Of a stretch of 64,000 nt of DNA, positions 1 to 64,000 are shown piece after piece. The translations under genes and the position numbers were made by a program. This DNA comes from Elusimicrobia bacterium GWA2_51_34. GTDB lineage: Bacteria > Elusimicrobiota > Elusimicrobia > Elusimicrobiales > UBA9959. The stretch's first letter is position 1. The number at the start of each line of letters is the position of its first letter. The DNA lies in assembly GCA_001799565.1 (NCBI GenBank), contig MGTS01000012.1, positions 43,466 through 107,465 of the forward strand, read 5' to 3'. The notes under the pieces are model-generated. The model searched no databases, was not told the DNA's origin, and saw only the letters and a list, made by a program, of their open reading frames with translations.

Positions 1-353
1 TACTGATCATTGACGACGATGCGGAGTTGGGCGAAGAAATGGCGGAGATTCTGGAGGCCGAAGGTTATTCGGTGGAGAAAGTGTCGGACGGACTTAAAGG
101 GATAGAACTGATACGGAAAAATATCTATAACGTTTTTCTGCTTGATTTCAAGATACAGGGGATGACGGGAATAGACTTGTTGAAAATAATAAGGAAAAAA
201 GACCCGAAAGCGGCGGTTTTCTTTGTTTCCGGGCGTCCGGGCCTTGACGCTATCCTTGCGGCGGAAAGCCTGTCGGATGAGATTAAGGGGATAATAGAAA
301 AACCTTTTGATTCAGAGCTTCTTCTTGAAAAGGTAAGAGCGTGCCACGCGTAA
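1..353 (+). CDS. Response regulator receiver domain, 5' end outside window
   Basis: The reading frame is open from the first bases and runs to TAA at 351-353. The upstream part of the frame encodes the acidic triad IIDDD typical of receiver domains, so the TTG at 27 is not the true start and the gene begins before the window. The phospho-acceptor aspartate lies in LLDFK, the conserved Ser/Thr in VFFVSG and the conserved Lys in EKPF. About 116 residues are visible and they end right after the receiver fold, so this is either a single-domain regulator (CheY/Spo0F type) or the C-terminal receiver of a longer protein such as a hybrid kinase. The partner and output are not visible. Confidence 0.85.
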   Translation, partial: LIIDDDAELGEEMAEILEAEGYSVEKVSDGLKGIELIRKNIYNVFLLDFKIQGMTGIDLLKIIRKKDPKAAVFFVSGRPGLDAILAAESLSDEIKGIIEKPFDSELLLEKVRACHA

Positions 354-371
354 GAATATCTCCAGGACTAT

Positions 372-387
372 CCGGATAAAAATCCGG
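372..387. terminator. Small symmetric hairpin between convergent genes
   Basis: CCGGAT-AAAA-ATCCGG is a perfect 6-bp stem with a 4-base loop, lying between the stop of the response regulator and the stop of the convergent gene at 388. It has no long T-run on either strand, so it would be a weak bidirectional terminator at best. Confidence 0.4.
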
Positions 388-801
388 TTAGTTGGCGAAC
401 AGGTTCTTGTGTTTATACATCACGTAGGCAAAGGAAGAATAAAGAGCTATTTGTGCAAACGCCAATAAACTTACGGTATGAAGAAAGAAAAGTGAATCAA
501 ATAAATTTAAACAGATGAAAGCGATCAAACTCTTGTACGCCCAGGTTTTAGTTTTCAGCAGCCCATACGCGCAGTAAAGGGTTACTACCGCTCCCAGCAA
601 TCCGTTTATAAAACCGCCAAAACCGGCGGAATAAGGAACAGCAACGCCGGATTCCCCCGCCTTGGCGAGCAGGCTATTGCCTACCGTCATTGCACCTATC
701 GATCCTATTGACACGATTGAAGAGAATGCGAAGACAACTCCTACGATAGCGAATATGACACCAAGAACCTTGGAGATAATCAGAATTGTTTTATCGTTCA
801 T
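388..801 (-). CDS. Small four-helix membrane protein, unknown function
   Basis: 137 residues with about four hydrophobic segments: an N-terminal helix (ILIISKVLGVIFAIVGVVF), a glycine-rich segment around FGGFINGLLG, then two helices near SLIAFICLNLF and SLLAFAQIALY. No catalytic or ligand motif was recognised. The start is the ATG at 799-801, which sits 7 bases after a good -10 box (see the promoter entry) with no Shine-Dalgarno sequence, so the mRNA is probably leaderless. No operon partner: the next gene upstream on this strand begins after a promoter and the downstream neighbour is convergent. Confidence 0.7.
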   Translation of the reverse strand: MNDKTILIISKVLGVIFAIVGVVFAFSSIVSIGSIGAMTVGNSLLAKAGESGVAVPYSAGFGGFINGLLGAVVTLYCAYGLLKTKTWAYKSLIAFICLNLFDSLFFLHTVSLLAFAQIALYSSFAYVMYKHKNLFAN

Positions 802-838
802 GATTTTTAGTATATGTAATTCAGGATAACGCGGTCAA
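802..838 (-). promoter_or_regulatory. Sigma70-type promoter giving a probable leaderless mRNA
   Basis: On the minus strand TTGACC (833-838), an 18-bp spacer, TATACT (809-814), then 7 bases (802-808) and the ATG of the 137-residue membrane protein. The expected transcription start falls on or next to the start codon. The same geometry recurs at 2413-2450, 45291-45330 and 48514-48552. Confidence 0.7.
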
Positions 839-871
839 GATTGATTGAGAATTATCCCAACGCAATAGGAA

Positions 872-2308
872 TTACTGGTTTTTGATGATCCGGACATATT
901 CATCCCTGATCTTTTCTGCCGTTTTTATATCGCCCTTGCTTTCAAAGAAAAGGTTTAGATATAGATAACGTGACAAAATATCTTCATGGAGAAATACCGA
1001 TTCCGCCATTTTCGTAACCGTCGCGGTCCCGGATTTTTCGTGCAGCCACGCGCTGGCATTGCCCCCTATCGGATTCTTAACCAAAGATACTACCGGATCT
1101 TTACCCGCTTCCTGCTCGTAGCCCGGAGGCCATGGATGATACGCTCCGATAAAGGCGAACAGGGTGGAAGCCGCCAGTAAAGCCGCGAAGATGAACGGGT
1201 TTAACTCCCGGATGACCGGAGGGAGGAAGAACAGGCAGAGAGGAATAATGGGTATGAGATAGCGGAAACCATACGACCAGCCCCCGTAAGAGCCGGCAAA
1301 AAAAATATGGAACAGGATCGTGGCTGCGATCCCCGCCCCCAGCCAGCGGGTCCTGGCCCGGCCTAGAACTTCGCCGCAGCGGAGTTGTTTGACTAATCCG
1401 AAGATAGCTGGCAATAGCACTGGAGATACGGTGAAAAAACCGTGCCAGCCGAAAAGGCACTTCAAAGGATAAAACCAATCGTCGGGCAGGAGCACGCCGC
1501 CCAGATTCGGGGCGAATTGTCCGCTGTGGTCATAGCCGCCGGAAATCATTTTTACCGGCAGCACGGAACCGGTAATTACCAGGTTTGACGCGCAAAACAA
1601 CGCTGGGGCAAGGCTTGCGGAAAGCAGATACCTCACCAGGGATCCCTTTTTCGTGGAGTGCCGGAGCATGCCGGAGAAAACAGCCAGAAATATAGCGCCC
1701 GGCGCCGGATCGGCGCAGAAGGCGAGGGAGGCCCAGAACCCCGCCTTAACGGCCTTCTCCTCTATCACCGCGCAGAATGCTGCGAACAGGAAGGCGGCGG
1801 CTACGGTATGATTGTTCAACGTAACGGAGAAACTTGTAAGAATGGTCCCGAACATGAGGCTTGCCGCGGCGAAATACTGAACTCTTCGCTCCGGCCTGAA
1901 ATATTTTTGGGTGGCCGCGTAAAATTTCACTGCGAGCCAGGCGGAGCTGAGGCCGACCAGCAGTAATGTAAGCAGATAGACCACCAGATGTTCATTGCCG
2001 GCGAAAGAGACTCCCGGTATCCTACTTAGAAGATAGTACACGCCTGCGCCGGCAATGCTGAGAAAGGGAGGCTTATTGCTGAAATCCCTGCCGTTGAGCG
2101 TGACCCGGTCTATCGTCCAGGAATAGCGCGATTCATTGATATAAGGATGATGATAATCCACCAGGGCTTCTATCTGGGCGAAGCGGGAGGCGTCGTTCCC
2201 GGCCAGAAAAACGCTGTTATGGGTGAAAAGCGTGAGAACGCCCAGGCTGATAAAAAAAACCAGTATCTTCTCAATAGCGGTAACGGACGGGGCGGTGTGC
2301 TGGTTCAT
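872..2308 (-). CDS. GT-C-type polytopic membrane glycosyltransferase-like protein
   Basis: 478 residues with an N-terminal helix and many further membrane segments. The first extracytoplasmic loop carries an acidic GNDASRFAQ motif and later a SNKPP sequence. This layout is typical of the GT-C superfamily (PMT/ArnT-like, family 39/83), which transfer sugars from polyprenyl-phosphate carriers to proteins or lipids on the outer face of the inner membrane. The soluble C-terminal tail (about residues 390-478) is short. The acceptor cannot be told from sequence. It is transcribed away from the M28 peptidase gene; no clear Shine-Dalgarno precedes the ATG. Confidence 0.65.
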   Translation of the reverse strand: MNQHTAPSVTAIEKILVFFISLGVLTLFTHNSVFLAGNDASRFAQIEALVDYHHPYINESRYSWTIDRVTLNGRDFSNKPPFLSIAGAGVYYLLSRIPGVSFAGNEHLVVYLLTLLLVGLSSAWLAVKFYAATQKYFRPERRVQYFAAASLMFGTILTSFSVTLNNHTVAAAFLFAAFCAVIEEKAVKAGFWASLAFCADPAPGAIFLAVFSGMLRHSTKKGSLVRYLLSASLAPALFCASNLVITGSVLPVKMISGGYDHSGQFAPNLGGVLLPDDWFYPLKCLFGWHGFFTVSPVLLPAIFGLVKQLRCGEVLGRARTRWLGAGIAATILFHIFFAGSYGGWSYGFRYLIPIIPLCLFFLPPVIRELNPFIFAALLAASTLFAFIGAYHPWPPGYEQEAGKDPVVSLVKNPIGGNASAWLHEKSGTATVTKMAESVFLHEDILSRYLYLNLFFESKGDIKTAEKIRDEYVRIIKNQ

Positions 2309-2412
2309 ATTTCAGTATGCGACGGGCCGGTATCCCGGAAATTATAATAAAAAGATCGCAGGCGGGGCAGTTAATATCGCGAAAACGCATGAATCAAAGG
2401 CGATTAAAACCC

Positions 2413-2441
2413 TTGACCATCCACGGGATTTACTTTATAAT
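2413..2441 (+). promoter_or_regulatory. Sigma70-type promoter, probable leaderless start at GTG 2448
   Basis: TTGACC (2413-2418), 17-bp spacer, TATAAT (2436-2441). Only 6 bases (2442-2447) separate the -10 box from the GTG that opens the M28 peptidase signal peptide, leaving no room for a Shine-Dalgarno sequence, so translation would start at the 5' end of the mRNA. Confidence 0.75.
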
Positions 2442-2447
2442 TGCATT

Positions 2448-3593
2448 GTGAAACTTTCATCCCGCCTGCCGGCTGCGGTTTCTTTCTTGTTGTTATGCGC
2501 GGCCCCGGTTTGCGCCCTAGAACCGTCCGTTTCAGGGCCGTCCTACCTGCTTATGTCCCATGATCCGGTTTTCCTTGAGGAAATTTCTAAAATTTCAAGC
2601 ACGGTTTATTCCGCAGGCCGCACGCGCCTTATAAAACTTTCAATGCCCTTTTCCCTGCTTCCTCCTGAAACCGCCGCAAAGCTGCGCGAAGTTTCTTCGG
2701 ACGAAGTCTACAACGCCCCGGCGGCAAAGGGTCCTAAAAAAACCGCGGACCCCGCCGTGCTCGCGATAATAGCAAAAGTTGACGGCGCCCGCCTGATGGG
2801 ATATGCCGACTCTATAACTATGACCGGCAAACGCAGCGCGGCGCAGTTGGACATCTCCGCCGCTTCTGGCAACCGCCTGGCCATGGATTATATCGCCGGC
2901 ACTTTCAAAGAATTGGGATACGAGACGCAATGGCAGTGCTATAAAGACCGCAAAGCCGATAAGGAATGTAACATCGTTGCCAGACGCAAGGCCGGGCAGT
3001 CCGGCGCTAAAGCTGTGCTCGTTATAGGGCACATGGATTCAACCGGCTATGAAAACGCGGGCGCGGATGATAACGCCTCCGGAGCGGCCGGTGTTCTGGA
3101 AATGGCCCGTATTCTTGCCGGTTACAAGTCGGATCACGACTTTATCTTCGTAACCGCCAATGGCGAGGAGAATGGGATAACCGGGGGGTATGCCTGCGCG
3201 AAGAAACTGAAAGAATCGGGAGAGCTTTCAAGCGTTGCCTGGGCCATAAACATGGACATGATCGCCTGGAACAATGACGGCGTGCTGGAAATTGAGACCA
3301 ATAAAGAATTTTCGGCCCACGCGAATTGGGTAGGCGCGCAAGCCAGGCTTTACACAAAACTTGAGCCGTATATCGCCATGCCCGCCTGGGGCAGCGATCA
3401 TGTGCCTTTTCTTGAAGCCGGCATTCCCACCTATCTTTCCATTGAGCACTGGGAAAACCACAACCCCTGCTACCACAAGGCCTGTGACAAAATGTCGGCT
3501 CTTTCCTGGGATTATGCCGCCGACATAGTGCGCCTGAACCTTGCCGTTATAGCGGAAAAAACCCGCCTGACACCGCTTGCCTCAAAACCCTGA
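2448..3593 (+). CDS. Secreted M28-family zinc aminopeptidase
   Basis: 381 residues from GTG 2448. The frame is open further upstream, but a signal peptide starts exactly here (KLSSR, then a hydrophobic core ending in PVCA), and a strong promoter lies immediately before it. The C-terminal half has the M28 metal-binding pattern: HMDS (about residue 195), ADDNAS (about 206), NGEENG (about 240), a later MDM and SDHVPF, consistent with a co-catalytic two-zinc peptidase. The N-terminal 150 residues are a separate less conserved region. The product should act in the periplasm or outside the cell, trimming peptides to amino acids. Probable single-gene transcript. M28 membership is firm; the substrate is unknown. 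Confidence 0.88.
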   Translation: MKLSSRLPAAVSFLLLCAAPVCALEPSVSGPSYLLMSHDPVFLEEISKISSTVYSAGRTRLIKLSMPFSLLPPETAAKLREVSSDEVYNAPAAKGPKKTADPAVLAIIAKVDGARLMGYADSITMTGKRSAAQLDISAASGNRLAMDYIAGTFKELGYETQWQCYKDRKADKECNIVARRKAGQSGAKAVLVIGHMDSTGYENAGADDNASGAAGVLEMARILAGYKSDHDFIFVTANGEENGITGGYACAKKLKESGELSSVAWAINMDMIAWNNDGVLEIETNKEFSAHANWVGAQARLYTKLEPYIAMPAWGSDHVPFLEAGIPTYLSIEHWENHNPCYHKACDKMSALSWDYAADIVRLNLAVIAEKTRLTPLASKP

Positions 3594-3945
3594 CAGATTT
3601 GCGCAATGCGCAATATGCAATTAATCCCGCAGCAGATCCCTAAATGTGGAACCCCGCCTGCTTTAGCCTGTCTTGTTCGACACGATAGCCTTTTTTTCTG
3701 AGCAAGGATATAAAATCGTTTTTAAGCCAGTCCCGGTAAAACTCACCAGGAGACTTCATCCCCCCGGGGAGTATAATGTCAAAAAGGCCGCAGAGGAACC
3801 ATTAGTGCGGCGGTTAAGCATATAACAAAAAATCCCCGATTTGTTGTCGGAGATTTTAAAAGTGGCGGGCCCCTTAGTAGACGAGGTTTATAGCTTTTTT
3901 ATTTCCCCCCCGCTCCCGGTAAATGTTTACTTCAATCGGCCTGAT
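3594..3945. other. 350-bp stretch between genes with only a gene remnant
   Basis: Between the M28 peptidase stop and the M23 peptidase stop. The only coding signal is a short minus-strand frame at 3640-3759 (separate entry). The rest is of mixed composition with runs of T and C, and shows no promoter, tRNA or clear terminator. Confidence 0.5.
3640..3759 (-). pseudogene. Short ORF or C-terminal remnant, 39 residues
   Basis: From ATG 3757-3759 to TAG 3640-3642 the frame reads MKSPGEFYRDWL and ends in KQAGFHI, a protein-like composition. The frame stays open without a start for seven to eight more codons upstream (CGLFDIILPGG) before a TAA, so it looks more like the tail of a longer lost gene than a free small gene. 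No Shine-Dalgarno apart from a G-run. The family is not recognised. Confidence 0.3.
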
Positions 3946-4632
3946 TTATACGGGGAGGGCCAATCCACGTTTTTTTCTTATACTGGGACGAGGCAATCTA
4001 TAATCGTGCGGGTTTACCCAATACCGCTTGAGTTCTTCTTCGGTTTTCGGATACTTTACCTTAAAGAAACCCGTGTCGCTTCTTTCGCACGCGCCGGGTT
4101 TGCGTATCTCCCAATGAAGGTGCAAACCATAACTGCCTTTGCCTGTGTTACCCATCTTGCCGAGGAGCGTGTTCGGCTCTATGACCTTGTTGTTTAAAGG
4201 GCTGACGACACGTAAATGGATAAACCACTGACACCCGCCATTCTTTGTGTGGACCAGAGCGTAGTTGCCCGCATATGAGTCAAATCCCGTTTGGACAAGT
4301 CCACCTTCGGGGCTGTAAACCGCTTCTTCGCCACCAAGGTCAATTCCCGGGTGTTTGACCTTGAAATCATTGCCGCATAACCATGCGAGTTTAACAGGCG
4401 CAACGTGCAGGTTCGCGTTTGACAGCAGAGCTTTAGGTTTGGGCATGGCGACAGTGGATTTCGGCAGAGCGCCAATGCCGGAAATAACGGTATTGGAGCC
4501 CTTGGGTTTAGCATTATCAGCCACCGCATCCCTGAGGTCAGATGGAGTACCCCTATACGAATTTTTAATATGGGCAAAAACCGCCGCTGTTACTATCACG
4601 GCGACAAGCGTATATTTTTTCCAGTTGGTCAT
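3946..4632 (-). CDS. Membrane-anchored M23 (LytM-type) peptidase-like protein
   Basis: 228 residues. ATG 4632 is chosen because GGGAGA lies 5 bases upstream and the N-terminal helix (TLVAVIVTAAVFAHI) follows directly; an upstream in-frame start would put charged residues before the helix and overlap the promoter. The M23 metal motifs are present: HPGIDLGG and HLHWEI, with CGNDFKV before and a later CERSD. M23 enzymes cut peptidoglycan cross-bridges in the periplasm. The C-terminal 40 residues are basic (RKKRG). A single gene with its own promoter; the upstream gene on this strand, rsgA, is more than 280 bases away. Confidence 0.8.
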   Translation of the reverse strand: MTNWKKYTLVAVIVTAAVFAHIKNSYRGTPSDLRDAVADNAKPKGSNTVISGIGALPKSTVAMPKPKALLSNANLHVAPVKLAWLCGNDFKVKHPGIDLGGEEAVYSPEGGLVQTGFDSYAGNYALVHTKNGGCQWFIHLRVVSPLNNKVIEPNTLLGKMGNTGKGSYGLHLHWEIRKPGACERSDTGFFKVKYPKTEEELKRYWVNPHDYRLPRPSIRKKRGLALPV

Positions 4633-4664
4633 ATTTTCTCCCGCAATTTTCAAATTATAATCCA

Positions 4665-4692
4665 AGTATAACACTTCCCTTCTATTTGTCAA
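4665..4692 (-). promoter_or_regulatory. Promoter of the M23 peptidase gene
   Basis: Minus strand TTGACA (4687-4692), 16-bp spacer, TATACT (4665-4670), about 32 bases before ATG 4632, with a GGGAGA ribosome site in between. This gene therefore has a normal leader, unlike the four leaderless candidates in the window. Confidence 0.6.
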
Positions 4693-4915
4693 GGGCCTTT
4701 TTTAAATGCTAATTGCTAATTAAAAAATAAAAGTGCATATCCTGTTTTTCATATAAATTCACTGTGGTCGACGGCGAATTCTTTTATCGCTCCAAGACCG
4801 GGTTTTTAGGGAAGAATCCCGTAATCTTACGCCGGCTACTGTGCACTTTTAAAAAATTCCCAACAGGGCTTTTTTAATTCTAAATGGGGCAATATGGACT
4901 TGTAATTTTCACGTT

Positions 4916-5983
4916 TTATGGGGATTTGTATTTTTTTATCTGTTCCAAAGCTTTTTTAACAAATTTCCCGAATTGATGGTCCTTTTTCCTTCTCTCATTT
5001 TTTGTCATTTGGTAATATCCGGCTTCTTTTTTTAGCTTGAGGTAATTTGAAAACCTGTTTTCATCTAATTCCCCGGTTTCTACGGAAACTTTAACTGCGC
5101 AACCGGGTTCATGGGTATGCGTGCAATCCTTGAATCTGCATTTTTCAGACAAGGTGGAAATGCCGTCAAATACAGTGTCTATTCCGATAATTGAATCAGC
5201 CATTCCTACCTCACGCAGACCGGGGTTGTCTATGATGATCCCCCCATTATTGAGGAAATACATTTCACGGGTTGTTGTAGTGTGCTTTCCCCTGCCGGTA
5301 AGTTCGCCTATAGCCTTTATTTTTGTGGCATTACTGCCGAGTAGTTTGTTTATTAAAGACGATTTCCCGACACCCGACGACCCAAGAAAACAATATGTTT
5401 TAGTCTGTGAGATACGGGAGCGTAATTCTGCAATCCCATGATCGGAGGTAACGCTAGTGGTAAAAATTTCCACATTTTTAAATCTCTTTCTTATTTGGGC
5501 TGTTTTTTCTTCCAGTTCGGCTGCGGAAATAAGGTCTGTTTTGTTTAATATGATGCTTGGTTCTATGCCGCCGTCTTTTGCCAACGCGCAATAGCGCTCA
5601 AAGCGGTTCAAATTATAATCCCTATCCATTGATTCAATAGCAAATGCCACGTCAATGTTAGTCGCAATGACCTGTATACTGAATTTTCCGCTGGTTTTTC
5701 GTTTTAAAAGCGATTTTCGCGGTAAAACGCCATAAATAACCGCCCAATTCACTTCTAACTCTGAAATGGCTACCCAGTCTCCTACGGCAGGATAATCTTC
5801 CCTGGATTTTGCCTGATGCATTTGTTTTCCGGTTATTTTCGCGGGGAATTCTCCGTTTTCGTTTTTAACCCTGTAGGTTTCCTTATATTCGGCTATAACC
5901 CGTGCAACTGAATAACCATCCAACCCCAATCTGTTGCGATGAGTTTCAAAAAAACTGTTATAGCCCAGATCTTTAAGTTCCAT
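4916..5983 (-). CDS. rsgA: Ribosome small-subunit-dependent GTPase A
   Basis: 355 residues, the usual RsgA length. An N-terminal OB-like domain (PAVGDWVAI) is followed by the circularly permuted GTPase: NKTD (G4) first, then GSSGVGKSS (G1), a T-rich switch (GKHTTTTRE) and DNPG (G3). The C-terminal zinc finger is CRFKDC, TH, H, EPGC. RsgA binds the 30S subunit late in maturation and helps release immature states using GTP. The coding sequence is clearly more AT-rich than its neighbours and has long T/A runs, which suggests a different origin or relaxed composition. The start is ATG 5983 with only a distant AGGA upstream. Confidence 0.95.
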   Translation of the reverse strand: MELKDLGYNSFFETHRNRLGLDGYSVARVIAEYKETYRVKNENGEFPAKITGKQMHQAKSREDYPAVGDWVAISELEVNWAVIYGVLPRKSLLKRKTSGKFSIQVIATNIDVAFAIESMDRDYNLNRFERYCALAKDGGIEPSIILNKTDLISAAELEEKTAQIRKRFKNVEIFTTSVTSDHGIAELRSRISQTKTYCFLGSSGVGKSSLINKLLGSNATKIKAIGELTGRGKHTTTTREMYFLNNGGIIIDNPGLREVGMADSIIGIDTVFDGISTLSEKCRFKDCTHTHEPGCAVKVSVETGELDENRFSNYLKLKKEAGYYQMTKNERRKKDHQFGKFVKKALEQIKKYKSP

Positions 5984-6037
5984 CTACACATGGTCCTGTC
6001 TGATTAAAAATCGCTGCTCAGCCGAAAATGGCCGTTT

Positions 6038-6463
6038 TTAAGGCCTAAAACCGGTTTGGCGGAAGGGCAAAAGATAAAAGTGTCGTAACGCCGCCGGCAT
6101 ATGGGAGCCTACAGATCCTATAATCATAACTATGGTCAACAAAGCGATGCGGTGCTCCCAAAATACAGGGGTCAATATCAGTATGGCGAGCTTGAGCAGC
6201 ACCAGAGTGCCCGCCAACTGCAGGATCCAATCAAAGCTGGAATAGAGTTCAAGCGTCATAAGGCCTGCGCCTGTAAAAACAGTCAAATACAGCCAGACGG
6301 CAAGTTCGGTCCGGGGAAGACCAAACCAGTGCCCGCCGAATAATACGGAGAAACTCAACAGGTGAATAGTGCGCAGGGTTATACGTGCGGCACGGCTGCC
6401 TCTCCATTTTCTTTTTTCAAGCGGGAACAGGATCCCTTTCAAATCATTTCCAACAGGTTTCAT
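6038..6463 (-). CDS. Four-helix membrane protein, unknown
   Basis: 141 residues from ATG 6463, or 153 from TTG 6499; neither has a convincing ribosome site. After a basic N-terminus (KRKWRGSRAAR) come four hydrophobic helices (starting IHLLSFSVLFG, LTVFTGAGLMTL, LAGTLVLLKLAILI, ALLTIVMIIGSVG). Histidines sit near helix ends (RTIHLL, GGHWFG, GSHMPAALRH), a pattern seen in small cytochrome-b-like or CopD-like proteins, but no family was recognised. It lies alone between rsgA and thioredoxin. Confidence 0.6.
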   Translation of the reverse strand: MKPVGNDLKGILFPLEKRKWRGSRAARITLRTIHLLSFSVLFGGHWFGLPRTELAVWLYLTVFTGAGLMTLELYSSFDWILQLAGTLVLLKLAILILTPVFWEHRIALLTIVMIIGSVGSHMPAALRHFYLLPFRQTGFRP

Positions 6464-6612
6464 TTTTATGCTGCTATTGACTCCGCTTAACTTTACCAAT
6501 TTTACTGCCTGTTTCCAATTTTAACATTTATCGCTTTTCTCATGGTTCGGGTTATGTTCTTTTTCTCCGCCAGTGTACTGCTGCCCCCCGGCGCTTTTCG
6601 GTTGTTCGGTCT

Positions 6613-6966
6613 TTATTTTACATTCAGCACGTCTGTGATGGCCTTTTCCAGGCTTTCCTTCGGCAGAACGCCGGTTACCATCTGCGGCTGTCCGGTCGCC
6701 GGTATTAAAAGCATGGTGGGTATGCTTTGTATGCCGAACAGCGATGAAAGCTGCTGCTCCTCATCGGTGTTTACCTTGTAAATATCCAGCTTCCCGGCAT
6801 ATTTATCAGCCAACTCGGCCAGCACTGGTGAAAGCATTTTGCACGGCCCGCACCAGTCTGCGTAGAAATCCACGATGCAGGGTTTATCCCCGGCGAATTT
6901 CCATTCTTTGTTGTTCTCAAAATTAAAAACCTTTTCCTTAAACGACTCAAGTTTCAGATTTTCCAT
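6613..6966 (-). CDS. trxA: Thioredoxin
   Basis: 117 residues with the canonical active site WCGPC (about residues 38-42), the FYADWC strand and cis-proline IPTM. It is a cytoplasmic dithiol reductant for enzymes such as the thioredoxin-coupled arsenate reductase at 43678. The start is fixed by AGGAGG 5 bases before ATG 6966. The N-terminus is about 12 residues longer than E. coli thioredoxin. No reductase gene is adjacent, but a thioredoxin-reductase-like flavoprotein is encoded at 12238-13149. Confidence 0.92.
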   Translation of the reverse strand: MENLKLESFKEKVFNFENNKEWKFAGDKPCIVDFYADWCGPCKMLSPVLAELADKYAGKLDIYKVNTDEEQQLSSLFGIQSIPTMLLIPATGQPQMVTGVLPKESLEKAITDVLNVK

Positions 6967-7018
6967 ACATCCTCCTTATGGAACTGTATAGTCCGGTACC
7001 GTGGTCCGGCCTTCTGTA

Positions 7019-7140
7019 AATTAGATGCGTCAGGTGACTAAAAGGATTCATCCTGTCATGGCAAAACATAGGGCGGCATGAAGGAATGTCGGCATTTTGT
7101 CTGGCAAAATGAATCCTTTTTTGCCCCCATGCATCTAATT
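7019..7140. repeat. 122-bp imperfect palindrome (MITE-like or mRNA leader hairpin)
   Basis: The outer arms AATTAGATGC (7019-7028) and GCATCTAATT (7131-7140) are perfect complements. The inner arms AAAAGGATTCAT (7040-7051) and ATGAATCCTTTT (7109-7120) are also perfect, with 10-11 bases between inner and outer arms on each side. The centre is only weakly paired. It lies in the 200-bp gap between divergent thioredoxin and TolC genes and ends 13 bases before the TolC ribosome site, so it could be a decayed MITE or a leader structure for the efflux operon. Confidence 0.6.
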
Positions 7141-7166
7141 AGCAAGAGATTCAGGAGGCAGTTACC

Positions 7167-8519
7167 ATGACCAGTAAAACACTATTTGTCGCCATGTTTT
7201 TTCTTATGCCTTTATCTGCCAACGCGTCTTCGCTTACGCTGGAGGCGGCGGTAGAGCAAGGTCTTAAGGCCGATAACATATTAAAGGAAGAAGTCGCGCA
7301 TGTTAGCGGCGCTAAGGCCGGCTTGAATCAGGCTCAGTTGTCCAGACTTGGCGGATTCAAATTGAAAGGAATGTATACTGACGGAACTGATCCGGTTTAT
7401 GCGTTCGCTACGGCCATGAAACAGGGTACGTTCAGCATGGCCTCTATGTCTACAATAAACGATCCGGCGGTCACACGCAATTATATGGCTGGAATAGAGG
7501 CCGGGATTCCACTCTTTACCGGCTTTGCCATTTCAAATGCGGTAAAGATTGGAAAGATGGGAAGTGAAGCCGCGCAAAACGGGTATGAGCGGGCGCGCGC
7601 CGGTATAACTTTCAAAATAACTTACCAATGGCTGACAGTCTTGCTGCGCCGGCGATTGGCGGAATTGGCCTTTGACAGCGTAAAGAGCGCCGAAACCGAA
7701 TTGAAAACAGCTCAGATGCTTAAAGACAAGGGCATGGTGCTTGGGTCGGATTACTACGGCGCGCAATCCATACTTTCCACGCTGCGCGGTTACCGCTTAA
7801 ACTGGGATAAGGCGCTGACTTTGGAAAAAGAAAAACTGGCCATAGCGCTGGGGCTTGACCCGGCCTCGGATATCGATGCTTCGGGAGAGCTGTATGAGGC
7901 CGTCTATGCCGAAAAGACCAGGGAGGAGCTGACTGCCGCGGCTAACGGCGGCCGTAATGATATAAAGGCTCTGGATAAAATGGCCGCTATCTCCAAAACC
8001 ACGGAGATTATGCAGAAAAACTCCCTGCTTCCGGTCATAGAGGCCTTCGGTTCATGGGAAACCAACTCCGAAACCCTTTCAGATTTCAAAGCCAATCGTC
8101 TGCTGGGTTTGCGCCTGACCATATCGTTGGGCGACCCCGCCTATTTCGCTAAAAAAGAAACAGCCAGGGCTGAAGCCTCAATGGCCGCCAGTCGTCTGGA
8201 TGAGGCGCGCAAACAAGTTTCTGTTGAAGTCGCCGGGGCACTGAACAACTATAACGCCGCCAGGGAAAGCCTGCCGGTGGCGAAAGAAACCATGGAAAAG
8301 GCCAGACAGTCGCTCGAACTTTTCCGCCCCCTTTACCGGCAGGGCCGGCAGAGCGTGCTGGAAGTCCTTCGTGCCCAGTCCTCCGTCCTTCAGGCCGAAG
8401 CCGCCTACTATGAAACCCTTTATAAGCTGAACCTCTTTCACGCCCAGACGCTTCTTGCATCCGAGACACTGGACACGGCGGCAGTGGCGGATATGTCGAA
8501 TATGCTTAGTCGGAGATGA
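7167..8519 (+). CDS. TolC-family outer-membrane efflux channel
   Basis: 450 residues. The signal peptide (FVAMFFLMPLSANA) is followed by the first TolC helix (LTLEAAVEQGLKADN). The protein shows the two long helical repeats of the OEP family, with conserved glycine-proline turns and the typical closing region YRQGRQSVLEVLRAQ. It forms the trimeric outer-membrane duct for a tripartite pump. AGGAGG lies 7 bases before ATG. Its stop overlaps the first in-frame ATG of the RND frame, so the two are co-transcribed. No adaptor gene lies between or after them. Confidence 0.9.
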   Translation: MTSKTLFVAMFFLMPLSANASSLTLEAAVEQGLKADNILKEEVAHVSGAKAGLNQAQLSRLGGFKLKGMYTDGTDPVYAFATAMKQGTFSMASMSTINDPAVTRNYMAGIEAGIPLFTGFAISNAVKIGKMGSEAAQNGYERARAGITFKITYQWLTVLLRRRLAELAFDSVKSAETELKTAQMLKDKGMVLGSDYYGAQSILSTLRGYRLNWDKALTLEKEKLAIALGLDPASDIDASGELYEAVYAEKTREELTAAANGGRNDIKALDKMAAISKTTEIMQKNSLLPVIEAFGSWETNSETLSDFKANRLLGLRLTISLGDPAYFAKKETARAEASMAASRLDEARKQVSVEVAGALNNYNAARESLPVAKETMEKARQSLELFRPLYRQGRQSVLEVLRAQSSVLQAEAAYYETLYKLNLFHAQTLLASETLDTAAVADMSNMLSRR

Positions 8520-8536
8520 TCAACGGAGAAACTACA

Positions 8537-11500
8537 ATGCAGAACCAAATACCATACAAATACGGAATGGCGGGGCGCATGGCCGGGGCATTTATAAATT
8601 CCCGCCTCACCCCCATACTTATAATTACTTTTATGCTGCTTGGTGTCTTCTCAACTTTCAAGCTGCCGCGCGAAGAGGAACCGCAGATAAACGTGCCGAT
8701 GTTCGATATTATTGTCCCGTTCTACGGAGCGGCGCCGAAAGAGATAGAAAAGCATTTAGTGGAAGTGGGCGAGCGCAAACTATGGGAAATTCCGGGGGTG
8801 GAATATATTTACTCGATGGCCCAGCCTAATTTTGCCATGTTCACCGTGCGCTTCAAGGTAGGAACTATCCCCGAAACCGCCGCGAACCTCATTTACACAA
8901 AAACTTTTGATAACAAGGATCTGTTTCCCGGCGGCGCGGGGGAGCCTTTGATAAAGTTCCGCGCGATAGATGACGTCCCGGTGCTGGCTTTAACTCTCTG
9001 GGGCGAGGGCAAAGATGATTATGAACTTCGCCGCACGGCCGCCCGGATACAAACCGAGATCAACGCGGTAGGGAATGTTTCAGAGACGCGTATTATAGGC
9101 GGGCATAAACGCCAGTTCATAGTCCACTTCGATCCGGCCGCCATAGCGCGGCACCGTATTACCCCCCCGATGCTTGCCGGTATAATAAAAATGTCCAACG
9201 CCCGCCTGCCGGCCGGGCATTACAACCAGGGTGACACTAAACTGCTGGCCGAAACCGACGCTTTTATACGCAGCGCTGACGACCTTAAGAACATAATAGT
9301 TGGAGTTTTTGACGGCCGGCCTGTTAAGCTCTCTGAGGTGGCGGATATAAAAGACGGCCCGGACGAGCAAGAACGCTCCGTCGCAATGCTGCAGGGCCCG
9401 GCATCTGCCGTAAAATCCGCCGGAGAACGGCCTGCAGTAACCTTGTCGGTTGCAAAACGCCGCGGAGCTAATGCCACGGAAGTGTCGCGCGCCGTATTGG
9501 CGAAAGTGGAAGCCATGAAAGGCCGCGAGATACCGGACGGCACGAACATCGCGGTCACCCGCAACTACGGCGAAACCGCAAAGGCCAAATCGGACGAACT
9601 TATTTACCATATGCTGCTGGCTACGTTATCGGTAACCCTGTTGATCGCGCTGACTTTGGGTTTGCGCGAAGCCGCTGTGGTGCTGGTGGCTATTCCCGTA
9701 ACGCTCGCGCTGACCATGCTTGTTTACTATCTGTACGGATACACGCTAAACCGTATTACGCTCTTTGCGCTGATATTTTCCATCGGTATTCTTGTAGACG
9801 ACGCCATAGTAGTGGTGGAAAATATAAACCGCCACTGCGGTATGAACCGGAAGAACTCACTCTACAGGAACATTCTTAACGCTGTGGACGAGGTCGGCAA
9901 TCCTACGATACTCGCCACCTGGACCGTAATAGCCTCCATATTGCCGATGGCTTTCGTCAGCGGTATGATGGGGCCATACATGCGTCCTATCCCCATTGGC
10001 GCTTCCGTGGCGATGCTATTTTCTCTTGGAGTCGCTTTCGCCTTTACTCCCTGGCTTTATGCGAAGGTGGTACAACGCTGGCCTCTTAAGCGCTGCGGGA
10101 ACGAACGCGAAGGCGTATTGGACGGGCTATACCGAAGTTTGATGAAAAAACTGATATATGTGCCCGCCAATGGGAAGAAATTCCTTGTTTTCACGGCTGG
10201 GCTGCTTGCCGCCGTGCTGGCCATGGTGGCCTTCAGACTGGTTATCTTCAAGACTTTGCCTTTTGACAATAAAAACGAATTCCAGGTTATTATAAACATG
10301 CCAGAGAGTTCATCATTGTCGCGCACGCAACGGGCCGCAGGCGAAATGGCTGAATATCTGGCCGGCATTCCGGAAGTCAGGGACCTGCAGGTTTACGCCG
10401 GAGCGTCCGCGCCTTACAACTTCAATGGCCTTGTGCGGCACTACTTCCTGCGCAGCGAGCCTTATCAGGCAGACATCCAAGTTAACCTGTCCGATAAAAG
10501 CGAAAGAAAACGTCAGAGCCACGATATCGCGGTAGCGGTGCGCGCCCCCCTCAAGAAAATAGCCGACAGTTACGGCGCCCGCCTGCAGGTGGCGGAAGTC
10601 CCGCCCGGTCCCCCGGTAATGGCTACCATGCTGGTGGAAGTATTTGACCCCAATCCTAAAAACCAGAAAGCGCTGGCGGAAGAAATAAAGAACATTCTCA
10701 GAAATACCGAGGGGATAGTGGACGTGGACTCCTATATTCCGGAAGATCAGCCCATAACGCGGCTTTTGGTTGACAGGCAGAAAGCCACGTTGAACGGTGT
10801 AGCGGCCTCCGAAATAGTCCAGACGGCGGCGCTATCGCTGTCCGGGTCGGATATTGACTCGGCTCACGTGGAAGATGAGAATGAGGCGGTAGATATACGC
10901 CTGCGCCTTTCTCCTGAAAAGCGGCGGCAGCTTTCAACGATGAAGGAAATTAAATTCTTCTCCCCCAACGGCACCATTATTCCTATGGCCAGTTTCGTTA
11001 CGGCGGAGAACGGCCTGGAGAACCAGCCGATATACCACAAGAACCTGCAGCGCGTTATCCATGTAACGGCGGATATTGCCGGCGGCACTGAAAGCCCGGT
11101 ATATGCGGTACTGGACCTGAAAGCTAAAATAGACGCGCTTTCCAAATCGCGCGGCGCGGAGATCAAGCAGTATTTTACCCGGCAGCCGGTAAGCGCATCA
11201 GAAACAGCGATAAAATGGGATGGTGAGTGGCAGATCACCTATGAGGTATTCCGGGACCTGGGTCTGGCTTTTGCAATGGTATTATTGCTGATCTATATAC
11301 TGGTTGTGGCCTGGTTCGAGGATTTCCTGACTCCGCTGATAATCATGGCGGCCATCCCTATGGCGCTGATAGGCATTATTCCCGCGCATTGGGGGATGGG
11401 GGCGTTTTTCACAGCTACTTCTATGATAGGTTTCATCGCTTCAGCCGGTATCGTGGTGCGCAATTCCATCATACTTGTGGACTTTATAAACCTCAAAATT

Positions 11501-11803
11501 CGCGACGGGATGCCGCTGGCCGAGGCTGTTATAGAGGCCGGAGTGGTCCGTTTCCGCCCGATGCTGCTTACGGCTCTGGCCGTGATCGTGGGCGCAGGAG
11601 TTATCCTGTTCGACCCTATCTTCCAGGGACTGGCGATATCGCTGATAGCGGGACAGATAGCGGCTACGCTGCTGTCGCGGGTGGCGGTGCCGGTGTTGTA
11701 TTACCTGGCGTTCAGGAACAAGCTGAAGGACGCGCATATTCGCAAGCCGGAACCAAAACCCGGAGAGTTGACAGATGAAATACTGGGCTATACCGGAGAA
11801 TAA
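8537..11803 (+). CDS. RND-family efflux pump (HAE/AcrB-like)
   Basis: 1088 residues from ATG 8537, chosen over ATG 8516 because GGAG lies 8 bases upstream of it. Twelve membrane segments in the RND arrangement flank two large periplasmic domains. The proton-relay aspartates are present as GILVDDAIVVVEN (D421-D422), which fits drug or organic-substrate pumps better than the CzcA heavy-metal type. The second half carries GFIASAGIVVRNSI, the counterpart motif. It should export substrates from periplasm or membrane, driven by protons. It is preceded by TolC and followed by a DUF2892 gene. A membrane-fusion protein, normally essential, is absent from this operon. Confidence 0.93.
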   Translation: MQNQIPYKYGMAGRMAGAFINSRLTPILIITFMLLGVFSTFKLPREEEPQINVPMFDIIVPFYGAAPKEIEKHLVEVGERKLWEIPGVEYIYSMAQPNFAMFTVRFKVGTIPETAANLIYTKTFDNKDLFPGGAGEPLIKFRAIDDVPVLALTLWGEGKDDYELRRTAARIQTEINAVGNVSETRIIGGHKRQFIVHFDPAAIARHRITPPMLAGIIKMSNARLPAGHYNQGDTKLLAETDAFIRSADDLKNIIVGVFDGRPVKLSEVADIKDGPDEQERSVAMLQGPASAVKSAGERPAVTLSVAKRRGANATEVSRAVLAKVEAMKGREIPDGTNIAVTRNYGETAKAKSDELIYHMLLATLSVTLLIALTLGLREAAVVLVAIPVTLALTMLVYYLYGYTLNRITLFALIFSIGILVDDAIVVVENINRHCGMNRKNSLYRNILNAVDEVGNPTILATWTVIASILPMAFVSGMMGPYMRPIPIGASVAMLFSLGVAFAFTPWLYAKVVQRWPLKRCGNEREGVLDGLYRSLMKKLIYVPANGKKFLVFTAGLLAAVLAMVAFRLVIFKTLPFDNKNEFQVIINMPESSSLSRTQRAAGEMAEYLAGIPEVRDLQVYAGASAPYNFNGLVRHYFLRSEPYQADIQVNLSDKSERKRQSHDIAVAVRAPLKKIADSYGARLQVAEVPPGPPVMATMLVEVFDPNPKNQKALAEEIKNILRNTEGIVDVDSYIPEDQPITRLLVDRQKATLNGVAASEIVQTAALSLSGSDIDSAHVEDENEAVDIRLRLSPEKRRQLSTMKEIKFFSPNGTIIPMASFVTAENGLENQPIYHKNLQRVIHVTADIAGGTESPVYAVLDLKAKIDALSKSRGAEIKQYFTRQPVSASETAIKWDGEWQITYEVFRDLGLAFAMVLLLIYILVVAWFEDFLTPLIIMAAIPMALIGIIPAHWGMGAFFTATSMIGFIASAGIVVRNSIILVDFINLKIRDGMPLAEAVIEAGVVRFRPMLLTALAVIVGAGVILFDPIFQGLAISLIAGQIAATLLSRVAVPVLYYLAFRNKLKDAHIRKPEPKPGELTDEILGYTGE

Positions 11804-11819
11804 TTACTGTGGAGGATAT

Positions 11820-12011
11820 ATGACAATAAACGAGGCATTAAGACTGCTGGCCGGAGTAATTGTGCTGCTGAGCGTAGGGCTGGCGGTTTACGTGAACATT
11901 AACTTCCTGTGGCTGACGGCCTTTGCAGGCGCGAATCTGCTGCAATCGGCCTTTACAAAGTGGTGTCCGGCCATAGGGGTTTTTAAGAAGATCGGTCTGA
12001 AGGATTGCTGA
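11820..12011 (+). CDS. DUF2892 small membrane protein
   Basis: 63 residues, start set by GGAGG 5 bases before ATG 11820. The sequence follows the DUF2892 pattern: NEALRLLAG, VLLSVGLAVYV, then NLLQSAFTKWCP and a Lys-rich end. Two membrane helices. DUF2892 proteins are often encoded beside RND efflux pumps or fused to rhodanese domains; their function is not established. Here it is 16 bases after the pump gene, and the next small gene follows after one base. Confidence 0.85.
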   Translation: MTINEALRLLAGVIVLLSVGLAVYVNINFLWLTAFAGANLLQSAFTKWCPAIGVFKKIGLKDC

Positions 12012-12012
12012 T

Positions 12013-12225
12013 ATGAAAATTACCGGCATTCTGGCTGCTGCGCTGCTGACCGCGGCCTTCATGGTTCTGGGCAAGATCCGCAGCCAGGATTTTTATCTCG
12101 CTGCGCTTGTATCCGGATTTGTTTTTTTTCGTCTGGCTACCGGCAGTTCCTGCCCCTTGGCATGGCTGTTAAGCAAATTAGGGGCGAAAGGCTTATCCTG
12201 TCCCTCGGATGGCAAAATGAATTAA
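12013..12225 (+). CDS. Small membrane protein, DUF2892-like companion
   Basis: 70 residues with two hydrophobic segments and a cysteine-containing end (GSSCPLAWLL, then LSCPSD). The position and the Cys-Pro signature after the second helix resemble the preceding DUF2892 protein, so it may be a diverged paralogue. It starts one base after its neighbour's stop, implying translational coupling. It is the last gene of the efflux operon; the next gene is convergent and starts 13 bases later. Function unknown. Confidence 0.65.
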   Translation: MKITGILAAALLTAAFMVLGKIRSQDFYLAALVSGFVFFRLATGSSCPLAWLLSKLGAKGLSCPSDGKMN

Positions 12226-12237
12226 TACTGATTATTA

Positions 12238-13149
12238 TTATCTTTTTACGGCTCCGCCGGCTTTTGCATATTCAGCAGCGTTGATGCCTGCCACGCAGCC
12301 CTCGCCTATCGCTTTCGCTATCTGGAAAGGCGCGCCGCAAATATCCCCGGCGGCGTATATCCCCGCGATATTTGTCCGTTGTTTTTTATCCGTCTTTATA
12401 TAATCAAATTTCTCGCCTTCAAGCTCCACACCCAGTTGAGCGGCCAGTTCCATGGCGCCCTTGGCCCCCAGTTCGATAAAGATACCGTCCGTAGGATATT
12501 CAGTGGAATCTGCAAACTTTATTCCTGTAACTTTCGAGTTGCTGCCCAGGATCTCCACTATCTTAGCGCCTTCCAGCATCTTTACGCCGCTGTCGGCCAG
12601 CTGTTGCAGAAGTTTTTCATTAACCCCCGTCTTGTCGTAGATAAGCGTTACTTCACTGGCATAGGCGGTAAGCAACACGGCGCCAGAGGCGGCTGCGCTG
12701 CCGCTTCCGGCCATCGCCACTTTCTTCCCCCTGTAAAAATTGGCATCACATTCCACGCAGTAACTTACGCCTTTCCCGTAGTACTCCTTTTCCCCTTTCA
12801 CATTAAGCGTATTGCGCTTTATTCCCAGCGCAAATATGATGCTTTTGGCCGAGATTGCCGTGCCGTTTTCCGTGTTGAGATCGAAAATGTCCCCATTATT
12901 CCTGACCTTGGTTATATCCTCTTCAAAAAACACGGCTCCAAATCTCTCCGCTTGTTTTTTGCCGTCTAAAAGCATCTCCCTGCCGCGAGATACGCCCTGC
13001 ATACAGCAGTAGTTCTCCACATGCGCGGATTCAAGACTGCTATGGGCTATTTTTCCGAACACCGCGGTTTTTGTTTTTTTCCTGGCGGCGTGTATGGCGG
13101 ACTGGATGCCCGCCGGCCCCGAGCCTATTATAATCACATCGGTTTCCAT
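12238..13149 (-). CDS. Thioredoxin-reductase-like FAD/NAD(P) flavoprotein
   Basis: 303 residues, the usual low-molecular-weight thioredoxin reductase length. The FAD motif is IIGSGPAGIQ, a second nucleotide motif is VAMAGSGSAAASG, and the C-terminal FAD motif is GIYAAGDI. The redox motif is CVEC (about residues 131-134, SYCVECDANF) instead of the usual CATC, and the second dinucleotide motif lacks the HRR-type NADPH motif, so the electron donor may not be NADPH (ferredoxin or flavin is possible; inference). Ribosome site GGGAGA. It is the last gene of the DUF134-NifX-ECF operon, which suggests redox supply to a metal-cofactor function. Confidence 0.85.
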   Translation of the reverse strand: METDVIIIGSGPAGIQSAIHAARKKTKTAVFGKIAHSSLESAHVENYCCMQGVSRGREMLLDGKKQAERFGAVFFEEDITKVRNNGDIFDLNTENGTAISAKSIIFALGIKRNTLNVKGEKEYYGKGVSYCVECDANFYRGKKVAMAGSGSAAASGAVLLTAYASEVTLIYDKTGVNEKLLQQLADSGVKMLEGAKIVEILGSNSKVTGIKFADSTEYPTDGIFIELGAKGAMELAAQLGVELEGEKFDYIKTDKKQRTNIAGIYAAGDICGAPFQIAKAIGEGCVAGINAAEYAKAGGAVKR

Positions 13150-13165
13150 TTTTGTCTCCCGCGCT

Positions 13166-13714
13166 CTATTGGCGGAAATCAGCCAGTTGTTCTTTAAGAA
13201 GATTCCTCGCGCGATGCAGTCTGGTTTTCAGGGCGGCGATAGATATTTTGATGCGCTTCGCCGCCTCGGCATTGGGCAGACCCTCTATATCGCAAAGTGT
13301 TATTGCTATACGATAACCGGGTGGCAGAGATCGCAATGCCTTGCTTACCGCCAGGGAAAGCTCGTTTTTCAGCGCATTTTCATTTACGCCGGAGCGGGAA
13401 GGATATCCTTTGCCGGTTTCATCAGGCATCCCGGAGCGGGCCTCGGTTTTCACTTTGCGGAAGCGCTGCCAGCAGTTATTCGCGGCGATGCGATAAAGCC
13501 AGGTGCCGAAAGCGGCGTTAGCCTTGAAAGAATTTATGTGTTTAAGCGCGGAAACAAATGTCTCCTGCGCCACGTCGTCCGCCTCTGAAGGCATCCTTGC
13601 GCAGACGCTGGAAGCGATGCCGTAAAGCCGGTCCTTATACTTCAGGACCAGCGTCTCAAAGGCTTTGTTATCGCCATTGCGGGCGCGTGTTATAATCTCG
13701 CTTTCTTCCATCAT
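13166..13714 (-). CDS. ECF-type RNA polymerase sigma factor
   Basis: 182 residues with sigma region 2 (AFETLVLKYKDRLYGIASSV, DDVAQETFVSAL) and region 4 (LRSLPPGYRIAITLCDIEGLPNAEAAK, LKTRLHRAR). It lacks region 1 and most of region 3, which defines the ECF group. ECF factors switch on small regulons in response to envelope or metal stress and are usually held by an anti-sigma factor encoded next to them. None is seen here: its neighbours are the NifX-like protein (7-base gap) and the flavoprotein. Control may instead be transcriptional, through the DUF134 operator upstream. Confidence 0.93.
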   Translation of the reverse strand: MMEESEIITRARNGDNKAFETLVLKYKDRLYGIASSVCARMPSEADDVAQETFVSALKHINSFKANAAFGTWLYRIAANNCWQRFRKVKTEARSGMPDETGKGYPSRSGVNENALKNELSLAVSKALRSLPPGYRIAITLCDIEGLPNAEAAKRIKISIAALKTRLHRARNLLKEQLADFRQ

Positions 13715-13721
13715 TTGAGAC

Positions 13722-14096
13722 TTAATGGCATCCGTGTCCGCCGTGATGTCCGCAGGCGTGCATGGGATCAGCTTCCTTAAGTTTGCCGGACTTTACAGCT
13801 TTTACGGCTTCTTCAACCGTAGCTGCCGGGCTGAGGTAAACTTTTATGCCTGCGGCTCTCAGGCCGTTTATAGCGCCAGCTCCCAGGCCGCCGGCAACCA
13901 CCGCATCGGGCTTGGCATTGCCCACAGCCTTGAGCGGGTTACACATACCGTGCTCGTGATCAAGGTTTCCGTTATCTATGATATCGCATTTAAGCGTTTC
14001 GGTATCGCAAACCGTGAAATATGGAGCGCTGCCAAAATGCCCGTAAACCTCCGCCTTCAATCCGTTTTTTGTTTCAGTCGGTATACAGATTTTCAT
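13722..14096 (-). CDS. NifX/NifB-C-terminal (ORP-like) metal-cluster-binding protein with His/Cys tail
   Basis: 124 residues. The start MKICIPTE, the HFGSAPYF signature and the glycine-rich GGLGAGA segment are the marks of the dinitrogenase Fe-Mo-cofactor-binding fold (NifX, NafY, NifB C-terminus, orange protein ORP). This fold binds Fe-S or Mo-Cu-S clusters. The C-terminus is a metal-binding tail (HACGHHGGHGCH). The start overlaps the stop of the DUF134 gene (ATGA), so they are translated together. There are no nitrogenase genes in the window, so an ORP-like or generic Fe-S/Mo carrier role is more likely than nitrogen fixation. Confidence 0.88.
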   Translation of the reverse strand: MKICIPTETKNGLKAEVYGHFGSAPYFTVCDTETLKCDIIDNGNLDHEHGMCNPLKAVGNAKPDAVVAGGLGAGAINGLRAAGIKVYLSPAATVEEAVKAVKSGKLKEADPMHACGHHGGHGCH

Positions 14097-14413
14097 TTAT
14101 GTTCTCCTCCACGGGGTTCCCGTATCAGTTCCACCGGGCCGCCTTCTATTTTAAGAGCCTTGCCGTTTACTACGGCATCGGCCAGCTTCCTTCTGGCGGA
14201 AGCGAGTATATTGCCGAAAGTCTGCCTGGATACTTTCATGGCCGAGGAGGCCCTTTCCTGATCTTTATTGTCCAGTTCGGAATACTTTAACGCCTGAAAT
14301 TCGTCCAGCTGCAGGATTATCTCTTCCAGTCCGCAAAGCGGGACTGCGCGTGGTTTGAAATAATAAGCGCGCGGCTCCGATGTCACCTTCCTGCATTTAA
14401 ATGGTCTGGGCAT
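14093..14413 (-). CDS. DUF134-family predicted DNA-binding regulator, copy 1
   Basis: 106 residues from ATG 14413. This start is preferred over ATG 14425 because it aligns with the second DUF134 protein (both begin M, P/A, RPFK, x, RKV). The body has YYFKP, LDEFQALKYSE and a helix-turn-helix reading VSRQTFGNILASARRKLADAV. DUF134 proteins resemble sigma-4-like HTH regulators. No Shine-Dalgarno precedes the start; instead a perfect 20-bp palindrome ends two bases before it. It is probably the autoregulator of the DUF134-NifX-ECF-flavoprotein operon. Confidence 0.88.
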   Translation of the reverse strand: MPRPFKCRKVTSEPRAYYFKPRAVPLCGLEEIILQLDEFQALKYSELDNKDQERASSAMKVSRQTFGNILASARRKLADAVVNGKALKIEGGPVELIREPRGGEHK

Positions 14414-14415
14414 GG

Positions 14416-14435
14416 TTATTGGCATATGCCAATAA
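14416..14435. promoter_or_regulatory. 20-bp perfect palindrome, probable DUF134 operator 1
   Basis: TTATTGGC-ATAT-GCCAATAA, fully palindromic over 20 bases and two bases from the DUF134 start codon. An almost identical site (14416-14435 versus 39834-39853, same arms, one base different in the central four) lies at the same distance from the second DUF134 gene. A conserved site at a conserved spacing in front of two genes of one DNA-binding family points to autoregulation. Confidence 0.75.
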
Positions 14436-14527
14436 ACACATCATAAACAACTTGACCGCCTTCAGTCAACAGCACTGAAAAAATATTCGTATTTTATATC
14501 CCCCCCAAAATTGTAAACTTATTCTAG

Positions 14528-15325
14528 ATGGATCACTCGCCCTGGTTCGCAATCACTCTCTCAACTTTAGCTGGCCTGGCCACCGGCATAGGCGGCATAA
14601 TAACTCTTTTCACCAGGAATACTAACCGCAGGTTCCTGTCCGCTTCCCTTGGGTTTTCGGCCGGAGTAATGATATACATAGCCCTTTCGGAGATGCTGCC
14701 GGACGCACGCCGGCTTATTGATGTCGGAATAGGCGGCAAAGCCGGCGCTTGGGCGGTTGCGCTCGCTTTTTTTGCCGGAATAGCCGTAACCGCGCTGATT
14801 GACTTTTTAGTGCCGGAGCCGGAAAACCCGCATGAACCACATAATATTGAGGAGGCCCGTGCCTGTCCCCCGCGGCTTCTTAGAACCGGCATGGTTACCG
14901 CCCTGGCCATCACCATCCATAATTTCCCGGAGGGGATAGCCACAATGATGACCGCGCTTCATGATACGCATGTGGGTATATCCATAGCATTTGCCGTGGG
15001 AATGCACAATATTCCGGAAGGGATAGCCGTCGCCGTGCCAATATACTGCGCCACGCAAAGCCGCTCAAAGGCTCTTATATGGTCTTTCGCATCTGGATTG
15101 ACTGAGCCGCTTGGAGCATTAATCGCGTATATCCTGCTTGCCCCCTATCTCAGCGGCACATTTTTGGGGATTATCTTCGCGGCAGTGGCTGGAATCATGG
15201 TTTTCATCTCTTTTGATGAACTTTTACCCGCCGCGCATGAATACGGCCACCATCACTGCGCGGTTTACGGCCTTATTTCAGGCATGGCCGTAATGGCAGT
15301 CAGCCTTATAGCCTTCGGGAAATAG
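14528..15325 (+). CDS. ZIP-family divalent metal transporter (ZupT-like)
   Basis: 265 residues, eight predicted helices. The metal-binding motifs are on helices IV and V: HNFPEG (about residue 131) and HNIPEG (about 159), the ZupT/ZIP signature for zinc, iron or manganese uptake through the inner membrane. A His-rich segment (YGHHH) lies near the C-terminus. It is divergent from the DUF134 operon with about 110 bases between them. No Shine-Dalgarno is visible before ATG 14528. The metal cannot be told from sequence; the neighbouring ABC and NicO-like genes suggest zinc, nickel or related ions. Confidence 0.9.
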   Translation: MDHSPWFAITLSTLAGLATGIGGIITLFTRNTNRRFLSASLGFSAGVMIYIALSEMLPDARRLIDVGIGGKAGAWAVALAFFAGIAVTALIDFLVPEPENPHEPHNIEEARACPPRLLRTGMVTALAITIHNFPEGIATMMTALHDTHVGISIAFAVGMHNIPEGIAVAVPIYCATQSRSKALIWSFASGLTEPLGALIAYILLAPYLSGTFLGIIFAAVAGIMVFISFDELLPAAHEYGHHHCAVYGLISGMAVMAVSLIAFGK

Positions 15326-15431
15326 TCAGCCTGCTGCACCCGAACAGTTCTTCCATATTTTCGCCTGTCTATTGCTACTTTCATCATCTTGTTCTCTATT
15401 GTGATGGTAAGTGTCTGAAATGTTCCGATTA

Positions 15432-15623
15432 TCAGGATTTGTCGCGCCAATAGAAGTACATGGCACGGATATAAGTCGCTATAGCGATTATCGCAATCGG
15501 CCAGATAAACTTTTTCACGTACAGCGGGAAATACGCGCCAAGGATCATGCCCACGCATATGACGCAGGTTTTTAAGACGCCAAGTTCAAACGCCGTGTAG
15601 GTTTTACTACGAAACATGCTCAT
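15432..15623 (-). CDS. Small two-helix membrane protein
   Basis: 63 residues from ATG 15623, fixed by GGAGG 5 bases upstream; an earlier in-frame ATG has no ribosome site. Two hydrophobic helices (VLKTCVICVGMILGAYF, FIWPIAIIAIATYI). It lies 13 bases downstream of the NicO/UreH-like transporter and is probably co-transcribed with it, possibly as a small accessory subunit (inference). Function unknown. Confidence 0.65.
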   Translation of the reverse strand: MSMFRSKTYTAFELGVLKTCVICVGMILGAYFPLYVKKFIWPIAIIAIATYIRAMYFYWRDKS

Positions 15624-15636
15624 CTTATCCTCCGAA

Positions 15637-16338
15637 TCACAGCCCCATAAATGTAACAGCCACTCCACACATTAAAACTGCGAAACCGGCGAGTGCATGA
15701 GAATACCTTTCAATCTTCCGAAGAGGCAATAGCTCTATCCCGCGCAAAGCCGCTAAAACCATGACCATCATTGTGGAGATAGTGGTGAGCGCGAAAACCG
15801 CCGTAACGACGATCACCCCGCTTATACTGCTTTTGGCCGCCGGGTATATAAGCAGCGGGATAAGCGGCTCGCAGGGGCCGAAAACAAAAATAGTAAATAA
15901 TATCCAGGGAGTGATGTTAGCTTTCCCGGCGTCGTGGACGTGGGCGTGATCCTCAGCGTGAGCGTGTGTGTGAACATGCCTGAATCCGGCGTGCGCGTGC
16001 GAATGCTCGTGTTCCCTGCCTGAATATGCCTTCTTGATCCCCCAGATAAAATATAACAGGCCGAATACTACCAGCAGCCATCCGGCAATACCACCACGCA
16101 AGGATTCTATATTCTCTAGGCTGGTTACTTCCGCGCCAATATAAACACCGGCAAACCCCAAAGCTACCGAACTCCCTACATGTCCAAGGCCGCAGAGTAA
16201 GGTGATAACGCCGGTTTTCAAATAAGACCAGTCACGGGCTTTGGCCATTGCGATAAAGGGCACATAATGGTCAGGCCCCAGCAAGGTGTGAAAAAAGCCG
16301 ATAGAAGCGGCAGTAATCACCAGAACGCTTGAGTCCAT
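15637..16338 (-). CDS. NicO/UreH-like metal transporter with His-rich loop
   Basis: 233 residues, about six helices. Helix I carries FFHTLLGPDHYVPF and helix II GLGHVGSS, matching the HxxxDH-like motifs of the UreH/NicO/RcnA-type group (nickel, cobalt or related ion movement). The central loop is very rich in His, alternating with Ala and Glu (about residues 110-138), as expected for a metal-sensing or buffering loop. Start ATG 16338 has GGGAGA upstream and a TATAAA -10-like element about 35 bases away. Its location beside a ZIP gene and a ZnuA/ZnuB pair supports divalent-metal transport. The direction (uptake or efflux) is not determined. Confidence 0.8.
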   Translation of the reverse strand: MDSSVLVITAASIGFFHTLLGPDHYVPFIAMAKARDWSYLKTGVITLLCGLGHVGSSVALGFAGVYIGAEVTSLENIESLRGGIAGWLLVVFGLLYFIWGIKKAYSGREHEHSHAHAGFRHVHTHAHAEDHAHVHDAGKANITPWILFTIFVFGPCEPLIPLLIYPAAKSSISGVIVVTAVFALTTISTMMVMVLAALRGIELLPLRKIERYSHALAGFAVLMCGVAVTFMGL

Positions 16339-16450
16339 GTTGTCTCCCGGGATGTGTTTATGTTTTTATACTAGCATTTTCTCGTTGAGCGTATTCAGCT
16401 TAATATCAGCTCATAGATTTGCTTTGGCGTGTTGTGTGCGGCCGATTTTT

Positions 16451-17266
16451 TCAGGAGTTCCTGCGTAGTATCAGGCGCGCGCAGTAGGCGCCTATAACAA
16501 GCATGCCGAAAGCGCAGACTATGGCCGCGCCGGTGGGCAGGTCAAAACGACCTGAGGCGTATATCCCAGCCAAGCTGGTCAAGCCTCCCAAGCCCCAGCC
16601 CCAAAGAAGCCGCTTTTTGAAATCATTTGTAAAAAGCATCGTGGAGACGGCCGGCATTATCAGGAAAGAAAATACCAGCAGGACGCCTGCCACTGCCACT
16701 GAACTTGTAACAACAAAGCCGAAGGTGACATAAAACAAGAAATCCCAAAGTCTTACATTTATGCCTTCCCTCTGCGCCTCATCAGGATCTTTGGAGATTA
16801 GAATAAATTTCTTCCTGAAGGCGTAATGGAAAAACCCGATAAGGCCGTAAAGAACGGCTATTTTCGTTATTTCCGCACTCCCGACGAAGATGATATTGCC
16901 TACCAGCATTTCCTTCAGGTGGCTGGCTTCGCCAGGAATCCGGTCAAGCACAAGAACGGCCAGCGCCGCCGCCACCACGTATGTTATACCTATCACGGCT
17001 TCCTGCGGGACATGCGAATCTTTCAGCCGGGTAAAAGCATATAAAGCCGCCCCGACAAAAGTGAAGCCTAGCGAGAACAGGTATGCCTGTGGTGAATGAA
17101 GTGAGAAGCCGAAAAGCACCGAAACTACGGCGCCCAGCGCCGCTAGCTGTGCCAGAGCCAGATCCACGAATATTACTCCACGCTCAACTACATGCACACC
17201 CAAATAAACATGGATGCCGGTAAGTATTAAAGCTGCTATAAACGGCAGTAGCATTAGTTCTATCAT
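16451..17266 (-). CDS. Metal ABC transporter permease (ZnuB/MntB family)
   Basis: 271 residues with eight or nine hydrophobic segments. The family signature lies near GVIFVDLALAQLAALG, and DPDEAQREGINVRLWDFLFY is the cytoplasmic region that contacts the ATPase. ABC-3 permeases import zinc, manganese or iron delivered by a periplasmic lipoprotein or binding protein. The cognate binding protein is encoded 97 bases upstream. The expected ATP-binding subunit is missing here, so either it is encoded elsewhere or the system is incomplete. Confidence 0.9.
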   Translation of the reverse strand: MIELMLLPFIAALILTGIHVYLGVHVVERGVIFVDLALAQLAALGAVVSVLFGFSLHSPQAYLFSLGFTFVGAALYAFTRLKDSHVPQEAVIGITYVVAAALAVLVLDRIPGEASHLKEMLVGNIIFVGSAEITKIAVLYGLIGFFHYAFRKKFILISKDPDEAQREGINVRLWDFLFYVTFGFVVTSSVAVAGVLLVFSFLIMPAVSTMLFTNDFKKRLLWGWGLGGLTSLAGIYASGRFDLPTGAAIVCAFGMLVIGAYCARLILRRNS

Positions 17267-17363
17267 TGTAATATTTCCTTTTTATGCATTTATATGCGAT
17301 CCTCTGCTTCTGTCTGTTATGAATGTAAGTTGTGGAGTCGCTTTTGTTCAGACTAATTACGGC

Positions 17364-18254
17364 TTACTGAGACAGCTTTCCGACCAGACAATCAAACACT
17401 TCAAAGTATGTTTTTACTTCCGGCAGCCCCCCGATCGAACTGGGGACGGTTAATAACCCGGCGCCAGTTTTTTCCGCTATCATCCTCGGTCCTTTAAGCG
17501 GATAGTAGGTTTCGGCTATTATATACTTGGCGCCTTTTTCCTTTATTGTTTTGATGACACTATTAATGTGTCCGGGTGAAGGCGGAATACCCGGCTTGGG
17601 CTCCACATTTTCCACTATCTCAAGTCCGAAAGCCTGCGCGAAATAAAGCCAGGAGTTGTGATAGGTGACTATTTTCATGCCTTTAACCGACGCCATTTTC
17701 TCCTTCCATTCCTTCACTTTGAGCGCCAGCTCCGCCCTGTATTTCTCCAGGTTGGCGGCATAGAAGCCGGCGTTGGAGGGATCAAGGCGGCAGAGGCCGT
17801 TTTTGATCGTGCCGGCCATTGTTGCGGAATTATCCGGGTCCAGCCAGTAATGAGGATTGCCGAATATATGTATATCACCCATAGAGGCGTCCACTTTTTT
17901 TGTCGGCACCTGCAGGACCTTTATGCCCACCGAAGTGTCCACATAGCCGGGCGCGCCGTAGACGATTTTTCCGTTCCGGGCCGCCGCCACAAGGCTGTCC
18001 GCCCACATATCCTGGTCCAGGCCGATTCTGACCAGCATGTCGGCTCGGCGCAACTTTACTACCATACTGGGTTTAGGCTCCACGAAATGCAGGTCCTGAT
18101 CCCCGGATGAAATACTTTCAACTGAGACCTTATCACCGCCCACCCTCTCAACCAGATATTTCAGATCGGTTGTTGTTGTCATCACTTTTATTGCTGCAAC
18201 TGCGGGGACGGTCCATAAAGCCAGCCCCGTTATCGCTAAAAATATTTTTTTCAT
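17364..18254 (-). CDS. Periplasmic zinc/manganese-binding protein (ZnuA family)
   Basis: 296 residues from ATG 18254, which has AGGAG upstream and opens a signal peptide (KKIFLAITGLALWTVPAVAA). Cluster A-I features are visible: DQDLHFVEPKP, FGNPHYWLDP with two metal-ligand histidines, VTYHNSW, and the late acidic AETYYPLKG. There is only a short loop between the first ligands, without the long His-rich insert of zinc-specific ZnuA, so manganese or iron remains possible. Operon with the permease downstream and the His-rich outer-membrane protein upstream. Confidence 0.9.
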   Translation of the reverse strand: MKKIFLAITGLALWTVPAVAAIKVMTTTTDLKYLVERVGGDKVSVESISSGDQDLHFVEPKPSMVVKLRRADMLVRIGLDQDMWADSLVAAARNGKIVYGAPGYVDTSVGIKVLQVPTKKVDASMGDIHIFGNPHYWLDPDNSATMAGTIKNGLCRLDPSNAGFYAANLEKYRAELALKVKEWKEKMASVKGMKIVTYHNSWLYFAQAFGLEIVENVEPKPGIPPSPGHINSVIKTIKEKGAKYIIAETYYPLKGPRMIAEKTGAGLLTVPSSIGGLPEVKTYFEVFDCLVGKLSQ

Positions 18255-18286
18255 ATTTTCTCCTGTTTTTCTGTAAGTTGTCGGTA

Positions 18287-19453
18287 TCACTCCAGATCAT
18301 GGCTGTGCGGACCTATGCCGAAACTCATCTGTACCCAGCCCTCATTGGCTTTTTCGCCGTAAAGGTTCTTATGCCTGTATTGCACTCTGGCATGCGTAGT
18401 TTCGGTGAGGCGCCGGGTCAACATAGCCGAATATACTCTTTCGTAGGAAATAACTGGCATGGCGTTTTCGGAATAGTCGAATCTTACTCCGGCGTCCCAG
18501 TATTTGCTCCATCTGTAGTTCACCAGCGAATATCCTCCATCCCGGTTGAGATTGCCGGCCGGCACTTTTCGGGCCAGATGGAACCATTCGTTCTGGAAAG
18601 TCCAGCGCTTATAAGCTGAAGGCCAGTGTTTAAGGGCCAGGTCGACTCCGGTTATTTTGACATTATCCTGATGATGCGTATAATGGCTGCCTTTGCCCTT
18701 CAGCGCGTTCAAACCGACCATCATCTCGGTTTTGGGACCAAAAGCGAAAGATGTGAGCAGGCGTCCGGTATAAACCTTGTCCGCCACTGAGAATTCATCG
18801 CTTTCAACTATAATCGGAACCGTAACCGTGGAGCCGGTTATATCCAGTATCTCCGCCGTATTTCCCTCTCCAACATCGTGATGATGTTCCGGTACGGTCC
18901 ATGCGCCGCCCTGGATTTCGGCATAAAAAGGCAACGGTATAAGATATGAAAGGGCGAGTCCTTGCCCTACAAGGCCATGGTCGCCGAAGAAGTTTGTGAT
19001 GACAGAAGGCTGGTCTACCATGGGCCGGTGATGACTGTGCGATTTATTCAGGCGTCCGAAGTCAACATGTATCTTACCAGCTTGTGCGGACAATCCCGGT
19101 AAAACTTCAAGGAAACTCATCTTTGCCTCGCATATTTCGGCTTCATATCCATCGTAGTGCTTGTGAATGGCCAGGAACACATCCGCTTTCATTTTTGGAT
19201 AGATATAGCCCTGAAAGGCGGTTTCCACCTCGTCGAACTCAAGCTTGTTCCTTGATTCATCCGTTTTGTCGTCGCTTATATAGCCGTTAAAAACGCCTAT
19301 CACGCTTATATCCGGCAGGTTAAGAGGCGTTCCGCGCATACCCTGCGGTGGAGGGGCGGTCTCTATGATTTTGGTAGTGAATCCCTCCGTTTCCTGCGCT
19401 ATTGCGCAAGGGGTAAGGGCAGTAAATAATAATAAAATCATGAATCTTTTCAT
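18287..19453 (-). CDS. His-rich outer-membrane beta-barrel protein
   Basis: 388 residues with a signal peptide (FMILLLFTALTPCAIA). The rest is rich in alternating aromatic and polar strands and ends with a predicted last strand (WVQMSFGIGPHSHDLE). Histidine clusters recur: IHKHYDGY, SHSHHRPM, EHHHD, GSHYTHHQD. These suggest a porin that admits metal ions and feeds the ZnuA-like protein encoded 32 bases downstream. AGGAGG precedes the ATG. It resembles the uncharacterised predicted outer-membrane proteins found next to zinc ABC systems, but is not a TonB-dependent receptor (no plug domain, too short). Confidence 0.75.
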   Translation of the reverse strand: MKRFMILLLFTALTPCAIAQETEGFTTKIIETAPPPQGMRGTPLNLPDISVIGVFNGYISDDKTDESRNKLEFDEVETAFQGYIYPKMKADVFLAIHKHYDGYEAEICEAKMSFLEVLPGLSAQAGKIHVDFGRLNKSHSHHRPMVDQPSVITNFFGDHGLVGQGLALSYLIPLPFYAEIQGGAWTVPEHHHDVGEGNTAEILDITGSTVTVPIIVESDEFSVADKVYTGRLLTSFAFGPKTEMMVGLNALKGKGSHYTHHQDNVKITGVDLALKHWPSAYKRWTFQNEWFHLARKVPAGNLNRDGGYSLVNYRWSKYWDAGVRFDYSENAMPVISYERVYSAMLTRRLTETTHARVQYRHKNLYGEKANEGWVQMSFGIGPHSHDLE

Positions 19454-19545
19454 GGTTCCTCCTTGGGAATATTATGTGTCAACTGAACGGGCGGGACAAT
19501 TATCCAGGCCGTGTAATGGAGTACTGCTTATGAGTAATAGAGGAG

Positions 19546-19854
19546 TTACGCGGAGAACGGCGGGGCGCGGCTGGAACAAATAAAAACAGCAATTCGTTTT
19601 GCGAACGGCAATCTGCAAATCAAATTTATGCGGCTGCAATTGTCGGGATGAATTAAAGACTCGTAGTCACCGCTGGGGCTCACTTCAAGGGAGCCAAAGA
19701 CAGCGCAGATCTGGCAATCATTGTCCGCCGGATTATGAGCGGACTCTGTTATATGAAAAATCCAGGCCCCGCCCACGACAGCTGCTACCGCGAAACAGAC
19801 CATGGTTCTTCGTAATTCTGGGGATCTCATTAAGGATATTCTATAAATTCTCAT
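19546..19854 (-). CDS. Small membrane-anchored CxxC protein with RAPP tail, copy 1
   Basis: 102 residues: basic start, one helix (MVCFAVAAVVGGAWIFHI), then CQIC and a C-terminus reading SSRAPPFSA. The same architecture (helix, His, CxxC, RAPP tail) occurs in the protein at 23831-24109. This recalls DUF2946-type proteins found near metal genes, though I cannot confirm family membership. The gene overlaps the 3' end of the UppP-M23 gene by 14 bases and lies 92 bases upstream of the His-rich porin. Start uncertain (19854 or 19830). Confidence 0.6.
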   Translation of the reverse strand: MRIYRISLMRSPELRRTMVCFAVAAVVGGAWIFHITESAHNPADNDCQICAVFGSLEVSPSGDYESLIHPDNCSRINLICRLPFAKRIAVFICSSRAPPFSA

Positions 19855-21817
19855 TTTGTCTTTCCCTGTTTTGCCCGGACCGGAAAAGGAATTGAAACTT
19901 GTCGTTTAACGGTTCTATTCCGCTAATAAATCTTTGCAGTTCCGTGCCTGTAAGCTTTGTCGCCGGCGGCGGATTGATTTTCAGGAAATTGGCGTATCGG
20001 CCGTTCGATTTTATGCTGAAATCAAGATGCGGACCCGTGGCCAACCCCGTCTTGCCTACATAGCCGATAACCTGCCCCTGACTGACTCTGGTTCCGGTTT
20101 TTATTCCTTTGGCATAAGCGCGCAAATGGCCGTAGCCGGTTACATATCCTCCGCCGTGACGCAACTCAATGAAATTACCGTAACCGCCCTTCCAGCCTTT
20201 ATAAACCACGGTCCCGTCGGCCACGGACGACACCGGCGTACCCGATGGCGCGGCGTAGTCTATCCCATTGTGCGGCCGGTATATCCGGAGTATCGGATGG
20301 AAGCGGGCCTTCGAAAAATACGAGCTTATCCTGCGGTAGCTCAATGGGGCGCGCAGGAACGCCCTCCGCAGCGAGCCGCCGGTTTCGTTGTAGTAAGAGG
20401 CGCCGTAATAAAAAGCATGTTTTTCTCCGGTTTCCTCGCCCCGGTAAACGGCGCCGAGCACCCTGGCAGGGCACGGTACCCCGAGCGCGGTGCGGCATTC
20501 CTCCCAGACAAGCGCGAAGGTGTCGCCTTTGCGCGGCTCGGTCAGGAAGTCTATCTCCCAGGCGAATATATCCGCGAATTCCATTATCATCCCGGCCGGC
20601 ACGCTTGAAACGCGCATGGCTTCCCATAGGGAGCTGTCCAAAACTCCCTGGACTGAGAAAGAGACGGTAGAAGCAGGCACCCTGCTTTTTTCCGGTTCAA
20701 AATTATCGCCTTTTCGGGAAATGGAATACAAATTTTCCCCACGCGCCAGCACAAAATCCATGACTATTTCCGAATTCCGGCGGCGAAGGTGCACGGCATT
20801 CAGTCCGCAATCCATAGCCGCGCCGGGGGTGGAGAATGAAACAGCATAGATATCCCCCGGTTGCAAAACTCCGGCTCCAGCCTTTTTAAGCGCTTTTTCC
20901 AGGGCACGAATATCGGCATAAGGAACCTTACGTCCAAATGTGGAATCAAAGGAATCACCGGATTTTAATGTACCGGTGGAGACCAAAGGGGCGCAAATGG
21001 AAGGGACCAGTAAAACAAAATCCTGTGATGGCTTTGCATTATTCATGAAGAAAAAGAATATTCCCGCACCGAGTATTACCCTATATACCAGAAAAGGGGT
21101 CAAGCTGTGTTTTTTAAGCCAGGCAAGAAATAATCCTATTCCCACAAGCCCGGAAACAAAGGAGGATACGACCCCGCAGACAAACGCAGTGTTAATGTCC
21201 CCCGAAGTAAGCTTCGCGGCTTCAAGCAATCCCGCGCCGAATATTACCGGAGTGCCCAGCAAAAAAGACAGCCGTGCCGCTGCTGGCCGGGAATATCCAA
21301 GGAAGAGCGCCGCCATTATCGTCATGCCTGAGCGCGAAGCGCCGGGCATTAAGGCTATAGTCTGGGCTAGGCCTATAAGCAGGGCATCCTTCAGGGTGAA
21401 AGAAGTTTCATTTAACGTTTGCTTCGCCTTTCTGTCGGCCAGGTAGATAACCAGGGAAAAGAAGATGAGATTTAATGCTATCCCACGCGGATCGCGGAAA
21501 ACCGTTTCCGCCATGTCGTGTAGTAGGAGTCCGCCTATGCCCGCAGGAATTGAGCCAGCGGCCAGCAGCCAAAGCAGGCGGCCTTCCTTTTGGCGCGGGC
21601 GCACAAATCCATCGCGCAGAATATTTACCCAGTCTTTGGCGAAGTAAACCAGCACGGCCAGCAGCGTGCCCATGTGCAGCATAACATCGTAGGCAAGGCC
21701 CTGGTATTCCCAGCCGAAAATCTTTGGGGCAAGAGCAAGATGGGCTGAACTTGAAATCGGCAGGAATTCCCCCGCCCCTTGCAATATACCCAAGACTACC
21801 GCTTGAAACTCAGTCAT
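19841..21817 (-). CDS. uppP: Fusion of undecaprenyl-diphosphatase (UppP/BacA) with an M23 peptidase
   Basis: 658 residues, far longer than the usual 260-280 for UppP. Residues 1-260 are a complete UppP: GEFLPISSSAHLAL with the catalytic Glu, the PGASRSGMTIM motif with Ser and Arg, and eight helices. Residues about 280-480 form an OapA/Csd3-like region (PGDIYAVSF, LARGENLYSISRKGD). The C-terminal M23 domain has NGIDYAAPSGTP (about 519), a GYGH motif and GPHLDFSI (about 596). The metal ligands are intact. UppP recycles the lipid carrier and M23 enzymes cut cross-bridges, so one protein joins carrier recycling to wall remodelling, with the peptidase predicted on the periplasmic side. No frameshift or stop lies between domains. 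Confidence 0.9.
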   Translation of the reverse strand: MTEFQAVVLGILQGAGEFLPISSSAHLALAPKIFGWEYQGLAYDVMLHMGTLLAVLVYFAKDWVNILRDGFVRPRQKEGRLLWLLAAGSIPAGIGGLLLHDMAETVFRDPRGIALNLIFFSLVIYLADRKAKQTLNETSFTLKDALLIGLAQTIALMPGASRSGMTIMAALFLGYSRPAAARLSFLLGTPVIFGAGLLEAAKLTSGDINTAFVCGVVSSFVSGLVGIGLFLAWLKKHSLTPFLVYRVILGAGIFFFFMNNAKPSQDFVLLVPSICAPLVSTGTLKSGDSFDSTFGRKVPYADIRALEKALKKAGAGVLQPGDIYAVSFSTPGAAMDCGLNAVHLRRRNSEIVMDFVLARGENLYSISRKGDNFEPEKSRVPASTVSFSVQGVLDSSLWEAMRVSSVPAGMIMEFADIFAWEIDFLTEPRKGDTFALVWEECRTALGVPCPARVLGAVYRGEETGEKHAFYYGASYYNETGGSLRRAFLRAPLSYRRISSYFSKARFHPILRIYRPHNGIDYAAPSGTPVSSVADGTVVYKGWKGGYGNFIELRHGGGYVTGYGHLRAYAKGIKTGTRVSQGQVIGYVGKTGLATGPHLDFSIKSNGRYANFLKINPPPATKLTGTELQRFISGIEPLNDKFQFLFRSGQNRERQNENL

Positions 21818-21826
21818 AGTTGCCGC

Positions 21827-23707
21827 CTATTTTGCCGCAGGTTTAAGATATTTCGCCATAAACTTCTCCATAGCCTCGTAGAAGTCAAAGCGGTTTTCCT
21901 CATTATGGAAGCCATGTCCCTCGTTTTCCTTTACCATATACTCCACTGCCACGCCACGCTTGCGCAGGTTCTCCACTATCTGGTCGGATTCATTAATGTT
22001 AACGCGCGGGTCCTTGGCACCCTGCGCCACAAAGAGCGGGGCTTTTATCTTATCCGCGTGGAAGGCGGGAGAAACCGCTTTCATCTTCTCTTCTTCCGTA
22101 GCCGGATCACCTACTTTTTCATGCATCTGGTCCAGCATCGGTTTCCAATAGGGCGGGATGGACTTCATGAAGGTAAGCAGATTGGAAACACCAACGTAGT
22201 CCACCGCGCAGGCATAGAGGTCCGGCGTGAATGCCGCACCGGCCAGCGTGGCGTAGCCGCCGTAACTGCCGCCGTAAATGGCCACACGCTTCGGGTCTGC
22301 TATGCCTTCTTTTACGAGGTAATTCACTCCGTCGGTTATATCGTCTTGCATTTTAAGGCCCCACTGCTTGAAGGATGCCTCCCAGAACTTTCGCCCATAG
22401 CCGGTGGAACCCCGGTAATTCATCTGGAGCACGGCGTAGCCGCGATTAGCCAGAAACTGAACTTCAGGATTGAAGCCCCATGAGTCACGCACCCAGGGAC
22501 CGCCGTGCGGGTTCACCACCAACGGTAGGTTCTTCGCTTTGGCCCCCTTGGGAACGGTAAGATAGCCGTTTATGGTCAGGCCGTCGCGGGATTTATAGGA
22601 AACGGGCTTCATTTCCGCCATTTCCTTTTCATCCAGCCAGGGCGAAATCTCGGCCAGCTTTTCCAGTTTCTTCTCTGCCCAATCATAAAGGTAATAGTTC
22701 CCAAGCGTCCGGTCGCTGTAAGTGCGAACTATATAAAGATTTTCCGCCTTGTCGTTCTCCTGTATGCCGACCTCATAGCCCGGCAATTGGAACTCCAGGT
22801 CTTTTACTATGGCCTCAAACTCCGGGTCAAAGAACTTGCGGAACGATTTCCAGGTGGTGTAGCGGGCACTTATTAAAACCTTGCGCTTGCGGGAATAGAA
22901 CAACGACGAAACGTCCACCTCCGGGTGCTCGTAAAGTATTGCTGTTTCTTTTTTCAGCGCCGGGTCGAATTCCACCACGGCGTCCTTGTCCCTGCCTATA
23001 TTGGAAAGGGCGTAAAGGCGTTTATTGTCAAAAGTGAAAAACATCGGGTCGAAACTTTCCTTGAAGGAAGTGGTTATAACCGGCTTAAATTCCCCATCCT
23101 CCTTCTCCCGGTAAAGCAATGTGTGATTGATGCCGTCGGTGGTTACAGCCGCGCGCAGCTTCCCGTCGTGGTCGGTAAGCCAGCCGGTGATATTTCCAGG
23201 GTTCTCCGCCAACTGCGTCATTTCCCCGGTCTTCACATTAAGCCGAAACACGTCGAACACCTCTTTCTTGCGGCGGTTCATGCCGATTATCATTTCCAGC
23301 TCGTTATCCGGCAGATCGTCTATGATCTGCGCCCTTACGCCGAGATAAGGGGTGAGGTCCTTTAAATCCGCGCCGGTCCTATCTACGGAGACTATGTGAA
23401 AATTCTCGTCTCCCTTGAAGTCTTTCATGTATATCAGGCGGTTGTTGCCTTTCCAGAAATAGCCGCCGGTTATGGGGCGTTCCGTCTCGGAACTGACCAT
23501 TACAGCCTCAGCGGATGAGCGAGCCTGTACGAATATATTCAGGCGATTCTTGTATGGAGCCATGAAAGATATGTATTCCCCATTGGGTGAAATGGAATAG
23601 TTCGTCTTTTCCGGATCGCGGAAGAAATCACGCATGGGAATATCACGGGCTTCCAGACAGGCTGGAATCGCAAGCATAACTATGGCCGCCAGATTGATGT
23701 TTTTCAT
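21827..23707 (-). CDS. Secreted S9-family prolyl oligopeptidase-like serine peptidase
   Basis: 626 residues. A signal peptide (LAAIVMLAIPACLEA) is followed by a beta-propeller region and then an alpha/beta hydrolase domain. The catalytic triad is visible: Ser in GGSYGGYA (about 481), Asp in GAKDPRVN (about 566) and His in ENEGHGFH (about 597). The HGGPW oxyanion-hole motif is present. Such enzymes degrade short peptides in the periplasm. Start set by AGGAG before ATG 23707. The UppP-M23 gene follows after 9 bases on the same strand, so the two are probably co-transcribed. Confidence 0.93.
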   Translation of the reverse strand: MKNINLAAIVMLAIPACLEARDIPMRDFFRDPEKTNYSISPNGEYISFMAPYKNRLNIFVQARSSAEAVMVSSETERPITGGYFWKGNNRLIYMKDFKGDENFHIVSVDRTGADLKDLTPYLGVRAQIIDDLPDNELEMIIGMNRRKKEVFDVFRLNVKTGEMTQLAENPGNITGWLTDHDGKLRAAVTTDGINHTLLYREKEDGEFKPVITTSFKESFDPMFFTFDNKRLYALSNIGRDKDAVVEFDPALKKETAILYEHPEVDVSSLFYSRKRKVLISARYTTWKSFRKFFDPEFEAIVKDLEFQLPGYEVGIQENDKAENLYIVRTYSDRTLGNYYLYDWAEKKLEKLAEISPWLDEKEMAEMKPVSYKSRDGLTINGYLTVPKGAKAKNLPLVVNPHGGPWVRDSWGFNPEVQFLANRGYAVLQMNYRGSTGYGRKFWEASFKQWGLKMQDDITDGVNYLVKEGIADPKRVAIYGGSYGGYATLAGAAFTPDLYACAVDYVGVSNLLTFMKSIPPYWKPMLDQMHEKVGDPATEEEKMKAVSPAFHADKIKAPLFVAQGAKDPRVNINESDQIVENLRKRGVAVEYMVKENEGHGFHNEENRFDFYEAMEKFMAKYLKPAAK

Positions 23708-23830
23708 TTTTCTCCTATATCTTGAAGGGTTATTTTGACCGTTTTTTTAATGTTTGCCAAATGTTTCACGAAATTACCGCCTATCAAAGTATTACGGGCA
23801 TGAGAACTGGAAAAACCAGAAATTAAATGA

Positions 23831-24109
23831 TTACACGAGGGGAGGTGCCCTTGCGGGCTTGGTATTCAGCGAGCGAACGGGGGTTGCAAGTGTGACAAAG
23901 CACGGGGTCTCCGTGATTAAAACCGGTTCCGGTGCTGCGACAGGACTGGTTGGTGCCGAAAGAGTCGCCAAGGTCTGGCAGAATCGGCATTGAGCGATAG
24001 GTTCAGGAGATGCGGAAAAAGCGTGCGTAAAAACATGCGCTGTCATGACAAACAAAGCGAATATCATCAAGCCCAGCGCAAATCTCGCGAGTTGCCTTTT
24101 CATTATCAT
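23831..24109 (-). CDS. Small membrane-anchored CxxC protein with RAPP tail, copy 2
   Basis: 92 residues (90 if ATG 24103 is used). One helix (FALGLMIFALFVMTAHVF), then CRFC and a C-terminus ending ARAPPLV. The order helix, His, CxxC, RAPP matches the protein at 19546-19854, though overall identity is low. It precedes the S9 peptidase gene by about 120 bases. Both copies have a single export/anchor helix, so the CxxC would face the periplasm and could bind metal or a disulfide partner (inference). Confidence 0.55.
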   Translation of the reverse strand: MIMKRQLARFALGLMIFALFVMTAHVFTHAFSASPEPIAQCRFCQTLATLSAPTSPVAAPEPVLITETPCFVTLATPVRSLNTKPARAPPLV

Positions 24110-24166
24110 ATTAATTAAATCAAATTGCCCTTAGCCAAGCCATGAAAATATTGGATCATGCGGCAT

Positions 24167-24316
24167 CTACCGATGAAACCGGGCGTAAGCGCGGCAGAAA
24201 GGGCAGAATTTTTCCAGCCTGGCCATTACGCGACCATAAAAAGAATCCGGCCAGCACCGCTTTGCCACGCAGAACGGGCAGATGGAAGAAATAAAAGCGA
24301 AAATTTTATCTTTCAT
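24167..24316 (-). CDS. 49-residue protein with two CPFC motifs (zinc-ribbon-like)
   Basis: ATG 24316 lies 4 bases after the stop of the HD-oxidase gene. The protein has CPFC near residues 13-16 and CPFC near residues 38-41, with a CW in between (KRCWPDSFYG). Two CxxC pairs 21 residues apart fit a zinc ribbon or rubredoxin-like knuckle. The composition is protein-like and the position as last gene of a tightly packed run supports expression. It is likely part of the 22-gene run. Family not recognised. Confidence 0.55.
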   Translation of the reverse strand: MKDKIFAFISSICPFCVAKRCWPDSFYGRVMARLEKFCPFCRAYARFHR

Positions 24317-24320
24317 ACGA

Positions 24321-25493
24321 TCAGAGTAATTTCTCATCGCCGGAATATAATTCTTCCACCCGCAACACGGCTGCGGCCACGCGCGGATATTTTGGATCCA
24401 CAATAGCGCGTATTTCCTCATACTCAGGCCCGGAGGTGAAATATTCTATGCGGCCCTTGGCCTGATATGCCTTGCGCGGCTTGGCCAGGAAAAGAAAAGA
24501 ACCCTTGCTGCCGTTTTTTATATTTTCACGCGTTTTGTGAAAGTAATTATCGATTACGGCTATACTGCCGTCCTCCAGCAACTTCATGCCCAGCACATAT
24601 ACGGAATTAGGCAGTCCGTCTTTATCGACTGTGGTAAAAACCGCCGGTCCCTCCCGCAGGTCCCAGGCCGCTTTCAATATTTCTTTTGCGTCCATCTCCC
24701 CTCCCTTGCCTCCAGCGGCTGCCGCTTGCGAAATGTTCTCCAGATTCCTGAAAAAGTCCGCCGTTTCGTCCGTGGCCGGCAATTCCCTGCGCAGCCTGGA
24801 CAGGAGTCCGCGCCGCACCGCCAATCGGTGCGATGCCGGGTAATTCAGATCATAAAACCAGGAGGCCGACATCAGCAGCATGTCTGCCGCCGTACGCAGT
24901 TCCGAGGTGTTAAGCCCGCCCCCGCCGGCAGCCTTGGCCAGCAGTCCCGGCGTCAATTCCCGGCCCGCTTCCATATGCGGCAGCATAACGGGCAGGTAGC
25001 GAAAACCGTCTGCTGCCACCGAAGCCAGCACCACCTCAATTATATCCAGTTTATCGGCGTCGCGCAGCAGCTTAAGCAGTTTCGCGCTCTCTGGTTTCAG
25101 CGCGGGGATATCGGAGGTTCTTCGGTTGTGGTACTGAACCGCCGTAAACAGCCGATCCCGCTCGCACGCATCGCTGAAGAAACCGGCTGCCAGCGCCTCA
25201 AGCGTATTGCGGCCTTCGGCCCCGTGATCCGCAGTATCATCGTCCCTCAGAGAGCCGTGATCCCTGAATTGGGCGAACCTGCCAGCATCGTGCACCAGAC
25301 CGGCCGCCCGGGCCAGCAGGATTTCGCCCGGTGCCAGTCCCAGACCGGCCGCCAGCAGTGCGGCGTTATCAGCCACCCTCAGGCTGTGCGACCGCTTTAG
25401 CTCATACAGCGGATGCAGCGCGCCTTTCTCCCTGAAACCGTCCAGGTACACATCAAACCATCTGTGCAGCGCCGAATATTCACCAGCTCGCAT
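24321..25493 (-). CDS. Fusion of HD-domain phosphohydrolase and pyridoxamine-oxidase-like flavin domain
   Basis: 390 residues. The N-terminal half is an HD domain: His in KRSHSLRVADNA, HD in GLVHDAGRF, a later DHGAEG and DADKLD. The C-terminal 120 residues (from MDAKEILKAAWDLREG) are a split-barrel FMN-binding domain of the pyridoxamine 5'-phosphate oxidase-like type. The linker (AAAGGKGGE) is low complexity. No stop separates the domains. It overlaps the ferredoxin gene by one base. The reaction is unknown; a nucleotide or tRNA-related phosphohydrolase coupled to flavin binding is possible. Confidence 0.8.
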   Translation of the reverse strand: MRAGEYSALHRWFDVYLDGFREKGALHPLYELKRSHSLRVADNAALLAAGLGLAPGEILLARAAGLVHDAGRFAQFRDHGSLRDDDTADHGAEGRNTLEALAAGFFSDACERDRLFTAVQYHNRRTSDIPALKPESAKLLKLLRDADKLDIIEVVLASVAADGFRYLPVMLPHMEAGRELTPGLLAKAAGGGGLNTSELRTAADMLLMSASWFYDLNYPASHRLAVRRGLLSRLRRELPATDETADFFRNLENISQAAAAGGKGGEMDAKEILKAAWDLREGPAVFTTVDKDGLPNSVYVLGMKLLEDGSIAVIDNYFHKTRENIKNGSKGSFLFLAKPRKAYQAKGRIEYFTSGPEYEEIRAIVDPKYPRVAAAVLRVEELYSGDEKLL

Positions 25494-25753
25494 CAGCGCG
25501 GTTTCAGGGCTATGGCCCCGGCGGAGCAGATATTAACGCAGGCCCCGCAGCCGGTACATTTCAGCGTGTCCACAACAGCAATGTCCTTCATGATTAGCGC
25601 TCCGGCAGGGCAGGTATCAATGCAGGCTCCGCAAGACACGCATGTTCCCGCGTCAATCACGGCCAGCGGCGCGGTTTTCTTTTCACAGCCGCCGTTCCCC
25701 TTTCCCGTTCCCGGCCCTTGTCCCCATGGCCCTGTTCCGTCACCTCTTGGCAT
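25493..25753 (-). CDS. DUF5320-like N-terminus fused to a 2[4Fe-4S] ferredoxin
   Basis: 86 residues. It starts with the DUF5320-like glycine motif (PRGDGTGPWGQGPG) and continues with two canonical Fe-S motifs: CVSCGACIDTCP and CTGCGACVNIC, with cysteines spaced 2-2-3. This makes a two-cluster ferredoxin with a glycine-rich handle shared with the free DUF5320 proteins at 25779 and 37598. The ferredoxin domain is certain; the combination suggests that DUF5320 peptides work in the electron-transfer or metal-loading chain of this gene run. Confidence 0.9.
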   Translation of the reverse strand: MPRGDGTGPWGQGPGTGKGNGGCEKKTAPLAVIDAGTCVSCGACIDTCPAGALIMKDIAVVDTLKCTGCGACVNICSAGAIALKPR

Positions 25754-25778
25754 ATTGTCTCCTAATTACCTTTTTCGG

Positions 25779-25958
25779 TTATTTTTTGACGCCGGAACGG
25801 CGCCCTCTTCCCCCGCCGCACCGCGCGCCTTTTCCAAGGCCTTTGCCTCCGGCGCGCGGCGCGTTCTTTGCTTTTCCCGGCCCGCCTGCGCAAGACCCTC
25901 TGCCCCGCCCTGTTTTCGGTCCTTTACCATTGGGACCTGTTCCGTCTTTTCTTGGCAT
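25779..25958 (-). CDS. DUF5320-like glycine-rich small protein
   Basis: 59 residues, start ATG 25958 set by AGGAGG. It begins PRKDGTGPNGKGPKTGRG, the common signature of DUF5320 proteins (DGTGPxGxGPxTGRG) in anaerobes, and then becomes Gly/Arg/Lys-rich with two cysteines (SCAGG, RCGGG). DUF5320 genes are often seen near NifX-like and MinD-like genes, and this holds here. The function is unknown; the basic, flexible sequence suggests binding to an acidic partner or cluster. Confidence 0.8.
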   Translation of the reverse strand: MPRKDGTGPNGKGPKTGRGRGSCAGGPGKAKNAPRAGGKGLGKGARCGGGRGRRSGVKK

Positions 25959-26001
25959 ACAGTTACCTCCTAACACTTTGTTTTTTATCCAACCCTGATT
26001 T

Positions 26002-26865
26002 TTAGGTTTTTATAGGGCCAGACCGCGCCAATACCTGCGCGCCGATTTTAACACCCGCTCGCGCGGCTATTAACGGACATTTGGCTTTGAATAAGAAATA
26101 TACCGGACGCGGAGATTCGCTCAAGGTCTCAAAATTGCCCTGTCCCTTGGCTATGACCATATCCGCATTCTTAAACACGGCGTTAAAGCCCGGCGAGGTT
26201 TCTTCCAGCACGGTGCCGGGCGCGTCAGAACCGTTATTAATTACTTTCACGATTTTATGCAGACCGGCGGCGCGGGCGTCAGCCATAACGGCATCATTAA
26301 GAACCGGGAAGCCCCGGACGGCAAGGGTGACCCGCTGCGGACCCAGTTCTTCTATAAGCAGCCGGTCAAAAACTATTTCGCCGGCATTGTCCGAGATGTA
26401 AAGTATAGAAGCGCTTCTTTTTACCGCGCGGTTGAATGCGGGGAAATTACCTATAAGCGGCTCTTTTACCGCCTGCCGCACGGCTTTTCTGACACCAGAC
26501 AACGTAGTGTCTCCGGCGGCGCCCATATCTATAATATTTCCTGCTATGGCAAGCCGTACCGCGAGGCTCAGCCGGTTTCTTTCGGATCTTATGATATCGC
26601 GGAGCCCCGGCAGCATACGCATGGCCAGGCGATTTTGGCGGGCTTTGGCTGAGCGGTAAGGGTCTTCCACGCCGGTGATTTCACGCAGCCGGCGATGTAT
26701 CCGCTGGCCCATTACAGGGGCGGGCTTTGACATATCCATGTCCTTGCACCACCCCATCACATCCCGCAGTATCCGCTCATGCAGCGTCGGATCGGCGGAA
26801 AACATTCTGGCCGAGTCCAGCGCCTGGCGAAACAGGCAGGGGATGCAGTCAAGAGAGGTTTTCAT
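26002..26865 (-). CDS. DUF89-family damage-control phosphatase-like protein
   Basis: 287 residues. The N-terminal CIPC motif is typical of DUF89 subfamily I. The metal-binding and catalytic signature is present: YISDNAGEIVFD, later KGQGNFETL. DUF89 enzymes are metal-dependent phosphatases that remove damaged or phosphorylated side products of metabolites such as pantetheine or sugar phosphates. The N-terminal cysteines may bind a metal. It lies between the DUF4405-like gene (16-base gap) and the DUF5320 gene (43-base gap). The natural substrate is unknown. Confidence 0.88.
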   Translation of the reverse strand: MKTSLDCIPCLFRQALDSARMFSADPTLHERILRDVMGWCKDMDMSKPAPVMGQRIHRRLREITGVEDPYRSAKARQNRLAMRMLPGLRDIIRSERNRLSLAVRLAIAGNIIDMGAAGDTTLSGVRKAVRQAVKEPLIGNFPAFNRAVKRSASILYISDNAGEIVFDRLLIEELGPQRVTLAVRGFPVLNDAVMADARAAGLHKIVKVINNGSDAPGTVLEETSPGFNAVFKNADMVIAKGQGNFETLSESPRPVYFLFKAKCPLIAARAGVKIGAQVLARSGPIKT

Positions 26866-26881
26866 TTTTTTTGTCTTCCAA

Positions 26882-27517
26882 TCACTGTTTGTTCACCGGT
26901 CTTAATCCCGAAGCTGGTTTTATCATGCACTTGAATCTTTTGGCCGTATGGTAAATCCCGGCGAAAATAAATACGAGCCCGCTTGCGGTATGCCAATATG
27001 AGACAGCGCTGTTATTGATAAACCGGGGGGTATATATACAAAGCAAGCTGGTTGCGGATATCGCTATAAAACTCAAAAGAAGAAGCCAGTTCCAGAAAAA
27101 ACGCAAAAACATTTTCGTTCCGGGCGATATCGCCGATATCGCTTCGGATATTACAACCAAAACCGTCATCGCCGTTAATATTGAAAAGAGCATTTGGCGC
27201 GGGGATTGCCGCCGGCTTTGAATATCATCGCGCCGATTATCCGGTTTTTTTGCGGCCGTATTTTCCGCCAGCGTCGAGGGATTTTCAGACGGCAATTGTT
27301 GTTTCACGCCAAGTGCCGGCTGCGGAGTATTTTGAGCCGTTAGCGTCAATTGCTGTGATTCATCGCATATCCCGTCGCCATCGCTGTCTATATAGCGTCC
27401 GCATTCTCCGGGGGCGCGACAATCTGTTCTTCCATGCGAACAGGCGGAAAACACTGAAAATGGCAAAAGGGAGAGAATACTTGCCAGTAAAATAAATGAA
27501 GCTATGAGAATTTTCAT
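26882..27517 (-). CDS. Membrane protein with secreted Cys-rich DxDxDG motif and DUF4405-like heme-type helices
   Basis: 211 residues from ATG 27517, which overlaps the trmO stop as ATGA. A signal anchor is followed by a short domain with CSHG, DCRAPGECG and IDSDGDGICD, a calcium-like acidic loop flanked by cysteines. After a Pro/Gln-rich linker come three or four helices; the last two carry His (YWHTASG, GIYHTAKRF), resembling DUF4405 proteins, which may bind b-type heme. This layout fits a membrane electron-transfer component facing the periplasm. The assignment is tentative. Confidence 0.6.
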   Translation of the reverse strand: MKILIASFILLASILSLLPFSVFSACSHGRTDCRAPGECGRYIDSDGDGICDESQQLTLTAQNTPQPALGVKQQLPSENPSTLAENTAAKKPDNRRDDIQSRRQSPRQMLFSILTAMTVLVVISEAISAISPGTKMFLRFFWNWLLLLSFIAISATSLLCIYTPRFINNSAVSYWHTASGLVFIFAGIYHTAKRFKCMIKPASGLRPVNKQ

Positions 27518-27957
27518 GTCCGCCAAGTCCTTAAGGGCGGCACGCGGTCCCGCCAGGAGGTATAGTAATAAGGTTTGATATCAAGGAGCGGCGTTCCGTC
27601 AAGGATGTCAACATTGTCCAGGAACAGGATATTCTTTTCACGGCGCAGCAGTTCAACAATGCTGAGTCCCACGGCATTCGGCCGGAGCGGAGCGCGGGTT
27701 GAAAATATCCCCCGCTCAGTGTCCTCCCGCAACGGTTTAATCTTCAGTTTAGCGGGGCCGGCCTTGTTAAAGTGATAGATGAGGTAAATGTGAGAAAAAT
27801 CTTCCAGATCGCATAACCCGTTTTCAAATTCACGGAAAATTTCCGCTTGTCCTTTGCAGCCCCTGGCATAAGCCGGTTGTATGGGTGTCTTTTCAGCCTC
27901 GGTATGCGTACTGCGTATTACGCCTATGGGTTTGAAGCTCAGGATTGCGTTTTTCAT
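27514..27957 (-). CDS. trmO: TrmO/TsaA-family tRNA m6t6A37 methyltransferase-like protein
   Basis: 147 residues, the expected short bacterial or archaeal form. Family motifs: KPIGVIRSTHTEAEKTP at the N-terminus, IFSTRAPLRPNAVGLS in the middle and DILDGTPLLDIKPYYY near the end. TrmO uses SAM to methylate t6A37 in certain tRNAs. In many anaerobes TsaA-like genes lie in Fe-S or metal clusters, so a different methyl acceptor is possible here. Separated by 32 bases from DsrE upstream, overlapping the membrane gene downstream. Confidence 0.88.
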   Translation of the reverse strand: MKNAILSFKPIGVIRSTHTEAEKTPIQPAYARGCKGQAEIFREFENGLCDLEDFSHIYLIYHFNKAGPAKLKIKPLREDTERGIFSTRAPLRPNAVGLSIVELLRREKNILFLDNVDILDGTPLLDIKPYYYTSWRDRVPPLRTWRT

Positions 27958-27989
27958 TTTTTCACCTGGAAGGATGTTTTATCTTTCCG

Positions 27990-28310
27990 TTAAATTGTGA
28001 CCAGCCTGTCGGAATCCCTGACTATCTCATAATGATCCTTAAGTGTTGACAGCGGGCAGATTTCAGAACCTCCGGAGCTTCTGATCTTCAGGCAGGTGCC
28101 GCAGGCCAGGAATTTCCCCCCCGCGGCCAGAAAATTTCCCGCCTCCACTTTGACATTAAATCCTGCATCCTCTATCTTGTCTAGCTCAACTCCCCGGCCG
28201 GAAAGGAAAATCTTAACCTCGTCGCCCTGCTTCAGGCTGTACAGCGCTAATCGCAGCGCGTTGAAAACCGTTTCCGGGTCGGTTTGCGTTATTATCATTC
28301 CCAATTTCAT
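27990..28310 (-). CDS. DsrE/DsrF-family sulfur-relay-like protein
   Basis: 106 residues with the DsrE fold pattern: an N-terminal beta strand (GMIITQTDPE), the helix NALRLALYSLKQGD and the strand VKIFLSG. The likely active cysteines are in FLACGTCLKIR, and CP is in GSEICPLS. DsrE proteins carry sulfur as persulfide. Its place in a run of Fe-S and NifX-like genes suggests a sulfur donor for cluster building (inference). Confidence 0.82.
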   Translation of the reverse strand: MKLGMIITQTDPETVFNALRLALYSLKQGDEVKIFLSGRGVELDKIEDAGFNVKVEAGNFLAAGGKFLACGTCLKIRSSGGSEICPLSTLKDHYEIVRDSDRLVTI

Positions 28311-28371
28311 GTTTCCTCCTCGCCAAATTCCCGCTAATTACGCTTACTATCAGGCGCCAGCTGTCATTGTG

Positions 28372-29109
28372 TTATTTCCGCACTTTTCTTATGACTACCA
28401 TTTTTTTGCCGGTCAGACCCCTGAAATTCGCGCCCTCGCCCAAGTGGCGGAGAAGCAGTGGAATATTGTCCACGACCGTTCCGCCAACGGCGTCTATCCC
28501 ACAATCAAATAATACGGCGCTCAGCGGCGCGGATGGGCCCAATAGTATTTTGAACGCATTTTTATTACATAGTTCCAATATCGGCTCAAAAGTTAGGTTC
28601 AGCAGCGTCAACGCGGTAATCGCAACCGCATCGGCGCGCGGCAGCAGTTTCGCCATCCGTTCCGGAGGAAGATCATCTTTGTCTTTCGGCGCGAGTTCAA
28701 AGACCCATAGTTCTTTGGCCAGCGTCTTCAAGCGGTCCGTGAACGGAAAATGACCTATTACCGCTATATTTTTACCGCGTCCGTGCTCGGCGATAAGTTC
28801 TTCAGCGTTGATCATTTCATATTTAAGCGTCGGCAGGGCGGAATTTATGGCCGCCATGCCGAGCGAAACTTCCGGGCCTTTGCCTGAAAGCGCAAGGGCA
28901 GCCAGTTCTCTTACCGGCGTTCCGGAGAGCGAACCGGCTCTTTGTACCGGTCCGCCGCAGATCCCGTCTTTAACAGTTGTAGCCAAACCGCAACGTGCCG
29001 TGCCGTTTCCATCGGAAGAAACAACGGCAGTGGTAAAAAAACCGATATGGGCCGAGATTATCTTCCTGTCCTGTGTTTCGCTTATAAGTCGTTCAATAAT
29101 ATTCACCAC
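28372..29109 (-). CDS. DUF364/DUF4213 putative heavy-metal-chelation protein
   Basis: 245 residues. The N-terminal enolase-like domain (DUF4213) has CGLATTVKDG; the Rossmann-like DUF364 domain has NIAVIGHFPFTDRL, VFELAPKDKDDLPP and LGPSAPLSAVLFDCGID. DUF364 proteins are described as putative heavy-metal chelators and are often encoded beside metal transporters or molybdenum/tungsten enzymes in anaerobes. Here a ZIP gene is in the same run. The bound metal is unknown. Six bases separate it from the thioredoxin-CcdA gene. Confidence 0.85.
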   Translation of the reverse strand: MVNIIERLISETQDRKIISAHIGFFTTAVVSSDGNGTARCGLATTVKDGICGGPVQRAGSLSGTPVRELAALALSGKGPEVSLGMAAINSALPTLKYEMINAEELIAEHGRGKNIAVIGHFPFTDRLKTLAKELWVFELAPKDKDDLPPERMAKLLPRADAVAITALTLLNLTFEPILELCNKNAFKILLGPSAPLSAVLFDCGIDAVGGTVVDNIPLLLRHLGEGANFRGLTGKKMVVIRKVRK

Positions 29110-29115
29110 ATCTCC

Positions 29116-30465
29116 TTAGTTAAAGATCATGGCTTCCGGCTTAAGCAACATCAGCACACCGAGCGCCAGCATAAGCGCTCCGCTGATGCCTTTCAGTATC
29201 TTACCGTGGGCCTCGGTCATATGGTAGCGGCCCGCGGTACAAACAAAAAGCGCTATTATTAATGCCAGCGGGACTATATAGGCTGCGTTGTATACGGCTA
29301 TATAGCCGTATTTTTGCCAGAAGCCCGCCTGCCTGAGCGAAAGCACCCTGCTGAAGACGGCGGGCAGGCCGATGGTGCAGCCCAGTTCTATGAGGTTGAC
29401 GAATACGGCCAGGGCAGCCGTTGCCGCTATCATGACGGCGGTTTCGCGCTCCGCTATTATCCGGCGTATTTTTTCGCCCAGTTTTATTTTGGCCTTGCCG
29501 GAGATCATAAGCGAGACGCCGCGCCTGAAAAAGAATATTTCCTTGAGGTTTACAAGGCCCATAACGGCGGCTATAACGCCCAGGGCTGTTGTTATCCAGC
29601 GTGCGTGACCGATTATCAAAAAGAGGTTAAACCATGCCGCCATGAAGGCAAAATAGACAAGGGCCGATGTTACGGTAAAAATACCTCCAATGATCAGCAT
29701 TTTGCGCGGCGAGCCGGTATAGGCCAGCAGGCCCATCAGAAACATCAGGACCCACATAGCGCAGGGATTAAGCCCGTCAAGCAGGCCCAGGGCCAAACTG
29801 AAGTTCAGCATTGACACGGAAGAAGGGTCTATTTTTCCCAGCAGCGGGACATTGATACCATGGCTTTCGCAGGGACACCCGGCTTTACCGGTCAGTATGT
29901 CCAGCGCAGCGGTTATTTCCGCCGGAGTGCGGTTTGGGGAGAAGCCAGTCAGCAATTTCTCCCCTATAAAAAACGCAGGGAAACCGGAAGGAGCGGCTTT
30001 ATGCGCCGTCAAATATTGCGCGAAAAGTGTGAGATTGTTTTTATCGCGTTTAACCTCGTAGGTGTTCACGCGCAAACCTGGATAGGCCGCGTTCAGCGTT
30101 GAAAGCCAGGTTATAGCTTTGCGGCAATGTGGACAGTCATAAGCGTAAAAAAACGCGATTTCCGCTTCTATAGGCGCGGACGTAGAAAATGTTGATTTCG
30201 TCAGAACGGATTTTGCCGGTTTAGCGCGCTGAATTGCCGGGGACGGAATTCCCGCGGAAACGGCGGATGAACCGGCCTGAAGTTTCCCGGCAGCGGCGCT
30301 CAGGCCCCTGCCCGGGATTAAACCGCTCTCCTGTTCCAAAAAGGGGAATTTTATTTCGCCGGGCCCGCAGGCGTCAGTCTGCGGGTTCGTCAGACACGGT
30401 TCCTTGACATCAGCCGCGTAAACGCCGGCGCAACAGAAAAACATAACAATGAGGATTTTTCGCAT
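29116..30465 (-). CDS. Thioredoxin-like domain fused to CcdA/DsbD-type membrane domain
   Basis: 449 residues from ATG 30465, which starts a signal peptide (KILIVMFFCCAGVYA). The periplasmic part has a glutaredoxin/DsbA-like motif YDCPHCRK (about 113). The membrane part resembles CcdA/DsbD: LDGLNPCAMWV (about 238) and LIELGCTIGLP (about 363) supply the paired cysteines of the half-barrels. Such proteins move electrons from cytoplasmic thioredoxin to periplasmic disulfides. The domain order (soluble first) is the same as in some c-type cytochrome maturation relatives. It is encoded between peptide deformylase and DUF364. Confidence 0.85.
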   Translation of the reverse strand: MRKILIVMFFCCAGVYAADVKEPCLTNPQTDACGPGEIKFPFLEQESGLIPGRGLSAAAGKLQAGSSAVSAGIPSPAIQRAKPAKSVLTKSTFSTSAPIEAEIAFFYAYDCPHCRKAITWLSTLNAAYPGLRVNTYEVKRDKNNLTLFAQYLTAHKAAPSGFPAFFIGEKLLTGFSPNRTPAEITAALDILTGKAGCPCESHGINVPLLGKIDPSSVSMLNFSLALGLLDGLNPCAMWVLMFLMGLLAYTGSPRKMLIIGGIFTVTSALVYFAFMAAWFNLFLIIGHARWITTALGVIAAVMGLVNLKEIFFFRRGVSLMISGKAKIKLGEKIRRIIAERETAVMIAATAALAVFVNLIELGCTIGLPAVFSRVLSLRQAGFWQKYGYIAVYNAAYIVPLALIIALFVCTAGRYHMTEAHGKILKGISGALMLALGVLMLLKPEAMIFN

Positions 30466-30478
30466 AACTTGCGGGCAA

Positions 30479-31006
30479 TTATACAATCAATTTGCTCCAG
30501 CCGAGTTTAAGACTGGCCAATACCGGTTTAAGTTTGAGCCGCGTCAAAAACGGCGTCCTGTCTATAAAAAGAACTCCGTCCAGATGGTCTATTTCATGCT
30601 GCAGCGCCCTAGCCAGGAAACCGCGCGCGTTTATTTCCACCGGCAGGCCGCGTTTGTTGAGCGAACGCACTTTAACATTCTCAAATCGGCGCACTCGCGC
30701 AAAAAGGCCCGGAAAGGAAAGACAACCCTCTTCCCCGTCCTGGCGGCCCCGTGCGGACATTATCTCCGGATTTATCAGGACCAGCTTTATTTCCGGCTCG
30801 TTCTCCCGCGCTATTCTTATTACCGACAGACGCAGGTCCAGCCCGATCTGGTTGGCGGACAAACCTACCCCCCCTGCGGCCGACATCGTCTCGAACATGT
30901 CGGCGATTATGCCGGGAAGTTCGTCCTTTTGAGCGGGGAAATTTACCGGCTTAGTTCTCTTCCGGAGTATGTTTTCCCCGTATTTGCAGACCCGCCTGGC
31001 TGCCAT
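30479..31006 (-). CDS. def: Peptide deformylase
   Basis: 175 residues. The three deformylase motifs are intact: GVGLSANQIG (motif 1), EGCLSFPG (motif 2, metal Cys) and HEIDHLDG (motif 3, two metal His). The enzyme removes N-formyl groups from new proteins using Fe2+. The ATG at 31006 starts 5 bases after the mrp stop; a TTG at 31021 is the alternative. Iron deformylases fit an iron-regulated run, but def is normally a housekeeping gene and may be a second copy here. Confidence 0.93.
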   Translation of the reverse strand: MAARRVCKYGENILRKRTKPVNFPAQKDELPGIIADMFETMSAAGGVGLSANQIGLDLRLSVIRIARENEPEIKLVLINPEIMSARGRQDGEEGCLSFPGLFARVRRFENVKVRSLNKRGLPVEINARGFLARALQHEIDHLDGVLFIDRTPFLTRLKLKPVLASLKLGWSKLIV

Positions 31007-31011
31007 AATAT

Positions 31012-31824
31012 TTACGGGCAAAGCCGGGAGAATTTTTCGGCTATGGCCTTTACGGCGTCCCGGGTTTTTCCGCTTTCAATGTCATAAAGGGTTTTCCCTG
31101 AATCGGCTAACATAGCAGCCCCCGGGTCCAGGGGGATTTTACCAAGGAACTCAACGCCCAGTTCAGCCGCCAGTTTCTCACCGCCGCCGCCGCTGAAGAT
31201 CGGCGTTTCAGCGCCGCAGCCCGGGCAGACAAAGCCGCTCATGTTTTCAACTACGCCGGTTATTTTCAGCTTCAGGCTGCGCGCGAAGGAAGCGCTTCTC
31301 CTCGCATCGTCCAGCGCCACTTCCTGCGGAGTGGTCACCAGCACGGCGGTAAGCTCCGGTATGGCCTGCGCAGCGGTAAGGGATTCGTCTCCGGTGCCGG
31401 GTGGGGAGTCCAGGAAAAGATAATCCAATTTTCCCCATTTAACACCGCCCAGCAGCTCTTTTATAGCCGAGGTCTTGCGGGGGCCGCGCCATATAAGCGC
31501 GGTGGAAGTATCCATTCCCAGCAAGGCCATGCTGCAAACCGAAAGGTTCGGGGCCGCGTTAAACGGCAATATGCTTCGCCCATCCGATTCAAGACGCACA
31601 CCGGTTATTCCAAGCATGCGGGCGACATTCGGGCCGTGCAGGTCAATATCCAACAGGCCGGTTCTTTTGCCGGAGGCAGCCATAGCCGAGGCCAGGTTAA
31701 CCGCCACGGTGCTTTTACCCACCCCTCCTTTGCCGCTCATTACCAGCACTTTATTGCGAACCAGCTTCATGCCTGCGGCTATCTCTTCATCCTGTTGTTT
31801 AATGGTTTCTTCCATTGACGCCAT
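31012..31824 (-). CDS. mrp: Mrp/NBP35-type Fe-S cluster carrier ATPase
   Basis: 270 residues. Deviant Walker A SGKGGVGKST (residues 30-39), DIDLHGPN switch, SPPGTGDE and the two C-terminal cysteines CPGC (about 201-204) that bridge a 4Fe-4S cluster between monomers. Mrp proteins assemble and hand over Fe-S clusters. It is a different class from the two MinD ATPases of this run, which carry their own ferredoxin domains. The psd gene ends one base before it and def starts 5 bases after, so translation is coupled. Confidence 0.95.
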   Translation of the reverse strand: MASMEETIKQQDEEIAAGMKLVRNKVLVMSGKGGVGKSTVAVNLASAMAASGKRTGLLDIDLHGPNVARMLGITGVRLESDGRSILPFNAAPNLSVCSMALLGMDTSTALIWRGPRKTSAIKELLGGVKWGKLDYLFLDSPPGTGDESLTAAQAIPELTAVLVTTPQEVALDDARRSASFARSLKLKITGVVENMSGFVCPGCGAETPIFSGGGGEKLAAELGVEFLGKIPLDPGAAMLADSGKTLYDIESGKTRDAVKAIAEKFSRLCP

Positions 31825-32484
31825 TTAAGCCTCCTTACCCGCTTTCAACTGTGCCAAAATGGTGCGGCAAGGATATACTCTTGTTCCTGGCTGGATGAGT
31901 ATTTCCGCCCCGGCGGGCAGGTAAACCGCAACCTGCGAACCGAAATAAATAAGCCCGAGCCTGCCGCCGGGCCGCAGCGTGTCCCCGGCTTTAAGCGGGC
32001 AGGAGATGCGCCTGGCGATGCTGCCGGCTATCTGTTCCACACCCAGCGTTTCCCCTTCATCCAGTAAAATTTCAATATGGTTCCTGCGGTTAAGCGAAGC
32101 CTCTTTTTTAAAAGCCCGGAAAAAAGTTTCACCAAAAACACCTACGGATTTAACAGTCCCAACCACAGGGGAATACTGGGCATGCACATCCAGCACTGAG
32201 AGAAAGATTCTTATAACAGGACTCCCGTCTTCTAAACCGGTTTTAAGCACCGTCCCGTATGAAGGGGCGAAGATAACGCCGGGTTCTGGTTTATGTGGAA
32301 CAAAGCGTGGCTCGCGGAAAAAGAAAAGGGTAAAAGCCGCTGAAAGCAGGAACAGTGCAGCCGCCGCCGGGAGCAGGGATGGCAATGTAAAACAAAGAAG
32401 TGCCGACAGCGTCAAAGTGCCGCCAAGTTCAATAATCAGCAGGCGCCGCCCTTCTTCCGCAAGCGGGAGAAAGCCGCTTTTCAT
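31825..32484 (-). CDS. psd: Phosphatidylserine decarboxylase-related protein
   Basis: 219 residues, the short form of Psd. Two N-terminal helices are followed by the decarboxylase core: FAPSYGTVLKT, FLSVLDVHAQYSPVVG, the Asn-containing RRNHIEILL, and the autocleavage site IYFGSQVAVYLP where Ser becomes the pyruvoyl group. It makes phosphatidylethanolamine at the inner membrane. Overlap of 4 bases with the radical SAM gene indicates co-translation. The synthase partner gene (pssA) is not here. The pro-enzyme cleavage sequence is GS as usual. Confidence 0.9.
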   Translation of the reverse strand: MKSGFLPLAEEGRRLLIIELGGTLTLSALLCFTLPSLLPAAAALFLLSAAFTLFFFREPRFVPHKPEPGVIFAPSYGTVLKTGLEDGSPVIRIFLSVLDVHAQYSPVVGTVKSVGVFGETFFRAFKKEASLNRRNHIEILLDEGETLGVEQIAGSIARRISCPLKAGDTLRPGGRLGLIYFGSQVAVYLPAGAEILIQPGTRVYPCRTILAQLKAGKEA

Positions 32485-33275
32485 GTTTTCCCCCGCCTTT
32501 TGAGCGTATCAGGCGCGCTTACCGGGGAAACTTCAGGGGCTTTTTCACCGTATACATTGATCACCTTTATCCCGCCCTTGCCGAGTCTCTCAAGCTCCGC
32601 GCCTATTATAAGGCAGGCCGAGGCCATTTCATTTCGGCTGAGAGGTTTTTCTGAACATGGACGCAACGGGGTGTTAAGCTGCACCTCGTCCGGGGAAATC
32701 ATGGTGTAGAGCGCCGCGAAATCCCGCGTGTAAGCCTTATTGCGGTCAATCAGCATGGTCTGTATGGCCAGACGGTTACGCCTGCCTTTTGAAAAAGGAA
32801 CGAGCCCCTTAATTATCTCGTCAAAACATATCCGGGGCCCCGGTCGGTTGATTTTTCTGAAAAGTTCATTATTCGGCGCGTCAAGTTTGGCTATCACAAA
32901 ATCAAAAGCTGTAAGGTCTTCCCGGATTTTTTCTGAACACATCATCGACGCGTTGGTTATCAACGCGGTTTTTTCCGGCCTTAACCTGCCGCATTCCAGC
33001 AGTAATTCCTTCAGGTTAGCCGCAAGGGTCGGCTCTCCCCTGCCTGAAAAAGTAAGGTAATCTGCCGGGGCCTTCAAGGCGGAGAGTTCTGCCCCAAGCG
33101 CCTGCGGTTGCACATAAACAGCGCGTTCCGGATGTACCGGCGCACAGTCGCCCAGCTGGCAGTAAACGCAGTTAAAGTCACAAATCTTTTCTGGGCGTGA
33201 AATCGGGTCTATCCCCAAAGACACGCCCAGCCGCCAGGACCCCACCGGGCCATAGCAGTATTTAAACTCTGTCAT
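32481..33275 (-). CDS. Radical SAM protein, COG0731-like
   Basis: 264 residues. N-terminal GPVGSWRLGVSLGID, then the SAM cluster motif CDFNCVYCQLG (CxxxCxxC), and the glycine motif FSGRGEPT. This group is widespread in anaerobes and archaea and is related to wyosine/TYW1-type proteins; its substrates are mostly unknown. No SPASM or extra cluster motif. It overlaps the DUF169 gene by 4 bases and psd by 4 bases. Confidence 0.88.
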   Translation of the reverse strand: MTEFKYCYGPVGSWRLGVSLGIDPISRPEKICDFNCVYCQLGDCAPVHPERAVYVQPQALGAELSALKAPADYLTFSGRGEPTLAANLKELLLECGRLRPEKTALITNASMMCSEKIREDLTAFDFVIAKLDAPNNELFRKINRPGPRICFDEIIKGLVPFSKGRRNRLAIQTMLIDRNKAYTRDFAALYTMISPDEVQLNTPLRPCSEKPLSRNEMASACLIIGAELERLGKGGIKVINVYGEKAPEVSPVSAPDTLKRRGKT

Positions 33276-33925
33276 GCGCCCGTTCCAGCCATAGCGGGCT
33301 CGCGCCGCCAGGCCCGGACAAATTTTTTCGCGGCATTCTCCGGCAGACAGACACAGACCTGACCCTGCAGGTCAGCGGTTTTTATGGCCTTCGCGCAGCC
33401 CAGCGACAGGGAAGGGATTTTATTGTTTAAAGCCCCCGCCGCACCCTCAGAACAGAAACTCATCACCCCGGTGAATTTACAGGCCAGTTTTTTACCCGCG
33501 ATAACTGACCAGGACTGCGCCAGGCCGTTGGCGGATTCAAGCAGCATAAAAGAAAGGTAAAGGTCGGCTCTGGAACCGGGCAGATTGAAACTTATATAAG
33601 CAGGGCTGAAAGCGAGGCGCTGCACCCCGGAAACTGCGGATTCAGGATTGATAACACGGTTAAGCCGGATTGGGATAAAGCTGCCGAAAGATGGGGCCTT
33701 CGCGCCTGGGACATTGAAAGCGTACTTGGCTCCGCCGCAGGGGATGGTTGAAACTTTAAGCAGCACCGGCTCCGTTATAGCTCGCGCGGCGGCGGCGCAA
33801 AAACTCTCCGGCGAGGAAAGTTGCATCCCGCGCGGCTTTGTTTTGTGAAACTTAACTCCGATCCAATGCGTCCCCATCATTTCCATAAGCACGCTTCTTA
33901 TTTCGCTGCTATTTTCGTTTATCAT
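33272..33925 (-). CDS. DUF169-family protein
   Basis: 217 residues from ATG 33925, chosen because AGGAGG lies 7 bases before it. DUF169 features: WIGVKFHKTKPRG, the SFCAAAARA cysteine motif, STIPCGGAKYAF and a late LGCAKAI. These give four conserved cysteines that may bind Fe-S or metal. The family is found in anaerobic bacteria and archaea and has no established function. It lies between a NifX-like gene (71-base gap, the largest in the run) and the radical SAM gene. Confidence 0.8.
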   Translation of the reverse strand: MINENSSEIRSVLMEMMGTHWIGVKFHKTKPRGMQLSSPESFCAAAARAITEPVLLKVSTIPCGGAKYAFNVPGAKAPSFGSFIPIRLNRVINPESAVSGVQRLAFSPAYISFNLPGSRADLYLSFMLLESANGLAQSWSVIAGKKLACKFTGVMSFCSEGAAGALNNKIPSLSLGCAKAIKTADLQGQVCVCLPENAAKKFVRAWRREPAMAGTGA

Positions 33926-33996
33926 AAGGTTCCTCCTGTAAATTACCAAAACACACAGTTCTACACACCGCAGGAATACGCGGAGACCGTTAAATG

Positions 33997-34317
33997 TTAC
34001 TTTTTCAGATATTCTTCAACAGCCTGACGCACTGTCTTAACTCCGGAAATACCGGTAACGCCTTTTATCCCGGCGGCCTCGATAGCGGTTTTAGCGTTGG
34101 GACCGAGGTCGCCTGTAAGAACCACCTGCGCACCCTGCGCCGCCACCTGGCGCACAGCTTCCGGTCCGGCGCCGCCCTGCATACTCACGGCATTATTTGC
34201 AACCGGGGTAAACTTCATGTTCTCGCTCTCCACTATCACGAAATAAGGCGCCCTGCCGAAACGCTCGCTCACTTTAGCCTCCATCGAGCCGCCCATCGCT
34301 GAAACGCATATTTTCAT
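33997..34317 (-). CDS. NifX/ORP-like cluster-binding protein, short form
   Basis: 106 residues from ATG 34317 (GGAG 5 bases upstream). MKICVSAMGG, ERFGRAPYFVIVE and a late GVKTVRQAVEEY, all of the NifX fold. Unlike the other two NifX-like proteins in this window it has no Cys/His tail and only one cysteine, so cluster ligation would have to come from partner proteins. Part of the 22-gene run, 19 bases after the ZIP gene. Confidence 0.88.
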   Translation of the reverse strand: MKICVSAMGGSMEAKVSERFGRAPYFVIVESENMKFTPVANNAVSMQGGAGPEAVRQVAAQGAQVVLTGDLGPNAKTAIEAAGIKGVTGISGVKTVRQAVEEYLKK

Positions 34318-34336
34318 ATTACTCTCCTTTTTAATC

Positions 34337-35077
34337 TCAATAACCGAATACAAAAAAAGCTATGGTCCCCACACCACCAAGGCCCAGCAGGAACTGCAGC
34401 ACAGGCTTCCCTTTTTCCGGGTGGCGATGCGCCGCCGGGATAAGGTCCGCCAGCGCGATATAAATAAAACTCGCGGCGGAGACGGCCATTACATAGGGCA
34501 AAGCCGGCTTAAACGAGGCCAGCGCATAATAGGCGACGAAAGCGCCGGGCAGCGTAGTCAGCGAAGACGCGATATTGGCCCACAGGGCTTTTTTGCTGGA
34601 CCAGCCGGCCGCCAGCATTATGGCGAAATCTCCAGTTTCCTGCGGTATTTCATGGGCCACCACGGCCAGCGTGGCGGTGTAAGCCAGGGCAGGGGAAACC
34701 AGCAGCGCCGAACCGATAAGAACCCCGTCTATAAAATTATGCAGCGCGTCTCCGATAACAATCACAACGCCGGCTGAGGAATGAACCTCGCAACTTTCTT
34801 TGTGACAATGCCGCCAGAGCAGCGTTTTTTCCAGCCCCAGGAACAGGAAAATTCCGGCCAGCGCCGCGCCCAGCACCGCCGCCGGCGCGGCGCCCATATT
34901 TAGCGCCTTGGGCAACAGGCCCAGGAAGGCGGCGCCCAGCAGGGTCCCCGTGGCGTAACTTATAAGACAGGGGACTAGCCTGCCGCGCGTTTGTTCCGGG
35001 AAAAGCAGGAAGATTCCGGCGGCCCAGACGCTTAACACGCTGCCGGTAAGACTCAGGATAAGCAGTCTCAGTTCCAT
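34337..35077 (-). CDS. ZIP-family metal transporter, second copy
   Basis: 246 residues from ATG 35077, whose first base is the last base of the NifU-like stop (TGATG). Motifs HNFIDG (about 112) and HEIPQE (about 141) on helices IV and V mark the ZIP family. A short loop with HCHKESCEVH lies before helix IV and may bind metal. Expected role: uptake of iron, zinc or another divalent ion for the cluster-building proteins of this operon. It is only distantly similar to the ZIP at 14528 (HNFPEG/HNIPEG). Confidence 0.88.
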   Translation of the reverse strand: MELRLLILSLTGSVLSVWAAGIFLLFPEQTRGRLVPCLISYATGTLLGAAFLGLLPKALNMGAAPAAVLGAALAGIFLFLGLEKTLLWRHCHKESCEVHSSAGVVIVIGDALHNFIDGVLIGSALLVSPALAYTATLAVVAHEIPQETGDFAIMLAAGWSSKKALWANIASSLTTLPGAFVAYYALASFKPALPYVMAVSAASFIYIALADLIPAAHRHPEKGKPVLQFLLGLGGVGTIAFFVFGY

Positions 35078-35439
35078 CAGGGTTTCACCAGATACTCGCC
35101 CAGCGCGCGGTAGAAAGCCGTAGCGGCCAGGATAGGGCAATGCTTATGATCATCCGGCACTTTTCCCAACGTCTTAATTATAAGCCCGGGGGAAACAAAA
35201 AAAGCCTCCGACAGCGGCCGCTGGTCCGCGTAAAAAGCTACCAGCGCCCCGCAGGCCTTGGTAACGCCGCAGCCCTCGGTGTAGTATCGTATTTCCGTTA
35301 TTTTATCGTTCTCAATATTAATATAAAATTCCATAGTGTCGCCGCAGGGGCCGGTCACGCTGGCGGAGGCCGTCGGGTCGTTGAGGCGGCCGGAATATTT
35401 TTTAATTGCGTCTTCCAGCGCTATTTTTCTTTCTTTCAT
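35077..35439 (-). CDS. NifU/IscU-like Fe-S scaffold protein
   Basis: 120 residues from ATG 35439, one base after the stop of the MinD gene. The scaffold-type cysteines are seen in TGPCGDTMEFY, EGCGVTKACGA and HCPILA, the pattern of IscU/NifU-N relatives. These proteins hold newly built Fe-S clusters. The conserved Asp next to the first Cys is shifted (CGD). Cysteine desulfurase is absent from the window; sulfur might come from the DsrE protein or from elsewhere (inference). Confidence 0.85.
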   Translation of the reverse strand: MKERKIALEDAIKKYSGRLNDPTASASVTGPCGDTMEFYINIENDKITEIRYYTEGCGVTKACGALVAFYADQRPLSEAFFVSPGLIIKTLGKVPDDHKHCPILAATAFYRALGEYLVKP

Positions 35440-35440
35440 G

Positions 35441-36307
35441 TCATTTTTCCAGTTCGGTCCGTAAAATATTCCAGGCTCTTTCCACAGCATCGGCAGCGAG
35501 ACTGCTGCCATCTTCGCCCAGAGTTTTGCGGTCCAAGAGAGTTTTTACCACCCACGTATCAAATGGAATCCGGCCAAGCAGGCCAAAGCCTAAACCGGTG
35601 GCTACCTTTTCAAGAGTCTCTGTTTCTTCTTTATTTAAATCCCACTTGTTAACCAGCAGGAAGCCTTTTATTTTCTGCTGACGCAGCAGTTCCGCCAGAC
35701 GCAAGAAGTCGTGCCGGCCGGAGACAGTGGGCTCGGCCACGGCCACCACGGCGTCCACGCCGCCAAGCGAGGCCAACACCGGGCAGCCTATGCCGGGGGA
35801 ACCGTCCAGGATAAGGAACTCCTTTCCGGAGGCTTCGGCTGCCTTTACCGCCTCCGTTTTTAAAAGCGCTACCAGTTTGCCGGAATTCTCTTCGGCGGGC
35901 TCAAGGCGCGCGCCGGCAAAGGTTCCGAAACGGCATGGGGAGATTGCCCAGGCGCCGCTTAAAACCTCTTTGAAACTTATCGCTCCTGCGGGGCAGTTCC
36001 AGGCACAGACGCCGCAACCCTCGCAGGAAGTTTCGCTTATGCGGAAAGGCGCGGAGGCGACAGCGTCAAAACGGCAAACCTCCAGGCAGCGCCCGCAGGA
36101 AGTGCACTTGTCGGGGTTGATGGCGGCCTTTTTCCCGCCGAAAAAACTCTTTCTCTCAACCGGTTCGGGGGAAAGTATTATGTGCAGGTCGGCCGCGTCT
36201 ACGTCGCAGTCGGCGGTTATGCAGGGCGCGGCCAGACGCGCGAAAGCTCCGGCCACCGTGGTCTTGCCGGTGCCGCCTTTGCCGCTTAAAATAAGCACCT
36301 GTTTCAT
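35441..36307 (-). CDS. MinD/ParA-type ATPase with inserted 2[4Fe-4S] ferredoxin domain
   Basis: 288 residues. Walker A SGKGGTGKTT (8-17 region), then an inserted ferredoxin-like domain with CTSCGRCLEVC and CEGCGVCAWNCP, then Walker B/switch DGSPGIGCP and NKWD. This domain order defines the MinD ATPases of the ORP complex of sulfate reducers and relatives. All eight cluster cysteines are present, unlike in its partner. ATPase pairs of this type are thought to load metal clusters onto NifX/ORP proteins. ATGA overlap with the gene upstream. Confidence 0.92.
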   Translation of the reverse strand: MKQVLILSGKGGTGKTTVAGAFARLAAPCITADCDVDAADLHIILSPEPVERKSFFGGKKAAINPDKCTSCGRCLEVCRFDAVASAPFRISETSCEGCGVCAWNCPAGAISFKEVLSGAWAISPCRFGTFAGARLEPAEENSGKLVALLKTEAVKAAEASGKEFLILDGSPGIGCPVLASLGGVDAVVAVAEPTVSGRHDFLRLAELLRQQKIKGFLLVNKWDLNKEETETLEKVATGLGFGLLGRIPFDTWVVKTLLDRKTLGEDGSSLAADAVERAWNILRTELEK

Positions 36308-37143
36308 ACGGCGGCCCCCGCTTTTATGGCGGTAAATATTTCTTTAAGCGTTTTAGCGTATTCAGGTCGGACCTCCAGCATTGTCTTTCCGCGCGAATAG
36401 GCAACTGCTATTTCACGGTCAAAAGATATTTTCAGCAGGATCTTAACGCCTTTTTGCGCGCACCAGGCTTCCATCGCGCCATCACCCAGATCATAACGGT
36501 TTATAACAAGGGCGTGCGGAACTTTTATTTTTTTAAGCGTCTCCACGGCCAGCTTCAGGTCACTCAAGCCGAAGGGAGTAGGCTCGCTGACCAGCAGACA
36601 GAAGTCACTGCCGGTCACGGCATTTATCATGGGGCAGGAAGTGCCGGGAGGGCAATCTATTATAACATCGCCGCAGGAAGGGGCCAGTTTTTTTACCGCT
36701 TTTATAAGCCGCACCGGACTTGGCTCCCCTATATTCATAAGACCGTCGGCGAAGAATAAATCCCCGGAACGGCCACGGCGTATTTTACCGGCGGCATGAG
36801 GTTTCTCTGTTATAGCGTGTTCCGGACAGGACAACACGCAGCCGCCGCAGGAATGGCACATGTGTTCAAAGAGGAAAGGTTTGCCGTTAAAAAGCTTTAT
36901 AGCGTTATACTCGCAGACCTGTTGGCAGCGGCCATGCGCGCGGCATTTGGCCGCGTCTATTACGGGCACCGACACGCTAAAATCGGTTTCGGATTCTATT
37001 TCCGGCTTAAGGAACAGGGCACAGTCAGGTTCTTCCACATCGCAATCAAGCAGGGCGACACCGGGGCCCAGTGCCCGCGCCATGGCGGTTGCCAGGCTGG
37101 TTTTTCCGGTGCCGCCCTTGCCGCTTGCGATAGAGAGTTTCAT
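36304..37143 (-). CDS. MinD/ParA-type ATPase with inserted ferredoxin domain, Cys-to-His variant
   Basis: 279 residues from ATG 37143 (TTG 37158 is an alternative). Walker A SGKGGTGKTS, DCDVEEPD, inserted ferredoxin-like domain and DCPPGTSCP. The first cluster motif reads C67-x2-H70-x2-C73-x3-C77, with His in the place of the second Cys; the second motif CHSCGGCVLSC is normal. The partner ATPase has Cys at that place. A His ligand would change redox potential or cluster stability, or the site may be lost. It starts 18 bases after the NifX-like gene and overlaps the second ATPase by 4 bases. Confidence 0.92.
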   Translation of the reverse strand: MKLSIASGKGGTGKTSLATAMARALGPGVALLDCDVEEPDCALFLKPEIESETDFSVSVPVIDAAKCRAHGRCQQVCEYNAIKLFNGKPFLFEHMCHSCGGCVLSCPEHAITEKPHAAGKIRRGRSGDLFFADGLMNIGEPSPVRLIKAVKKLAPSCGDVIIDCPPGTSCPMINAVTGSDFCLLVSEPTPFGLSDLKLAVETLKKIKVPHALVINRYDLGDGAMEAWCAQKGVKILLKISFDREIAVAYSRGKTMLEVRPEYAKTLKEIFTAIKAGAAV

Positions 37144-37161
37144 CTCGTACTTGCGCAACTA

Positions 37162-37539
37162 TTATTGAGCGCAGTCCCCTTCGTGGCCATGGTCTTTGCA
37201 GGGTTCAATGCCGCCCGCCAGTTTGTTTGAAAGCAGCGCCTTTACCGCATCTTCGGCTTTACCCGAGTAGCAGGCTATCGGCACGCCCGCATCCGCGAAT
37301 TTCTGCTGGGCTCCCATGCCCATGCCACCGGCTATAACGTGGGTGATCTTGTGTTTAAGTATTTCTCCCACAGCCTGACAGCCTCCACCGCCATGCTGCG
37401 CGTTATTGGGGACAACTTTAGAGTTTTGTATCTTGCCGTTCTCCGCTTCGACGATAAGGAAATGACTGCATTGACCGAAATGAGCGCAGACTTCGCTTTT
37501 CAAGCCTTGGTCGTCGCTAAGTGTAATTCCGATTTTCAT
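37162..37539 (-). CDS. NifX/ORP-like protein with Cys/His C-terminal tail
   Basis: 125 residues. MKIGITLSDDQ, AHFGQCSHFLIVE and GGMGMGAQQ are the NifX-fold features; the tail reads CKDHGHEGDC. It resembles the protein at 13722 in having a metal-binding tail and an extra cysteine next to the HFG motif. Probably the protein loaded by the two MinD ATPases encoded right after it. A strong hairpin lies in the 58-base gap before it. Confidence 0.9.
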   Translation of the reverse strand: MKIGITLSDDQGLKSEVCAHFGQCSHFLIVEAENGKIQNSKVVPNNAQHGGGGCQAVGEILKHKITHVIAGGMGMGAQQKFADAGVPIACYSGKAEDAVKALLSNKLAGGIEPCKDHGHEGDCAQ

Positions 37540-37560
37540 TCCATTCTCCTTGATTTATGG

Positions 37561-37591
37561 CGCAGACGGGAGCTGAACGCACCCGTCTGCG
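37561..37591 (-). other. Strong intercistronic hairpin between DUF5320 and NifX-like genes
   Basis: CGCAGACGGG (37561-37570) and CCCGTCTGCG (37582-37591) are perfect complements: a 10-bp GC-rich stem with an 11-base loop. On the transcribed strand no T-run follows, so it is probably not a terminator. A structure here could protect the short upstream message or reduce read-through, so the DUF5320 peptide would be made in excess over the downstream proteins. Confidence 0.65.
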
Positions 37592-37597
37592 GCAATA

Positions 37598-37849
37598 TTA
37601 CTTTCCCTCGCCTTTTATCTCACTCATGCGCTTTTCCAGTTCGGAAAGGCGCGTTTTGATTTCTTGTGTCTCGCTTGCAATAAGCTCCTTTTCAGACACA
37701 GGCGACGAAGAACGTCCAAAGACGCCTCCGAACCCGAGTCCCCTGCCGTATGCGCCTTCCCTGCGCCAGGCGCCCCCTCTGCCGCAAGGGCCTCTCCCTC
37801 CGCCCATCGGCCCAGTTCCCATGGGTCCCGTTCCGTCTCTGTATGGCAT
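37598..37849 (-). CDS. DUF5320-family small protein, first gene of the Fur-boxed run
   Basis: 83 residues, start ATG 37849 with AGGAGG 5 bases upstream. N-terminus PYRDGTGPMGTGPMGGGRG with one Cys (GPCGRGG), then a Gly/Arg/Tyr-rich middle, then a charged helix predicted to form a coiled coil (LIASETQEIKTRLSELEKRM). The coil is a common DUF5320 ending and suggests oligomerisation. It heads the run of NifX, MinD, NifU-like and other genes, directly behind a Fur-type box. Confidence 0.85.
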   Translation of the reverse strand: MPYRDGTGPMGTGPMGGGRGPCGRGGAWRREGAYGRGLGFGGVFGRSSSPVSEKELIASETQEIKTRLSELEKRMSEIKGEGK

Positions 37850-37864
37850 ATTTACCTCCTTAGA

Positions 37865-37883
37865 AATGATAATCATTCTCAAT
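37865..37883. promoter_or_regulatory. Fur-type box in front of the 22-gene run
   Basis: AATGATAATCATTCTCAAT on the plus strand, an inverted repeat close to the classical Fur box and matching 16 of 19 positions of the site at 38411-38429. It lies 15 bases before the DUF5320 start codon, overlapping a possible promoter on the minus strand (TTTACA, 16-bp spacer, TATCAT). Binding there by the Fur protein encoded next door would block transcription of the whole run when metal is plentiful. Confidence 0.8.
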
Positions 37884-37897
37884 AAAGTGTAAAAAAA

Positions 37898-38365
37898 TTA
37901 CCGGGCGCAGTCCCTGCACAGTCCGTAAAACTGCATTACATGGCTGTTGATCTTAAACCCGTACTTTTTTGACAGTCCCTCTTCGGTCTTGCGCAACAGG
38001 TCCATCTCTTCCTTTATAAAGTCGGTATAATCCACTATGCGGCGGCAGGAGGTGCAAACCAGGTGATGGTGGTGGCCTTTTGCATGCGGACCATCCGCGA
38101 ATTCATAGCGTGCCTTATCGTCGCCGGTGTCGAGTTTGCTTACCATGCCGAGCTTTGTAAAAAGCTCCAGAGTGCGGTAAACAGTCGCCAAGCCTATATT
38201 GGGGTATCGCCGGCTTGACGCTTTAAAAACATCCTCCGCTGTAAGGTGCTCGCCCCTGGTGCTTAGCGTGTCCAGCACGGCGTGCCGGGCAGGCGTGATA
38301 CGCCGCCCAAAGCCGCGTATCTTTCCGCAGCAGCAATTTCCGTGATGCCCCTTGAGAATTTTCAT
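37898..38365 (-). CDS. fur: Fur-family metal-dependent regulator
   Basis: 155 residues. Winged-helix part with RRITPARHAVLDTL, HLTAEDVF and NIGLATVYRTLELF; metal part with KGHHHHLVCTSC and CRDC, giving the structural CxxC pairs and the His-rich regulatory site. The N-terminus has an extra NCCCGKI segment before the first helix, unusual for Fur and a possible additional metal or redox site. GGAG 5 bases before the ATG. The stop is 48 bases from the DUF5320 start. Which metal or peroxide signal it senses (Fur, Zur or PerR type) is not decided by the sequence. Confidence 0.93.
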   Translation of the reverse strand: MKILKGHHGNCCCGKIRGFGRRITPARHAVLDTLSTRGEHLTAEDVFKASSRRYPNIGLATVYRTLELFTKLGMVSKLDTGDDKARYEFADGPHAKGHHHHLVCTSCRRIVDYTDFIKEEMDLLRKTEEGLSKKYGFKINSHVMQFYGLCRDCAR

Positions 38366-38410
38366 ATATCTCCAGCCAATATCCTATTACGCTCAGCGAA
38401 ACAGAACATA

Positions 38411-38457
38411 ATTGAGAACCATTCTCAATTATATATTTCCTTAATCAGTTATGTCAA
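38411..38457 (-). promoter_or_regulatory. fur promoter with overlapping Fur-type box
   Basis: Minus strand TTGACA (38452-38457), 18-bp spacer, TATAAT (38428-38433), immediately followed by the inverted repeat ATTGAGAA-3-TTCTCAAT (box at 38411-38429). The box overlaps the -10 element and the start of transcription, the usual place for self-repression. Confidence 0.82.
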
Positions 38458-38460
38458 GGG

Positions 38461-39441
38461 CTAATTGCGCGACACCAAGCCTGCCTGTATTGATGCAACC
38501 GCGCACATATCCACTATATCTTCAACGGAGCATCCGCGCGAAAGATCATTGACCGGCGGGTTTAACCCAAGCACTACCGGGCCGATAGCTTTACCCCCGG
38601 CCAGGCGCTCAACCAGCTTATAAGCGATATTCCCGCTGTTTAAATCGGGAAAAACCAATACATTCGCCCTGCCCGCGACCGGACTGCCCGGAGCTTTTTT
38701 TTCACCTATCCAGGGAATCAGCGCTGTATCGGCCTGCAATTCCCCGTCTATAACCAAGTCTGGGAATTTTTGCCTGGCGATTTTTAACGCCCTTCGTACT
38801 TTAAGCACGGAAGGATGTTCTGCGCTTCCCTTGCTGGAAAATGAGAGCAAGGCCACTCTCGGCTTCAACCCGAGAATATCCCTGGCTGCGTTAGCCGCCG
38901 CGCCCGCAATTTGGGCCAGCATGGCATCTGAAGGATCAGGGTTCATTCCGCAATCGGCAAAAACCATTATGCCGTTTTCGCCGAAAGACTTATCCGGTAC
39001 TTCTATAATAAAGCAGCTGACCACCGGCGCTATACCGGGATAAAGCTTGCGAAGTTCCAAAACAGGCCGCAGCACATCGGCGGTGGAGTGCGCCGCGCCG
39101 GCAACCATGCTTTCGGCAAAAGAATCAAGCAATAATGCGGCGGCAAGATTAAGACGATTCTCCATCAATAGCAAGGCGTACGATATCCTGATGTTTTTCC
39201 TGGCAGCCCAAACCGAAGCCCCCCTGTTCTTTATTTCAGGTGAGCATGGGTCAACTATTTCCATCCCGCCGGGAGAGAAATTTTCACCTTCCCCCGCAGT
39301 CAGCATTATAATCGGGCGGCACACGCCTAATTCTAATGCTTTGACGGCGGCATCCTTCATACGCGGATCTGACCCTTCAGGCAAAAGCACGCGGGCAGGC
39401 GACAGGCCGGCCTTTTGACGCAGAATCGTAGAGATAGCCAT
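38461..39441 (-). CDS. pta: Phosphate acetyl/butyryl-transferase-like protein
   Basis: 326 residues from ATG 39441 (GTG 39456 possible), the usual length of the single-domain Pta. Motifs: VLLPEGSDPRMKDAA at the N-terminus, SFAESMVAGAAHSTADVLRP, VFADCGMNPDPSDAMLAQIA, and LVFPDLNSGNIAYKLVERLAG near the end. It interconverts acetyl-CoA and acetyl phosphate. Acetate kinase, its usual partner, is not in the window. The gene follows the second DUF134 gene by 42 bases and probably shares its operator. Confidence 0.88.
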   Translation of the reverse strand: MAISTILRQKAGLSPARVLLPEGSDPRMKDAAVKALELGVCRPIIMLTAGEGENFSPGGMEIVDPCSPEIKNRGASVWAARKNIRISYALLLMENRLNLAAALLLDSFAESMVAGAAHSTADVLRPVLELRKLYPGIAPVVSCFIIEVPDKSFGENGIMVFADCGMNPDPSDAMLAQIAGAAANAARDILGLKPRVALLSFSSKGSAEHPSVLKVRRALKIARQKFPDLVIDGELQADTALIPWIGEKKAPGSPVAGRANVLVFPDLNSGNIAYKLVERLAGGKAIGPVVLGLNPPVNDLSRGCSVEDIVDMCAVASIQAGLVSRN

Positions 39442-39483
39442 TAATATCTGTTGCACTCCCTAATAAAATACATTGATAATAGT

Positions 39484-39831
39484 TCAGCTTTTGCCTTCAG
39501 TGTGCAGATATTCGCTTATGCGCCATTTCCAGTGTTTGGGTATTGTTTTTACCGGTCCGCCGGCTATTCTAAGCGCCTTGCCGTTTATCACCGCATCGGC
39601 CAGTTTTAGTCTGGCGGACGCCAGTATGTTGCCGAACGTCTGTCTGGAAATTTTCATATCCGCTGCCGCGTCTGTCTGGTTTTTGCGGTTCAGTTCCGCA
39701 TACTTAATTGCCTGGAACTCGTCCAGTTGCAGCGTTATCTCCTTGAGTTTATAAAGAGGTGCCGCACCGGGCTTGAAGTAATATGCCAGGGGCCTGGAAA
39801 CCACCTTTCTGTGTTTGAATGGTCTTGCCAT
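39484..39831 (-). CDS. DUF134-family predicted DNA-binding regulator, copy 2
   Basis: 115 residues from ATG 39831. Very similar to the DUF134 protein at 14093 (RPFK, RKV, RPLAYYFKPGAAPLYKL, LDEFQAIKYAELNRK, SRQTFGNILASARLKLADAV). The last 20 residues differ and are basic. No Shine-Dalgarno is seen; the palindromic operator ends two bases before the ATG. The pta-like gene follows 42 bases later. Confidence 0.9.
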   Translation of the reverse strand: MARPFKHRKVVSRPLAYYFKPGAAPLYKLKEITLQLDEFQAIKYAELNRKNQTDAAADMKISRQTFGNILASARLKLADAVINGKALRIAGGPVKTIPKHWKWRISEYLHTEGKS

Positions 39832-39833
39832 AG

Positions 39834-39853
39834 TTATTGGCTTATGCCAATAA
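39834..39853. promoter_or_regulatory. 20-bp palindrome, probable DUF134 operator 2
   Basis: TTATTGGC-TTAT-GCCAATAA on the plus strand. The arms are identical to the site at 14416-14435 and the distance to the start codon of the DUF134 gene (two bases) is the same. One central base differs, so this copy is palindromic except for its core. Confidence 0.75.
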
Positions 39854-39999
39854 CCTATGTTAACAAGTTTCGTCTTCAAAAATCAAACGTAAAATGTGAC
39901 GATTGGAAAGATCTATGGGATTAATAAGGAATATAGCAGATTCTCCAGTGCCTGGCGCCTAATGCTGCGCGAGAGCAGGCAACAGGCGGTTTATGGCGA

Positions 40000-41193
40000 T
40001 TATTCTTCTACAAGTTCCTCTTTCAATTCTGTGACTCTGTGTTTTTCCGGCAGCAGATGTTTTGGCGTGAAGCAGAACCCGGCGATCATTGTTGGTATGA
40101 CCGCGCTGGCGATAACGGCTATTACAAGCAGAGAATATTGCGCGCCGTCTATTATGCCGTGGCTAAAGCCGTACAGCGCCGATATGGTTCCGAAGGTAAG
40201 ACCGGTAGACATCATCAGCGTGTAATACCATCTCTCGTTCTTTTCCTTGCGGAAGAAAGTTATCGCCGGATACAGGCCGAAGATTTTAGTGGCCACTTTC
40301 CCCGAAAATAAAACCAGCAGCGCCAAAGGGGCTGAAACAAGCGCCGGTATGGAAACAAGCGACCCCGCACGCAGAAAATAAAAAGGCGTAAGAAATCCCA
40401 CGGTAAGAGTGCGCAGCCTTCTCAGCCAGTGATTGTTTTGGGACGCGAATTCGGCCAGCGCCATTCCGGCTATGTACGCCGGAAGCACGGCTTCGCTGCC
40501 GGACCATAGCGCAAGCGCGCCAAGCGAGAAAAGGAAAAAAGAAATCCATTTTACCCTTATGGCCGCGGTCCTATTACCGTAAATATTCGTCAGATGGTTC
40601 GTTATATAGGGAAATAAAAGCAGGGCAAAAAATGTAACACCGATGAAAATAACTGTTTTATAAGTGAACGGTGCGAAAATAAGTCCCAATACTATAACGG
40701 TCCCGAGATCGTTTATAAAACAAGAGCCCAGTATTCCTTTGCCGAATTCTGTGCTGTTGAAGCCGGTTTCTACCATTACGGCGTAAACCACTGCCATTGA
40801 AGTTGTGGAAAGCGCCACCCCCGCAAGCAGGCTTTGGGCGCCCGTCCAGCCAAGCAGGTAGTACGCTGCGGCGGAGCAGCCCAGGAACGGAGCAAGGAAG
40901 CCGATAAGGCCTATCAGCAGGATCTCCTTCCATTTTATAGAAAGAGTTTTTTTGTCAAGTTCGGCTCCGGCCAGAAAAGTTAGAAAGATGGCGCCACTAC
41001 CGGCCAGGAATTTCAGCCATTCGGCGTTATTATCCATCGCTCCGGGTGCAAAATATCTGTTTGCTACGGCGCCAGCCGCGACGCCGACGCATATTTCAAT
41101 AAGTGCAATGGAGATTTTAAGGTGGTAAGCGATTACCGCGGATATCACCGCCAAGCCAAGCCACAGTGAAGCCGTCGCATACATGTGTTCCAT
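40000..41193 (-). CDS. CPA2-family cation/proton antiporter (Kef/NapA-like)
   Basis: 397 residues with about twelve helices. The ion-site region is FINDLGTVIVLG on helix V, with the conserved Asp, and the sequence LAGAELDKKTL matches CPA2 transporters. No C-terminal RCK/TrkA-N domain, so it belongs with short NapA/KefB-like forms. It has a fluoride riboswitch in its leader, which predicts expression when fluoride enters the cell; the transporter could then restore ion or pH balance or export fluoride with protons (inference). Ribosome site TGGAGG lies within the terminator hairpin. Confidence 0.88.
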   Translation of the reverse strand: MEHMYATASLWLGLAVISAVIAYHLKISIALIEICVGVAAGAVANRYFAPGAMDNNAEWLKFLAGSGAIFLTFLAGAELDKKTLSIKWKEILLIGLIGFLAPFLGCSAAAYYLLGWTGAQSLLAGVALSTTSMAVVYAVMVETGFNSTEFGKGILGSCFINDLGTVIVLGLIFAPFTYKTVIFIGVTFFALLLFPYITNHLTNIYGNRTAAIRVKWISFFLFSLGALALWSGSEAVLPAYIAGMALAEFASQNNHWLRRLRTLTVGFLTPFYFLRAGSLVSIPALVSAPLALLVLFSGKVATKIFGLYPAITFFRKEKNERWYYTLMMSTGLTFGTISALYGFSHGIIDGAQYSLLVIAVIASAVIPTMIAGFCFTPKHLLPEKHRVTELKEELVEE

Positions 41194-41223
41194 AAAAAAA
41201 CCTCCATCTGTTTTAGATAGAGG
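41194..41223 (-). terminator. Intrinsic terminator of the fluoride riboswitch, hiding the ribosome site
   Basis: On the minus strand CCTCTATCT-AAAA-CAGATGGAGG followed by seven T residues that end at the antiporter ATG. The 3' arm holds GGAGG, 7 bases before the ATG, so the same hairpin can both stop transcription and block translation. The 5' arm overlaps the 3' end of the aptamer, which is how ligand binding would prevent its formation. Confidence 0.88.
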
Positions 41224-41282
41224 TCATCAGCCCATTGTGAGCGGTTTCCCCGGTGAGGCCAGGGAGGCGGACATCATCGCCG
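41216..41282 (-). ncRNA. Fluoride (crcB-type) riboswitch with an extra hairpin
   Basis: Minus strand, 5' to 3': GGCG-AUGAUGUC-CGCC stem loop (41281-41266), then an inserted hairpin (CCCUGG...CCGGGG), then AAACCGCUC...GGGCUGAUG and GACCUCUA. These are the conserved elements of the fluoride riboswitch, matching the remembered Thermotoga aptamer in the stem length, the 8-base loop, the AAAC joint and the GGGCUGAUG end. The loop-to-3' pseudoknot (GAUGUC with GACCUC) has one mismatch. The inserted hairpin between the first stem and the AAAC joint is not in the short reference form. Confidence 0.88.
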
Positions 41283-41289
41283 TTAATTT

Positions 41290-41298
41290 ATTGTATCA
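41290..41298 (-). promoter_or_regulatory. Extended -10 promoter of the fluoride riboswitch
   Basis: Minus strand TGATACAAT, an extended -10 element (TGnTACAAT) without a good -35. The predicted start of transcription, about 7 bases downstream, falls at 41283, just before the first base of the aptamer. It lies in the 150-base gap after the radical SAM gene. Confidence 0.6.
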
Positions 41299-41344
41299 AA
41301 ATTTAGCGCTTCAGGTGTCCCGATTAACAGCGGGAGCGGTCAGA

Positions 41345-42568
41345 TTATGGGCATTGTATGACGCCCTGAGCCCACAAACAGCCGCCGCAAGTCGCCGGAT
41401 GGAGGTTCCCGCCGCAGTCCTCGGTGTTGTCTCCGCTGTAGGAGCATCCGCCGCAGGCGTGGCAAGGCGAAAAATTAAACTCAGAGACCTTCTCTCTGAA
41501 TGAAACATAGTCTTTGGAATTCCATATCGCGTTGAGACCGCGCTTAGTGATATCGCCGAAGGAATGGCTTTTGTTGTGCCGTTCGGCGCTGTGGATGTGT
41601 ATTTTATGGGAGTGCATCAAAGCCATGCACGGCGCGACTTTGCCGTCCCAGCGTATAAACGTGCATCTTTCGCGGATGAAACGGCACCGGTCAATTGGCG
41701 CGCCGAGCGGGGTTCCCATCAGTGAGATCGTCTGATTGCCGTTGGCAAGCGACCAAAGCGTGTTCCTGGTAAAGTCGTTGAGATCTATACGGGGAATGTC
41801 CACCGCTGTTCCGCCGGGAGCGTTGGACATGCAGCCGCTTCTAATGGCCAGGGAGCAGACCATCTGCTTCTCCATTTCCGGCGAGTATGGAATGACATTG
41901 CTGACCGAGATGAATTCCGCCCCCGTCTTTTTCGCCAGCCAGCCGAGGTTCTTCAGATCGTTGAAATTGGCGCGCGTAACTACAAAAGCTATGCCCAGCT
42001 CCAGTTTCCCGCGCAGGGGCTTTATGTTTTCCACTACCTCCCGGAATCGCGCGCCCTGCCGTGTCCGTTCAAAGGTCGTGTCGTCAGCGCCATCGAAAGA
42101 TATCCAGAGGCGGTCCAGCCCGGCTTTCAGCAGGCCGTCGCGCATTCCGGCGTCCAGGAGCGTGCCGTTGGAGACCATCTCCGTATTTAAACCGGCTTTT
42201 TTGAGCGCCGAGACCATGCGGATGATATCAGGATGCGCGGTCGGCTCGCCGAAACCTCCGAGCATTACGGAATCAAGATGCGGAAACCCGGGCAGTTCCG
42301 CCAGTATTCTTTTAAAATTCTCCCGGGACAAGTCCCCCTGCGGTTCGTTCCAGGTCTGCCGGATGCAGGTGCGGCATGAAATATTGCATCTGGAAGTGGG
42401 CTCGATATAGAGGCGGGATAAACTGTGGATATCCGGCAATATTTCCAGGCGCCCGCGCATGGCTACGATATCCAGCCTGGCATTCTTCGACAGGCCCAGT
42501 TTCTTCGCGGCGTAGGCCGGAAGAATTATAGTGTTGTCATTTATAGCCCTGGCTTGCGGCTTTTTCAT
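41345..42568 (-). CDS. Radical SAM/SPASM maturase of the tungsten-cofactor oxidoreductase type
   Basis: 407 residues. An N-terminal AbrB-like segment (TIILPAYAAKKLGLSKNARL) precedes the radical SAM motif CNISCRTC (YIEPTSRCNISCRTCIR). The C-terminal SPASM-type part has SPCHACGGC, EDCGGN, TCGGCLWAQGVIQCP. This whole pattern, including the AbrB-like start, CLWAQG end and HPDIIRM region, matches the radical SAM maturase family that accompanies tungsten aldehyde oxidoreductases. No such oxidoreductase is in the window. It is the last gene of the arsR-arsM-arsC-acr3 operon, 39 bases after acr3. Confidence 0.82.
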   Translation of the reverse strand: MKKPQARAINDNTIILPAYAAKKLGLSKNARLDIVAMRGRLEILPDIHSLSRLYIEPTSRCNISCRTCIRQTWNEPQGDLSRENFKRILAELPGFPHLDSVMLGGFGEPTAHPDIIRMVSALKKAGLNTEMVSNGTLLDAGMRDGLLKAGLDRLWISFDGADDTTFERTRQGARFREVVENIKPLRGKLELGIAFVVTRANFNDLKNLGWLAKKTGAEFISVSNVIPYSPEMEKQMVCSLAIRSGCMSNAPGGTAVDIPRIDLNDFTRNTLWSLANGNQTISLMGTPLGAPIDRCRFIRERCTFIRWDGKVAPCMALMHSHKIHIHSAERHNKSHSFGDITKRGLNAIWNSKDYVSFREKVSEFNFSPCHACGGCSYSGDNTEDCGGNLHPATCGGCLWAQGVIQCP

Positions 42569-42607
42569 GGTTGTATCGGCTTTGTGCCGGAAACAAGCAT
42601 ATCCCCT

Positions 42608-43681
42608 TTATTCCTTGCTTCCGGGCAAAGCGGTCGAAGTTACGAACCAGCGCCGGCCTATCCATAGGGATACGCTTACCAGGCCTATGAGCACCGGCAC
42701 TTCCACCAGCGGACCGATGACCGCCGCGAACGCCGCGCCGTGGCCTATGCCGAAGGTGGCTATGGCCACCGCTATCGCCAGCTCGAAGTTGTTGGAAGCG
42801 GCGGTAAACGACAGCGTAGCCGATTCTTCATAGGAAGCTCCGGCTTTTTTGCTCATCCAGAACGAGATGAAGAACATCAGTGTAAAGTAAACCAGCAGCG
42901 GTATGGCTATGCGCACCACGTCCAGCGGTACCTGCACGATGTTCTCGCCCTTTATTGAGAACATGACCACAATAGTGAACAGCAGCGCTATAAGCGTGAG
43001 CGGGCTGATGACAGGGATGAATTTCTGTGAATACCATTCTTTGCCTTTAGCCGCTATAAGCGAGAAGCGCGTGATTATGCCCGCGATGAACGGTATGCCG
43101 AGGTAGATGAACACGCTCTTCGCTATTTCCCCCATGGTTATGTTCACCACCGCGCCTTCAAGCCCCAGCCAACGAGGCACCAGCGTAACAAAGAAGTAGG
43201 CGTAAACCGAGAAAAACAGCACCTGGAACACGGAGTTGAACGCCACCAGCCCGGCGCAGTATTCCCGGTCGCCTTTGGCCAGGTCGTTCCAGACTATTAC
43301 CATAGCTATGCAGCGGGCCAGACCTATCATTATCAGGCCCACCATATATTCGGGCTTATCACGGAGGAAAATTATAGCCAGCGCGGTCATCAGCACCGGG
43401 CCCACCACCCAGTTCTGTATGAGCGAAAGGGCCAGCACTTTTTTATTGGCAAATGCGCGGTGCATCTCCTCGTATTTCACTTTTGCCAGCGGCGGATACA
43501 TCATAAGTATGAGGCCGATGGCTATAGGGATAGAGGTTGTGCCTACGCTGGAGGCAGCGTTGAAGTCCGCCACGGCCTGCGGCCACATCCAGCCGACGCC
43601 CACGCCCACGGCCATAGCCGCGAATATCCAAAGCGTAAGATATCTGTCCAGAAAAGAAAGTTTTGACATTACTCCATTCAT
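42608..43681 (-). CDS. acr3: Arsenite efflux transporter Acr3
   Basis: 357 residues with ten helices. The Acr3 signature with the arsenite-binding cysteine is present: [16 protein letters not shown] (about residue 124), and a late [16 protein letters not shown]. It exports As(III) with the proton motive force. Start ATG 43681 has GGAGGG upstream and overlaps the arsC stop as ATGA. Confidence 0.95.
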
Positions 43682-44112
43682 TTTATTCCCTCCGTTATTT
43701 CAGGCAGTTTTTTAACAAAATCCCGTATCTCGTCGCGCACCCGGCGGTAATGCGGCATGGCCTCTTCTTCCGGGGCGCCTTTTCCCGCTACCGTCGCCGG
43801 GTCGTCAAAGCCGCTGTGTATTTTTTTGGCTTTCCCCCAGTATACGGGACAGGCCTCGCGAGCGTTATCGCAAAGCGTAACCACCAGGTCGAAATTGTCG
43901 CTCTTGAAAATTTCCAGGCGCTTCGGCTTCTGGCCGGAAATATCCACGTCGGCCTCCGCCATAGCCTTAACCGCGCGTGGGTCCACTTCCCTTCCGGGCC
44001 TTGTGCCCGCGGAGAGCGCCTCCACCTTACCGGCCAGCAATGATTTAGCCCAACCCTCGGCCATCTGGCTGCGGCAGGCGTTTCCGGTGCAGAGAAAAAG
44101 GACTTTTTTCAT
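43678..44112 (-). CDS. arsC: Thioredoxin-coupled arsenate reductase
   Basis: 144 residues of the low-molecular-weight phosphatase type. The catalytic loop is CTGNACRS (Cys8), and the redox pair [11 protein letters not shown] (about Cys81 and Cys88) matches the thioredoxin-linked class. Arsenate is reduced to arsenite, which Acr3 exports. Thioredoxin is encoded at 6613. It overlaps arsM by 4 bases and acr3 by 4 bases. Confidence 0.95.
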
Positions 44113-44888
44113 TTACGTTTCCCCGACTTTTGCGCAAAGACAGTTATACTGGAAGCCACGCCGGCCAGCGCCCTGCCGGCTTTGCCGGTTATGGGGTCGG
44201 AGCAGGTGCCGGCCGCTGAATATATCTTGTCAGAGAGCAGTTTTATATCGGTAAAACCGGCGTCTTTTATGGCGCCAAGGTAGTCCTTGCGTACCAGCGC
44301 CCCGGCGACGCAGGCGGCGTAAAGCCCGGCGTGTTTTTTAAGCGCAGGCGGCAATTCCCTGTTCAGCACTATATCGCTTACAACTATGCACCCGCCGGGT
44401 TTCAACGCGCGGAAAGCTTCCCGGAAGACAGCCGGTTTGTCGGGTGACAGATTGATGACGCAGTTGGAGATTATCATATCCGCTTCGCCGTTCTTCACGG
44501 GAAGTTTTTCAATAACACCACGCCGGAACTCAACATTCTTAAGGCCGGTGCGCAGGGCGAATTTGCCCGCGTTCTTCGCGGCCAGTTTAAGCATATCCGG
44601 AGTCATGTCCACGCCTATGGAAAGCCCCCTGGGGCCTATTTTCTCGGCGGCGATAAAAACGTCTTTGCCTGCGCCGCTGCCCAGGTCCACCACGGTCATC
44701 CCTTTTTTTAATTTTGAAAAGGCCACCGGATCTCCGCAGGAAAGCCCCATATCCCCCTCGGCTGCCGCAGTCGCCGCTCCGCCGCAGCAGGAAGAGCCTG
44801 AGCAGCAGGAGGATGAGTTTCTGGCAACCTCGCCGTACGCTCGTTTCACCAGCAGGCGTGTGGCGGTGTGTTTTTTATTTATGGTCAT
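44109..44888 (-). CDS. arsM: Arsenite S-adenosylmethionine methyltransferase
   Basis: 259 residues. SAM site VVDLGSGAGKDVF. The three cysteines needed for As(III) binding are in LSCGDP (about 51), SNCVIN (about 142) and AACVAG (about 194). The N-terminus has an extra Cys-rich stretch (SSCCSGSSCCGG), as in other anaerobe ArsM proteins. It makes methylated, partly volatile arsenic species. It lies 18 bases after arsR. Confidence 0.93.
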   Translation of the reverse strand: MTINKKHTATRLLVKRAYGEVARNSSSCCSGSSCCGGAATAAAEGDMGLSCGDPVAFSKLKKGMTVVDLGSGAGKDVFIAAEKIGPRGLSIGVDMTPDMLKLAAKNAGKFALRTGLKNVEFRRGVIEKLPVKNGEADMIISNCVINLSPDKPAVFREAFRALKPGGCIVVSDIVLNRELPPALKKHAGLYAACVAGALVRKDYLGAIKDAGFTDIKLLSDKIYSAAGTCSDPITGKAGRALAGVASSITVFAQKSGKRK

Positions 44889-44906
44889 AATTCGTTCTCC
44901 TGTAAG

Positions 44907-45293
44907 TCAGCATTTGCAGCCTATCACGCAGATCCCGTTCTTGCGCAAGGCCAGCCTTTTTTCAAGCCTGGCTATGTCGGTAGCTACCATGCCGCAGCAA
45001 GGTACGGGGAGCACAAGCCGCTTTATGAATTCGCGCAGCGGGCCGGCTTTCGCCGCCAGCGAATACATCGCCCAGCGGCCTTTCTTCTCTTTCTTTATGA
45101 TCCCGGCCGCGCAAAGCGCGCCCAGGCAGCGCGAGACGTTATACTGGCTCTCCCGCATGGCGTCCACTATCTCGCAGACGCACAGCGGGTGGCTGGCGCG
45201 GCCCAGCAGCGCCGCAGCCCGCAGCCGTCTGGGGTCGGCCAGCGCCTTAAGAGCTTTTACCGAGGAGTTGATGTCGCGTCCCGCGTTATTCAT
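44907..45293 (-). CDS. arsR: ArsR-family arsenic-responsive repressor 1
   Basis: 128 residues from ATG 45293. Winged helix with LKALADPRRLRAAALL, CVCEIVDAM in helix 3 (the usual As(III)-binding CxC) and SQYNVSRCLGAL. C-terminal cysteines (PCCGMV, VIGCKC) may add metal binding. No Shine-Dalgarno: ATG follows the -10 box by 7 bases. The promoter contains an inverted repeat suited to this repressor. Confidence 0.92.
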   Translation of the reverse strand: MNNAGRDINSSVKALKALADPRRLRAAALLGRASHPLCVCEIVDAMRESQYNVSRCLGALCAAGIIKKEKKGRWAMYSLAAKAGPLREFIKRLVLPVPCCGMVATDIARLEKRLALRKNGICVIGCKC

Positions 45294-45330
45294 ATATGCA
45301 ATTATACGCATATATAGCGGCGGTGGTCAA
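45294..45330 (-). promoter_or_regulatory. arsR1 promoter with overlapping operator, probably leaderless
   Basis: Minus strand TTGACC (45325-45330), 18-bp spacer, TATAAT (45301-45306), 7 bases, ATG 45293. The inverted repeat ATATGC-8-GCATAT (45294-45313) covers the -10 box and the start of transcription, as expected for ArsR repression. Confidence 0.8.
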
Positions 45331-45346
45331 GGCGCCGTTTGGCGCG

Positions 45347-46039
45347 TCAGAGGATGCCGAAGATGTATTTAAGTCCCAGATAGACTCCGCAGGCTATGAA
45401 TATCCAGGCGGTGGCGGGTTTTGCCCAGCGCTCAAACTTGCCGGCCAGGCCGGTTATCGCGGAGATCTTTTTAAGGCCGAAGTCTAGAACTACCGCCATG
45501 CCTATCACCGGCAGGGCGGTGCCCAGGCCGTATAGCAGCGGCAGCGAGAACGGGGCGGAGTTATTGGCGGCCAGCGGTATTATGACGCCGAAATACAGCG
45601 CTGCTGATATGGGGCAGAAAGCCAGGGCAAAAATAAAGCCCATGATCAGGGAAGAAACCGCCCCCCCTTTGGCCTTGAATTTTGAGAGGTCAAGAAGATT
45701 GAATCCAACAAAGCCCCGGCCGAACATGTCCAGCATATACATTCCGGCCAGCACCAGTATAGGCGACAGAGCCTGGTTGCCGTATTTCTGCATGAAGAAC
45801 GAGAAGGAGGGCGCGCTTAAAAGGCTTTTTACCAGCAGGAAGCCGATGATTATATAGGCCAGCGCCCGGCCCAAGGCATAAAGCAGACCGTGCAACAGTA
45901 CGGCCAGTTTGTGGGAGCCGGAATGTTTGGAGATATAGGTAAGCGCGGCTATGTTGGTGGCTATCGGGCAGGGGCTCACCGAGGTGATGACCCCTGTCCA
46001 CACGGCTGTCAGCGCCGCCGCCCAGAGTTCAGCGCTCAT
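45347..46039 (-). CDS. CcdA/DsbD-like membrane protein, ArsG-type
   Basis: 230 residues with six or seven helices. The first helix has SVSPCPIATNIAAL and a later one FALAFCPISAALYFG, the paired Cys-Pro motifs of the CcdA half-barrels. This subgroup is annotated as ArsG (organoarsenical efflux permease) in arsenic clusters, usually next to ArsF, as here. It likely moves electrons or organic arsenicals across the membrane. Overlap of 4 bases with the ArsF-like gene. Confidence 0.78.
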   Translation of the reverse strand: MSAELWAAALTAVWTGVITSVSPCPIATNIAALTYISKHSGSHKLAVLLHGLLYALGRALAYIIIGFLLVKSLLSAPSFSFFMQKYGNQALSPILVLAGMYMLDMFGRGFVGFNLLDLSKFKAKGGAVSSLIMGFIFALAFCPISAALYFGVIIPLAANNSAPFSLPLLYGLGTALPVIGMAVVLDFGLKKISAITGLAGKFERWAKPATAWIFIACGVYLGLKYIFGIL

Positions 46040-46617
46040 TTCTCGTCCAGCAGCTTATGAGTCTCGTCGGCAACATAGTTCATGAACGCGTTTTTGTCTC
46101 CGAGCAACTGCCATGTTTTTTCCAGCTTTACATGTTTAAGCGCCTTTCCGCCGGAAAACTTCTGCACCACCACAGACTTGGAATTAAGCCAGTAGTCCTG
46201 AATAAAATGTTTGCCAGGCTCTTCTTCCACGTTTACGCCTTTAAAAACCACTTTCCAGCCTTTATAACCGGAAGTAAAGTATTTCTCCACCGCTTCCCGT
46301 GTATATGCCTCCAGGGTTTTACAGGAAGAACAGCGCGTATTGGTATAGAAATAATAAACCACTGCGGTTTTTTCCTCCGCTACGGACTTAACCGTCTTTT
46401 TTGCGGTTGCCGGCGCTTTTGGTTCCGGCTTAATCGCAGGCTGAGCCGGCTCCTCTGGCGCGGTTATCGCCTCAACAGGCGCCACGAGCGCTTTGGGAGC
46501 TGCGGCCATTTTATACGCGGCCGACGCCATGCTCACGCCAATAAAGGCTATGAGCACGAATTTCAACGCTTTCCCCGTGTTTTTAGGCGCGGGGTTTTCA
46601 GATAAGTTGTTTTGCAT
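46036..46617 (-). CDS. ArsF-type thioredoxin-like protein
   Basis: 193 residues. N-terminal anchor helix (ALKFVLIAFIGVSMASAAY), a Pro/Ala/Lys linker, then a thioredoxin-like domain with CSSC (YTNTRCSSCKTLEAYT, about residue 95). The remaining features (FKGVNVEEEPGKHFIQDYWL, SVVVQKF) match proteins labelled ArsF in nitrophenyl-arsenic operons. The fold is sure; the nitroreductase role in the label is not supported by sequence here. Confidence 0.78.
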   Translation of the reverse strand: MQNNLSENPAPKNTGKALKFVLIAFIGVSMASAAYKMAAAPKALVAPVEAITAPEEPAQPAIKPEPKAPATAKKTVKSVAEEKTAVVYYFYTNTRCSSCKTLEAYTREAVEKYFTSGYKGWKVVFKGVNVEEEPGKHFIQDYWLNSKSVVVQKFSGGKALKHVKLEKTWQLLGDKNAFMNYVADETHKLLDEK

Positions 46618-46667
46618 GTTTATATACCTTCATGGTTTTACCGCCGCAGGCACACTGTTCGGCAATA

Positions 46668-46913
46668 TTACTTAGCCTCCGCTATTATTTTCTTAAGTTC
46701 TTCAATCGGCGGGATCTTCGCCGCGAATTTAACCTCGTCGTTAATGGCGAGCGCCGGCGTCATCATAACGCCCATATCCGTTATCTTATTGATATCGGCT
46801 ATCTTTTCCATCTTGTACTCAATCCCCAGCTCTTTGGCAGCCGCTTCCGCCGCCGCATAAAGCTTGGCGCATTTGGGGCAGCCCATACCGAGTATCTGTA
46901 TTTTCTTTTTCAT
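46668..46913 (-). CDS. Small thioredoxin-like redox protein
   Basis: 81 residues from ATG 46913 (GAGGAGG upstream). Active site GCPKC near the N-terminus, cis-Pro segment MTPALAI. This is the short redox-disulfide family (about 75-80 residues) often encoded beside ArsP-like permeases. It probably reduces the permease or its substrate. Eight bases after the permease gene. Confidence 0.85.
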   Translation of the reverse strand: MKKKIQILGMGCPKCAKLYAAAEAAAKELGIEYKMEKIADINKITDMGVMMTPALAINDEVKFAAKIPPIEELKKIIAEAK

Positions 46914-46921
46914 ATTCCTCC

Positions 46922-48226
46922 TCAAAAGAAAGCCCCGTAGAACATGCCGCTGAATGTGGCCATTACTACCACCAGCGTGACATACACAGCGGTTTTCTTT
47001 GTGCCCATTACGCTTTTAAGCACCAGCATACTGGGCAGAGAAAGCGCGGGGCCGGCCAGCAGCAGAGACAAGGCAGGGCCTTTACCCATGCCGGAGCCTA
47101 TAAGCCCCTGAAGTATCGGCACTTCGGTTAAGGTGGCGAAATACATGAAAGCCGCCACTATAGAAGAAAAAAAATTGGCGGAGAAGGAATTCCCACCCAC
47201 CGCCCAGGCAACCCATGCGGAAGGGATAACACCCTCATGCCCCGGTCTGCCCAGCAGGAACCCAGATACGAAAACTCCGCCTATCAATAGCGGGAAGATC
47301 TGTTTTGACAGGTCCCAGGAGGCCGCGAACCAATCTTTCATTTCCCCCTCGCCGGATGAATTTAACAGCCAGGAAAGGCCGATAAACCCGGCTGAGAACG
47401 AAAGCACAGGCAGATCACGGTATAGAAAAGCCAGTATAACCGCAGGCAGGGCGGCGATTATCAGTTTTTTAGAGTGTGCGCCGAACCACAACTTGAGCAT
47501 TAACCCCAATGCAACGGCGGAAGCGCCGGTTAAGAGCCATTTAACCTGAAATAGTGCATAGAAGAAGGCGTCGGAAGGATCGGCCTTGCCCCAATTGGCG
47601 AAGACAAGCACAGCCGCCATAGCGGCAAAATACAGAGAAGTCTGCCAAAGCGGCCTTTTTACTTCCGGCTCAGGCAAATCAGCTTGCGCTTTTACTTTGG
47701 CGTCCTCTTCATGCCTGAAGATAAAATGCATGGCCAGACCTATTACTACGCTGAATACCACCGCGCCGACGGCGCGTGCAGCGCCCATTTCAAAACCGAG
47801 TATCCGGGCGGTCAACACTATGGCCAGCACGTTTATGGCCGGGCCTGAATAAAGAAAAGCTATGGCCGGGCCAAGGCCCGCTCCGCGCTTATAAATACCG
47901 GCAAACAGCGGCAGCACCGTGCAGGAGCAGACCGCAAGTATGGCGCCGGAAACCGAGGCGACGCCGTAAGAAAGGACTTTATTGGCTTTAGCCCCGAAGT
48001 ATTTCATCACCGATGCCTGGCTTACAAAAGCGGAAATGCCTCCGGCAATGAACAACGCGGGAACAAGACAAAGCACTACATGCTCCCGGGTATACCACTT
48101 GGCCAGTTCCAGGCCCTCTGTTATGGCTCCGTCAAAGCGCGGCAGCCCGACCGGCAGGAAGTAAAAAGCAAAAAACACGCCGATAAACCCGGCCAGCCAT
48201 TTCCATTCCTCCTTCCAGTTCATCAT
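46922..48226 (-). CDS. Permease of the ArsP/DUF318 family
   Basis: 434 residues with about ten helices in two halves. The conserved CSCTVLPLFAGIYKRG motif (about residue 100) is the family signature. ArsP-type permeases export trivalent organoarsenicals; related proteins lacking the arsenical motif exist. Placed after an ArsR repressor and before thioredoxin, ArsF- and ArsG-like genes, the arsenical role is likely. Overlaps arsR2 by 4 bases. Confidence 0.9.
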   Translation of the reverse strand: MMNWKEEWKWLAGFIGVFFAFYFLPVGLPRFDGAITEGLELAKWYTREHVVLCLVPALFIAGGISAFVSQASVMKYFGAKANKVLSYGVASVSGAILAVCSCTVLPLFAGIYKRGAGLGPAIAFLYSGPAINVLAIVLTARILGFEMGAARAVGAVVFSVVIGLAMHFIFRHEEDAKVKAQADLPEPEVKRPLWQTSLYFAAMAAVLVFANWGKADPSDAFFYALFQVKWLLTGASAVALGLMLKLWFGAHSKKLIIAALPAVILAFLYRDLPVLSFSAGFIGLSWLLNSSGEGEMKDWFAASWDLSKQIFPLLIGGVFVSGFLLGRPGHEGVIPSAWVAWAVGGNSFSANFFSSIVAAFMYFATLTEVPILQGLIGSGMGKGPALSLLLAGPALSLPSMLVLKSVMGTKKTAVYVTLVVVMATFSGMFYGAFF

Positions 48227-48516
48227 TGGCTCCTTTTGTTGAATTTGGCGCAGACGCTTATATTGAGGACACAGCGCAGCTTTAGCCTGTAAATTACCTG
48301 GTTGCCTTTCCTTATAGAGTCAACAATGCCCGCGTTCCGCAGGACCGACAAGTGCTTGGAAATGGTTGAAACATCATCCCCCACCATGTCGGTCAGCTCG
48401 CAGACGCAGGTGTCGCGCTTGCCGAGGTGGTGCGCTATGAACAGGCGGGTGGGGTGCCCAAGAGCCTTGAACGCCGCAGCTTCTTTTTCGTACGTGTCAA
48501 GAATGTTTTTTTTCAT
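48223..48516 (-). CDS. arsR: ArsR/SmtB-family repressor 2
   Basis: 97 residues from ATG 48516. FKALGHPTRLFIAHHL, CVCELTDMV (CxC in helix 3) and DVSTISKHLSVLR are the ArsR-type winged-helix features. The C-terminal CVLNISVC is a possible extra ligand pair. No Shine-Dalgarno; promoter geometry predicts a leaderless mRNA. Confidence 0.92.
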   Translation of the reverse strand: MKKNILDTYEKEAAAFKALGHPTRLFIAHHLGKRDTCVCELTDMVGDDVSTISKHLSVLRNAGIVDSIRKGNQVIYRLKLRCVLNISVCAKFNKRSQ

Positions 48517-48523
48517 ATTTGCT

Positions 48524-48552
48524 ATTCTACCAAAAGGCCAAATACCTGTCAA
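48524..48552 (-). promoter_or_regulatory. arsR2 promoter, probably leaderless
   Basis: Minus strand TTGACA (48547-48552), 17-bp spacer, TAGAAT (48524-48529), 7 bases (48517-48523), ATG 48516. A clear sigma70-type promoter with the same start-codon distance as arsR1. Confidence 0.8.
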
Positions 48553-48604
48553 TTGTTACGCGCTGCTATCGGTATATTTGGGGCTTAAATGCGGTGGTTG
48601 TTGC

Positions 48605-49273
48605 CTAACCAATTCGTACCGTGAAAGGAAGTGTGGGGAAGCCTTTTAATGAATCGTGCACTTTTTCGTAAACGCTTATATGCTGGAACATCCACATGTT
48701 TGGCCGCCTCCGTGCCCTCAGGGCCTCAAAGAGTTCCCCAGTTCTGCGCCGGTTATAAGCAAATCCCAGTTCCGCCAGCCTGGCCACCCAGTAACGCTTT
48801 GGCCTCTCGTTTACGTGGTGCAGCCCCCCCTGGTTGGGCGGGGCTGCCGACAGAAGCAGGGTATCTCCGAAGCGCGCCAGATTCTTAAGGAAGACGCCTG
48901 AAAGCTCATCGGGGATATGTTCGGCCACCTCCAGGCAAAGGGTCAGGTCAAACCTGCCCCAGGCGTTCTCAAAAGGCTCGGTAAGGTCCTGCCGGTACAC
49001 GGGCAGGCCGAACGAGTATTCGAGGGGCGGTGCCACCCCGTCCAGCGAGAATATTTCCGCGCCGAGCCGCCTAAAAAAATGTCCGTAGACGCCGCAGCCG
49101 CAGCCCAGGTCAGCCACTCGGGTTGGATGGAAGCGCCGGTATATCTCCCCCGTTATCGCTTCCGCCGTGGCCACGTAATCCGCGTTGCCCGGTCCCCACT
49201 CCCGGAAGAAGGCCTCTCCGTAGATATTTTCCAGGTTCTTCATCATACGCGGGGCCGGAGCAAGCGCGAGCAT
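48605..49273 (-). CDS. Class I SAM-dependent methyltransferase
   Basis: 222 residues from ATG 49273 (ATG 49246 or 49243 possible; no strong ribosome site for any). SAM motif VADLGCGCGVYGHFF, acidic motif IFSLDGV and CLEVAEHIPD. The fold resembles UbiE/Methyltransferase type 11 or 23 proteins. The C-terminal region is basic (RARRRPNMW). The acceptor is not predictable. It stands alone between the arsenic operon and an unknown gene. Confidence 0.8.
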   Translation of the reverse strand: MLALAPAPRMMKNLENIYGEAFFREWGPGNADYVATAEAITGEIYRRFHPTRVADLGCGCGVYGHFFRRLGAEIFSLDGVAPPLEYSFGLPVYRQDLTEPFENAWGRFDLTLCLEVAEHIPDELSGVFLKNLARFGDTLLLSAAPPNQGGLHHVNERPKRYWVARLAELGFAYNRRRTGELFEALRARRRPNMWMFQHISVYEKVHDSLKGFPTLPFTVRIG

Positions 49274-49401
49274 ACGGCGTCTATCCTGAGGCGGTATTTC
49301 CTGTCACAATGTATAAGCACGTCAGCCCAGTTGCGGCTTTTCGGGGGGTGTGGATGTTTAGAACCACAGGAGCCAAAAGACAAAAATTCCTCTCTAAAAG
49401 T

Positions 49402-49440
49402 CGACAAAAAACCTCCGAATCGGGTTTGTCGAATTGGAGG
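49402..49440 (+). other. Possible H-type pseudoknot in a gene-free stretch
   Basis: CGACAAA (49402-49408) pairs with TTTGTCG (49425-49431). The loop holds CCTCC (49412-49416), which is complementary to GGAGG at 49436-49440. This gives a hairpin plus loop-to-tail pairing. It lies in a 214-base stretch between two minus-strand genes and no plus-strand gene of quality follows. Confidence 0.35.
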
Positions 49441-49487
49441 TAAAGTGGCGGGGGTGGACGCTGCTGCCGGCGTATTTCCTGCGGATC

Positions 49488-49955
49488 TTAAGTCTGGTTC
49501 GCAGCAAGGGCCGTCAGATACGCGGCGAACTCCGGATCTTCCCCCCGCAGCAGGGCTGGCAGCTCGGCCCGGAAATCCTGACGCCGGCACCAGTCCCGCA
49601 TGTAATCCTCCCACGATGACCAGCGCCGTTCCTGCATCTGGGTCATGCGTTCCTCGTAGAGCAGCAGATACGCGCGCTCGAACAGGGAGACCAGCATTTC
49701 AAAAATGATGGCCATGCGCTCACGCTGCTCCGGGGTCAGTGTAACGGTTTTTCCGTCAGAGAACAGGTGCAGGTCGGGATTGGCCAGCGCTATTTTAAGA
49801 AACTCCTGGTAATTATCGGAAAGCGACTGGTAGACCTCATCCTCTTCGTTCTCGCGTTCCTTGCGCTGCTCAAAAATGAACACCGCTATGGCCACCGGCA
49901 GACCGATCACTGTCACCACGTAGCTCAGCATCTCCCAGGTTTCCAGTTCAAACAT
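49488..49955 (-). CDS. Membrane-anchored protein of unknown function
   Basis: 155 residues. One N-terminal helix (LSYVVTVIGLPVAIAVFIF), then an acidic helical cytoplasmic part (QRKERENEEDEVYQSL). Resembles the many proteins of this size with a DUF-like helix and a coiled soluble half, but no family was recognised. GGGGAGA precedes the ATG. Confidence 0.65.
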   Translation of the reverse strand: MFELETWEMLSYVVTVIGLPVAIAVFIFEQRKERENEEDEVYQSLSDNYQEFLKIALANPDLHLFSDGKTVTLTPEQRERMAIIFEMLVSLFERAYLLLYEERMTQMQERRWSSWEDYMRDWCRRQDFRAELPALLRGEDPEFAAYLTALAANQT

Positions 49956-49987
49956 TGCAAGTCTCCCCGCAGCCTGCCGGTTTTATG

Positions 49988-50434
49988 CTACCTGGCCCGG
50001 TTCAGGATCGCCGACACAGCGTTTATCTTGCCGGCCAGCACGCCGTGGATGCCCAACTCCTTGCGTATCTCCGAGAGGAATTTATGCTCCGGAGAAACCA
50101 CCTTTCCGTCCGCCAAGGCCATTTGCGCGGCCCATGCGTATGCCGTCTCGGCCAGCCGGGCGGGAAGCAGCGCGGCGGCTTCCGCAATCACCTCGTCCCG
50201 CCCTTTTCCCGACACAGCCTCGGCTACGCAGGCGGCGTATTCGCGGGCGCTTTTAACGCCGGTAAAAAGCGGGCTCATTATCAACATATGGTCCATTCGT
50301 TCAAGCTCGCGCTTTCCCACCTTCCCGTCGATGGCAAGCGCCAGAACGCATATTGCCATCACCGCGTCAGCCGGGGATTTCAGCGCCTTTTGCGGGCGGC
50401 CACACGCGCAACCGCAGGTATTGGTATTCTTCAT
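49988..50434 (-). CDS. TerB-like (tellurite-resistance-type) protein
   Basis: 148 residues. Two TerB-type repeats are seen: LAIDGKVGKRELERMD and MALADGKVVSPEHKFL, each with DGKV and acidic residues for metal binding. The N-terminus has a CGCACG segment, a possible metal knuckle. The function of this group is unknown. GGGAGGA is 8 bases before the ATG and a weak promoter (TTGTTA, GATAAA) lies upstream. Confidence 0.78.
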   Translation of the reverse strand: MKNTNTCGCACGRPQKALKSPADAVMAICVLALAIDGKVGKRELERMDHMLIMSPLFTGVKSAREYAACVAEAVSGKGRDEVIAEAAALLPARLAETAYAWAAQMALADGKVVSPEHKFLSEIRKELGIHGVLAGKINAVSAILNRAR

Positions 50435-50512
50435 GTAAATTCCTCCCAGTATTTATCAGTCCGAGCGCATATTCTAACAAATATGCACGATTCAAAAGAG
50501 CCGGAAACATCT

Positions 50513-53500
50513 TCAGCCGATTTTAATCTCTGCCAGGTGTTCCGCCCGGTCGTTCACGAGCGGGATGGCCTTATCAGCGCGTTCGCTCCCGTCCACTATC
50601 ACTGAAACCGCGTTGTTGCCGGGCCCGGACCGCTCTATGTTTATGTGGTAGAAAGTTTCCCTGTACCGGTAGTGTATTTTAAACGACCGCCAGTCATCAG
50701 GCAGGCAGGGCTCAAGGTAAAGCTTGTCAACTTTCAGCCGAAGCCCGAGTAAATGTCTGATTATAAGCCGGTACATCCAGGCCGCGGAGCCGCTGTACCA
50801 GGTCCAACCGCCGCGGCCGGCGTTTCGGGCGCCGGAGTAAACGTCTCCGGGCATGACGAAAGGCTCCACCTTATAAACGGCACATTTGTCCGGCGTGTCT
50901 CCATGGCGGATGGGGTTTATCAGACCCATAAATTCCCAGGCGCGCTTGCTGTCCTTTAAGAGCGCGAAAGCGATGGCGGTCCACACGGCTGCATGTGTGT
51001 ACTGCCCGCCGTTCTCCCTCACTCCGGGGAGATATCCCTTAATGTAGCCGGGATTGCAGGCGCATTTGTCAAACGGCGGATTAAACAGCCTTATCAGCGA
51101 ATTTTTTCTATCCACTAGCTGGAGGTCAACCTGGTCCATGGCGGCCGCCGCCCTCCCTATATCCGCCGCGCCGGAAATAACGGCCCAGGACTGCGGGATG
51201 GAATCTATACGGCATTCGGAATTGGAAGCGGAGCCGAGCGGTTCCCCGCTGTCGAAATAAGCCCGCTTATACCACTTTCCGTCCCAGCCCGCGGCTTCTA
51301 TGTTGCGCGACAGCGTCGCCGCTTCCTCGCGGCATAGCGCGGAGAACTGCGCGTCGCCGCGGCTTGAGGCCAGGGCCGACATAGAGTTGAGGACATGACA
51401 GAGGAAAAACGCCAGCCAGACGCTTTCCCCCTTTCCCTCGCGCCCCACCAGGTTCATGCCGTCGTTCCAGTCTCCGCTTCCCATCAGCGGGAGTCCATGT
51501 GTTCCGAACCTGAGACCGTGTTTTACGGCGAGGACACAATGTTCGTACAGTGTCCCGGTTTTGCCGGAGACCCTGGGCAGGTCGTAATAGGATTCCTCTT
51601 CCGGCTTTACTGGCGGGCCTTCCAGAAAGCCTACGGGCTCATCCAGCACGCCGGTATCTCCTATCTCCTCTACATAATGGCAGACTGCCAGCGGCAGCCA
51701 TAGATAATCGTCCGAACAGTGGCTGCGCACCCCGCGGCCGGAAGGCGGGTGCCACCAGTGCTGCACGTCCCCCTCCGTGAACTGGCGGGCGGCAAAAGCA
51801 AGCAACTGTTCCCGTATCATTTCCGGATGGGAATGCGTCAGAGACATCAAGTCCTGGAGCTGGTCCCGGAAACCGTATGCCCCGCCGGACTGATAATAAC
51901 CGCTGCGCCCCGACAGACGGCAGCTTAGAACCTGGTACTGCAGCCACCCGTTTGCAAGAAAATTAACTGAGTTGTCGGGAGTTTCAACATATACGTTGCC
52001 GAGGGCCCGCTTCCAGTAGTCCCAGACCCGTTCCAGCTCGGCGCGCACCGACTCTATTCCGCTGAACCGCTGCAGGATACCGCGCGCCTCATCTGCATTT
52101 TTCGCGGCGCCGAAGATGAAAGCTATTTCCTTCTCGTCGTTGTCGGCCAATTCGAACTTCACCTGCATGGCCGCGCACGGGTCCAGGCCGGCGCCCGTTT
52201 TTCCGGAAAGTGTCTCGCCGCGCATGGCCGCAGGGGAGGCTAGCGTGCCGTTGCGGCCTATAAACTCCCGCCGGTCGCCGCTCACGAAGCGCTCCGTTTC
52301 ACTTACATCCAGAAAAACTACTCTGTCCGGGAATTCCTTATTGTAATGGTTATAGGCCGTCAGGGCTCCGCTTTTGGGGTCCACCTCGGTCAGGATATGC
52401 ATGTGGGTTTTATCCCTGAGCGTTCCCAATACCAGCTCATTGTATGAGGCGGCGGACAGCCTTCTCTTATGTCCGGAAGAGTTTTTTAATTTTAAAATAG
52501 CGAATTTTACTGGCTGGTCCAGGGCGACGAATATCGTTAACGCGGACGAAATACCGTCCTCCTCATGATCGAAAGTGGTATAACCGAAACCGTGACGCGA
52601 CAGGTAGCCGGTGCTCCCTTTTGCCGGCAGAGGCGTTGGAGACCAGAATCGTCCGGTCTCCTCGTCGCGCAGGTACAGGGCCTCGCCGGTTGCGTCCATA
52701 ACCGGATCGTTCTTCCAGGGGGTCAGGCGGAACTGCTGCGCGTTCTCGCTCCAGGTATAGGCGCTCCCGCTTTCGGAAACTATGGTCCCGAAATGGCGGT
52801 TGGCGAGCACGTTCACCCATGGCGCGGGCGTAGTTTGCGACCGGTTTGTGGCGATAACGTATTCCCGCCCGTCAGGTGTAAAACCGCCCAGGCCGTTGAA
52901 GTAGGCCAGGTCGGCGCGGTGCGCGGCGCTTTCCGCTTCCGGCGGGTCCTCCCTTCTAGCCGTCGCAGATAGCGGCTTGGAGGCGACCGATTTTGTCACG
53001 CGGTCAAGATGTTCGCTTAAAGTCCCGCCCCTGTCCGAGATCACTATTCTCGCTACGGTCAGCATAAGGATCTTGTCCTCTTCCGACATCTGATCGGCGC
53101 GCCGAGAGAATATCCGGCCCTGCTGGTTGGACGGCAGTTTTGCGTTGGCGGAGATCAGGTCATTTATCTTTTCGTTCAGCGAATCCCGGTAAACGGAACG
53201 GTTTTCGTTCCAGATAATCAGATCCACGGCCAGGCCTTTCATGCGCCAGTAAGAGTGTGCCTGTGCCATCCGCGCGATCAGCCCTATATTCTCCTGGTCC
53301 TCTACCCGTACTATTACTATTGGCAGATCTCCGGAAATGCCGTATCCCCATAGATCAGGTTGCCCTCTCCTGTTCTGTTTGAGCACGCTGGCGTGCGCGC
53401 GCCAATCCGGATTGGCGTAAATTATGGCGCTGGCAAGGCGCCCGTACACCTGCGCGTCAGATTCCGACGCATTGATCTGCTGCAGAGTAACCTGTCCATG

Positions 53501-56500
53501 CGTCCAGGCGAGGTCGAAGACCCTGTCAGCCAGGTTGCGGTCCCGGTACTTCTCTATCAGCGCACGGGCGGCATCCCGGTCGTGGCATATTCCGGTGACA
53601 TAATCTATAACCGCCGATTCGCCGGGTTCAAGTTTTAGTGTGCAGCGTATGGCGACAACGGGGTCTATAACCGCTCCTTCGCTGTCTGAAAGCTGCCCCG
53701 CGCTGCGCAGCGCGGCAGGGCCGGCCAGCGTATTGCCCCTGCCTATAAACTTGTCACGGTCTGTTTCGTAGGAGGCGCCTGCCACGGTCTTACCGTGTAC
53801 CGCCATGAAATGGGTCATAACCGGGAACGCGTCCTTGCCGGACCGCGGCCGCCGGCTGCAGATTATGGCCTGGTGCGACTTTATTATCTCCGTCTGTACG
53901 AACAGATTGCTGAAAGCGCGGTGCGAAAGGTCCGCGGCCGCATGGTTTAGCACCACTTCCGCGTAGCTGGTCAGTTCTATGGTGCGCACATTCCGGGATA
54001 CGTTCCTGAGGTTTACACGGCGCAGGTCTATATTATCTTCGGGTGAAACCGCTATTTCGGTATGCGAGACTATATTCCTGTCCCTGCGTTTAAATTCGGC
54101 CCGCGACCGGGAAAAGATGGCTTCATATTGGTCTGGCTTTTTCAGCGTCGGCTGGTACGTCACAGACCAGAATTCCCCCGTCTCCGTATCACGCACGTAA
54201 ATGAAGGCGCCCTCGTTCTCCAGCGCCGCGTCCTCGTGCCACCTTGTCACCGCTATATCCTTCCAACGGGTGTAGCCGCCGCCGGAATTAGTCACCATAA
54301 GGTTGTAACTGCCGTTGGATAAGAGGTGCGTTTCCGGCGCCGGGGTGTTGGGAGTGGTAAAAACGCGCGAAAGGGCGTCGTTTTCCTCGGTCTTGCGCAA
54401 GAGCCCGGAGACCTCGGTGTCATAAAGGAAAGGCGCGGCTTTGGGCACCCTTTCCTGCAGCAGGAGTTCCGTGGCCTTGAACATAGGATCGGCTAAAAAG
54501 CGCCGCTGCATGGGCTTGTCCAGCAGGACGTATGCCAGGGACAGCAGTGACATTCCCTGATGATGCGCCATGTACGACCTGACCGTCGCGCGGGACCCGT
54601 CGTGGGCGGCGCGTGAAGGCGTATAGTCCACCGCCTCGTAAAAGCCGTATTCACCGCCGAAGCCTCCGGCAGCCAGGCGTTCCAGGTTCTCACACGCCTT
54701 CTCCGGCTCTACCATCAGGGCCAGCGCCGAGGCGTACGGGGCGACCACCAAGTCTTCCGAAAGCCCCCGCTTAAAGCCAAGGTCCGGCACGCCGAAAGAA
54801 CGGTACTGATATGTCATCGCCGCATCCAGCTTATTGTAACCTGATTCGGACATCCCCCACGGAATATCGTTATTAGCGGCGTATTCTATCTGGCACGCCA
54901 GCATCGCCTTATAAGTCCCCTCCAGCAGTGTGCCCGCATAGACCGGCATCACCAGCAGGGGCATGAGATATTCAAACATCGACCCGCCCCACGACACCAG
55001 CACGGGATCCCCGCCGTACTTTGAAAGCAGCCGGCCGAGCATGAACCAGTGCTTCTGCGGAAGTTTCCCCTGGGCTATAGCCACGAAGCTGCAAAGCCTG
55101 GACTCAGAGGCCAGCAGGTCGTAGGAGCCCTGGTCCAGCCTGTGTTCGGAAACGTTATAGCCTATGGAAAGGAGGTGCGCTCCTTTGTTGTATAGGAATT
55201 CAAATTCCACGTTGGAAAGCTCGGCGCAGTTCAGCGCCATGGCCTCTATGGCGGTTATCCGTTCACTCGCCCGGTCCCCGGTTTCTTTCAGCGCGGCCCG
55301 CAGTCTGGCGAACCATTCCTTCTCCCGTTTCGCGTCATAATCGGAAATGTCTATGCCGGCGGTTATGGAGTCTATAAGGCTGAAAAGCTTTAGTTCCAGT
55401 CTGGCGGCCTCTCTAAGGGAGGGTATGGCGTCCAGGCTGAGCAGTTCCCCCCGTAGCCGGGCCAGCCGCTGTCTTTGCCGCTCATCCCCTTTATCCCACA
55501 TGCCGGGTATCTCCGGGGGTATGAACACCCACGGCGCGATGAAAGCCATGTCCTCCAAATAGTCGTAGCACTGCTTTTCAAAAGCACGTACCCATCGCCT
55601 GGTACTGTCGAACTGTGTCCCGTTCAGGCCGGATAGGATCTGTGAGCATTCGGCGGACAGGCGCCGCAGGAGGGCGTGCATTTCCGAGATGGAAGCAGGC
55701 GGCGCTTTAACTTTGGCGCGGAGTTGCGCGGCCTGCTTCGAGACCGCCCGCCCGGCCGCGGCCGTGCCGGTTATCCTGCTTTTCTCCAGCCCGGCGGCGC
55801 ATTCCTGCAGCACGGCCAGGGTATCTGCCAGCCCGGCGAACATTTTGGGAGAGACCACCTTGCTGCCGGTCATTTCCAGCAGCCCAGAGCGCAGTACCAG
55901 CAGGTGGCCGGCCATGTTGCCGCTGTCTACCGATGAAACATAAAGGGGCTTGAGCGGCTTCAGGGATTCGGTGTCGTACCAGTTATAGAAGTGCCCCCGG
56001 TATTTCTCCATGCCGGTCATTGTCTTAAGGGTCTTTTCTGTCCGGTTGAACATCGTCCCCATAGAGATATAACCGAAATCGGAAGCCGCCATGTTAGACA
56101 GGAGCGACAGACCGATATTGGTGGGAGAGGTTCTGTGCGCCACCGCTCCGATGAACTCTTCCTGAAAATTGTCCGGCGGCAGCCAGTTATCCCGCTCGGT
56201 CACGAAAGTCTCGAAAAAGCCCCAGATCTTGCGCGACAACCCCCCGAGAAAAATTACGCGGGCATCGGACAGCGCCGTTTTGCGCGGCGTCGGCGGCCTG
56301 CTGACCAGCCAGGCGATGGCCGGGGACAGCAGCCACAGCCCCGATATCCCCGCCGACAGGGGGTCAATACCGCCCTTCAGCGAAAACAGTCCGAAACCCA
56401 GCGCCGCGAGAGGACCGGCAGGCATACCTTTGTAATATTCGGGGATAGTTCCGGCCGACCGTGGCTCCGCCTCGCCGGAAGCGCGCCATTCCAGCAGGCG

Positions 56501-59290
56501 TCTGCGCGAAACGAACATGCGCCAGCAGGTGACGGCTATGGCGTGAAGGCCGTAAAAAGCTTCGTGAGCCAGAAACGCCAGCGAAAGACCGAACTGAGCG
56601 GCACGCACGGTCAACGAACTTAGAACCGAGTTTAAATGCGTCTCCAACGGGACGTCGCTGCTTTTAGCGGCCGCGTCCACGCAGGAGACGAACAGCGGCG
56701 GAAACCCCGACAGGACTATTACTACCGCCAGCCAGAACCAGGAAGGCTCAAAGAAAAGCCAGCCGGCCAGCGCCAGCCACGCGGCGGCGGCTGGAACTAT
56801 GCTGCGCCTCAGGTTGTCCAGTATTTTCCATTTTGCCAGCGCCGGGAGAGGGTTTTTCACCATCCCGCCGGCCCCGGGAACAAAAGGCAGCAGCCAGCCC
56901 GAGATCTGCCAGTCGCCACGGACCCAGCGGCGCCTGCGGTTCATGTCCGCCAGATAGGTTGAGGGATATTTTTCGTAGAACTGCACGTCGGTTACCAGCG
57001 CCGAACGCGCGTAGCAGCCCTCCAGCAGGTCGTGGCTTAAAATGAGGTTTTCCGGCAGGCGCCGGTTAAGCGCCGTTTCGAACGCGTCTACGTCATAAAG
57101 CCCTTTGCCTATGAAAGAACCTTCAAAGAACAGATCCTGGTAGATGTCTGAAATTGTTTTTGTGTACGGGTCAATGCCGGGTTCGCCGCCGAAGATCTTT
57201 ATGAAAAGAGAAGGATCGTCGCCGGGGTAGCCGATGTCCACCCTGGGCTGCAGGATGCCGTACCCGGAAACTATCCGCCCTTTCTTTTTGTCGTATACAG
57301 GCCGGTTCAAAGGATGGGACATTATCCCCGCCAGGTCCCGCGCCGCCTCCCTGGGCATGCGGGTGTCCGTGTCCAGCGTTATCACATATTTAACCTCGCG
57401 CAGTCGCTGCGTGTCGCCGCTTATTAAACTGAAACGATCTTCACCCGTGCCCCTGAGCAGGGCGTTCAGGTCGGAAAGCTTGCCCCTCTTGCGCTCATAG
57501 CCCATCCATATTTTTTCCCGCTCGTTCCATCTGCGCGGTCTGTGAAAGAGATAAAAAACACATTCCTTATGCGGGAGGTATTTCCGGTTAAGGCGCTCTA
57601 TGCCTTTGCGGGCCTGCTCCAGCAGCGCGGCGTCGCCGGGGAGGGTCTCCTGCGGCGCGTCGAAGAAATCCGTCAGCAGCGCGAACTCCACATTGGCGTC
57701 TATATTGGCGAGATAACAAACTTCGATGTTGTCTATGAGTGAATCCACTCCCTCGGAACTGGTCAGCATCGTGGGGATTACGGTCAGAGTATGCGCGTGC
57801 GCGGGTATTCCTTCCGAAAAATCCATCCGGGGAAGCTTCCTGGGCTCGACGGCCTTTGTAAAGAACCAGTTCGTCATGGCAATAGCCGCCTGACTGGTGA
57901 TAAAAAGAAGCGGCAGCCCGAACGCGGCGAACCATGGCCAGCCCTGAAGTCCCCGGTCCCAGGCCAGCGGCAGTATCGCCGCGGCCATGGCGAGGGTAAA
58001 GAAGGTGACAGACCCTGTGTACAGGGCTAACGGCAGCGCGGTTTTTTTGGCCTGCAGTTGATCACTTAACCGCGGCCGCATGCCAAGGGACCGGCAAAGG
58101 TCATCCAGCCCCCTATCAATGAGATAGTAGCCAACATGCGCGGCCGCTGCGCCGCGGCTTCCGGAGACCTTGGCCTCCGCTGCCAGGGCGACGGCCCGCG
58201 CCGCGACCTCCTCTTCCAGCAGCCGGCTGCGCAGAGAAAGCTTTTCCACCGTGTGCCGATAGCTGTCGCGCGTGGAGAAAGCCATCCCGGCGTAATGGCC
58301 GGAAGGGTCCTTGCGTAATTCCTTTTCCACCACGCTTAGGCTCTCCACGAATTCGTGCCAGTCGGTAATTTCCAGAAAGCGCAGGCTTTCTATGGTGTTG
58401 GAGATAGAGACCTGGTCCGCAGCCTGCTTGTTGTTAGCCGACTGTATCAGCCGCTCTATGGTCTTGCCCTGCTCTGCCAGCTTCTTTTCCAGCCACACCA
58501 CAGGAAGGTTGAAAGAGTGGCTCTGCCCGTGCAACTGGCGTACAAATTCCGCCACGAAAGAATCCGACATAGGCAAGTCCAGCTTTGCCATCGACGCTAT
58601 CTCCAGAATAACGCCGCTGGTGTCCTTGTCCAGCGCTTCCAATATTCTGTTCGCGTGGTAATCCGCCGTGTCGCGGGCGAGCTGCGACAGGATTATGCGG
58701 GAAGCGATGCGCCTGAGATTCTCTATCAGGGCAAGACGTATCATTATCGGGACGGCCCACAACTCTCCCAGCCTAAGGTGTTTTACGGACTGGTACGCAG
58801 CCACAAAGCCGGACAGACCTTTAATATCCAGCCGGCCGTCACCGTGGGACACTATCTCCATGGCCAGGTCATAAACCCTTGGATACCCGGCCAGCGGGCC
58901 CCTGGTAAGGCTTGGCAGTTCCTCGCTGTAGCCTTTCGGCAGGAATTTCTGTGCGAGGCGTATTTGTTCCTCTATAAGGTAATAATTATCCAGCAGCCAG
59001 TCGCCGGCGGGAGAAATCCTTCTTTTGACGTTTCCAGGCTGGTTCAGAAGTTCGTAGACGCGCAGTATGACAGCCTCATTTTTCTTGAGGCGCGCCAGAA
59101 GTTTGTCGCGCCCCTTTTTAAAGCTGACGCTGTGCCTTGAGGCCAGGGTTGCGGCATAGAGTTTTAACTGGTTAATGGTAAAAAGTTCAGCCTTAAGGGG
59201 CTGCTCGTCGGATATTCTGGCCGCGGGCAAGATGGTACTCAGGCGGTTTTTTATAACCGGAAAGTTGCGTTTGACAAATTGTAAAAACAT
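50513..59290 (-). CDS. ndvB: Giant cyclic beta-1,2-glucan synthase-like protein (NdvB/Cgs)
   Basis: 2925 residues, close to the length of rhizobial NdvB/Cgs. N-terminal region about 1-400, two membrane helices near 430-470, GT84 transferase domain with LDTDTRMP (about 640), SHDLLEG (about 753) and RWVRGDWQ (about 790), further helices near 830-1000, a glycoamylase-type domain (about 1370-1600, with MAHHQGMS), two GH94 N-terminal repeats (about 1670 and 2160), and a GH94 catalytic domain (GSGDWNDGMN, about 2606). In known enzymes the cyclic beta-1,2-glucan is made from UDP-glucose in the inner membrane. Its export partner NdvA is not in the window. Confidence 0.92.
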   Translation of the reverse strand: MFLQFVKRNFPVIKNRLSTILPAARISDEQPLKAELFTINQLKLYAATLASRHSVSFKKGRDKLLARLKKNEAVILRVYELLNQPGNVKRRISPAGDWLLDNYYLIEEQIRLAQKFLPKGYSEELPSLTRGPLAGYPRVYDLAMEIVSHGDGRLDIKGLSGFVAAYQSVKHLRLGELWAVPIMIRLALIENLRRIASRIILSQLARDTADYHANRILEALDKDTSGVILEIASMAKLDLPMSDSFVAEFVRQLHGQSHSFNLPVVWLEKKLAEQGKTIERLIQSANNKQAADQVSISNTIESLRFLEITDWHEFVESLSVVEKELRKDPSGHYAGMAFSTRDSYRHTVEKLSLRSRLLEEEVAARAVALAAEAKVSGSRGAAAAHVGYYLIDRGLDDLCRSLGMRPRLSDQLQAKKTALPLALYTGSVTFFTLAMAAAILPLAWDRGLQGWPWFAAFGLPLLFITSQAAIAMTNWFFTKAVEPRKLPRMDFSEGIPAHAHTLTVIPTMLTSSEGVDSLIDNIEVCYLANIDANVEFALLTDFFDAPQETLPGDAALLEQARKGIERLNRKYLPHKECVFYLFHRPRRWNEREKIWMGYERKRGKLSDLNALLRGTGEDRFSLISGDTQRLREVKYVITLDTDTRMPREAARDLAGIMSHPLNRPVYDKKKGRIVSGYGILQPRVDIGYPGDDPSLFIKIFGGEPGIDPYTKTISDIYQDLFFEGSFIGKGLYDVDAFETALNRRLPENLILSHDLLEGCYARSALVTDVQFYEKYPSTYLADMNRRRRWVRGDWQISGWLLPFVPGAGGMVKNPLPALAKWKILDNLRRSIVPAAAAWLALAGWLFFEPSWFWLAVVIVLSGFPPLFVSCVDAAAKSSDVPLETHLNSVLSSLTVRAAQFGLSLAFLAHEAFYGLHAIAVTCWRMFVSRRRLLEWRASGEAEPRSAGTIPEYYKGMPAGPLAALGFGLFSLKGGIDPLSAGISGLWLLSPAIAWLVSRPPTPRKTALSDARVIFLGGLSRKIWGFFETFVTERDNWLPPDNFQEEFIGAVAHRTSPTNIGLSLLSNMAASDFGYISMGTMFNRTEKTLKTMTGMEKYRGHFYNWYDTESLKPLKPLYVSSVDSGNMAGHLLVLRSGLLEMTGSKVVSPKMFAGLADTLAVLQECAAGLEKSRITGTAAAGRAVSKQAAQLRAKVKAPPASISEMHALLRRLSAECSQILSGLNGTQFDSTRRWVRAFEKQCYDYLEDMAFIAPWVFIPPEIPGMWDKGDERQRQRLARLRGELLSLDAIPSLREAARLELKLFSLIDSITAGIDISDYDAKREKEWFARLRAALKETGDRASERITAIEAMALNCAELSNVEFEFLYNKGAHLLSIGYNVSEHRLDQGSYDLLASESRLCSFVAIAQGKLPQKHWFMLGRLLSKYGGDPVLVSWGGSMFEYLMPLLVMPVYAGTLLEGTYKAMLACQIEYAANNDIPWGMSESGYNKLDAAMTYQYRSFGVPDLGFKRGLSEDLVVAPYASALALMVEPEKACENLERLAAGGFGGEYGFYEAVDYTPSRAAHDGSRATVRSYMAHHQGMSLLSLAYVLLDKPMQRRFLADPMFKATELLLQERVPKAAPFLYDTEVSGLLRKTEENDALSRVFTTPNTPAPETHLLSNGSYNLMVTNSGGGYTRWKDIAVTRWHEDAALENEGAFIYVRDTETGEFWSVTYQPTLKKPDQYEAIFSRSRAEFKRRDRNIVSHTEIAVSPEDNIDLRRVNLRNVSRNVRTIELTSYAEVVLNHAAADLSHRAFSNLFVQTEIIKSHQAIICSRRPRSGKDAFPVMTHFMAVHGKTVAGASYETDRDKFIGRGNTLAGPAALRSAGQLSDSEGAVIDPVVAIRCTLKLEPGESAVIDYVTGICHDRDAARALIEKYRDRNLADRVFDLAWTHGQVTLQQINASESDAQVYGRLASAIIYANPDWRAHASVLKQNRRGQPDLWGYGISGDLPIVIVRVEDQENIGLIARMAQAHSYWRMKGLAVDLIIWNENRSVYRDSLNEKINDLISANAKLPSNQQGRIFSRRADQMSEEDKILMLTVARIVISDRGGTLSEHLDRVTKSVASKPLSATARREDPPEAESAAHRADLAYFNGLGGFTPDGREYVIATNRSQTTPAPWVNVLANRHFGTIVSESGSAYTWSENAQQFRLTPWKNDPVMDATGEALYLRDEETGRFWSPTPLPAKGSTGYLSRHGFGYTTFDHEEDGISSALTIFVALDQPVKFAILKLKNSSGHKRRLSAASYNELVLGTLRDKTHMHILTEVDPKSGALTAYNHYNKEFPDRVVFLDVSETERFVSGDRREFIGRNGTLASPAAMRGETLSGKTGAGLDPCAAMQVKFELADNDEKEIAFIFGAAKNADEARGILQRFSGIESVRAELERVWDYWKRALGNVYVETPDNSVNFLANGWLQYQVLSCRLSGRSGYYQSGGAYGFRDQLQDLMSLTHSHPEMIREQLLAFAARQFTEGDVQHWWHPPSGRGVRSHCSDDYLWLPLAVCHYVEEIGDTGVLDEPVGFLEGPPVKPEEESYYDLPRVSGKTGTLYEHCVLAVKHGLRFGTHGLPLMGSGDWNDGMNLVGREGKGESVWLAFFLCHVLNSMSALASSRGDAQFSALCREEAATLSRNIEAAGWDGKWYKRAYFDSGEPLGSASNSECRIDSIPQSWAVISGAADIGRAAAAMDQVDLQLVDRKNSLIRLFNPPFDKCACNPGYIKGYLPGVRENGGQYTHAAVWTAIAFALLKDSKRAWEFMGLINPIRHGDTPDKCAVYKVEPFVMPGDVYSGARNAGRGGWTWYSGSAAWMYRLIIRHLLGLRLKVDKLYLEPCLPDDWRSFKIHYRYRETFYHINIERSGPGNNAVSVIVDGSERADKAIPLVNDRAEHLAEIKIG

Positions 59291-59415
59291 CCACTATTCT
59301 CCAAATCGGTAAGTTATTCCGGCTTCTGTTTTTTTACTCATTTTGCCGGCTTCTTTACGTCTTACACGGCACATCGCAAAAAAGGAAGTCGTGTTCAATT
59401 TAGGACTACTGCGCA

Positions 59416-62130
59416 TCATGCCCCTTGCAGTGGGCGCTTGGCGCCTCGCTTTGCTTTGAACACCTCCATTACTGCCAAAAGAAGCAAGGCGGCCCCCATA
59501 ACCATCAGCCATTGAGAATAACTGACCGGCGCTATTCTCAGTATTTTCTGCATGAAGGGCAGGTGCATTGAAGCTATATGTATGCCCTGCGCAAGCGCGA
59601 CACCGGCAATTAGAAACAAATTTCGTCTCAATGGTACACGGAAAGCGGAAACCTCTTCCGAGCGGCAGTTGAAGACATGAACGTTTTCCAACAGGACCAT
59701 AAGCAGTAACACAAGATTTCGCGCGTAATTTTCCTCCGCGCCGGAGGCCAGAATCAATAACCACGCGCAATAAGCCGTTACCCCCATCACCGCGCCTGCG
59801 ATCATCGTTTCAGTCATCATCAAGCGATCAAACACGCCCTCTGACGGCTTTCTGGGTGGCTTAAGCATCGCACCGGGCTCGCCTCCCTCAAACGCTAAAG
59901 TAACATCTTGTATGCCATTAGTCACCAGGTTAAGCCAAAGCAATTGAACGGCAAGCAGCGGCACAGGCAGACCGCTGAAAATAGCAAGGGAGAAAAGAAT
60001 TATTTCAGCCACCCCGGTGGAGATCAGGAGATATATAACTTTTCGCACATTCGCGTAAGCGAAACGTCCTTCTTCTATACCGCCCACGATAGAAGCGAAA
60101 TTATCATCAGTTATTATCATCTCTCCGGTGTCTTTTGCCACGTCGGTGCCGGAGCCCATCGCCACGCCTATATTTGCCCTGCGCAAAGCCGGAGCGTCGT
60201 TTACCCCGTCCCCCGTAACGGCGACAAAATGACCGGCCTTTATAAGACTTTCCACTATTTGCAGTTTTTGAAGGGGCGCTATCCTGGCGAAAACGCGCGA
60301 GGATGCCACCTTCCCGTCAAATTGACTGCCGTTCGGCGTCCCCGCCTCTTCAAGATCTGTTCCAGTTACAACCTTCTCTTCCGCGCGGCTTATACCGAGT
60401 TCTTTCGCTATTGCCAGCGCGGTCGCAGGATGGTCGCCGGTTATCATAAGAACATCAACCCCGGCGCTCCGGCACTTTTCAACAGCCCCTTTTACCTCGG
60501 GCCGCGCCGGATCCATGAAAGCGGCCAGGCCAAGCAATGTAAGAGGCGGGATATCGTGACTTGTAGCCGCGCCGGAACCTGGCCGATTGGGAACGTTTCC
60601 CTTCGCCACGGCGAGGATGCGGTAGCCTTCAGAAGCCATTTCCGCAGCTTTTTCTTCCATGTCTTTCGTATTTTCCCGGCCCGACTCGCCCGCTATCTCG
60701 CTTTTTGCGCAGAACCCCAGCACTGTTTCCACGGCGCCCTTAACAACAACTTCGTCTTTCCCCGCCAGTTGGTAGAACACAGCTGAAAATTTAAGTTCCG
60801 ATTCAAAAGGGATATCCTTGGTTTTAACGTATTTTTTTCTTACTGCGTAGGGATCCAGCCCCAGTTTGTAGGCAAAAGCCATCAGTGCGATATCCATCGC
60901 GTCACCCTGCCCGTCCCATTTACCTTCAGAAAGACGCAGGTCGGCTTCATTACACAAAACAGCTGCTTCCGAAATTTCTTCAAGCAGGCCGCGGGCGGCC
61001 GGAGAAAGGCCCCGGCCGGCTTCAGGATTTACCTCCCCTTCCCCCGAATACCCCTCCCCCGACACGACAAAAGACTCTCCTGATGGAAGCATAATCTGCC
61101 TGACCGTCTGTTCGTTTACGGTAAGCGTTCCGGTCTTGTCGCTAGCTATTACAGTGCAACTCCCCAGGCTTTCAACCGCCGCAAGCCTGCGTACTATCAC
61201 ATTGCGCCGGGACATACGGGTGCTGGCTATGGAAAGAGCCACCGTAAGTGCGACGGGCAGTCCCTCAGGTATGGCTGAAACGGCAAGAGCTACCGCCATA
61301 AAAAAAACGGAGGAAAGGCTCTCACCCCGCGCAAGCTGCGCCAGCGCCAAAAAAGAGCATGCGCCTACAACCGCGTATCCAACCTGGCGGGAGAACTTTT
61401 CCATTCTTATCACCAGCGGCGGCTTGGCGCTTTCCGTTGAGGCTACGGATTGCGCTATTTTCCCGACTTCGGTGAAAAGGCCCGTGGACGCCACTATACC
61501 TGTTCCCCTGCCGGACATCACCGTGCTGCCTGCAAAAGCCATGCATGTACGCCCGCTGATTCCGGTCTTTTCTTCCACCGGCAGAATATTTTTATCCACA
61601 GTGACTGATTCCCCTGTGAGAAGTGATTCGTCGGCGGAAAGCCCGTTTACCCGCAGTAACCGTACGTCTGCCGGCACTTTATTCCCGGATTCCAGCATAA
61701 CAATATCCCCGGGAACCAGTTCGGAGGCGTCAAGAATTACCGGCGCCCCATCCCTGAGTATCCGGGTTTTAATCCTTAATAGCTTCTGAAGCGCGGCCGC
61801 GCTCTTTTCGGCCTTCAACTCCTGAAAAGCGCCTATCAGGGCGTTGAGCAGTATCACGGCAAAAATAAATACCGCATCAGTAGATTCCCCTATAAAAAGA
61901 GACGCGACGCCTGCCGCAAGCAGGATATATATCAGCGGGCTCAGAAACTGGCGAAGAAATATTATGGCGACAGATGGTGACGCGCGGGACGGAAGTGTGT
62001 TGCGGCCGTGCTTTTTCAGGAGAAGGGCTGCCTGGGCTGAGGAAAGACCGGTTTCCGACGCGTCCAGCCGGAGAAACGTATCCTCAATAGAAAGCGAATG
62101 CCATGAACGTATATTTTCAGTCATCCTCAT
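59416..62130 (-). CDS. P2-type cation-transporting ATPase
   Basis: 904 residues, ten helices. Actuator motif TGES (about 171), PEGLP (about 293), phosphorylation site DKTGTLT (about 333), hinge GDGVNDAP (about 645), and LLWLNLVTNGIQD in helix 6. The N-terminus has the cation-ATPase domain (WHSLSIEDTFLRL). It belongs to the calcium/P2A or Na+/K+-type P2 group, but the metal-binding residues do not single out one ion. ATG 62130 is chosen; ATG 62124 is possible. A truncated symporter lies upstream. Confidence 0.93.
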   Translation of the reverse strand: MRMTENIRSWHSLSIEDTFLRLDASETGLSSAQAALLLKKHGRNTLPSRASPSVAIIFLRQFLSPLIYILLAAGVASLFIGESTDAVFIFAVILLNALIGAFQELKAEKSAAALQKLLRIKTRILRDGAPVILDASELVPGDIVMLESGNKVPADVRLLRVNGLSADESLLTGESVTVDKNILPVEEKTGISGRTCMAFAGSTVMSGRGTGIVASTGLFTEVGKIAQSVASTESAKPPLVIRMEKFSRQVGYAVVGACSFLALAQLARGESLSSVFFMAVALAVSAIPEGLPVALTVALSIASTRMSRRNVIVRRLAAVESLGSCTVIASDKTGTLTVNEQTVRQIMLPSGESFVVSGEGYSGEGEVNPEAGRGLSPAARGLLEEISEAAVLCNEADLRLSEGKWDGQGDAMDIALMAFAYKLGLDPYAVRKKYVKTKDIPFESELKFSAVFYQLAGKDEVVVKGAVETVLGFCAKSEIAGESGRENTKDMEEKAAEMASEGYRILAVAKGNVPNRPGSGAATSHDIPPLTLLGLAAFMDPARPEVKGAVEKCRSAGVDVLMITGDHPATALAIAKELGISRAEEKVVTGTDLEEAGTPNGSQFDGKVASSRVFARIAPLQKLQIVESLIKAGHFVAVTGDGVNDAPALRRANIGVAMGSGTDVAKDTGEMIITDDNFASIVGGIEEGRFAYANVRKVIYLLISTGVAEIILFSLAIFSGLPVPLLAVQLLWLNLVTNGIQDVTLAFEGGEPGAMLKPPRKPSEGVFDRLMMTETMIAGAVMGVTAYCAWLLILASGAEENYARNLVLLLMVLLENVHVFNCRSEEVSAFRVPLRRNLFLIAGVALAQGIHIASMHLPFMQKILRIAPVSYSQWLMVMGAALLLLAVMEVFKAKRGAKRPLQGA

Positions 62131-62226
62131 CCCACACTCTCATTCTAAATCTGATTTACAGACTGCAAAAATGCGATTCCCATGAATAATACCACTTCCC
62201 TCCCTGGCTAATGCGGCGTAAATAGT

Positions 62227-62640
62227 CTACCAAAACCGGAGGTCGCGGCAAAGAAATGAAAGTAAACGAGAAATCGGGGTATTCGCAAGGGCTTTGCTCC
62301 CGCCATAGCGTATCTCGGTGAGTTCCGCGTCGGTAATAACTTCGGCGCGCCGCCAGTGCGAAGCCAGCACGAACCCCATCGTCAGAAACGACAGCGCGTA
62401 TATCCACATCTGCCAGAGGGCGAATATGCCGGATACGGCTATTATGCCCGTGACCAGCAACGGCGTGTCCGCCGCGAACTGTGTGGCTGCCATGCTGAGG
62501 CCGGCTTTCCAGCCGGGTAGGGATCTGCCGGCAAAAAAATATTCGGTAAGGTCCCTGGAGGCGGCCTTTCGATTGCGCAGGCCGGAGCGCACCGAGTACG
62601 CTATAAACGCCAGTATTATCACTATGTCTAACCCTGCCAT
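62227..62640 (-). pseudogene. N-terminal fragment of a sodium:solute symporter
   Basis: 137 residues from ATG 62640. It has the SSF N-terminus (LDIVIILAFIAYS, FAGRSLPGWKAGLSMAATQFAADTP, ITDAELTEIRYGG) and then diverges after the conserved RYGG into an unrelated tail (RLLSFLCRDLRFW) and stops. A complete SSF protein of this type has more than 500 residues, so about three-quarters are missing. The remainder is not in the following 100 bases, where the ATPase gene begins. A deletion joint is likely near 62290. Confidence 0.8.
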
Positions 62641-62671
62641 AGGCAAGCTCCCGATCAAGTGATTGTCGCGG

Positions 62672-63718
62672 TCAGTGTGCGATTAAGAGCGCGATGAAGT
62701 ATACGGTTAAAAGCGCCAGTCCGGGAGGCAGCGCTACTGCCGCCCATTCCCGGCTTTTTATGCCCAGCTTGGCGGCGCTTATAATATTGGGGATGTTGCC
62801 CGGAATCAGCATGCCGCCCGATATCAGCAGGCTTAAAAGTATGGAAAGGATCTGCGCCCTGCTCATGGACGGGGTTATCTCCGCGGCGGCGAGAGTTGCA
62901 TTATCCAGCACCGCAGAGGTGGTTCCCAGCCAGTAAAGCTGCCAACTTTTAAGGGATGCGACGGCCTTTTCCGCAAGCGGGCTCAGGCCCGTTCCCAAGT
63001 AGACAAGCGCCATCACAAACAGATAAACTTTCGCGGCTCTTATAGCCACGTGTCTTGTGCCCTCGGGATTGTCCTGGCGCAAAGTGTCGCCTACCGGGCC
63101 TCTGGCCGTAGGCCGTTCGAACGCCGCCAGCCAGGAAACGGCGAGTATCGCCGGAGTCACCCAAACCAGCAGCATCTGCGCGAGGTAGAAAAAATCGGCA
63201 TTATGCGGCGGGCCGGAGAGCTTCGCCGTTACAATGGTAGACAAAGGTTCGCCTATAGGCGTGAGTGCCGCTCCGAAGCCTATGGCGTAGCAGGCGTATA
63301 CCGTCACTCTTATCTCGGATTTTCGGTCAAGGTTTAGATGCGTGATTATCTCGCACAGAATCAGCGCTGAAATTATCGCAGTAATGACGCTTGACGCGAA
63401 TCCCAACAGGATCACGATTAAGAAAACGGCGTTTCGCACTCCCAACCGGTTTTCCATAAATTTAACGGTATCTTGGATCAGATTCCTGCCTGCTTTAAAA
63501 ATCAAGCCGATAACCAGCACAGCAAGGGATATCTTTATCGGTTCCGCCAGAGATTCCCTGACGATATGCCAGTTCCATAGTCCTGAAATCGTCATTGCGG
63601 CAACACCCATAATAAGCAGGAAGATTTCCAGTTCTTCTTCTACCCGTTTAATGGAAAACGGCAGCAATAATACCAGCGCCATTATAAGCGCCAGGCCGGC
63701 AATAACCGCGTATGACAT
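62672..63718 (-). CDS. DUF1646-family ion transporter
   Basis: 348 residues from ATG 63718 (GAGAGGTGA upstream). About ten helices, with VEEELEIFLLIMGVAAMTIS, ALTPIGEPLSTIV and SGGMLIPGNIPNIISAA, which fit DUF1646 proteins and resemble the ArsB/NhaD superfamily. DUF1646 genes are associated in the literature with an orphan RNA motif later shown to be a Na+ riboswitch class, so a sodium-related role is likely. A structured leader lies in front of it. Confidence 0.8.
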   Translation of the reverse strand: MSYAVIAGLALIMALVLLLPFSIKRVEEELEIFLLIMGVAAMTISGLWNWHIVRESLAEPIKISLAVLVIGLIFKAGRNLIQDTVKFMENRLGVRNAVFLIVILLGFASSVITAIISALILCEIITHLNLDRKSEIRVTVYACYAIGFGAALTPIGEPLSTIVTAKLSGPPHNADFFYLAQMLLVWVTPAILAVSWLAAFERPTARGPVGDTLRQDNPEGTRHVAIRAAKVYLFVMALVYLGTGLSPLAEKAVASLKSWQLYWLGTTSAVLDNATLAAAEITPSMSRAQILSILLSLLISGGMLIPGNIPNIISAAKLGIKSREWAAVALPPGLALLTVYFIALLIAH

Positions 63719-63796
63719 ATTCACCTCTCAGATAAGCTTGAACCAATATTTAAAAATAAGAATAATTGCCCAATTGCAGGTAAGCGGAGATGCAAG

Positions 63797-63839
63797 TAAA
63801 ATAAAAATCCGCCATCCGGTAATTAAACCGGGATGGCGG
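63797..63839 (-). terminator. Intrinsic terminator in the DUF1646 leader
   Basis: Minus strand CCGCCATCC...GGATGGCGG (63839-63809) with a 9-bp-plus stem, followed by ATTTTTATTTT. It lies about 80 bases before the start codon, so it would stop transcription before the gene unless its stem is kept open. The upstream half of the stem (GGGATGG pairing) is also complementary to 63845-63851, see the leader entry. Confidence 0.75.
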
Positions 63840-63889
63840 CCCAACCATCCCAAACCTCCGGAGCCTGTGCTCCGGACCCTTACCAGTCC
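63797..63889 (-). ncRNA. Structured leader of the DUF1646 gene, possible Na+-type riboswitch
   Basis: On the minus strand the leader has a hairpin CCGGAGC...GCTCCGG (63875-63858), an antiterminator pairing in which GGGATGG (63851-63845) is complementary to CCATCCC (63836-63830), and the terminator that uses the same CCATCCC. The two pairings are mutually exclusive, as in a transcription-attenuating riboswitch. The gene downstream is DUF1646, which is linked to the Na+-I riboswitch (DUF1646 motif). I do not remember the consensus well enough to match it base by base. Confidence 0.6.
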
Positions 63890-63930
63890 ATTTTATCACT
63901 TATAGTTTCATTTATCCACGGGCAGAATTA

Positions 63931-63985
63931 TCCAATGCAGGATGAGCATGAGAAAAAGCCCGTTTCCAACGCAAGATGAGCATGA
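63931..63985. repeat. Two direct copies of a 21-base repeat at a 34-base period
   Basis: TCCAATGCAGGATGAGCAT (63931 on) and TCCAACGCAAGATGAGCAT (63965 on) agree in 19 of 21 positions when two further bases are included. They lie at the right end of the window and more copies may follow. Confidence 0.55.
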
Positions 63986-64000
63986 AACCGGCTTTAGCTT

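Follow-up and report, generated by a model that had tools for sequence, protein, structure and literature searches.

Among the described systems closest to the locus reported here are ORP and IssA. In Desulfovibrio, clusters pass in vitro from MrpORP to Orp3-Orp4-Orp8 (available text of PMC6345978), and the ORP system has a putative role in cell division (PMC6345978, PMC3897727, both as far as their available text goes). In Pyrococcus furiosus, IssA stores iron sulfide; its tail is used below for comparison as given in the available part of PMC5524996. In M. voltae grown on FeS2, a culture that probably senses iron limitation, levels of IssA homologues went up (PMC8516115, available part). Among the literature matches listed, there was no study of the MinD/NifX neighbourhood outside Desulfovibrio, and two papers mention DUF5320. 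Both iron sulfide storage and mobilisation in anaerobes and the role of the widespread MinD/NifX neighbourhoods are poorly understood.

We analysed a stretch of 64,000 nt (the window) from Elusimicrobia bacterium GWA2_51_34 (GTDB lineage Bacteria; Elusimicrobiota; Elusimicrobia; Elusimicrobiales; UBA9959), covering positions 43,466-107,465 of contig MGTS01000012.1 in assembly GCA_001799565.1. Judged by its gene content, the core of the locus resembles known ORP-type systems and is not an oddity.

Gene run and predicted iron control

The minus strand of the window carries 22 consecutive genes between 37849 and 24167, as seen in Table 1. The starts and stops of all 22 were inspected; intergenic gaps run from -10 to +71 bases, figures that rest on the chosen start codons, and a search of these gaps found no terminator-like site. 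With a crude gene caller, the locus gave a same-strand run of 17. One further run of 10 lies elsewhere in the window, and two other contigs (400 kb, 343 genes) gave no run longer than 9. Eleven weak promoter-like sites (9-10/12) lie within the run on its own strand. The lower boundary is not sharp, as a 92-aa ORF lies 57 bases past it. An initial annotation of this DNA had described a one-strand run with gaps of at most 71 bases and overlaps, marked by Fur boxes and built on an ORP/MinD-type core. This description was borne out: the MinD pair, Di-Nase-like proteins and Mrp are present, Fur-like boxes are predicted before fur and before the run, and Pfam agrees with the families named, except for the small second DUF5320-like gene, whose assignment is based on composition.

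Table 1. Features of the gene run and its upstream region, in window coordinates
Feature	Coordinates	Strand	Basis
Fur-like box before fur, 19-base palindrome (8-base arms, 3-base spacer)	38411..38429	-	pattern match; weak vs E. coli 19-mer (12/19)
fur	37898..38365	-	PF01475 over cut-off; single Fur-family match genome-wide
Fur-like box before run, within promoter-like site 37893-37866	37867..37882	-	pattern match; 15/19 vs E. coli 19-mer
DUF5320 protein, N-part Gly-rich cationic, C-part charged	37598..37849	-	PF17253 over cut-off; composition
NifXa, NifX-like, CAHFGQC and C-terminal CKDH; matches Di-Nase part of MrpORP	37162..37539	-	PF02579; NF041136 positions 274-365
MinDA, MinD-type ATPase, ferredoxin insert, switch-II Cys	36304..37143	-	profile match, sequence, alignment
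MinDB, MinD-type ATPase, two 4Fe-4S motifs, switch-II Cys175	35441..36307	-	profile match, alignment
IscU/NifU_N-like scaffold, one of two in genome	35077..35439	-	PF01592
ZIP-family transporter	34337..35077	-	PF02535
NifXb, NifX-like, without tail	33997..34317	-	PF02579
DUF169 protein	33272..33925	-	PF02596; 3/79 further loci, 0/16 relatives
Radical-SAM protein, recurrent partner	32481..33275	-	PF04055
Phosphatidylserine decarboxylase-like (shell)	31825..32484	-	PF02666
Mrp/NBP35-type ATPase, matches P-loop part of MrpORP	31012..31824	-	PF10609; NF041136 positions 2-247, 316.8 bits
Peptide deformylase, one of two in genome	30479..31021	-	PF01327
Thioredoxin-like and DsbD-like membrane protein, not conserved	29116..30465	-	by eye; no family match
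DUF4213-DUF364 protein, putative metal chelation	28372..29106	-	PF04016, PF13938; 3l5o match
DsrE-like protein with CGTC	27990..28310	-	PF02635
TrmO-like tRNA methyltransferase (shell)	27514..27957	-	TIGR00104 over cut-off
Membrane protein, not conserved	26882..27517	-	DUF4405 under cut-off
DUF89/ARMT1-type phosphatase-like protein	26002..26865	-	PF01937; 2ffj
Second DUF5320-like protein, pI 12, 20 Gly/59, no aromatic residue	25779..25958	-	composition
DUF5320 N-part and ferredoxin fusion, two 4Fe-4S motifs	25493..25753	-	PF17253 and PF00037 over cut-off
HD domain and PNPOx-like protein (shell)	24321..25493	-	domain match
49-aa protein, two CPFC motifs	24167..24316	-	homologues at loci of 3/16 relatives

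The fur gene, the only one of its family found in the genome, lies 48 bases upstream of the run on the same strand. Its product scored below the cut-off of each NCBIfam equivalog: Fur (116 bits, cut-off 220), PerR (86.8, cut-off 180) and Zur (39.1, cut-off 167). The box before fur touches the -10 element of a sigma70 promoter at 38457-38428 (12/12 match). When up to two mismatches were allowed, TTGAGAATNATTNTCA matched four times in the window, all at the two Fur-like boxes (0.39 expected; four or more matches in 2 of 100 shuffles). Across the 2.63 Mb genome, just three sites fit the box pattern with at most one mismatch, and two of them are these boxes. The third, C42:223100, sits within a 131-aa frame that has no iron link by eye and was not taken as a sign of a wider Fur regulon. 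Scored against the E. coli Fur 19-mer, the run's box matched at 15/19 positions, equalled by 0/300 shuffles, and the box before fur at 12/19, equalled by 42/300. An inverted-repeat search with a minimum length of 14 bases found none at the boxes, whose arms are shorter than that minimum. Sigma54-like sites numbered 57 in the window against 68.6 expected.

Fifteen other fur genes lie near a MinD pair. A box was found before fur in 11 of them and after fur in six (L026, L029, L032, L034, L055 and L123), each reached by at most 2/300 base shuffles; a good box after fur was absent in the other nine, and L097, L119 and L040 have no good box on either side. The most probable reading of the 22-gene run is a single Fur-repressed operon, expected to be on at low iron, with internal promoters possible. 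Iron-loaded Fur would occupy both boxes and keep fur and the run off, and loss of iron would free both.

Recurrence of the core in other genomes

A core of DUF5320, two NifX-like proteins, the MinD pair, the IscU-like protein and Mrp is found again, complete or partial, in 16 Elusimicrobiota relatives and at 79 further loci, mostly in other phyla (7 of the 79 have no phylum assignment). These 79 are the best 80 of at least 295 confirmed loci minus L074, a duplicate of L033 (both 23,773 long, with the same genes) that is still inside the counts of switch-II residues, strand sharing, DUF5320 composition and the DUF5320 filter. The relatives' loci hold NifXb (13 of 16), NifXa (12), MinDA (12), Mrp (11), Fur (8) and NifU (7), and the further loci MinDA (74 of 79), NifXb (63), NifXa (56), Mrp (37) and NifU (26). 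The same strand is shared by 117/117 partner ORFs in the relatives, whose genomes also supplied 20 control stretches; these contain none of the run's families except for one MinDA-type hit. The core is recurrent and the remaining genes form a looser shell. Many of the run's families are therefore found together elsewhere, as the initial annotation had proposed to check. Its suggestion that the 22 genes make a complete pathway is not supported in that form: in G084, the nearest relative, whose MinDB is 68% identical, the core is accompanied by ZIP and DsrE, and the thioredoxin/DsbD-like and DUF4405-like genes recur in 0/96 loci.

These counts bear on operon accretion, an explanation in which the core is functional but the bulk of the 22 genes has no relation to it and only shares a strong promoter. 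We give it appreciable, though less than even, weight. G084 has little beyond the core, and tblastn at 1e-4 over 40 kb of it found no radical-SAM, DUF364, DUF89, peptide deformylase, phosphatidylserine decarboxylase or DUF169 gene. Two genes of the run recur nowhere, as stated, and two more, those for DUF169 and HD-PNPOx, are in 0/16 relatives' loci. Absences say little in several relatives, as their contigs stop a few kb or less from the MinD pair. Against accretion, the radical-SAM, DsrE, ZIP, DUF89 and peptide deformylase genes stand beside the core in 3 to 5 of the 16 relatives and in none of the 20 control stretches. Also, in 6/7 carriers (149 genomes) the radical-SAM gene and the MinD pair share a contig, making this gene a near-exclusive partner of the core and the shell gene tied tightest to it. 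Its best NCBIfam hits are viperin and TYW1 models, far under cut-off. The DUF364, DUF89, peptide deformylase and other genes would belong with it to a variable shell.

NifX-like proteins, DUF5320 and metal supply

The cysteine motifs of NifXa were compared with the available text of PMC6345978. Its C-terminal end is acidic (pI 5.3) and bears His and Cys, and NifXb (106 aa, domain 13-105) ends with its domain. The first 50 residues of 37 DUF5320 ORFs have median values of pI 10.8, 16 Gly, 6 Lys/Arg and 5 aromatic residues, with pI spread from 4.8 to 12. A composition filter, set after the DUF5320 ORFs had been seen, was passed by 23/37 of them and by 0/1788 background ORFs. NifX-DUF5320 fusions exist: of 10 tailed NifX proteins scanned out of 41 ORFs (8 of the 13 cationic Gly-rich ones and 2 others), 4 have DUF5320 over the Pfam cut-off behind the NifX domain, and 5 have no DUF5320 match, including both from Elusimicrobiota (L030, L034). 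Whether loci with a tailed NifX tend to lack a separate DUF5320 was also considered, and the difference was not significant (2/13 vs 30/83, P 0.21, hand count). Because of their composition and these natural fusions, DUF5320 proteins can be likened to the cationic, Gly-rich tail of IssA, the iron-sulfide store, in the form of a detached protein.

As the genome search gave no clear FeoB, iron is a plausible choice for the divalent metal that the ZIP protein would import. PF02421 gave 4 matches over cut-off, the best at 42.9 bits, in frames of 306-480 aa, which were taken for other GTPases by score and length. One match under cut-off, in a 763-aa frame, was likewise taken for another GTPase.

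The MinD pair and cluster carriers

A Cys lies 7 residues past the switch-II Asp in 79/81 MinDA and 95/95 MinDB ORFs that have a P-loop, whereas Mrp has Asp at this position in 46/49; ORFs without a P-loop (8 MinDA, 1 MinDB, 2 Mrp) are left out, and for 4 MinDB ORFs the right motif match is the second, not the first. In hhalign comparisons of up to 70 ORFs per MinD family with 10 NifH-type sequences of relatives, the switch-II Cys of both partners aligned to the Cys of NifH DVLGDVVC, and the MinD pair had no Cys at the second NifH ligand position (GVGCAGR). In the MinDA of the window, His replaces one Cys of the first ferredoxin motif. Natural MinDA-MinDB fusions are common (85/123 fused proteins aligned). 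A model of a fusion (pLDDT 88.8, pTM 0.87) came near ApbC, MinD, BchL, NifH and HypB in a fold search. The search does not settle how the halves pack, as ArsA spans both at TMq 0.40. A role in nitrogenase cofactor assembly was ruled out because the whole genome has no TIGR01287 (NifH) match at E 1e-40, with 9 candidates scored.

The HypB match, together with a weak profile match to CooC (E 0.018), would also suit a metallochaperone like CooC or HypB that loads a single client encoded elsewhere, and one interface Cys per subunit may be better suited to a metal ion than to a 4Fe-4S cluster. We consider this unlikely, as no constant client gene stands beside the core among the 83 of 489 neighbours without assignment that were scanned. 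The commonest families among those scanned were beta-lactamase-fold (11) and methyltransferase (8). BacA as a neighbour was an artefact: one stop-to-stop ORF joined a methyltransferase to BacA, and the BacA counts are mostly methyltransferase.

The core is similar to the ORP system of Desulfovibrio, except that MrpORP is divided between two genes: against the MrpORP model NF041136 (cut-off 450 bits), Mrp covers the first part and NifXa, at 53 bits, the second. A second IscU in the genome (C21:222426) is a stronger match than that of the run and adjoins a class-V aminotransferase of the cysteine-desulfurase type (C21:220772); therefore, the run is unlikely to be the cell's main Fe-S assembly system. 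SufBD was looked for in the genome and not found. The least probable alternative, a plain ORP-type scaffold whose MinD and NifX-like proteins aid septum placement or other housekeeping with Fe-S only structural or redox, draws on the presence of much of the Orp3/Orp4/Orp8/Orp9 set and its putative division role in Desulfovibrio (available text of PMC6345978 and PMC3897727), but control that looks Fur-like and not sigma54, a NifH-type Cys absent from Mrp, and IscU-like, DUF364 and ZIP neighbours make it very doubtful.

Proposed function

Our preferred reading, on which we are evenly divided, is one Fur-repressed low-iron operon in which NifX and DUF5320 proteins would hold Fe and S while the IscU-like protein, Mrp and MinDA-MinDB make clusters and load them into clients. 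NifXa and NifXb would gather Fe and S, and DUF5320 would wrap the anionic iron sulfide as a detached IssA-type tail. The IscU-like protein may shape clusters, with sulfur perhaps from the DsrE-like protein, and Mrp may carry them as MrpORP does in Desulfovibrio. MinDA and MinDB, so often fused, probably form a heterodimer with ATP bound between the subunits. The ferredoxin modules and the NifH-equivalent switch-II Cys of each half would serve in reducing, releasing or inserting a cluster. Against this explanation, it is odd that a store should be made when iron is short, ferritin-type storage following the reverse logic, although the rise of IssA homologues in M. voltae noted above points the other way. 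ZIP, DsrE and DUF364 are patchy in occurrence, and a search of the same-genus genome G045 gave no MinDB match at E 1e-30. The spread of DUF5320 pI, the second copy with no aromatic residue, the tailed NifX proteins with no DUF5320 match, the missing second NifH ligand Cys, the His in the first MinDA ferredoxin motif and the fur genes with no good box also weigh against it.

A bolder and rather improbable version is that a split IssA (NifX and detached DUF5320) stores Fe and S as thioferrate. A paired or fused MinDA-MinDB, a self-wired NifH-like ATPase motor with one ligand Cys per subunit, would draw clusters out of it, aided by Mrp, the IscU paralogue and the radical-SAM enzyme. Such a system would mirror nitrogenase cofactor assembly without nitrogenase, under the single Fur of the organism.

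The locus connects the MinD/NifX neighbourhood with likely iron control. DUF5320 gains a testable role as a detached IssA-type tail, and the MinD pair a testable active site in the NifH-equivalent Cys. This core also occurs in records whose titles name many bacterial and archaeal phyla and, therefore, one experiment would inform many genomes.

Comparison with known systems

The ORP complex and orp operons of Desulfovibrio vulgaris share with the locus two MinD-type ATPases with ferredoxin motifs (available text of PMC6345978) and a one-domain NifX-like (Di-Nase) protein, PF02579 being over cut-off twice in the run. An Mrp module and a Di-Nase module are also common to both, as a single MrpORP in D. 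vulgaris and as two genes here (PMC6345978, available text). The ORP genes form two divergent sigma54 operons, whereas the run has one direction, Fur-like boxes and a sigma70-like promoter, and it adds IscU-like, DUF5320, radical-SAM and other genes. With IssA, the P. furiosus iron-sulfide/thioferrate store, the likeness is a NifX-type domain accompanied by a cationic Gly-rich sequence; IssA has its cationic Gly/aromatic C-terminal tail on its own chain, whereas the tail-like DUF5320 of the window is a separate gene. The MinD pair resembles the ATP-dependent reductases NifH and BchL in fold, P-loop and the aligned switch-II Cys, but has its own ferredoxin insert, consists of two different subunits and is without the second ligand Cys. 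Finally, the locus is like FeMo-cofactor assembly by NifB, NifX and NafY in that a radical-SAM protein occurs together with NifX-type carriers and a scaffold of the IscU/NifU type. The radical-SAM protein of the locus is not NifB, however: it matches PF04055 only and, unlike NifB, has no NifX domain fused to it on the same chain.

Layout and gene content of the run

The initial annotation had described 22 genes on one strand with short gaps and overlaps, which was confirmed: the 22 genes are consecutive, with spacing of -10 to +71 bases, and fur lies on the same strand 48 bases upstream. The families it had named (MinD/Mrp ATPases, a NifX-like pair, NifU-like, ferredoxin, DsrE, ZIP, DUF364, DUF169, DUF89 and DUF5320) gave Pfam matches. 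Pfam supported DUF5320, two NifX-like proteins (PF02579; NifXa and NifXb), two MinD-type ATPases with ferredoxin inserts (the MinD pair, MinDA and MinDB), NifU_N/IscU-like, ZIP, DUF169, radical-SAM (rSAM), phosphatidylserine decarboxylase-like (PSD), Mrp, peptide deformylase (PDF), DUF4213-DUF364, DsrE, TrmO, ARMT1/DUF89, a DUF5320-ferredoxin fusion and HD-PNPOx. A crude gene caller, which missed several small genes, counted 17 in the run; with gaps of at most 71 bases, its longest co-directional run in 400 kb of two other contigs (343 genes) had 9 genes, and it gave another 10-gene run elsewhere in the window. The run is real, unusually long and Fur-boxed; its core is widespread and its shell variable.

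Coordinates of the run, its control sites and other features of the window
Feature	Position	Strand	Basis or context
Run	37849-24167	-	22 genes
Second DUF5320-like gene	25779-25958	-	reading frame; starts MPRKDGTGPNGKGP
PDF	30479-31021		within run
MinDB	35441-36307		within run
Fur-like box before run	37867-37882		within one mismatch of TTGAGAATNATTNTCA
Promoter-like site before run	37893-37866		contains box
fur	37898-38365	-	
Palindrome	38411-38429		
Fur-like box before fur	38412-38428		within one mismatch of TTGAGAATNATTNTCA
fur promoter	38457-38428		12/12 sigma70 match
DUF134	39484-39831		
Na+/H+ exchanger-family gene	40000-41193		upstream of DUF134, PTA and fur
Fluoride riboswitch	41211-41290		RF01734, 45.8 bits
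Second metal-looking group	12238-19453		
Third NifX-like gene	13791-14054		within second group
Open reading frame	50513-59290		2925 aa
nhaA-I riboswitch	63831-63879		RF03057, 46.5 bits; near contig end

The genome has two peptide deformylases, the second being that of the run, and DUF89 and PDF are also near each other in loci L028, L037 and L049. The second metal-looking group contains, by eye, ZIP, HupE/UreJ-like, ZnuA- and ZnuB-like proteins. The fluoride riboswitch is just upstream of the exchanger gene.

Distribution of core and shell

MinDB was matched in 17 of 149 Elusimicrobiota genomes, the window's own included (E 1e-30), and was not found at that threshold in the same-genus genome G045. 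The expectation that the run's families occur together elsewhere held for many of them, firmly for the core and more loosely for the shell.

Loci with each family: 16 loci of relatives (eight family codes) and 79 further loci (best 80 of at least 295 confirmed, duplicate L074 removed)
Family	Relatives	Further
MinDA	12	74
NifXb	13	63
NifXa	12	56
Mrp	11	37
NifU	7	26
DUF5320 (a or c)	7	
Fur	8	7
DUF134	4	23
rSAM	5	19
DUF89	4	14
DsrE	5	0
ZIP	4	1
PDF	3	2
49-aa protein	3	
DUF5320-Fd	3	
DUF364	2	5
TrmO	2	3
PSD	1	1
DUF169	0	3
HD-PNPOx	0	2
Thioredoxin/DsbD-like	0	
DUF4405-like	0	
Control genes outside run: NaH	0	0
rSAM2	0	0
PTA	0	1
S9 peptidase	0	1

Partner ORFs were on MinDB's strand in 117/117 cases in relatives and in 428/446 in the best 80 further loci (L074 included). 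Twenty control stretches (301,843 bases) from the same relatives gave one MinDA-type and two rSAM2-type matches, the rest of the set being absent, and 400 kb of the window's own genome gave four ferredoxin-type, two Mrp and one each of ZIP, NifU and rSAM2. The nearest relative, G084, has Fur, DUF5320, NifXa, MinDA, MinDB, NifU, ZIP (30% identical), NifXb, Mrp, DsrE and DUF134; the other run genes were not found in the 40 kb examined. Since the shell families are patchy and G084 has little beyond the core, core and shell should be kept apart. A class I SAM methyltransferase-like protein, absent from the run, adjoins the MinD pair in ten loci (L032, L034, L047, L050, L055, L056, L061, L069, L105 and L117), and metallo-beta-lactamase-fold proteins recur near the pair (11 of 83 unassigned neighbours scanned).

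rSAM was present in seven of the 149 genomes (E 1e-40), six of which also had MinDB, always on the same contig (Fisher P 5.9e-6, or 4.4e-5 when the window's genome is excluded). In the seventh, G070 (L203), rSAM directly follows NifX-like (NifXc) and ZnuB-like genes, all direct neighbours. DUF364, for which PMC2954201 proposes a metal chelation role, was found in nine of the 149 genomes, and five of these belong to the 17 that have MinDB (P 0.001, or 0.005 if the window's genome is set aside); in G080 and G006 the two are on different contigs. The identification of rSAM as NifB was rejected: no NifX domain is present in it, and viperin and TYW1, its top curated models, were both far under cut-off.

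Control region and cell context

The claim of Fur boxes at the run was borne out: in the genome of 2.63 Mb, TTGAGAATNATTNTCA with at most one mismatch occurs three times, once before the run, once before fur and once on contig 42 within a coding frame. The -10 of the fur promoter touches the palindrome. Eleven weaker promoter-like sites were found inside the run on its strand (whole scan, 29 vs 14.3 expected). The scan gave 29 terminator-like sites vs 27.4 expected, and those on the run's strand were all inside genes. This pattern suggests that the run is likely a single predicted transcript.

Boxes were scored with an E. coli 19-mer against 300 base shuffles per fur gene. The box before the run was strong (15/19, reached by 0/300 shuffles) and that before fur weak (12/19, 42/300). 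Among 15 other fur genes near a MinD pair, 11 had a box before fur reached by at most 2/300 shuffles (L026, L029, L030, L031, L032, L035, L049, L055, L056, L085 and L123), and six had one within about 110 bases after fur (L026, L029, L032, L034, L055 and L123); neither was found in L097, L119 and L040. fur is the genome's only Fur-family gene (assembly 97.84% complete), and curated cut-offs do not separate Fur from PerR for its product. Iron-loaded Fur may repress the run, and the Fur regulon is apparently one locus. DUF134, presumably an HTH-like, regulator-like protein, adjoins the core more commonly than Fur in the further loci (23/79 and 7/79). A regulator swap of DUF134 for Fur is possible.

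The genome search did not find SufBD, NifH (E 1e-40) or, judged by score and length, a clear FeoB match. Three aminotransferase class-V matches were strong, and one adjoins a strong IscU on contig 21. Since this second IscU is beside a class-V aminotransferase, the run likely supplements a housekeeping ISC system and does not replace it.

Comparison with known systems

Four new points carry the most weight: the link between NifX and DUF5320, the MinD pair's NifH-type cysteine together with the natural fusions of the pair, a radical-SAM protein as partner, and a Fur regulon that seems confined to one locus. We infer the predicted function of the run in all its parts.

IssA, the iron-sulfide store of Pyrococcus furiosus, is described in PMC5524996 as a NifX-type domain joined to an unstructured tail of pI 10.7, in which cationic, aromatic and glycine residues abound and for which thioferrate binding is proposed; according to PMC8351635, the NifX domain may serve as a scaffold on which clusters or thioferrate-like compounds form. 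In contrast to this single chain, both NifX proteins of the run are tailless and DUF5320 is encoded separately, by three DUF5320-type genes, one fused to ferredoxin. The first 50 residues of DUF5320 beside the core (37 ORFs, 32 loci) had a median pI of 10.8 (4.8 to 12) and medians of 16 Gly, 6 Lys/Arg and 5 aromatic residues; for the first copy in the window these counts are 18, 7 and 5, and the second copy has no aromatic residue. A composition filter, chosen after inspection of the 37 ORFs, was passed by 23 of them vs 0/1788 background ORFs. C-terminal extensions of at least 25 residues occurred in 41/186 NifX ORFs, 13 of them cationic and Gly-rich, including those of Elusimicrobiota relatives L030 and L034. 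PF17253 (DUF5320) was over cut-off behind the NifX domain in four of ten tailed proteins scanned (L108, L102, L044 and L119); it scored slightly below cut-off in L053 and gave no match in L030, L034, L049, L065 and L096. Composition and fusions thus suggest, short of proof, that DUF5320 could be a detached IssA tail. According to PMC8516115, IssA homologues increase when M. voltae is grown on FeS2, where the cells presumably sense iron limitation; this makes an iron store under iron shortage less odd.

Desulfovibrio MrpORP combines an Mrp domain with a Di-Nase domain carrying CXHFGHCE and CDH motifs, and hands clusters to Orp3-Orp4-Orp8 in vitro, as PMC6345978 reports. This one protein is split into two genes in the window: Mrp covers positions 2-247 of the 365-position MrpORP model (316.8 bits), and NifXa, with CAHFGQC and CKDH, covers 274-365 (53 bits). 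The orp genes are described as under sigma54 control (PMC3897727), whereas the run has one direction and is not divergent, and no excess of sigma54-like sites was found in the window. Because it departs from two defining ORP features, the run is not classed as an ORP system; by analogy, it is predicted to work like one.
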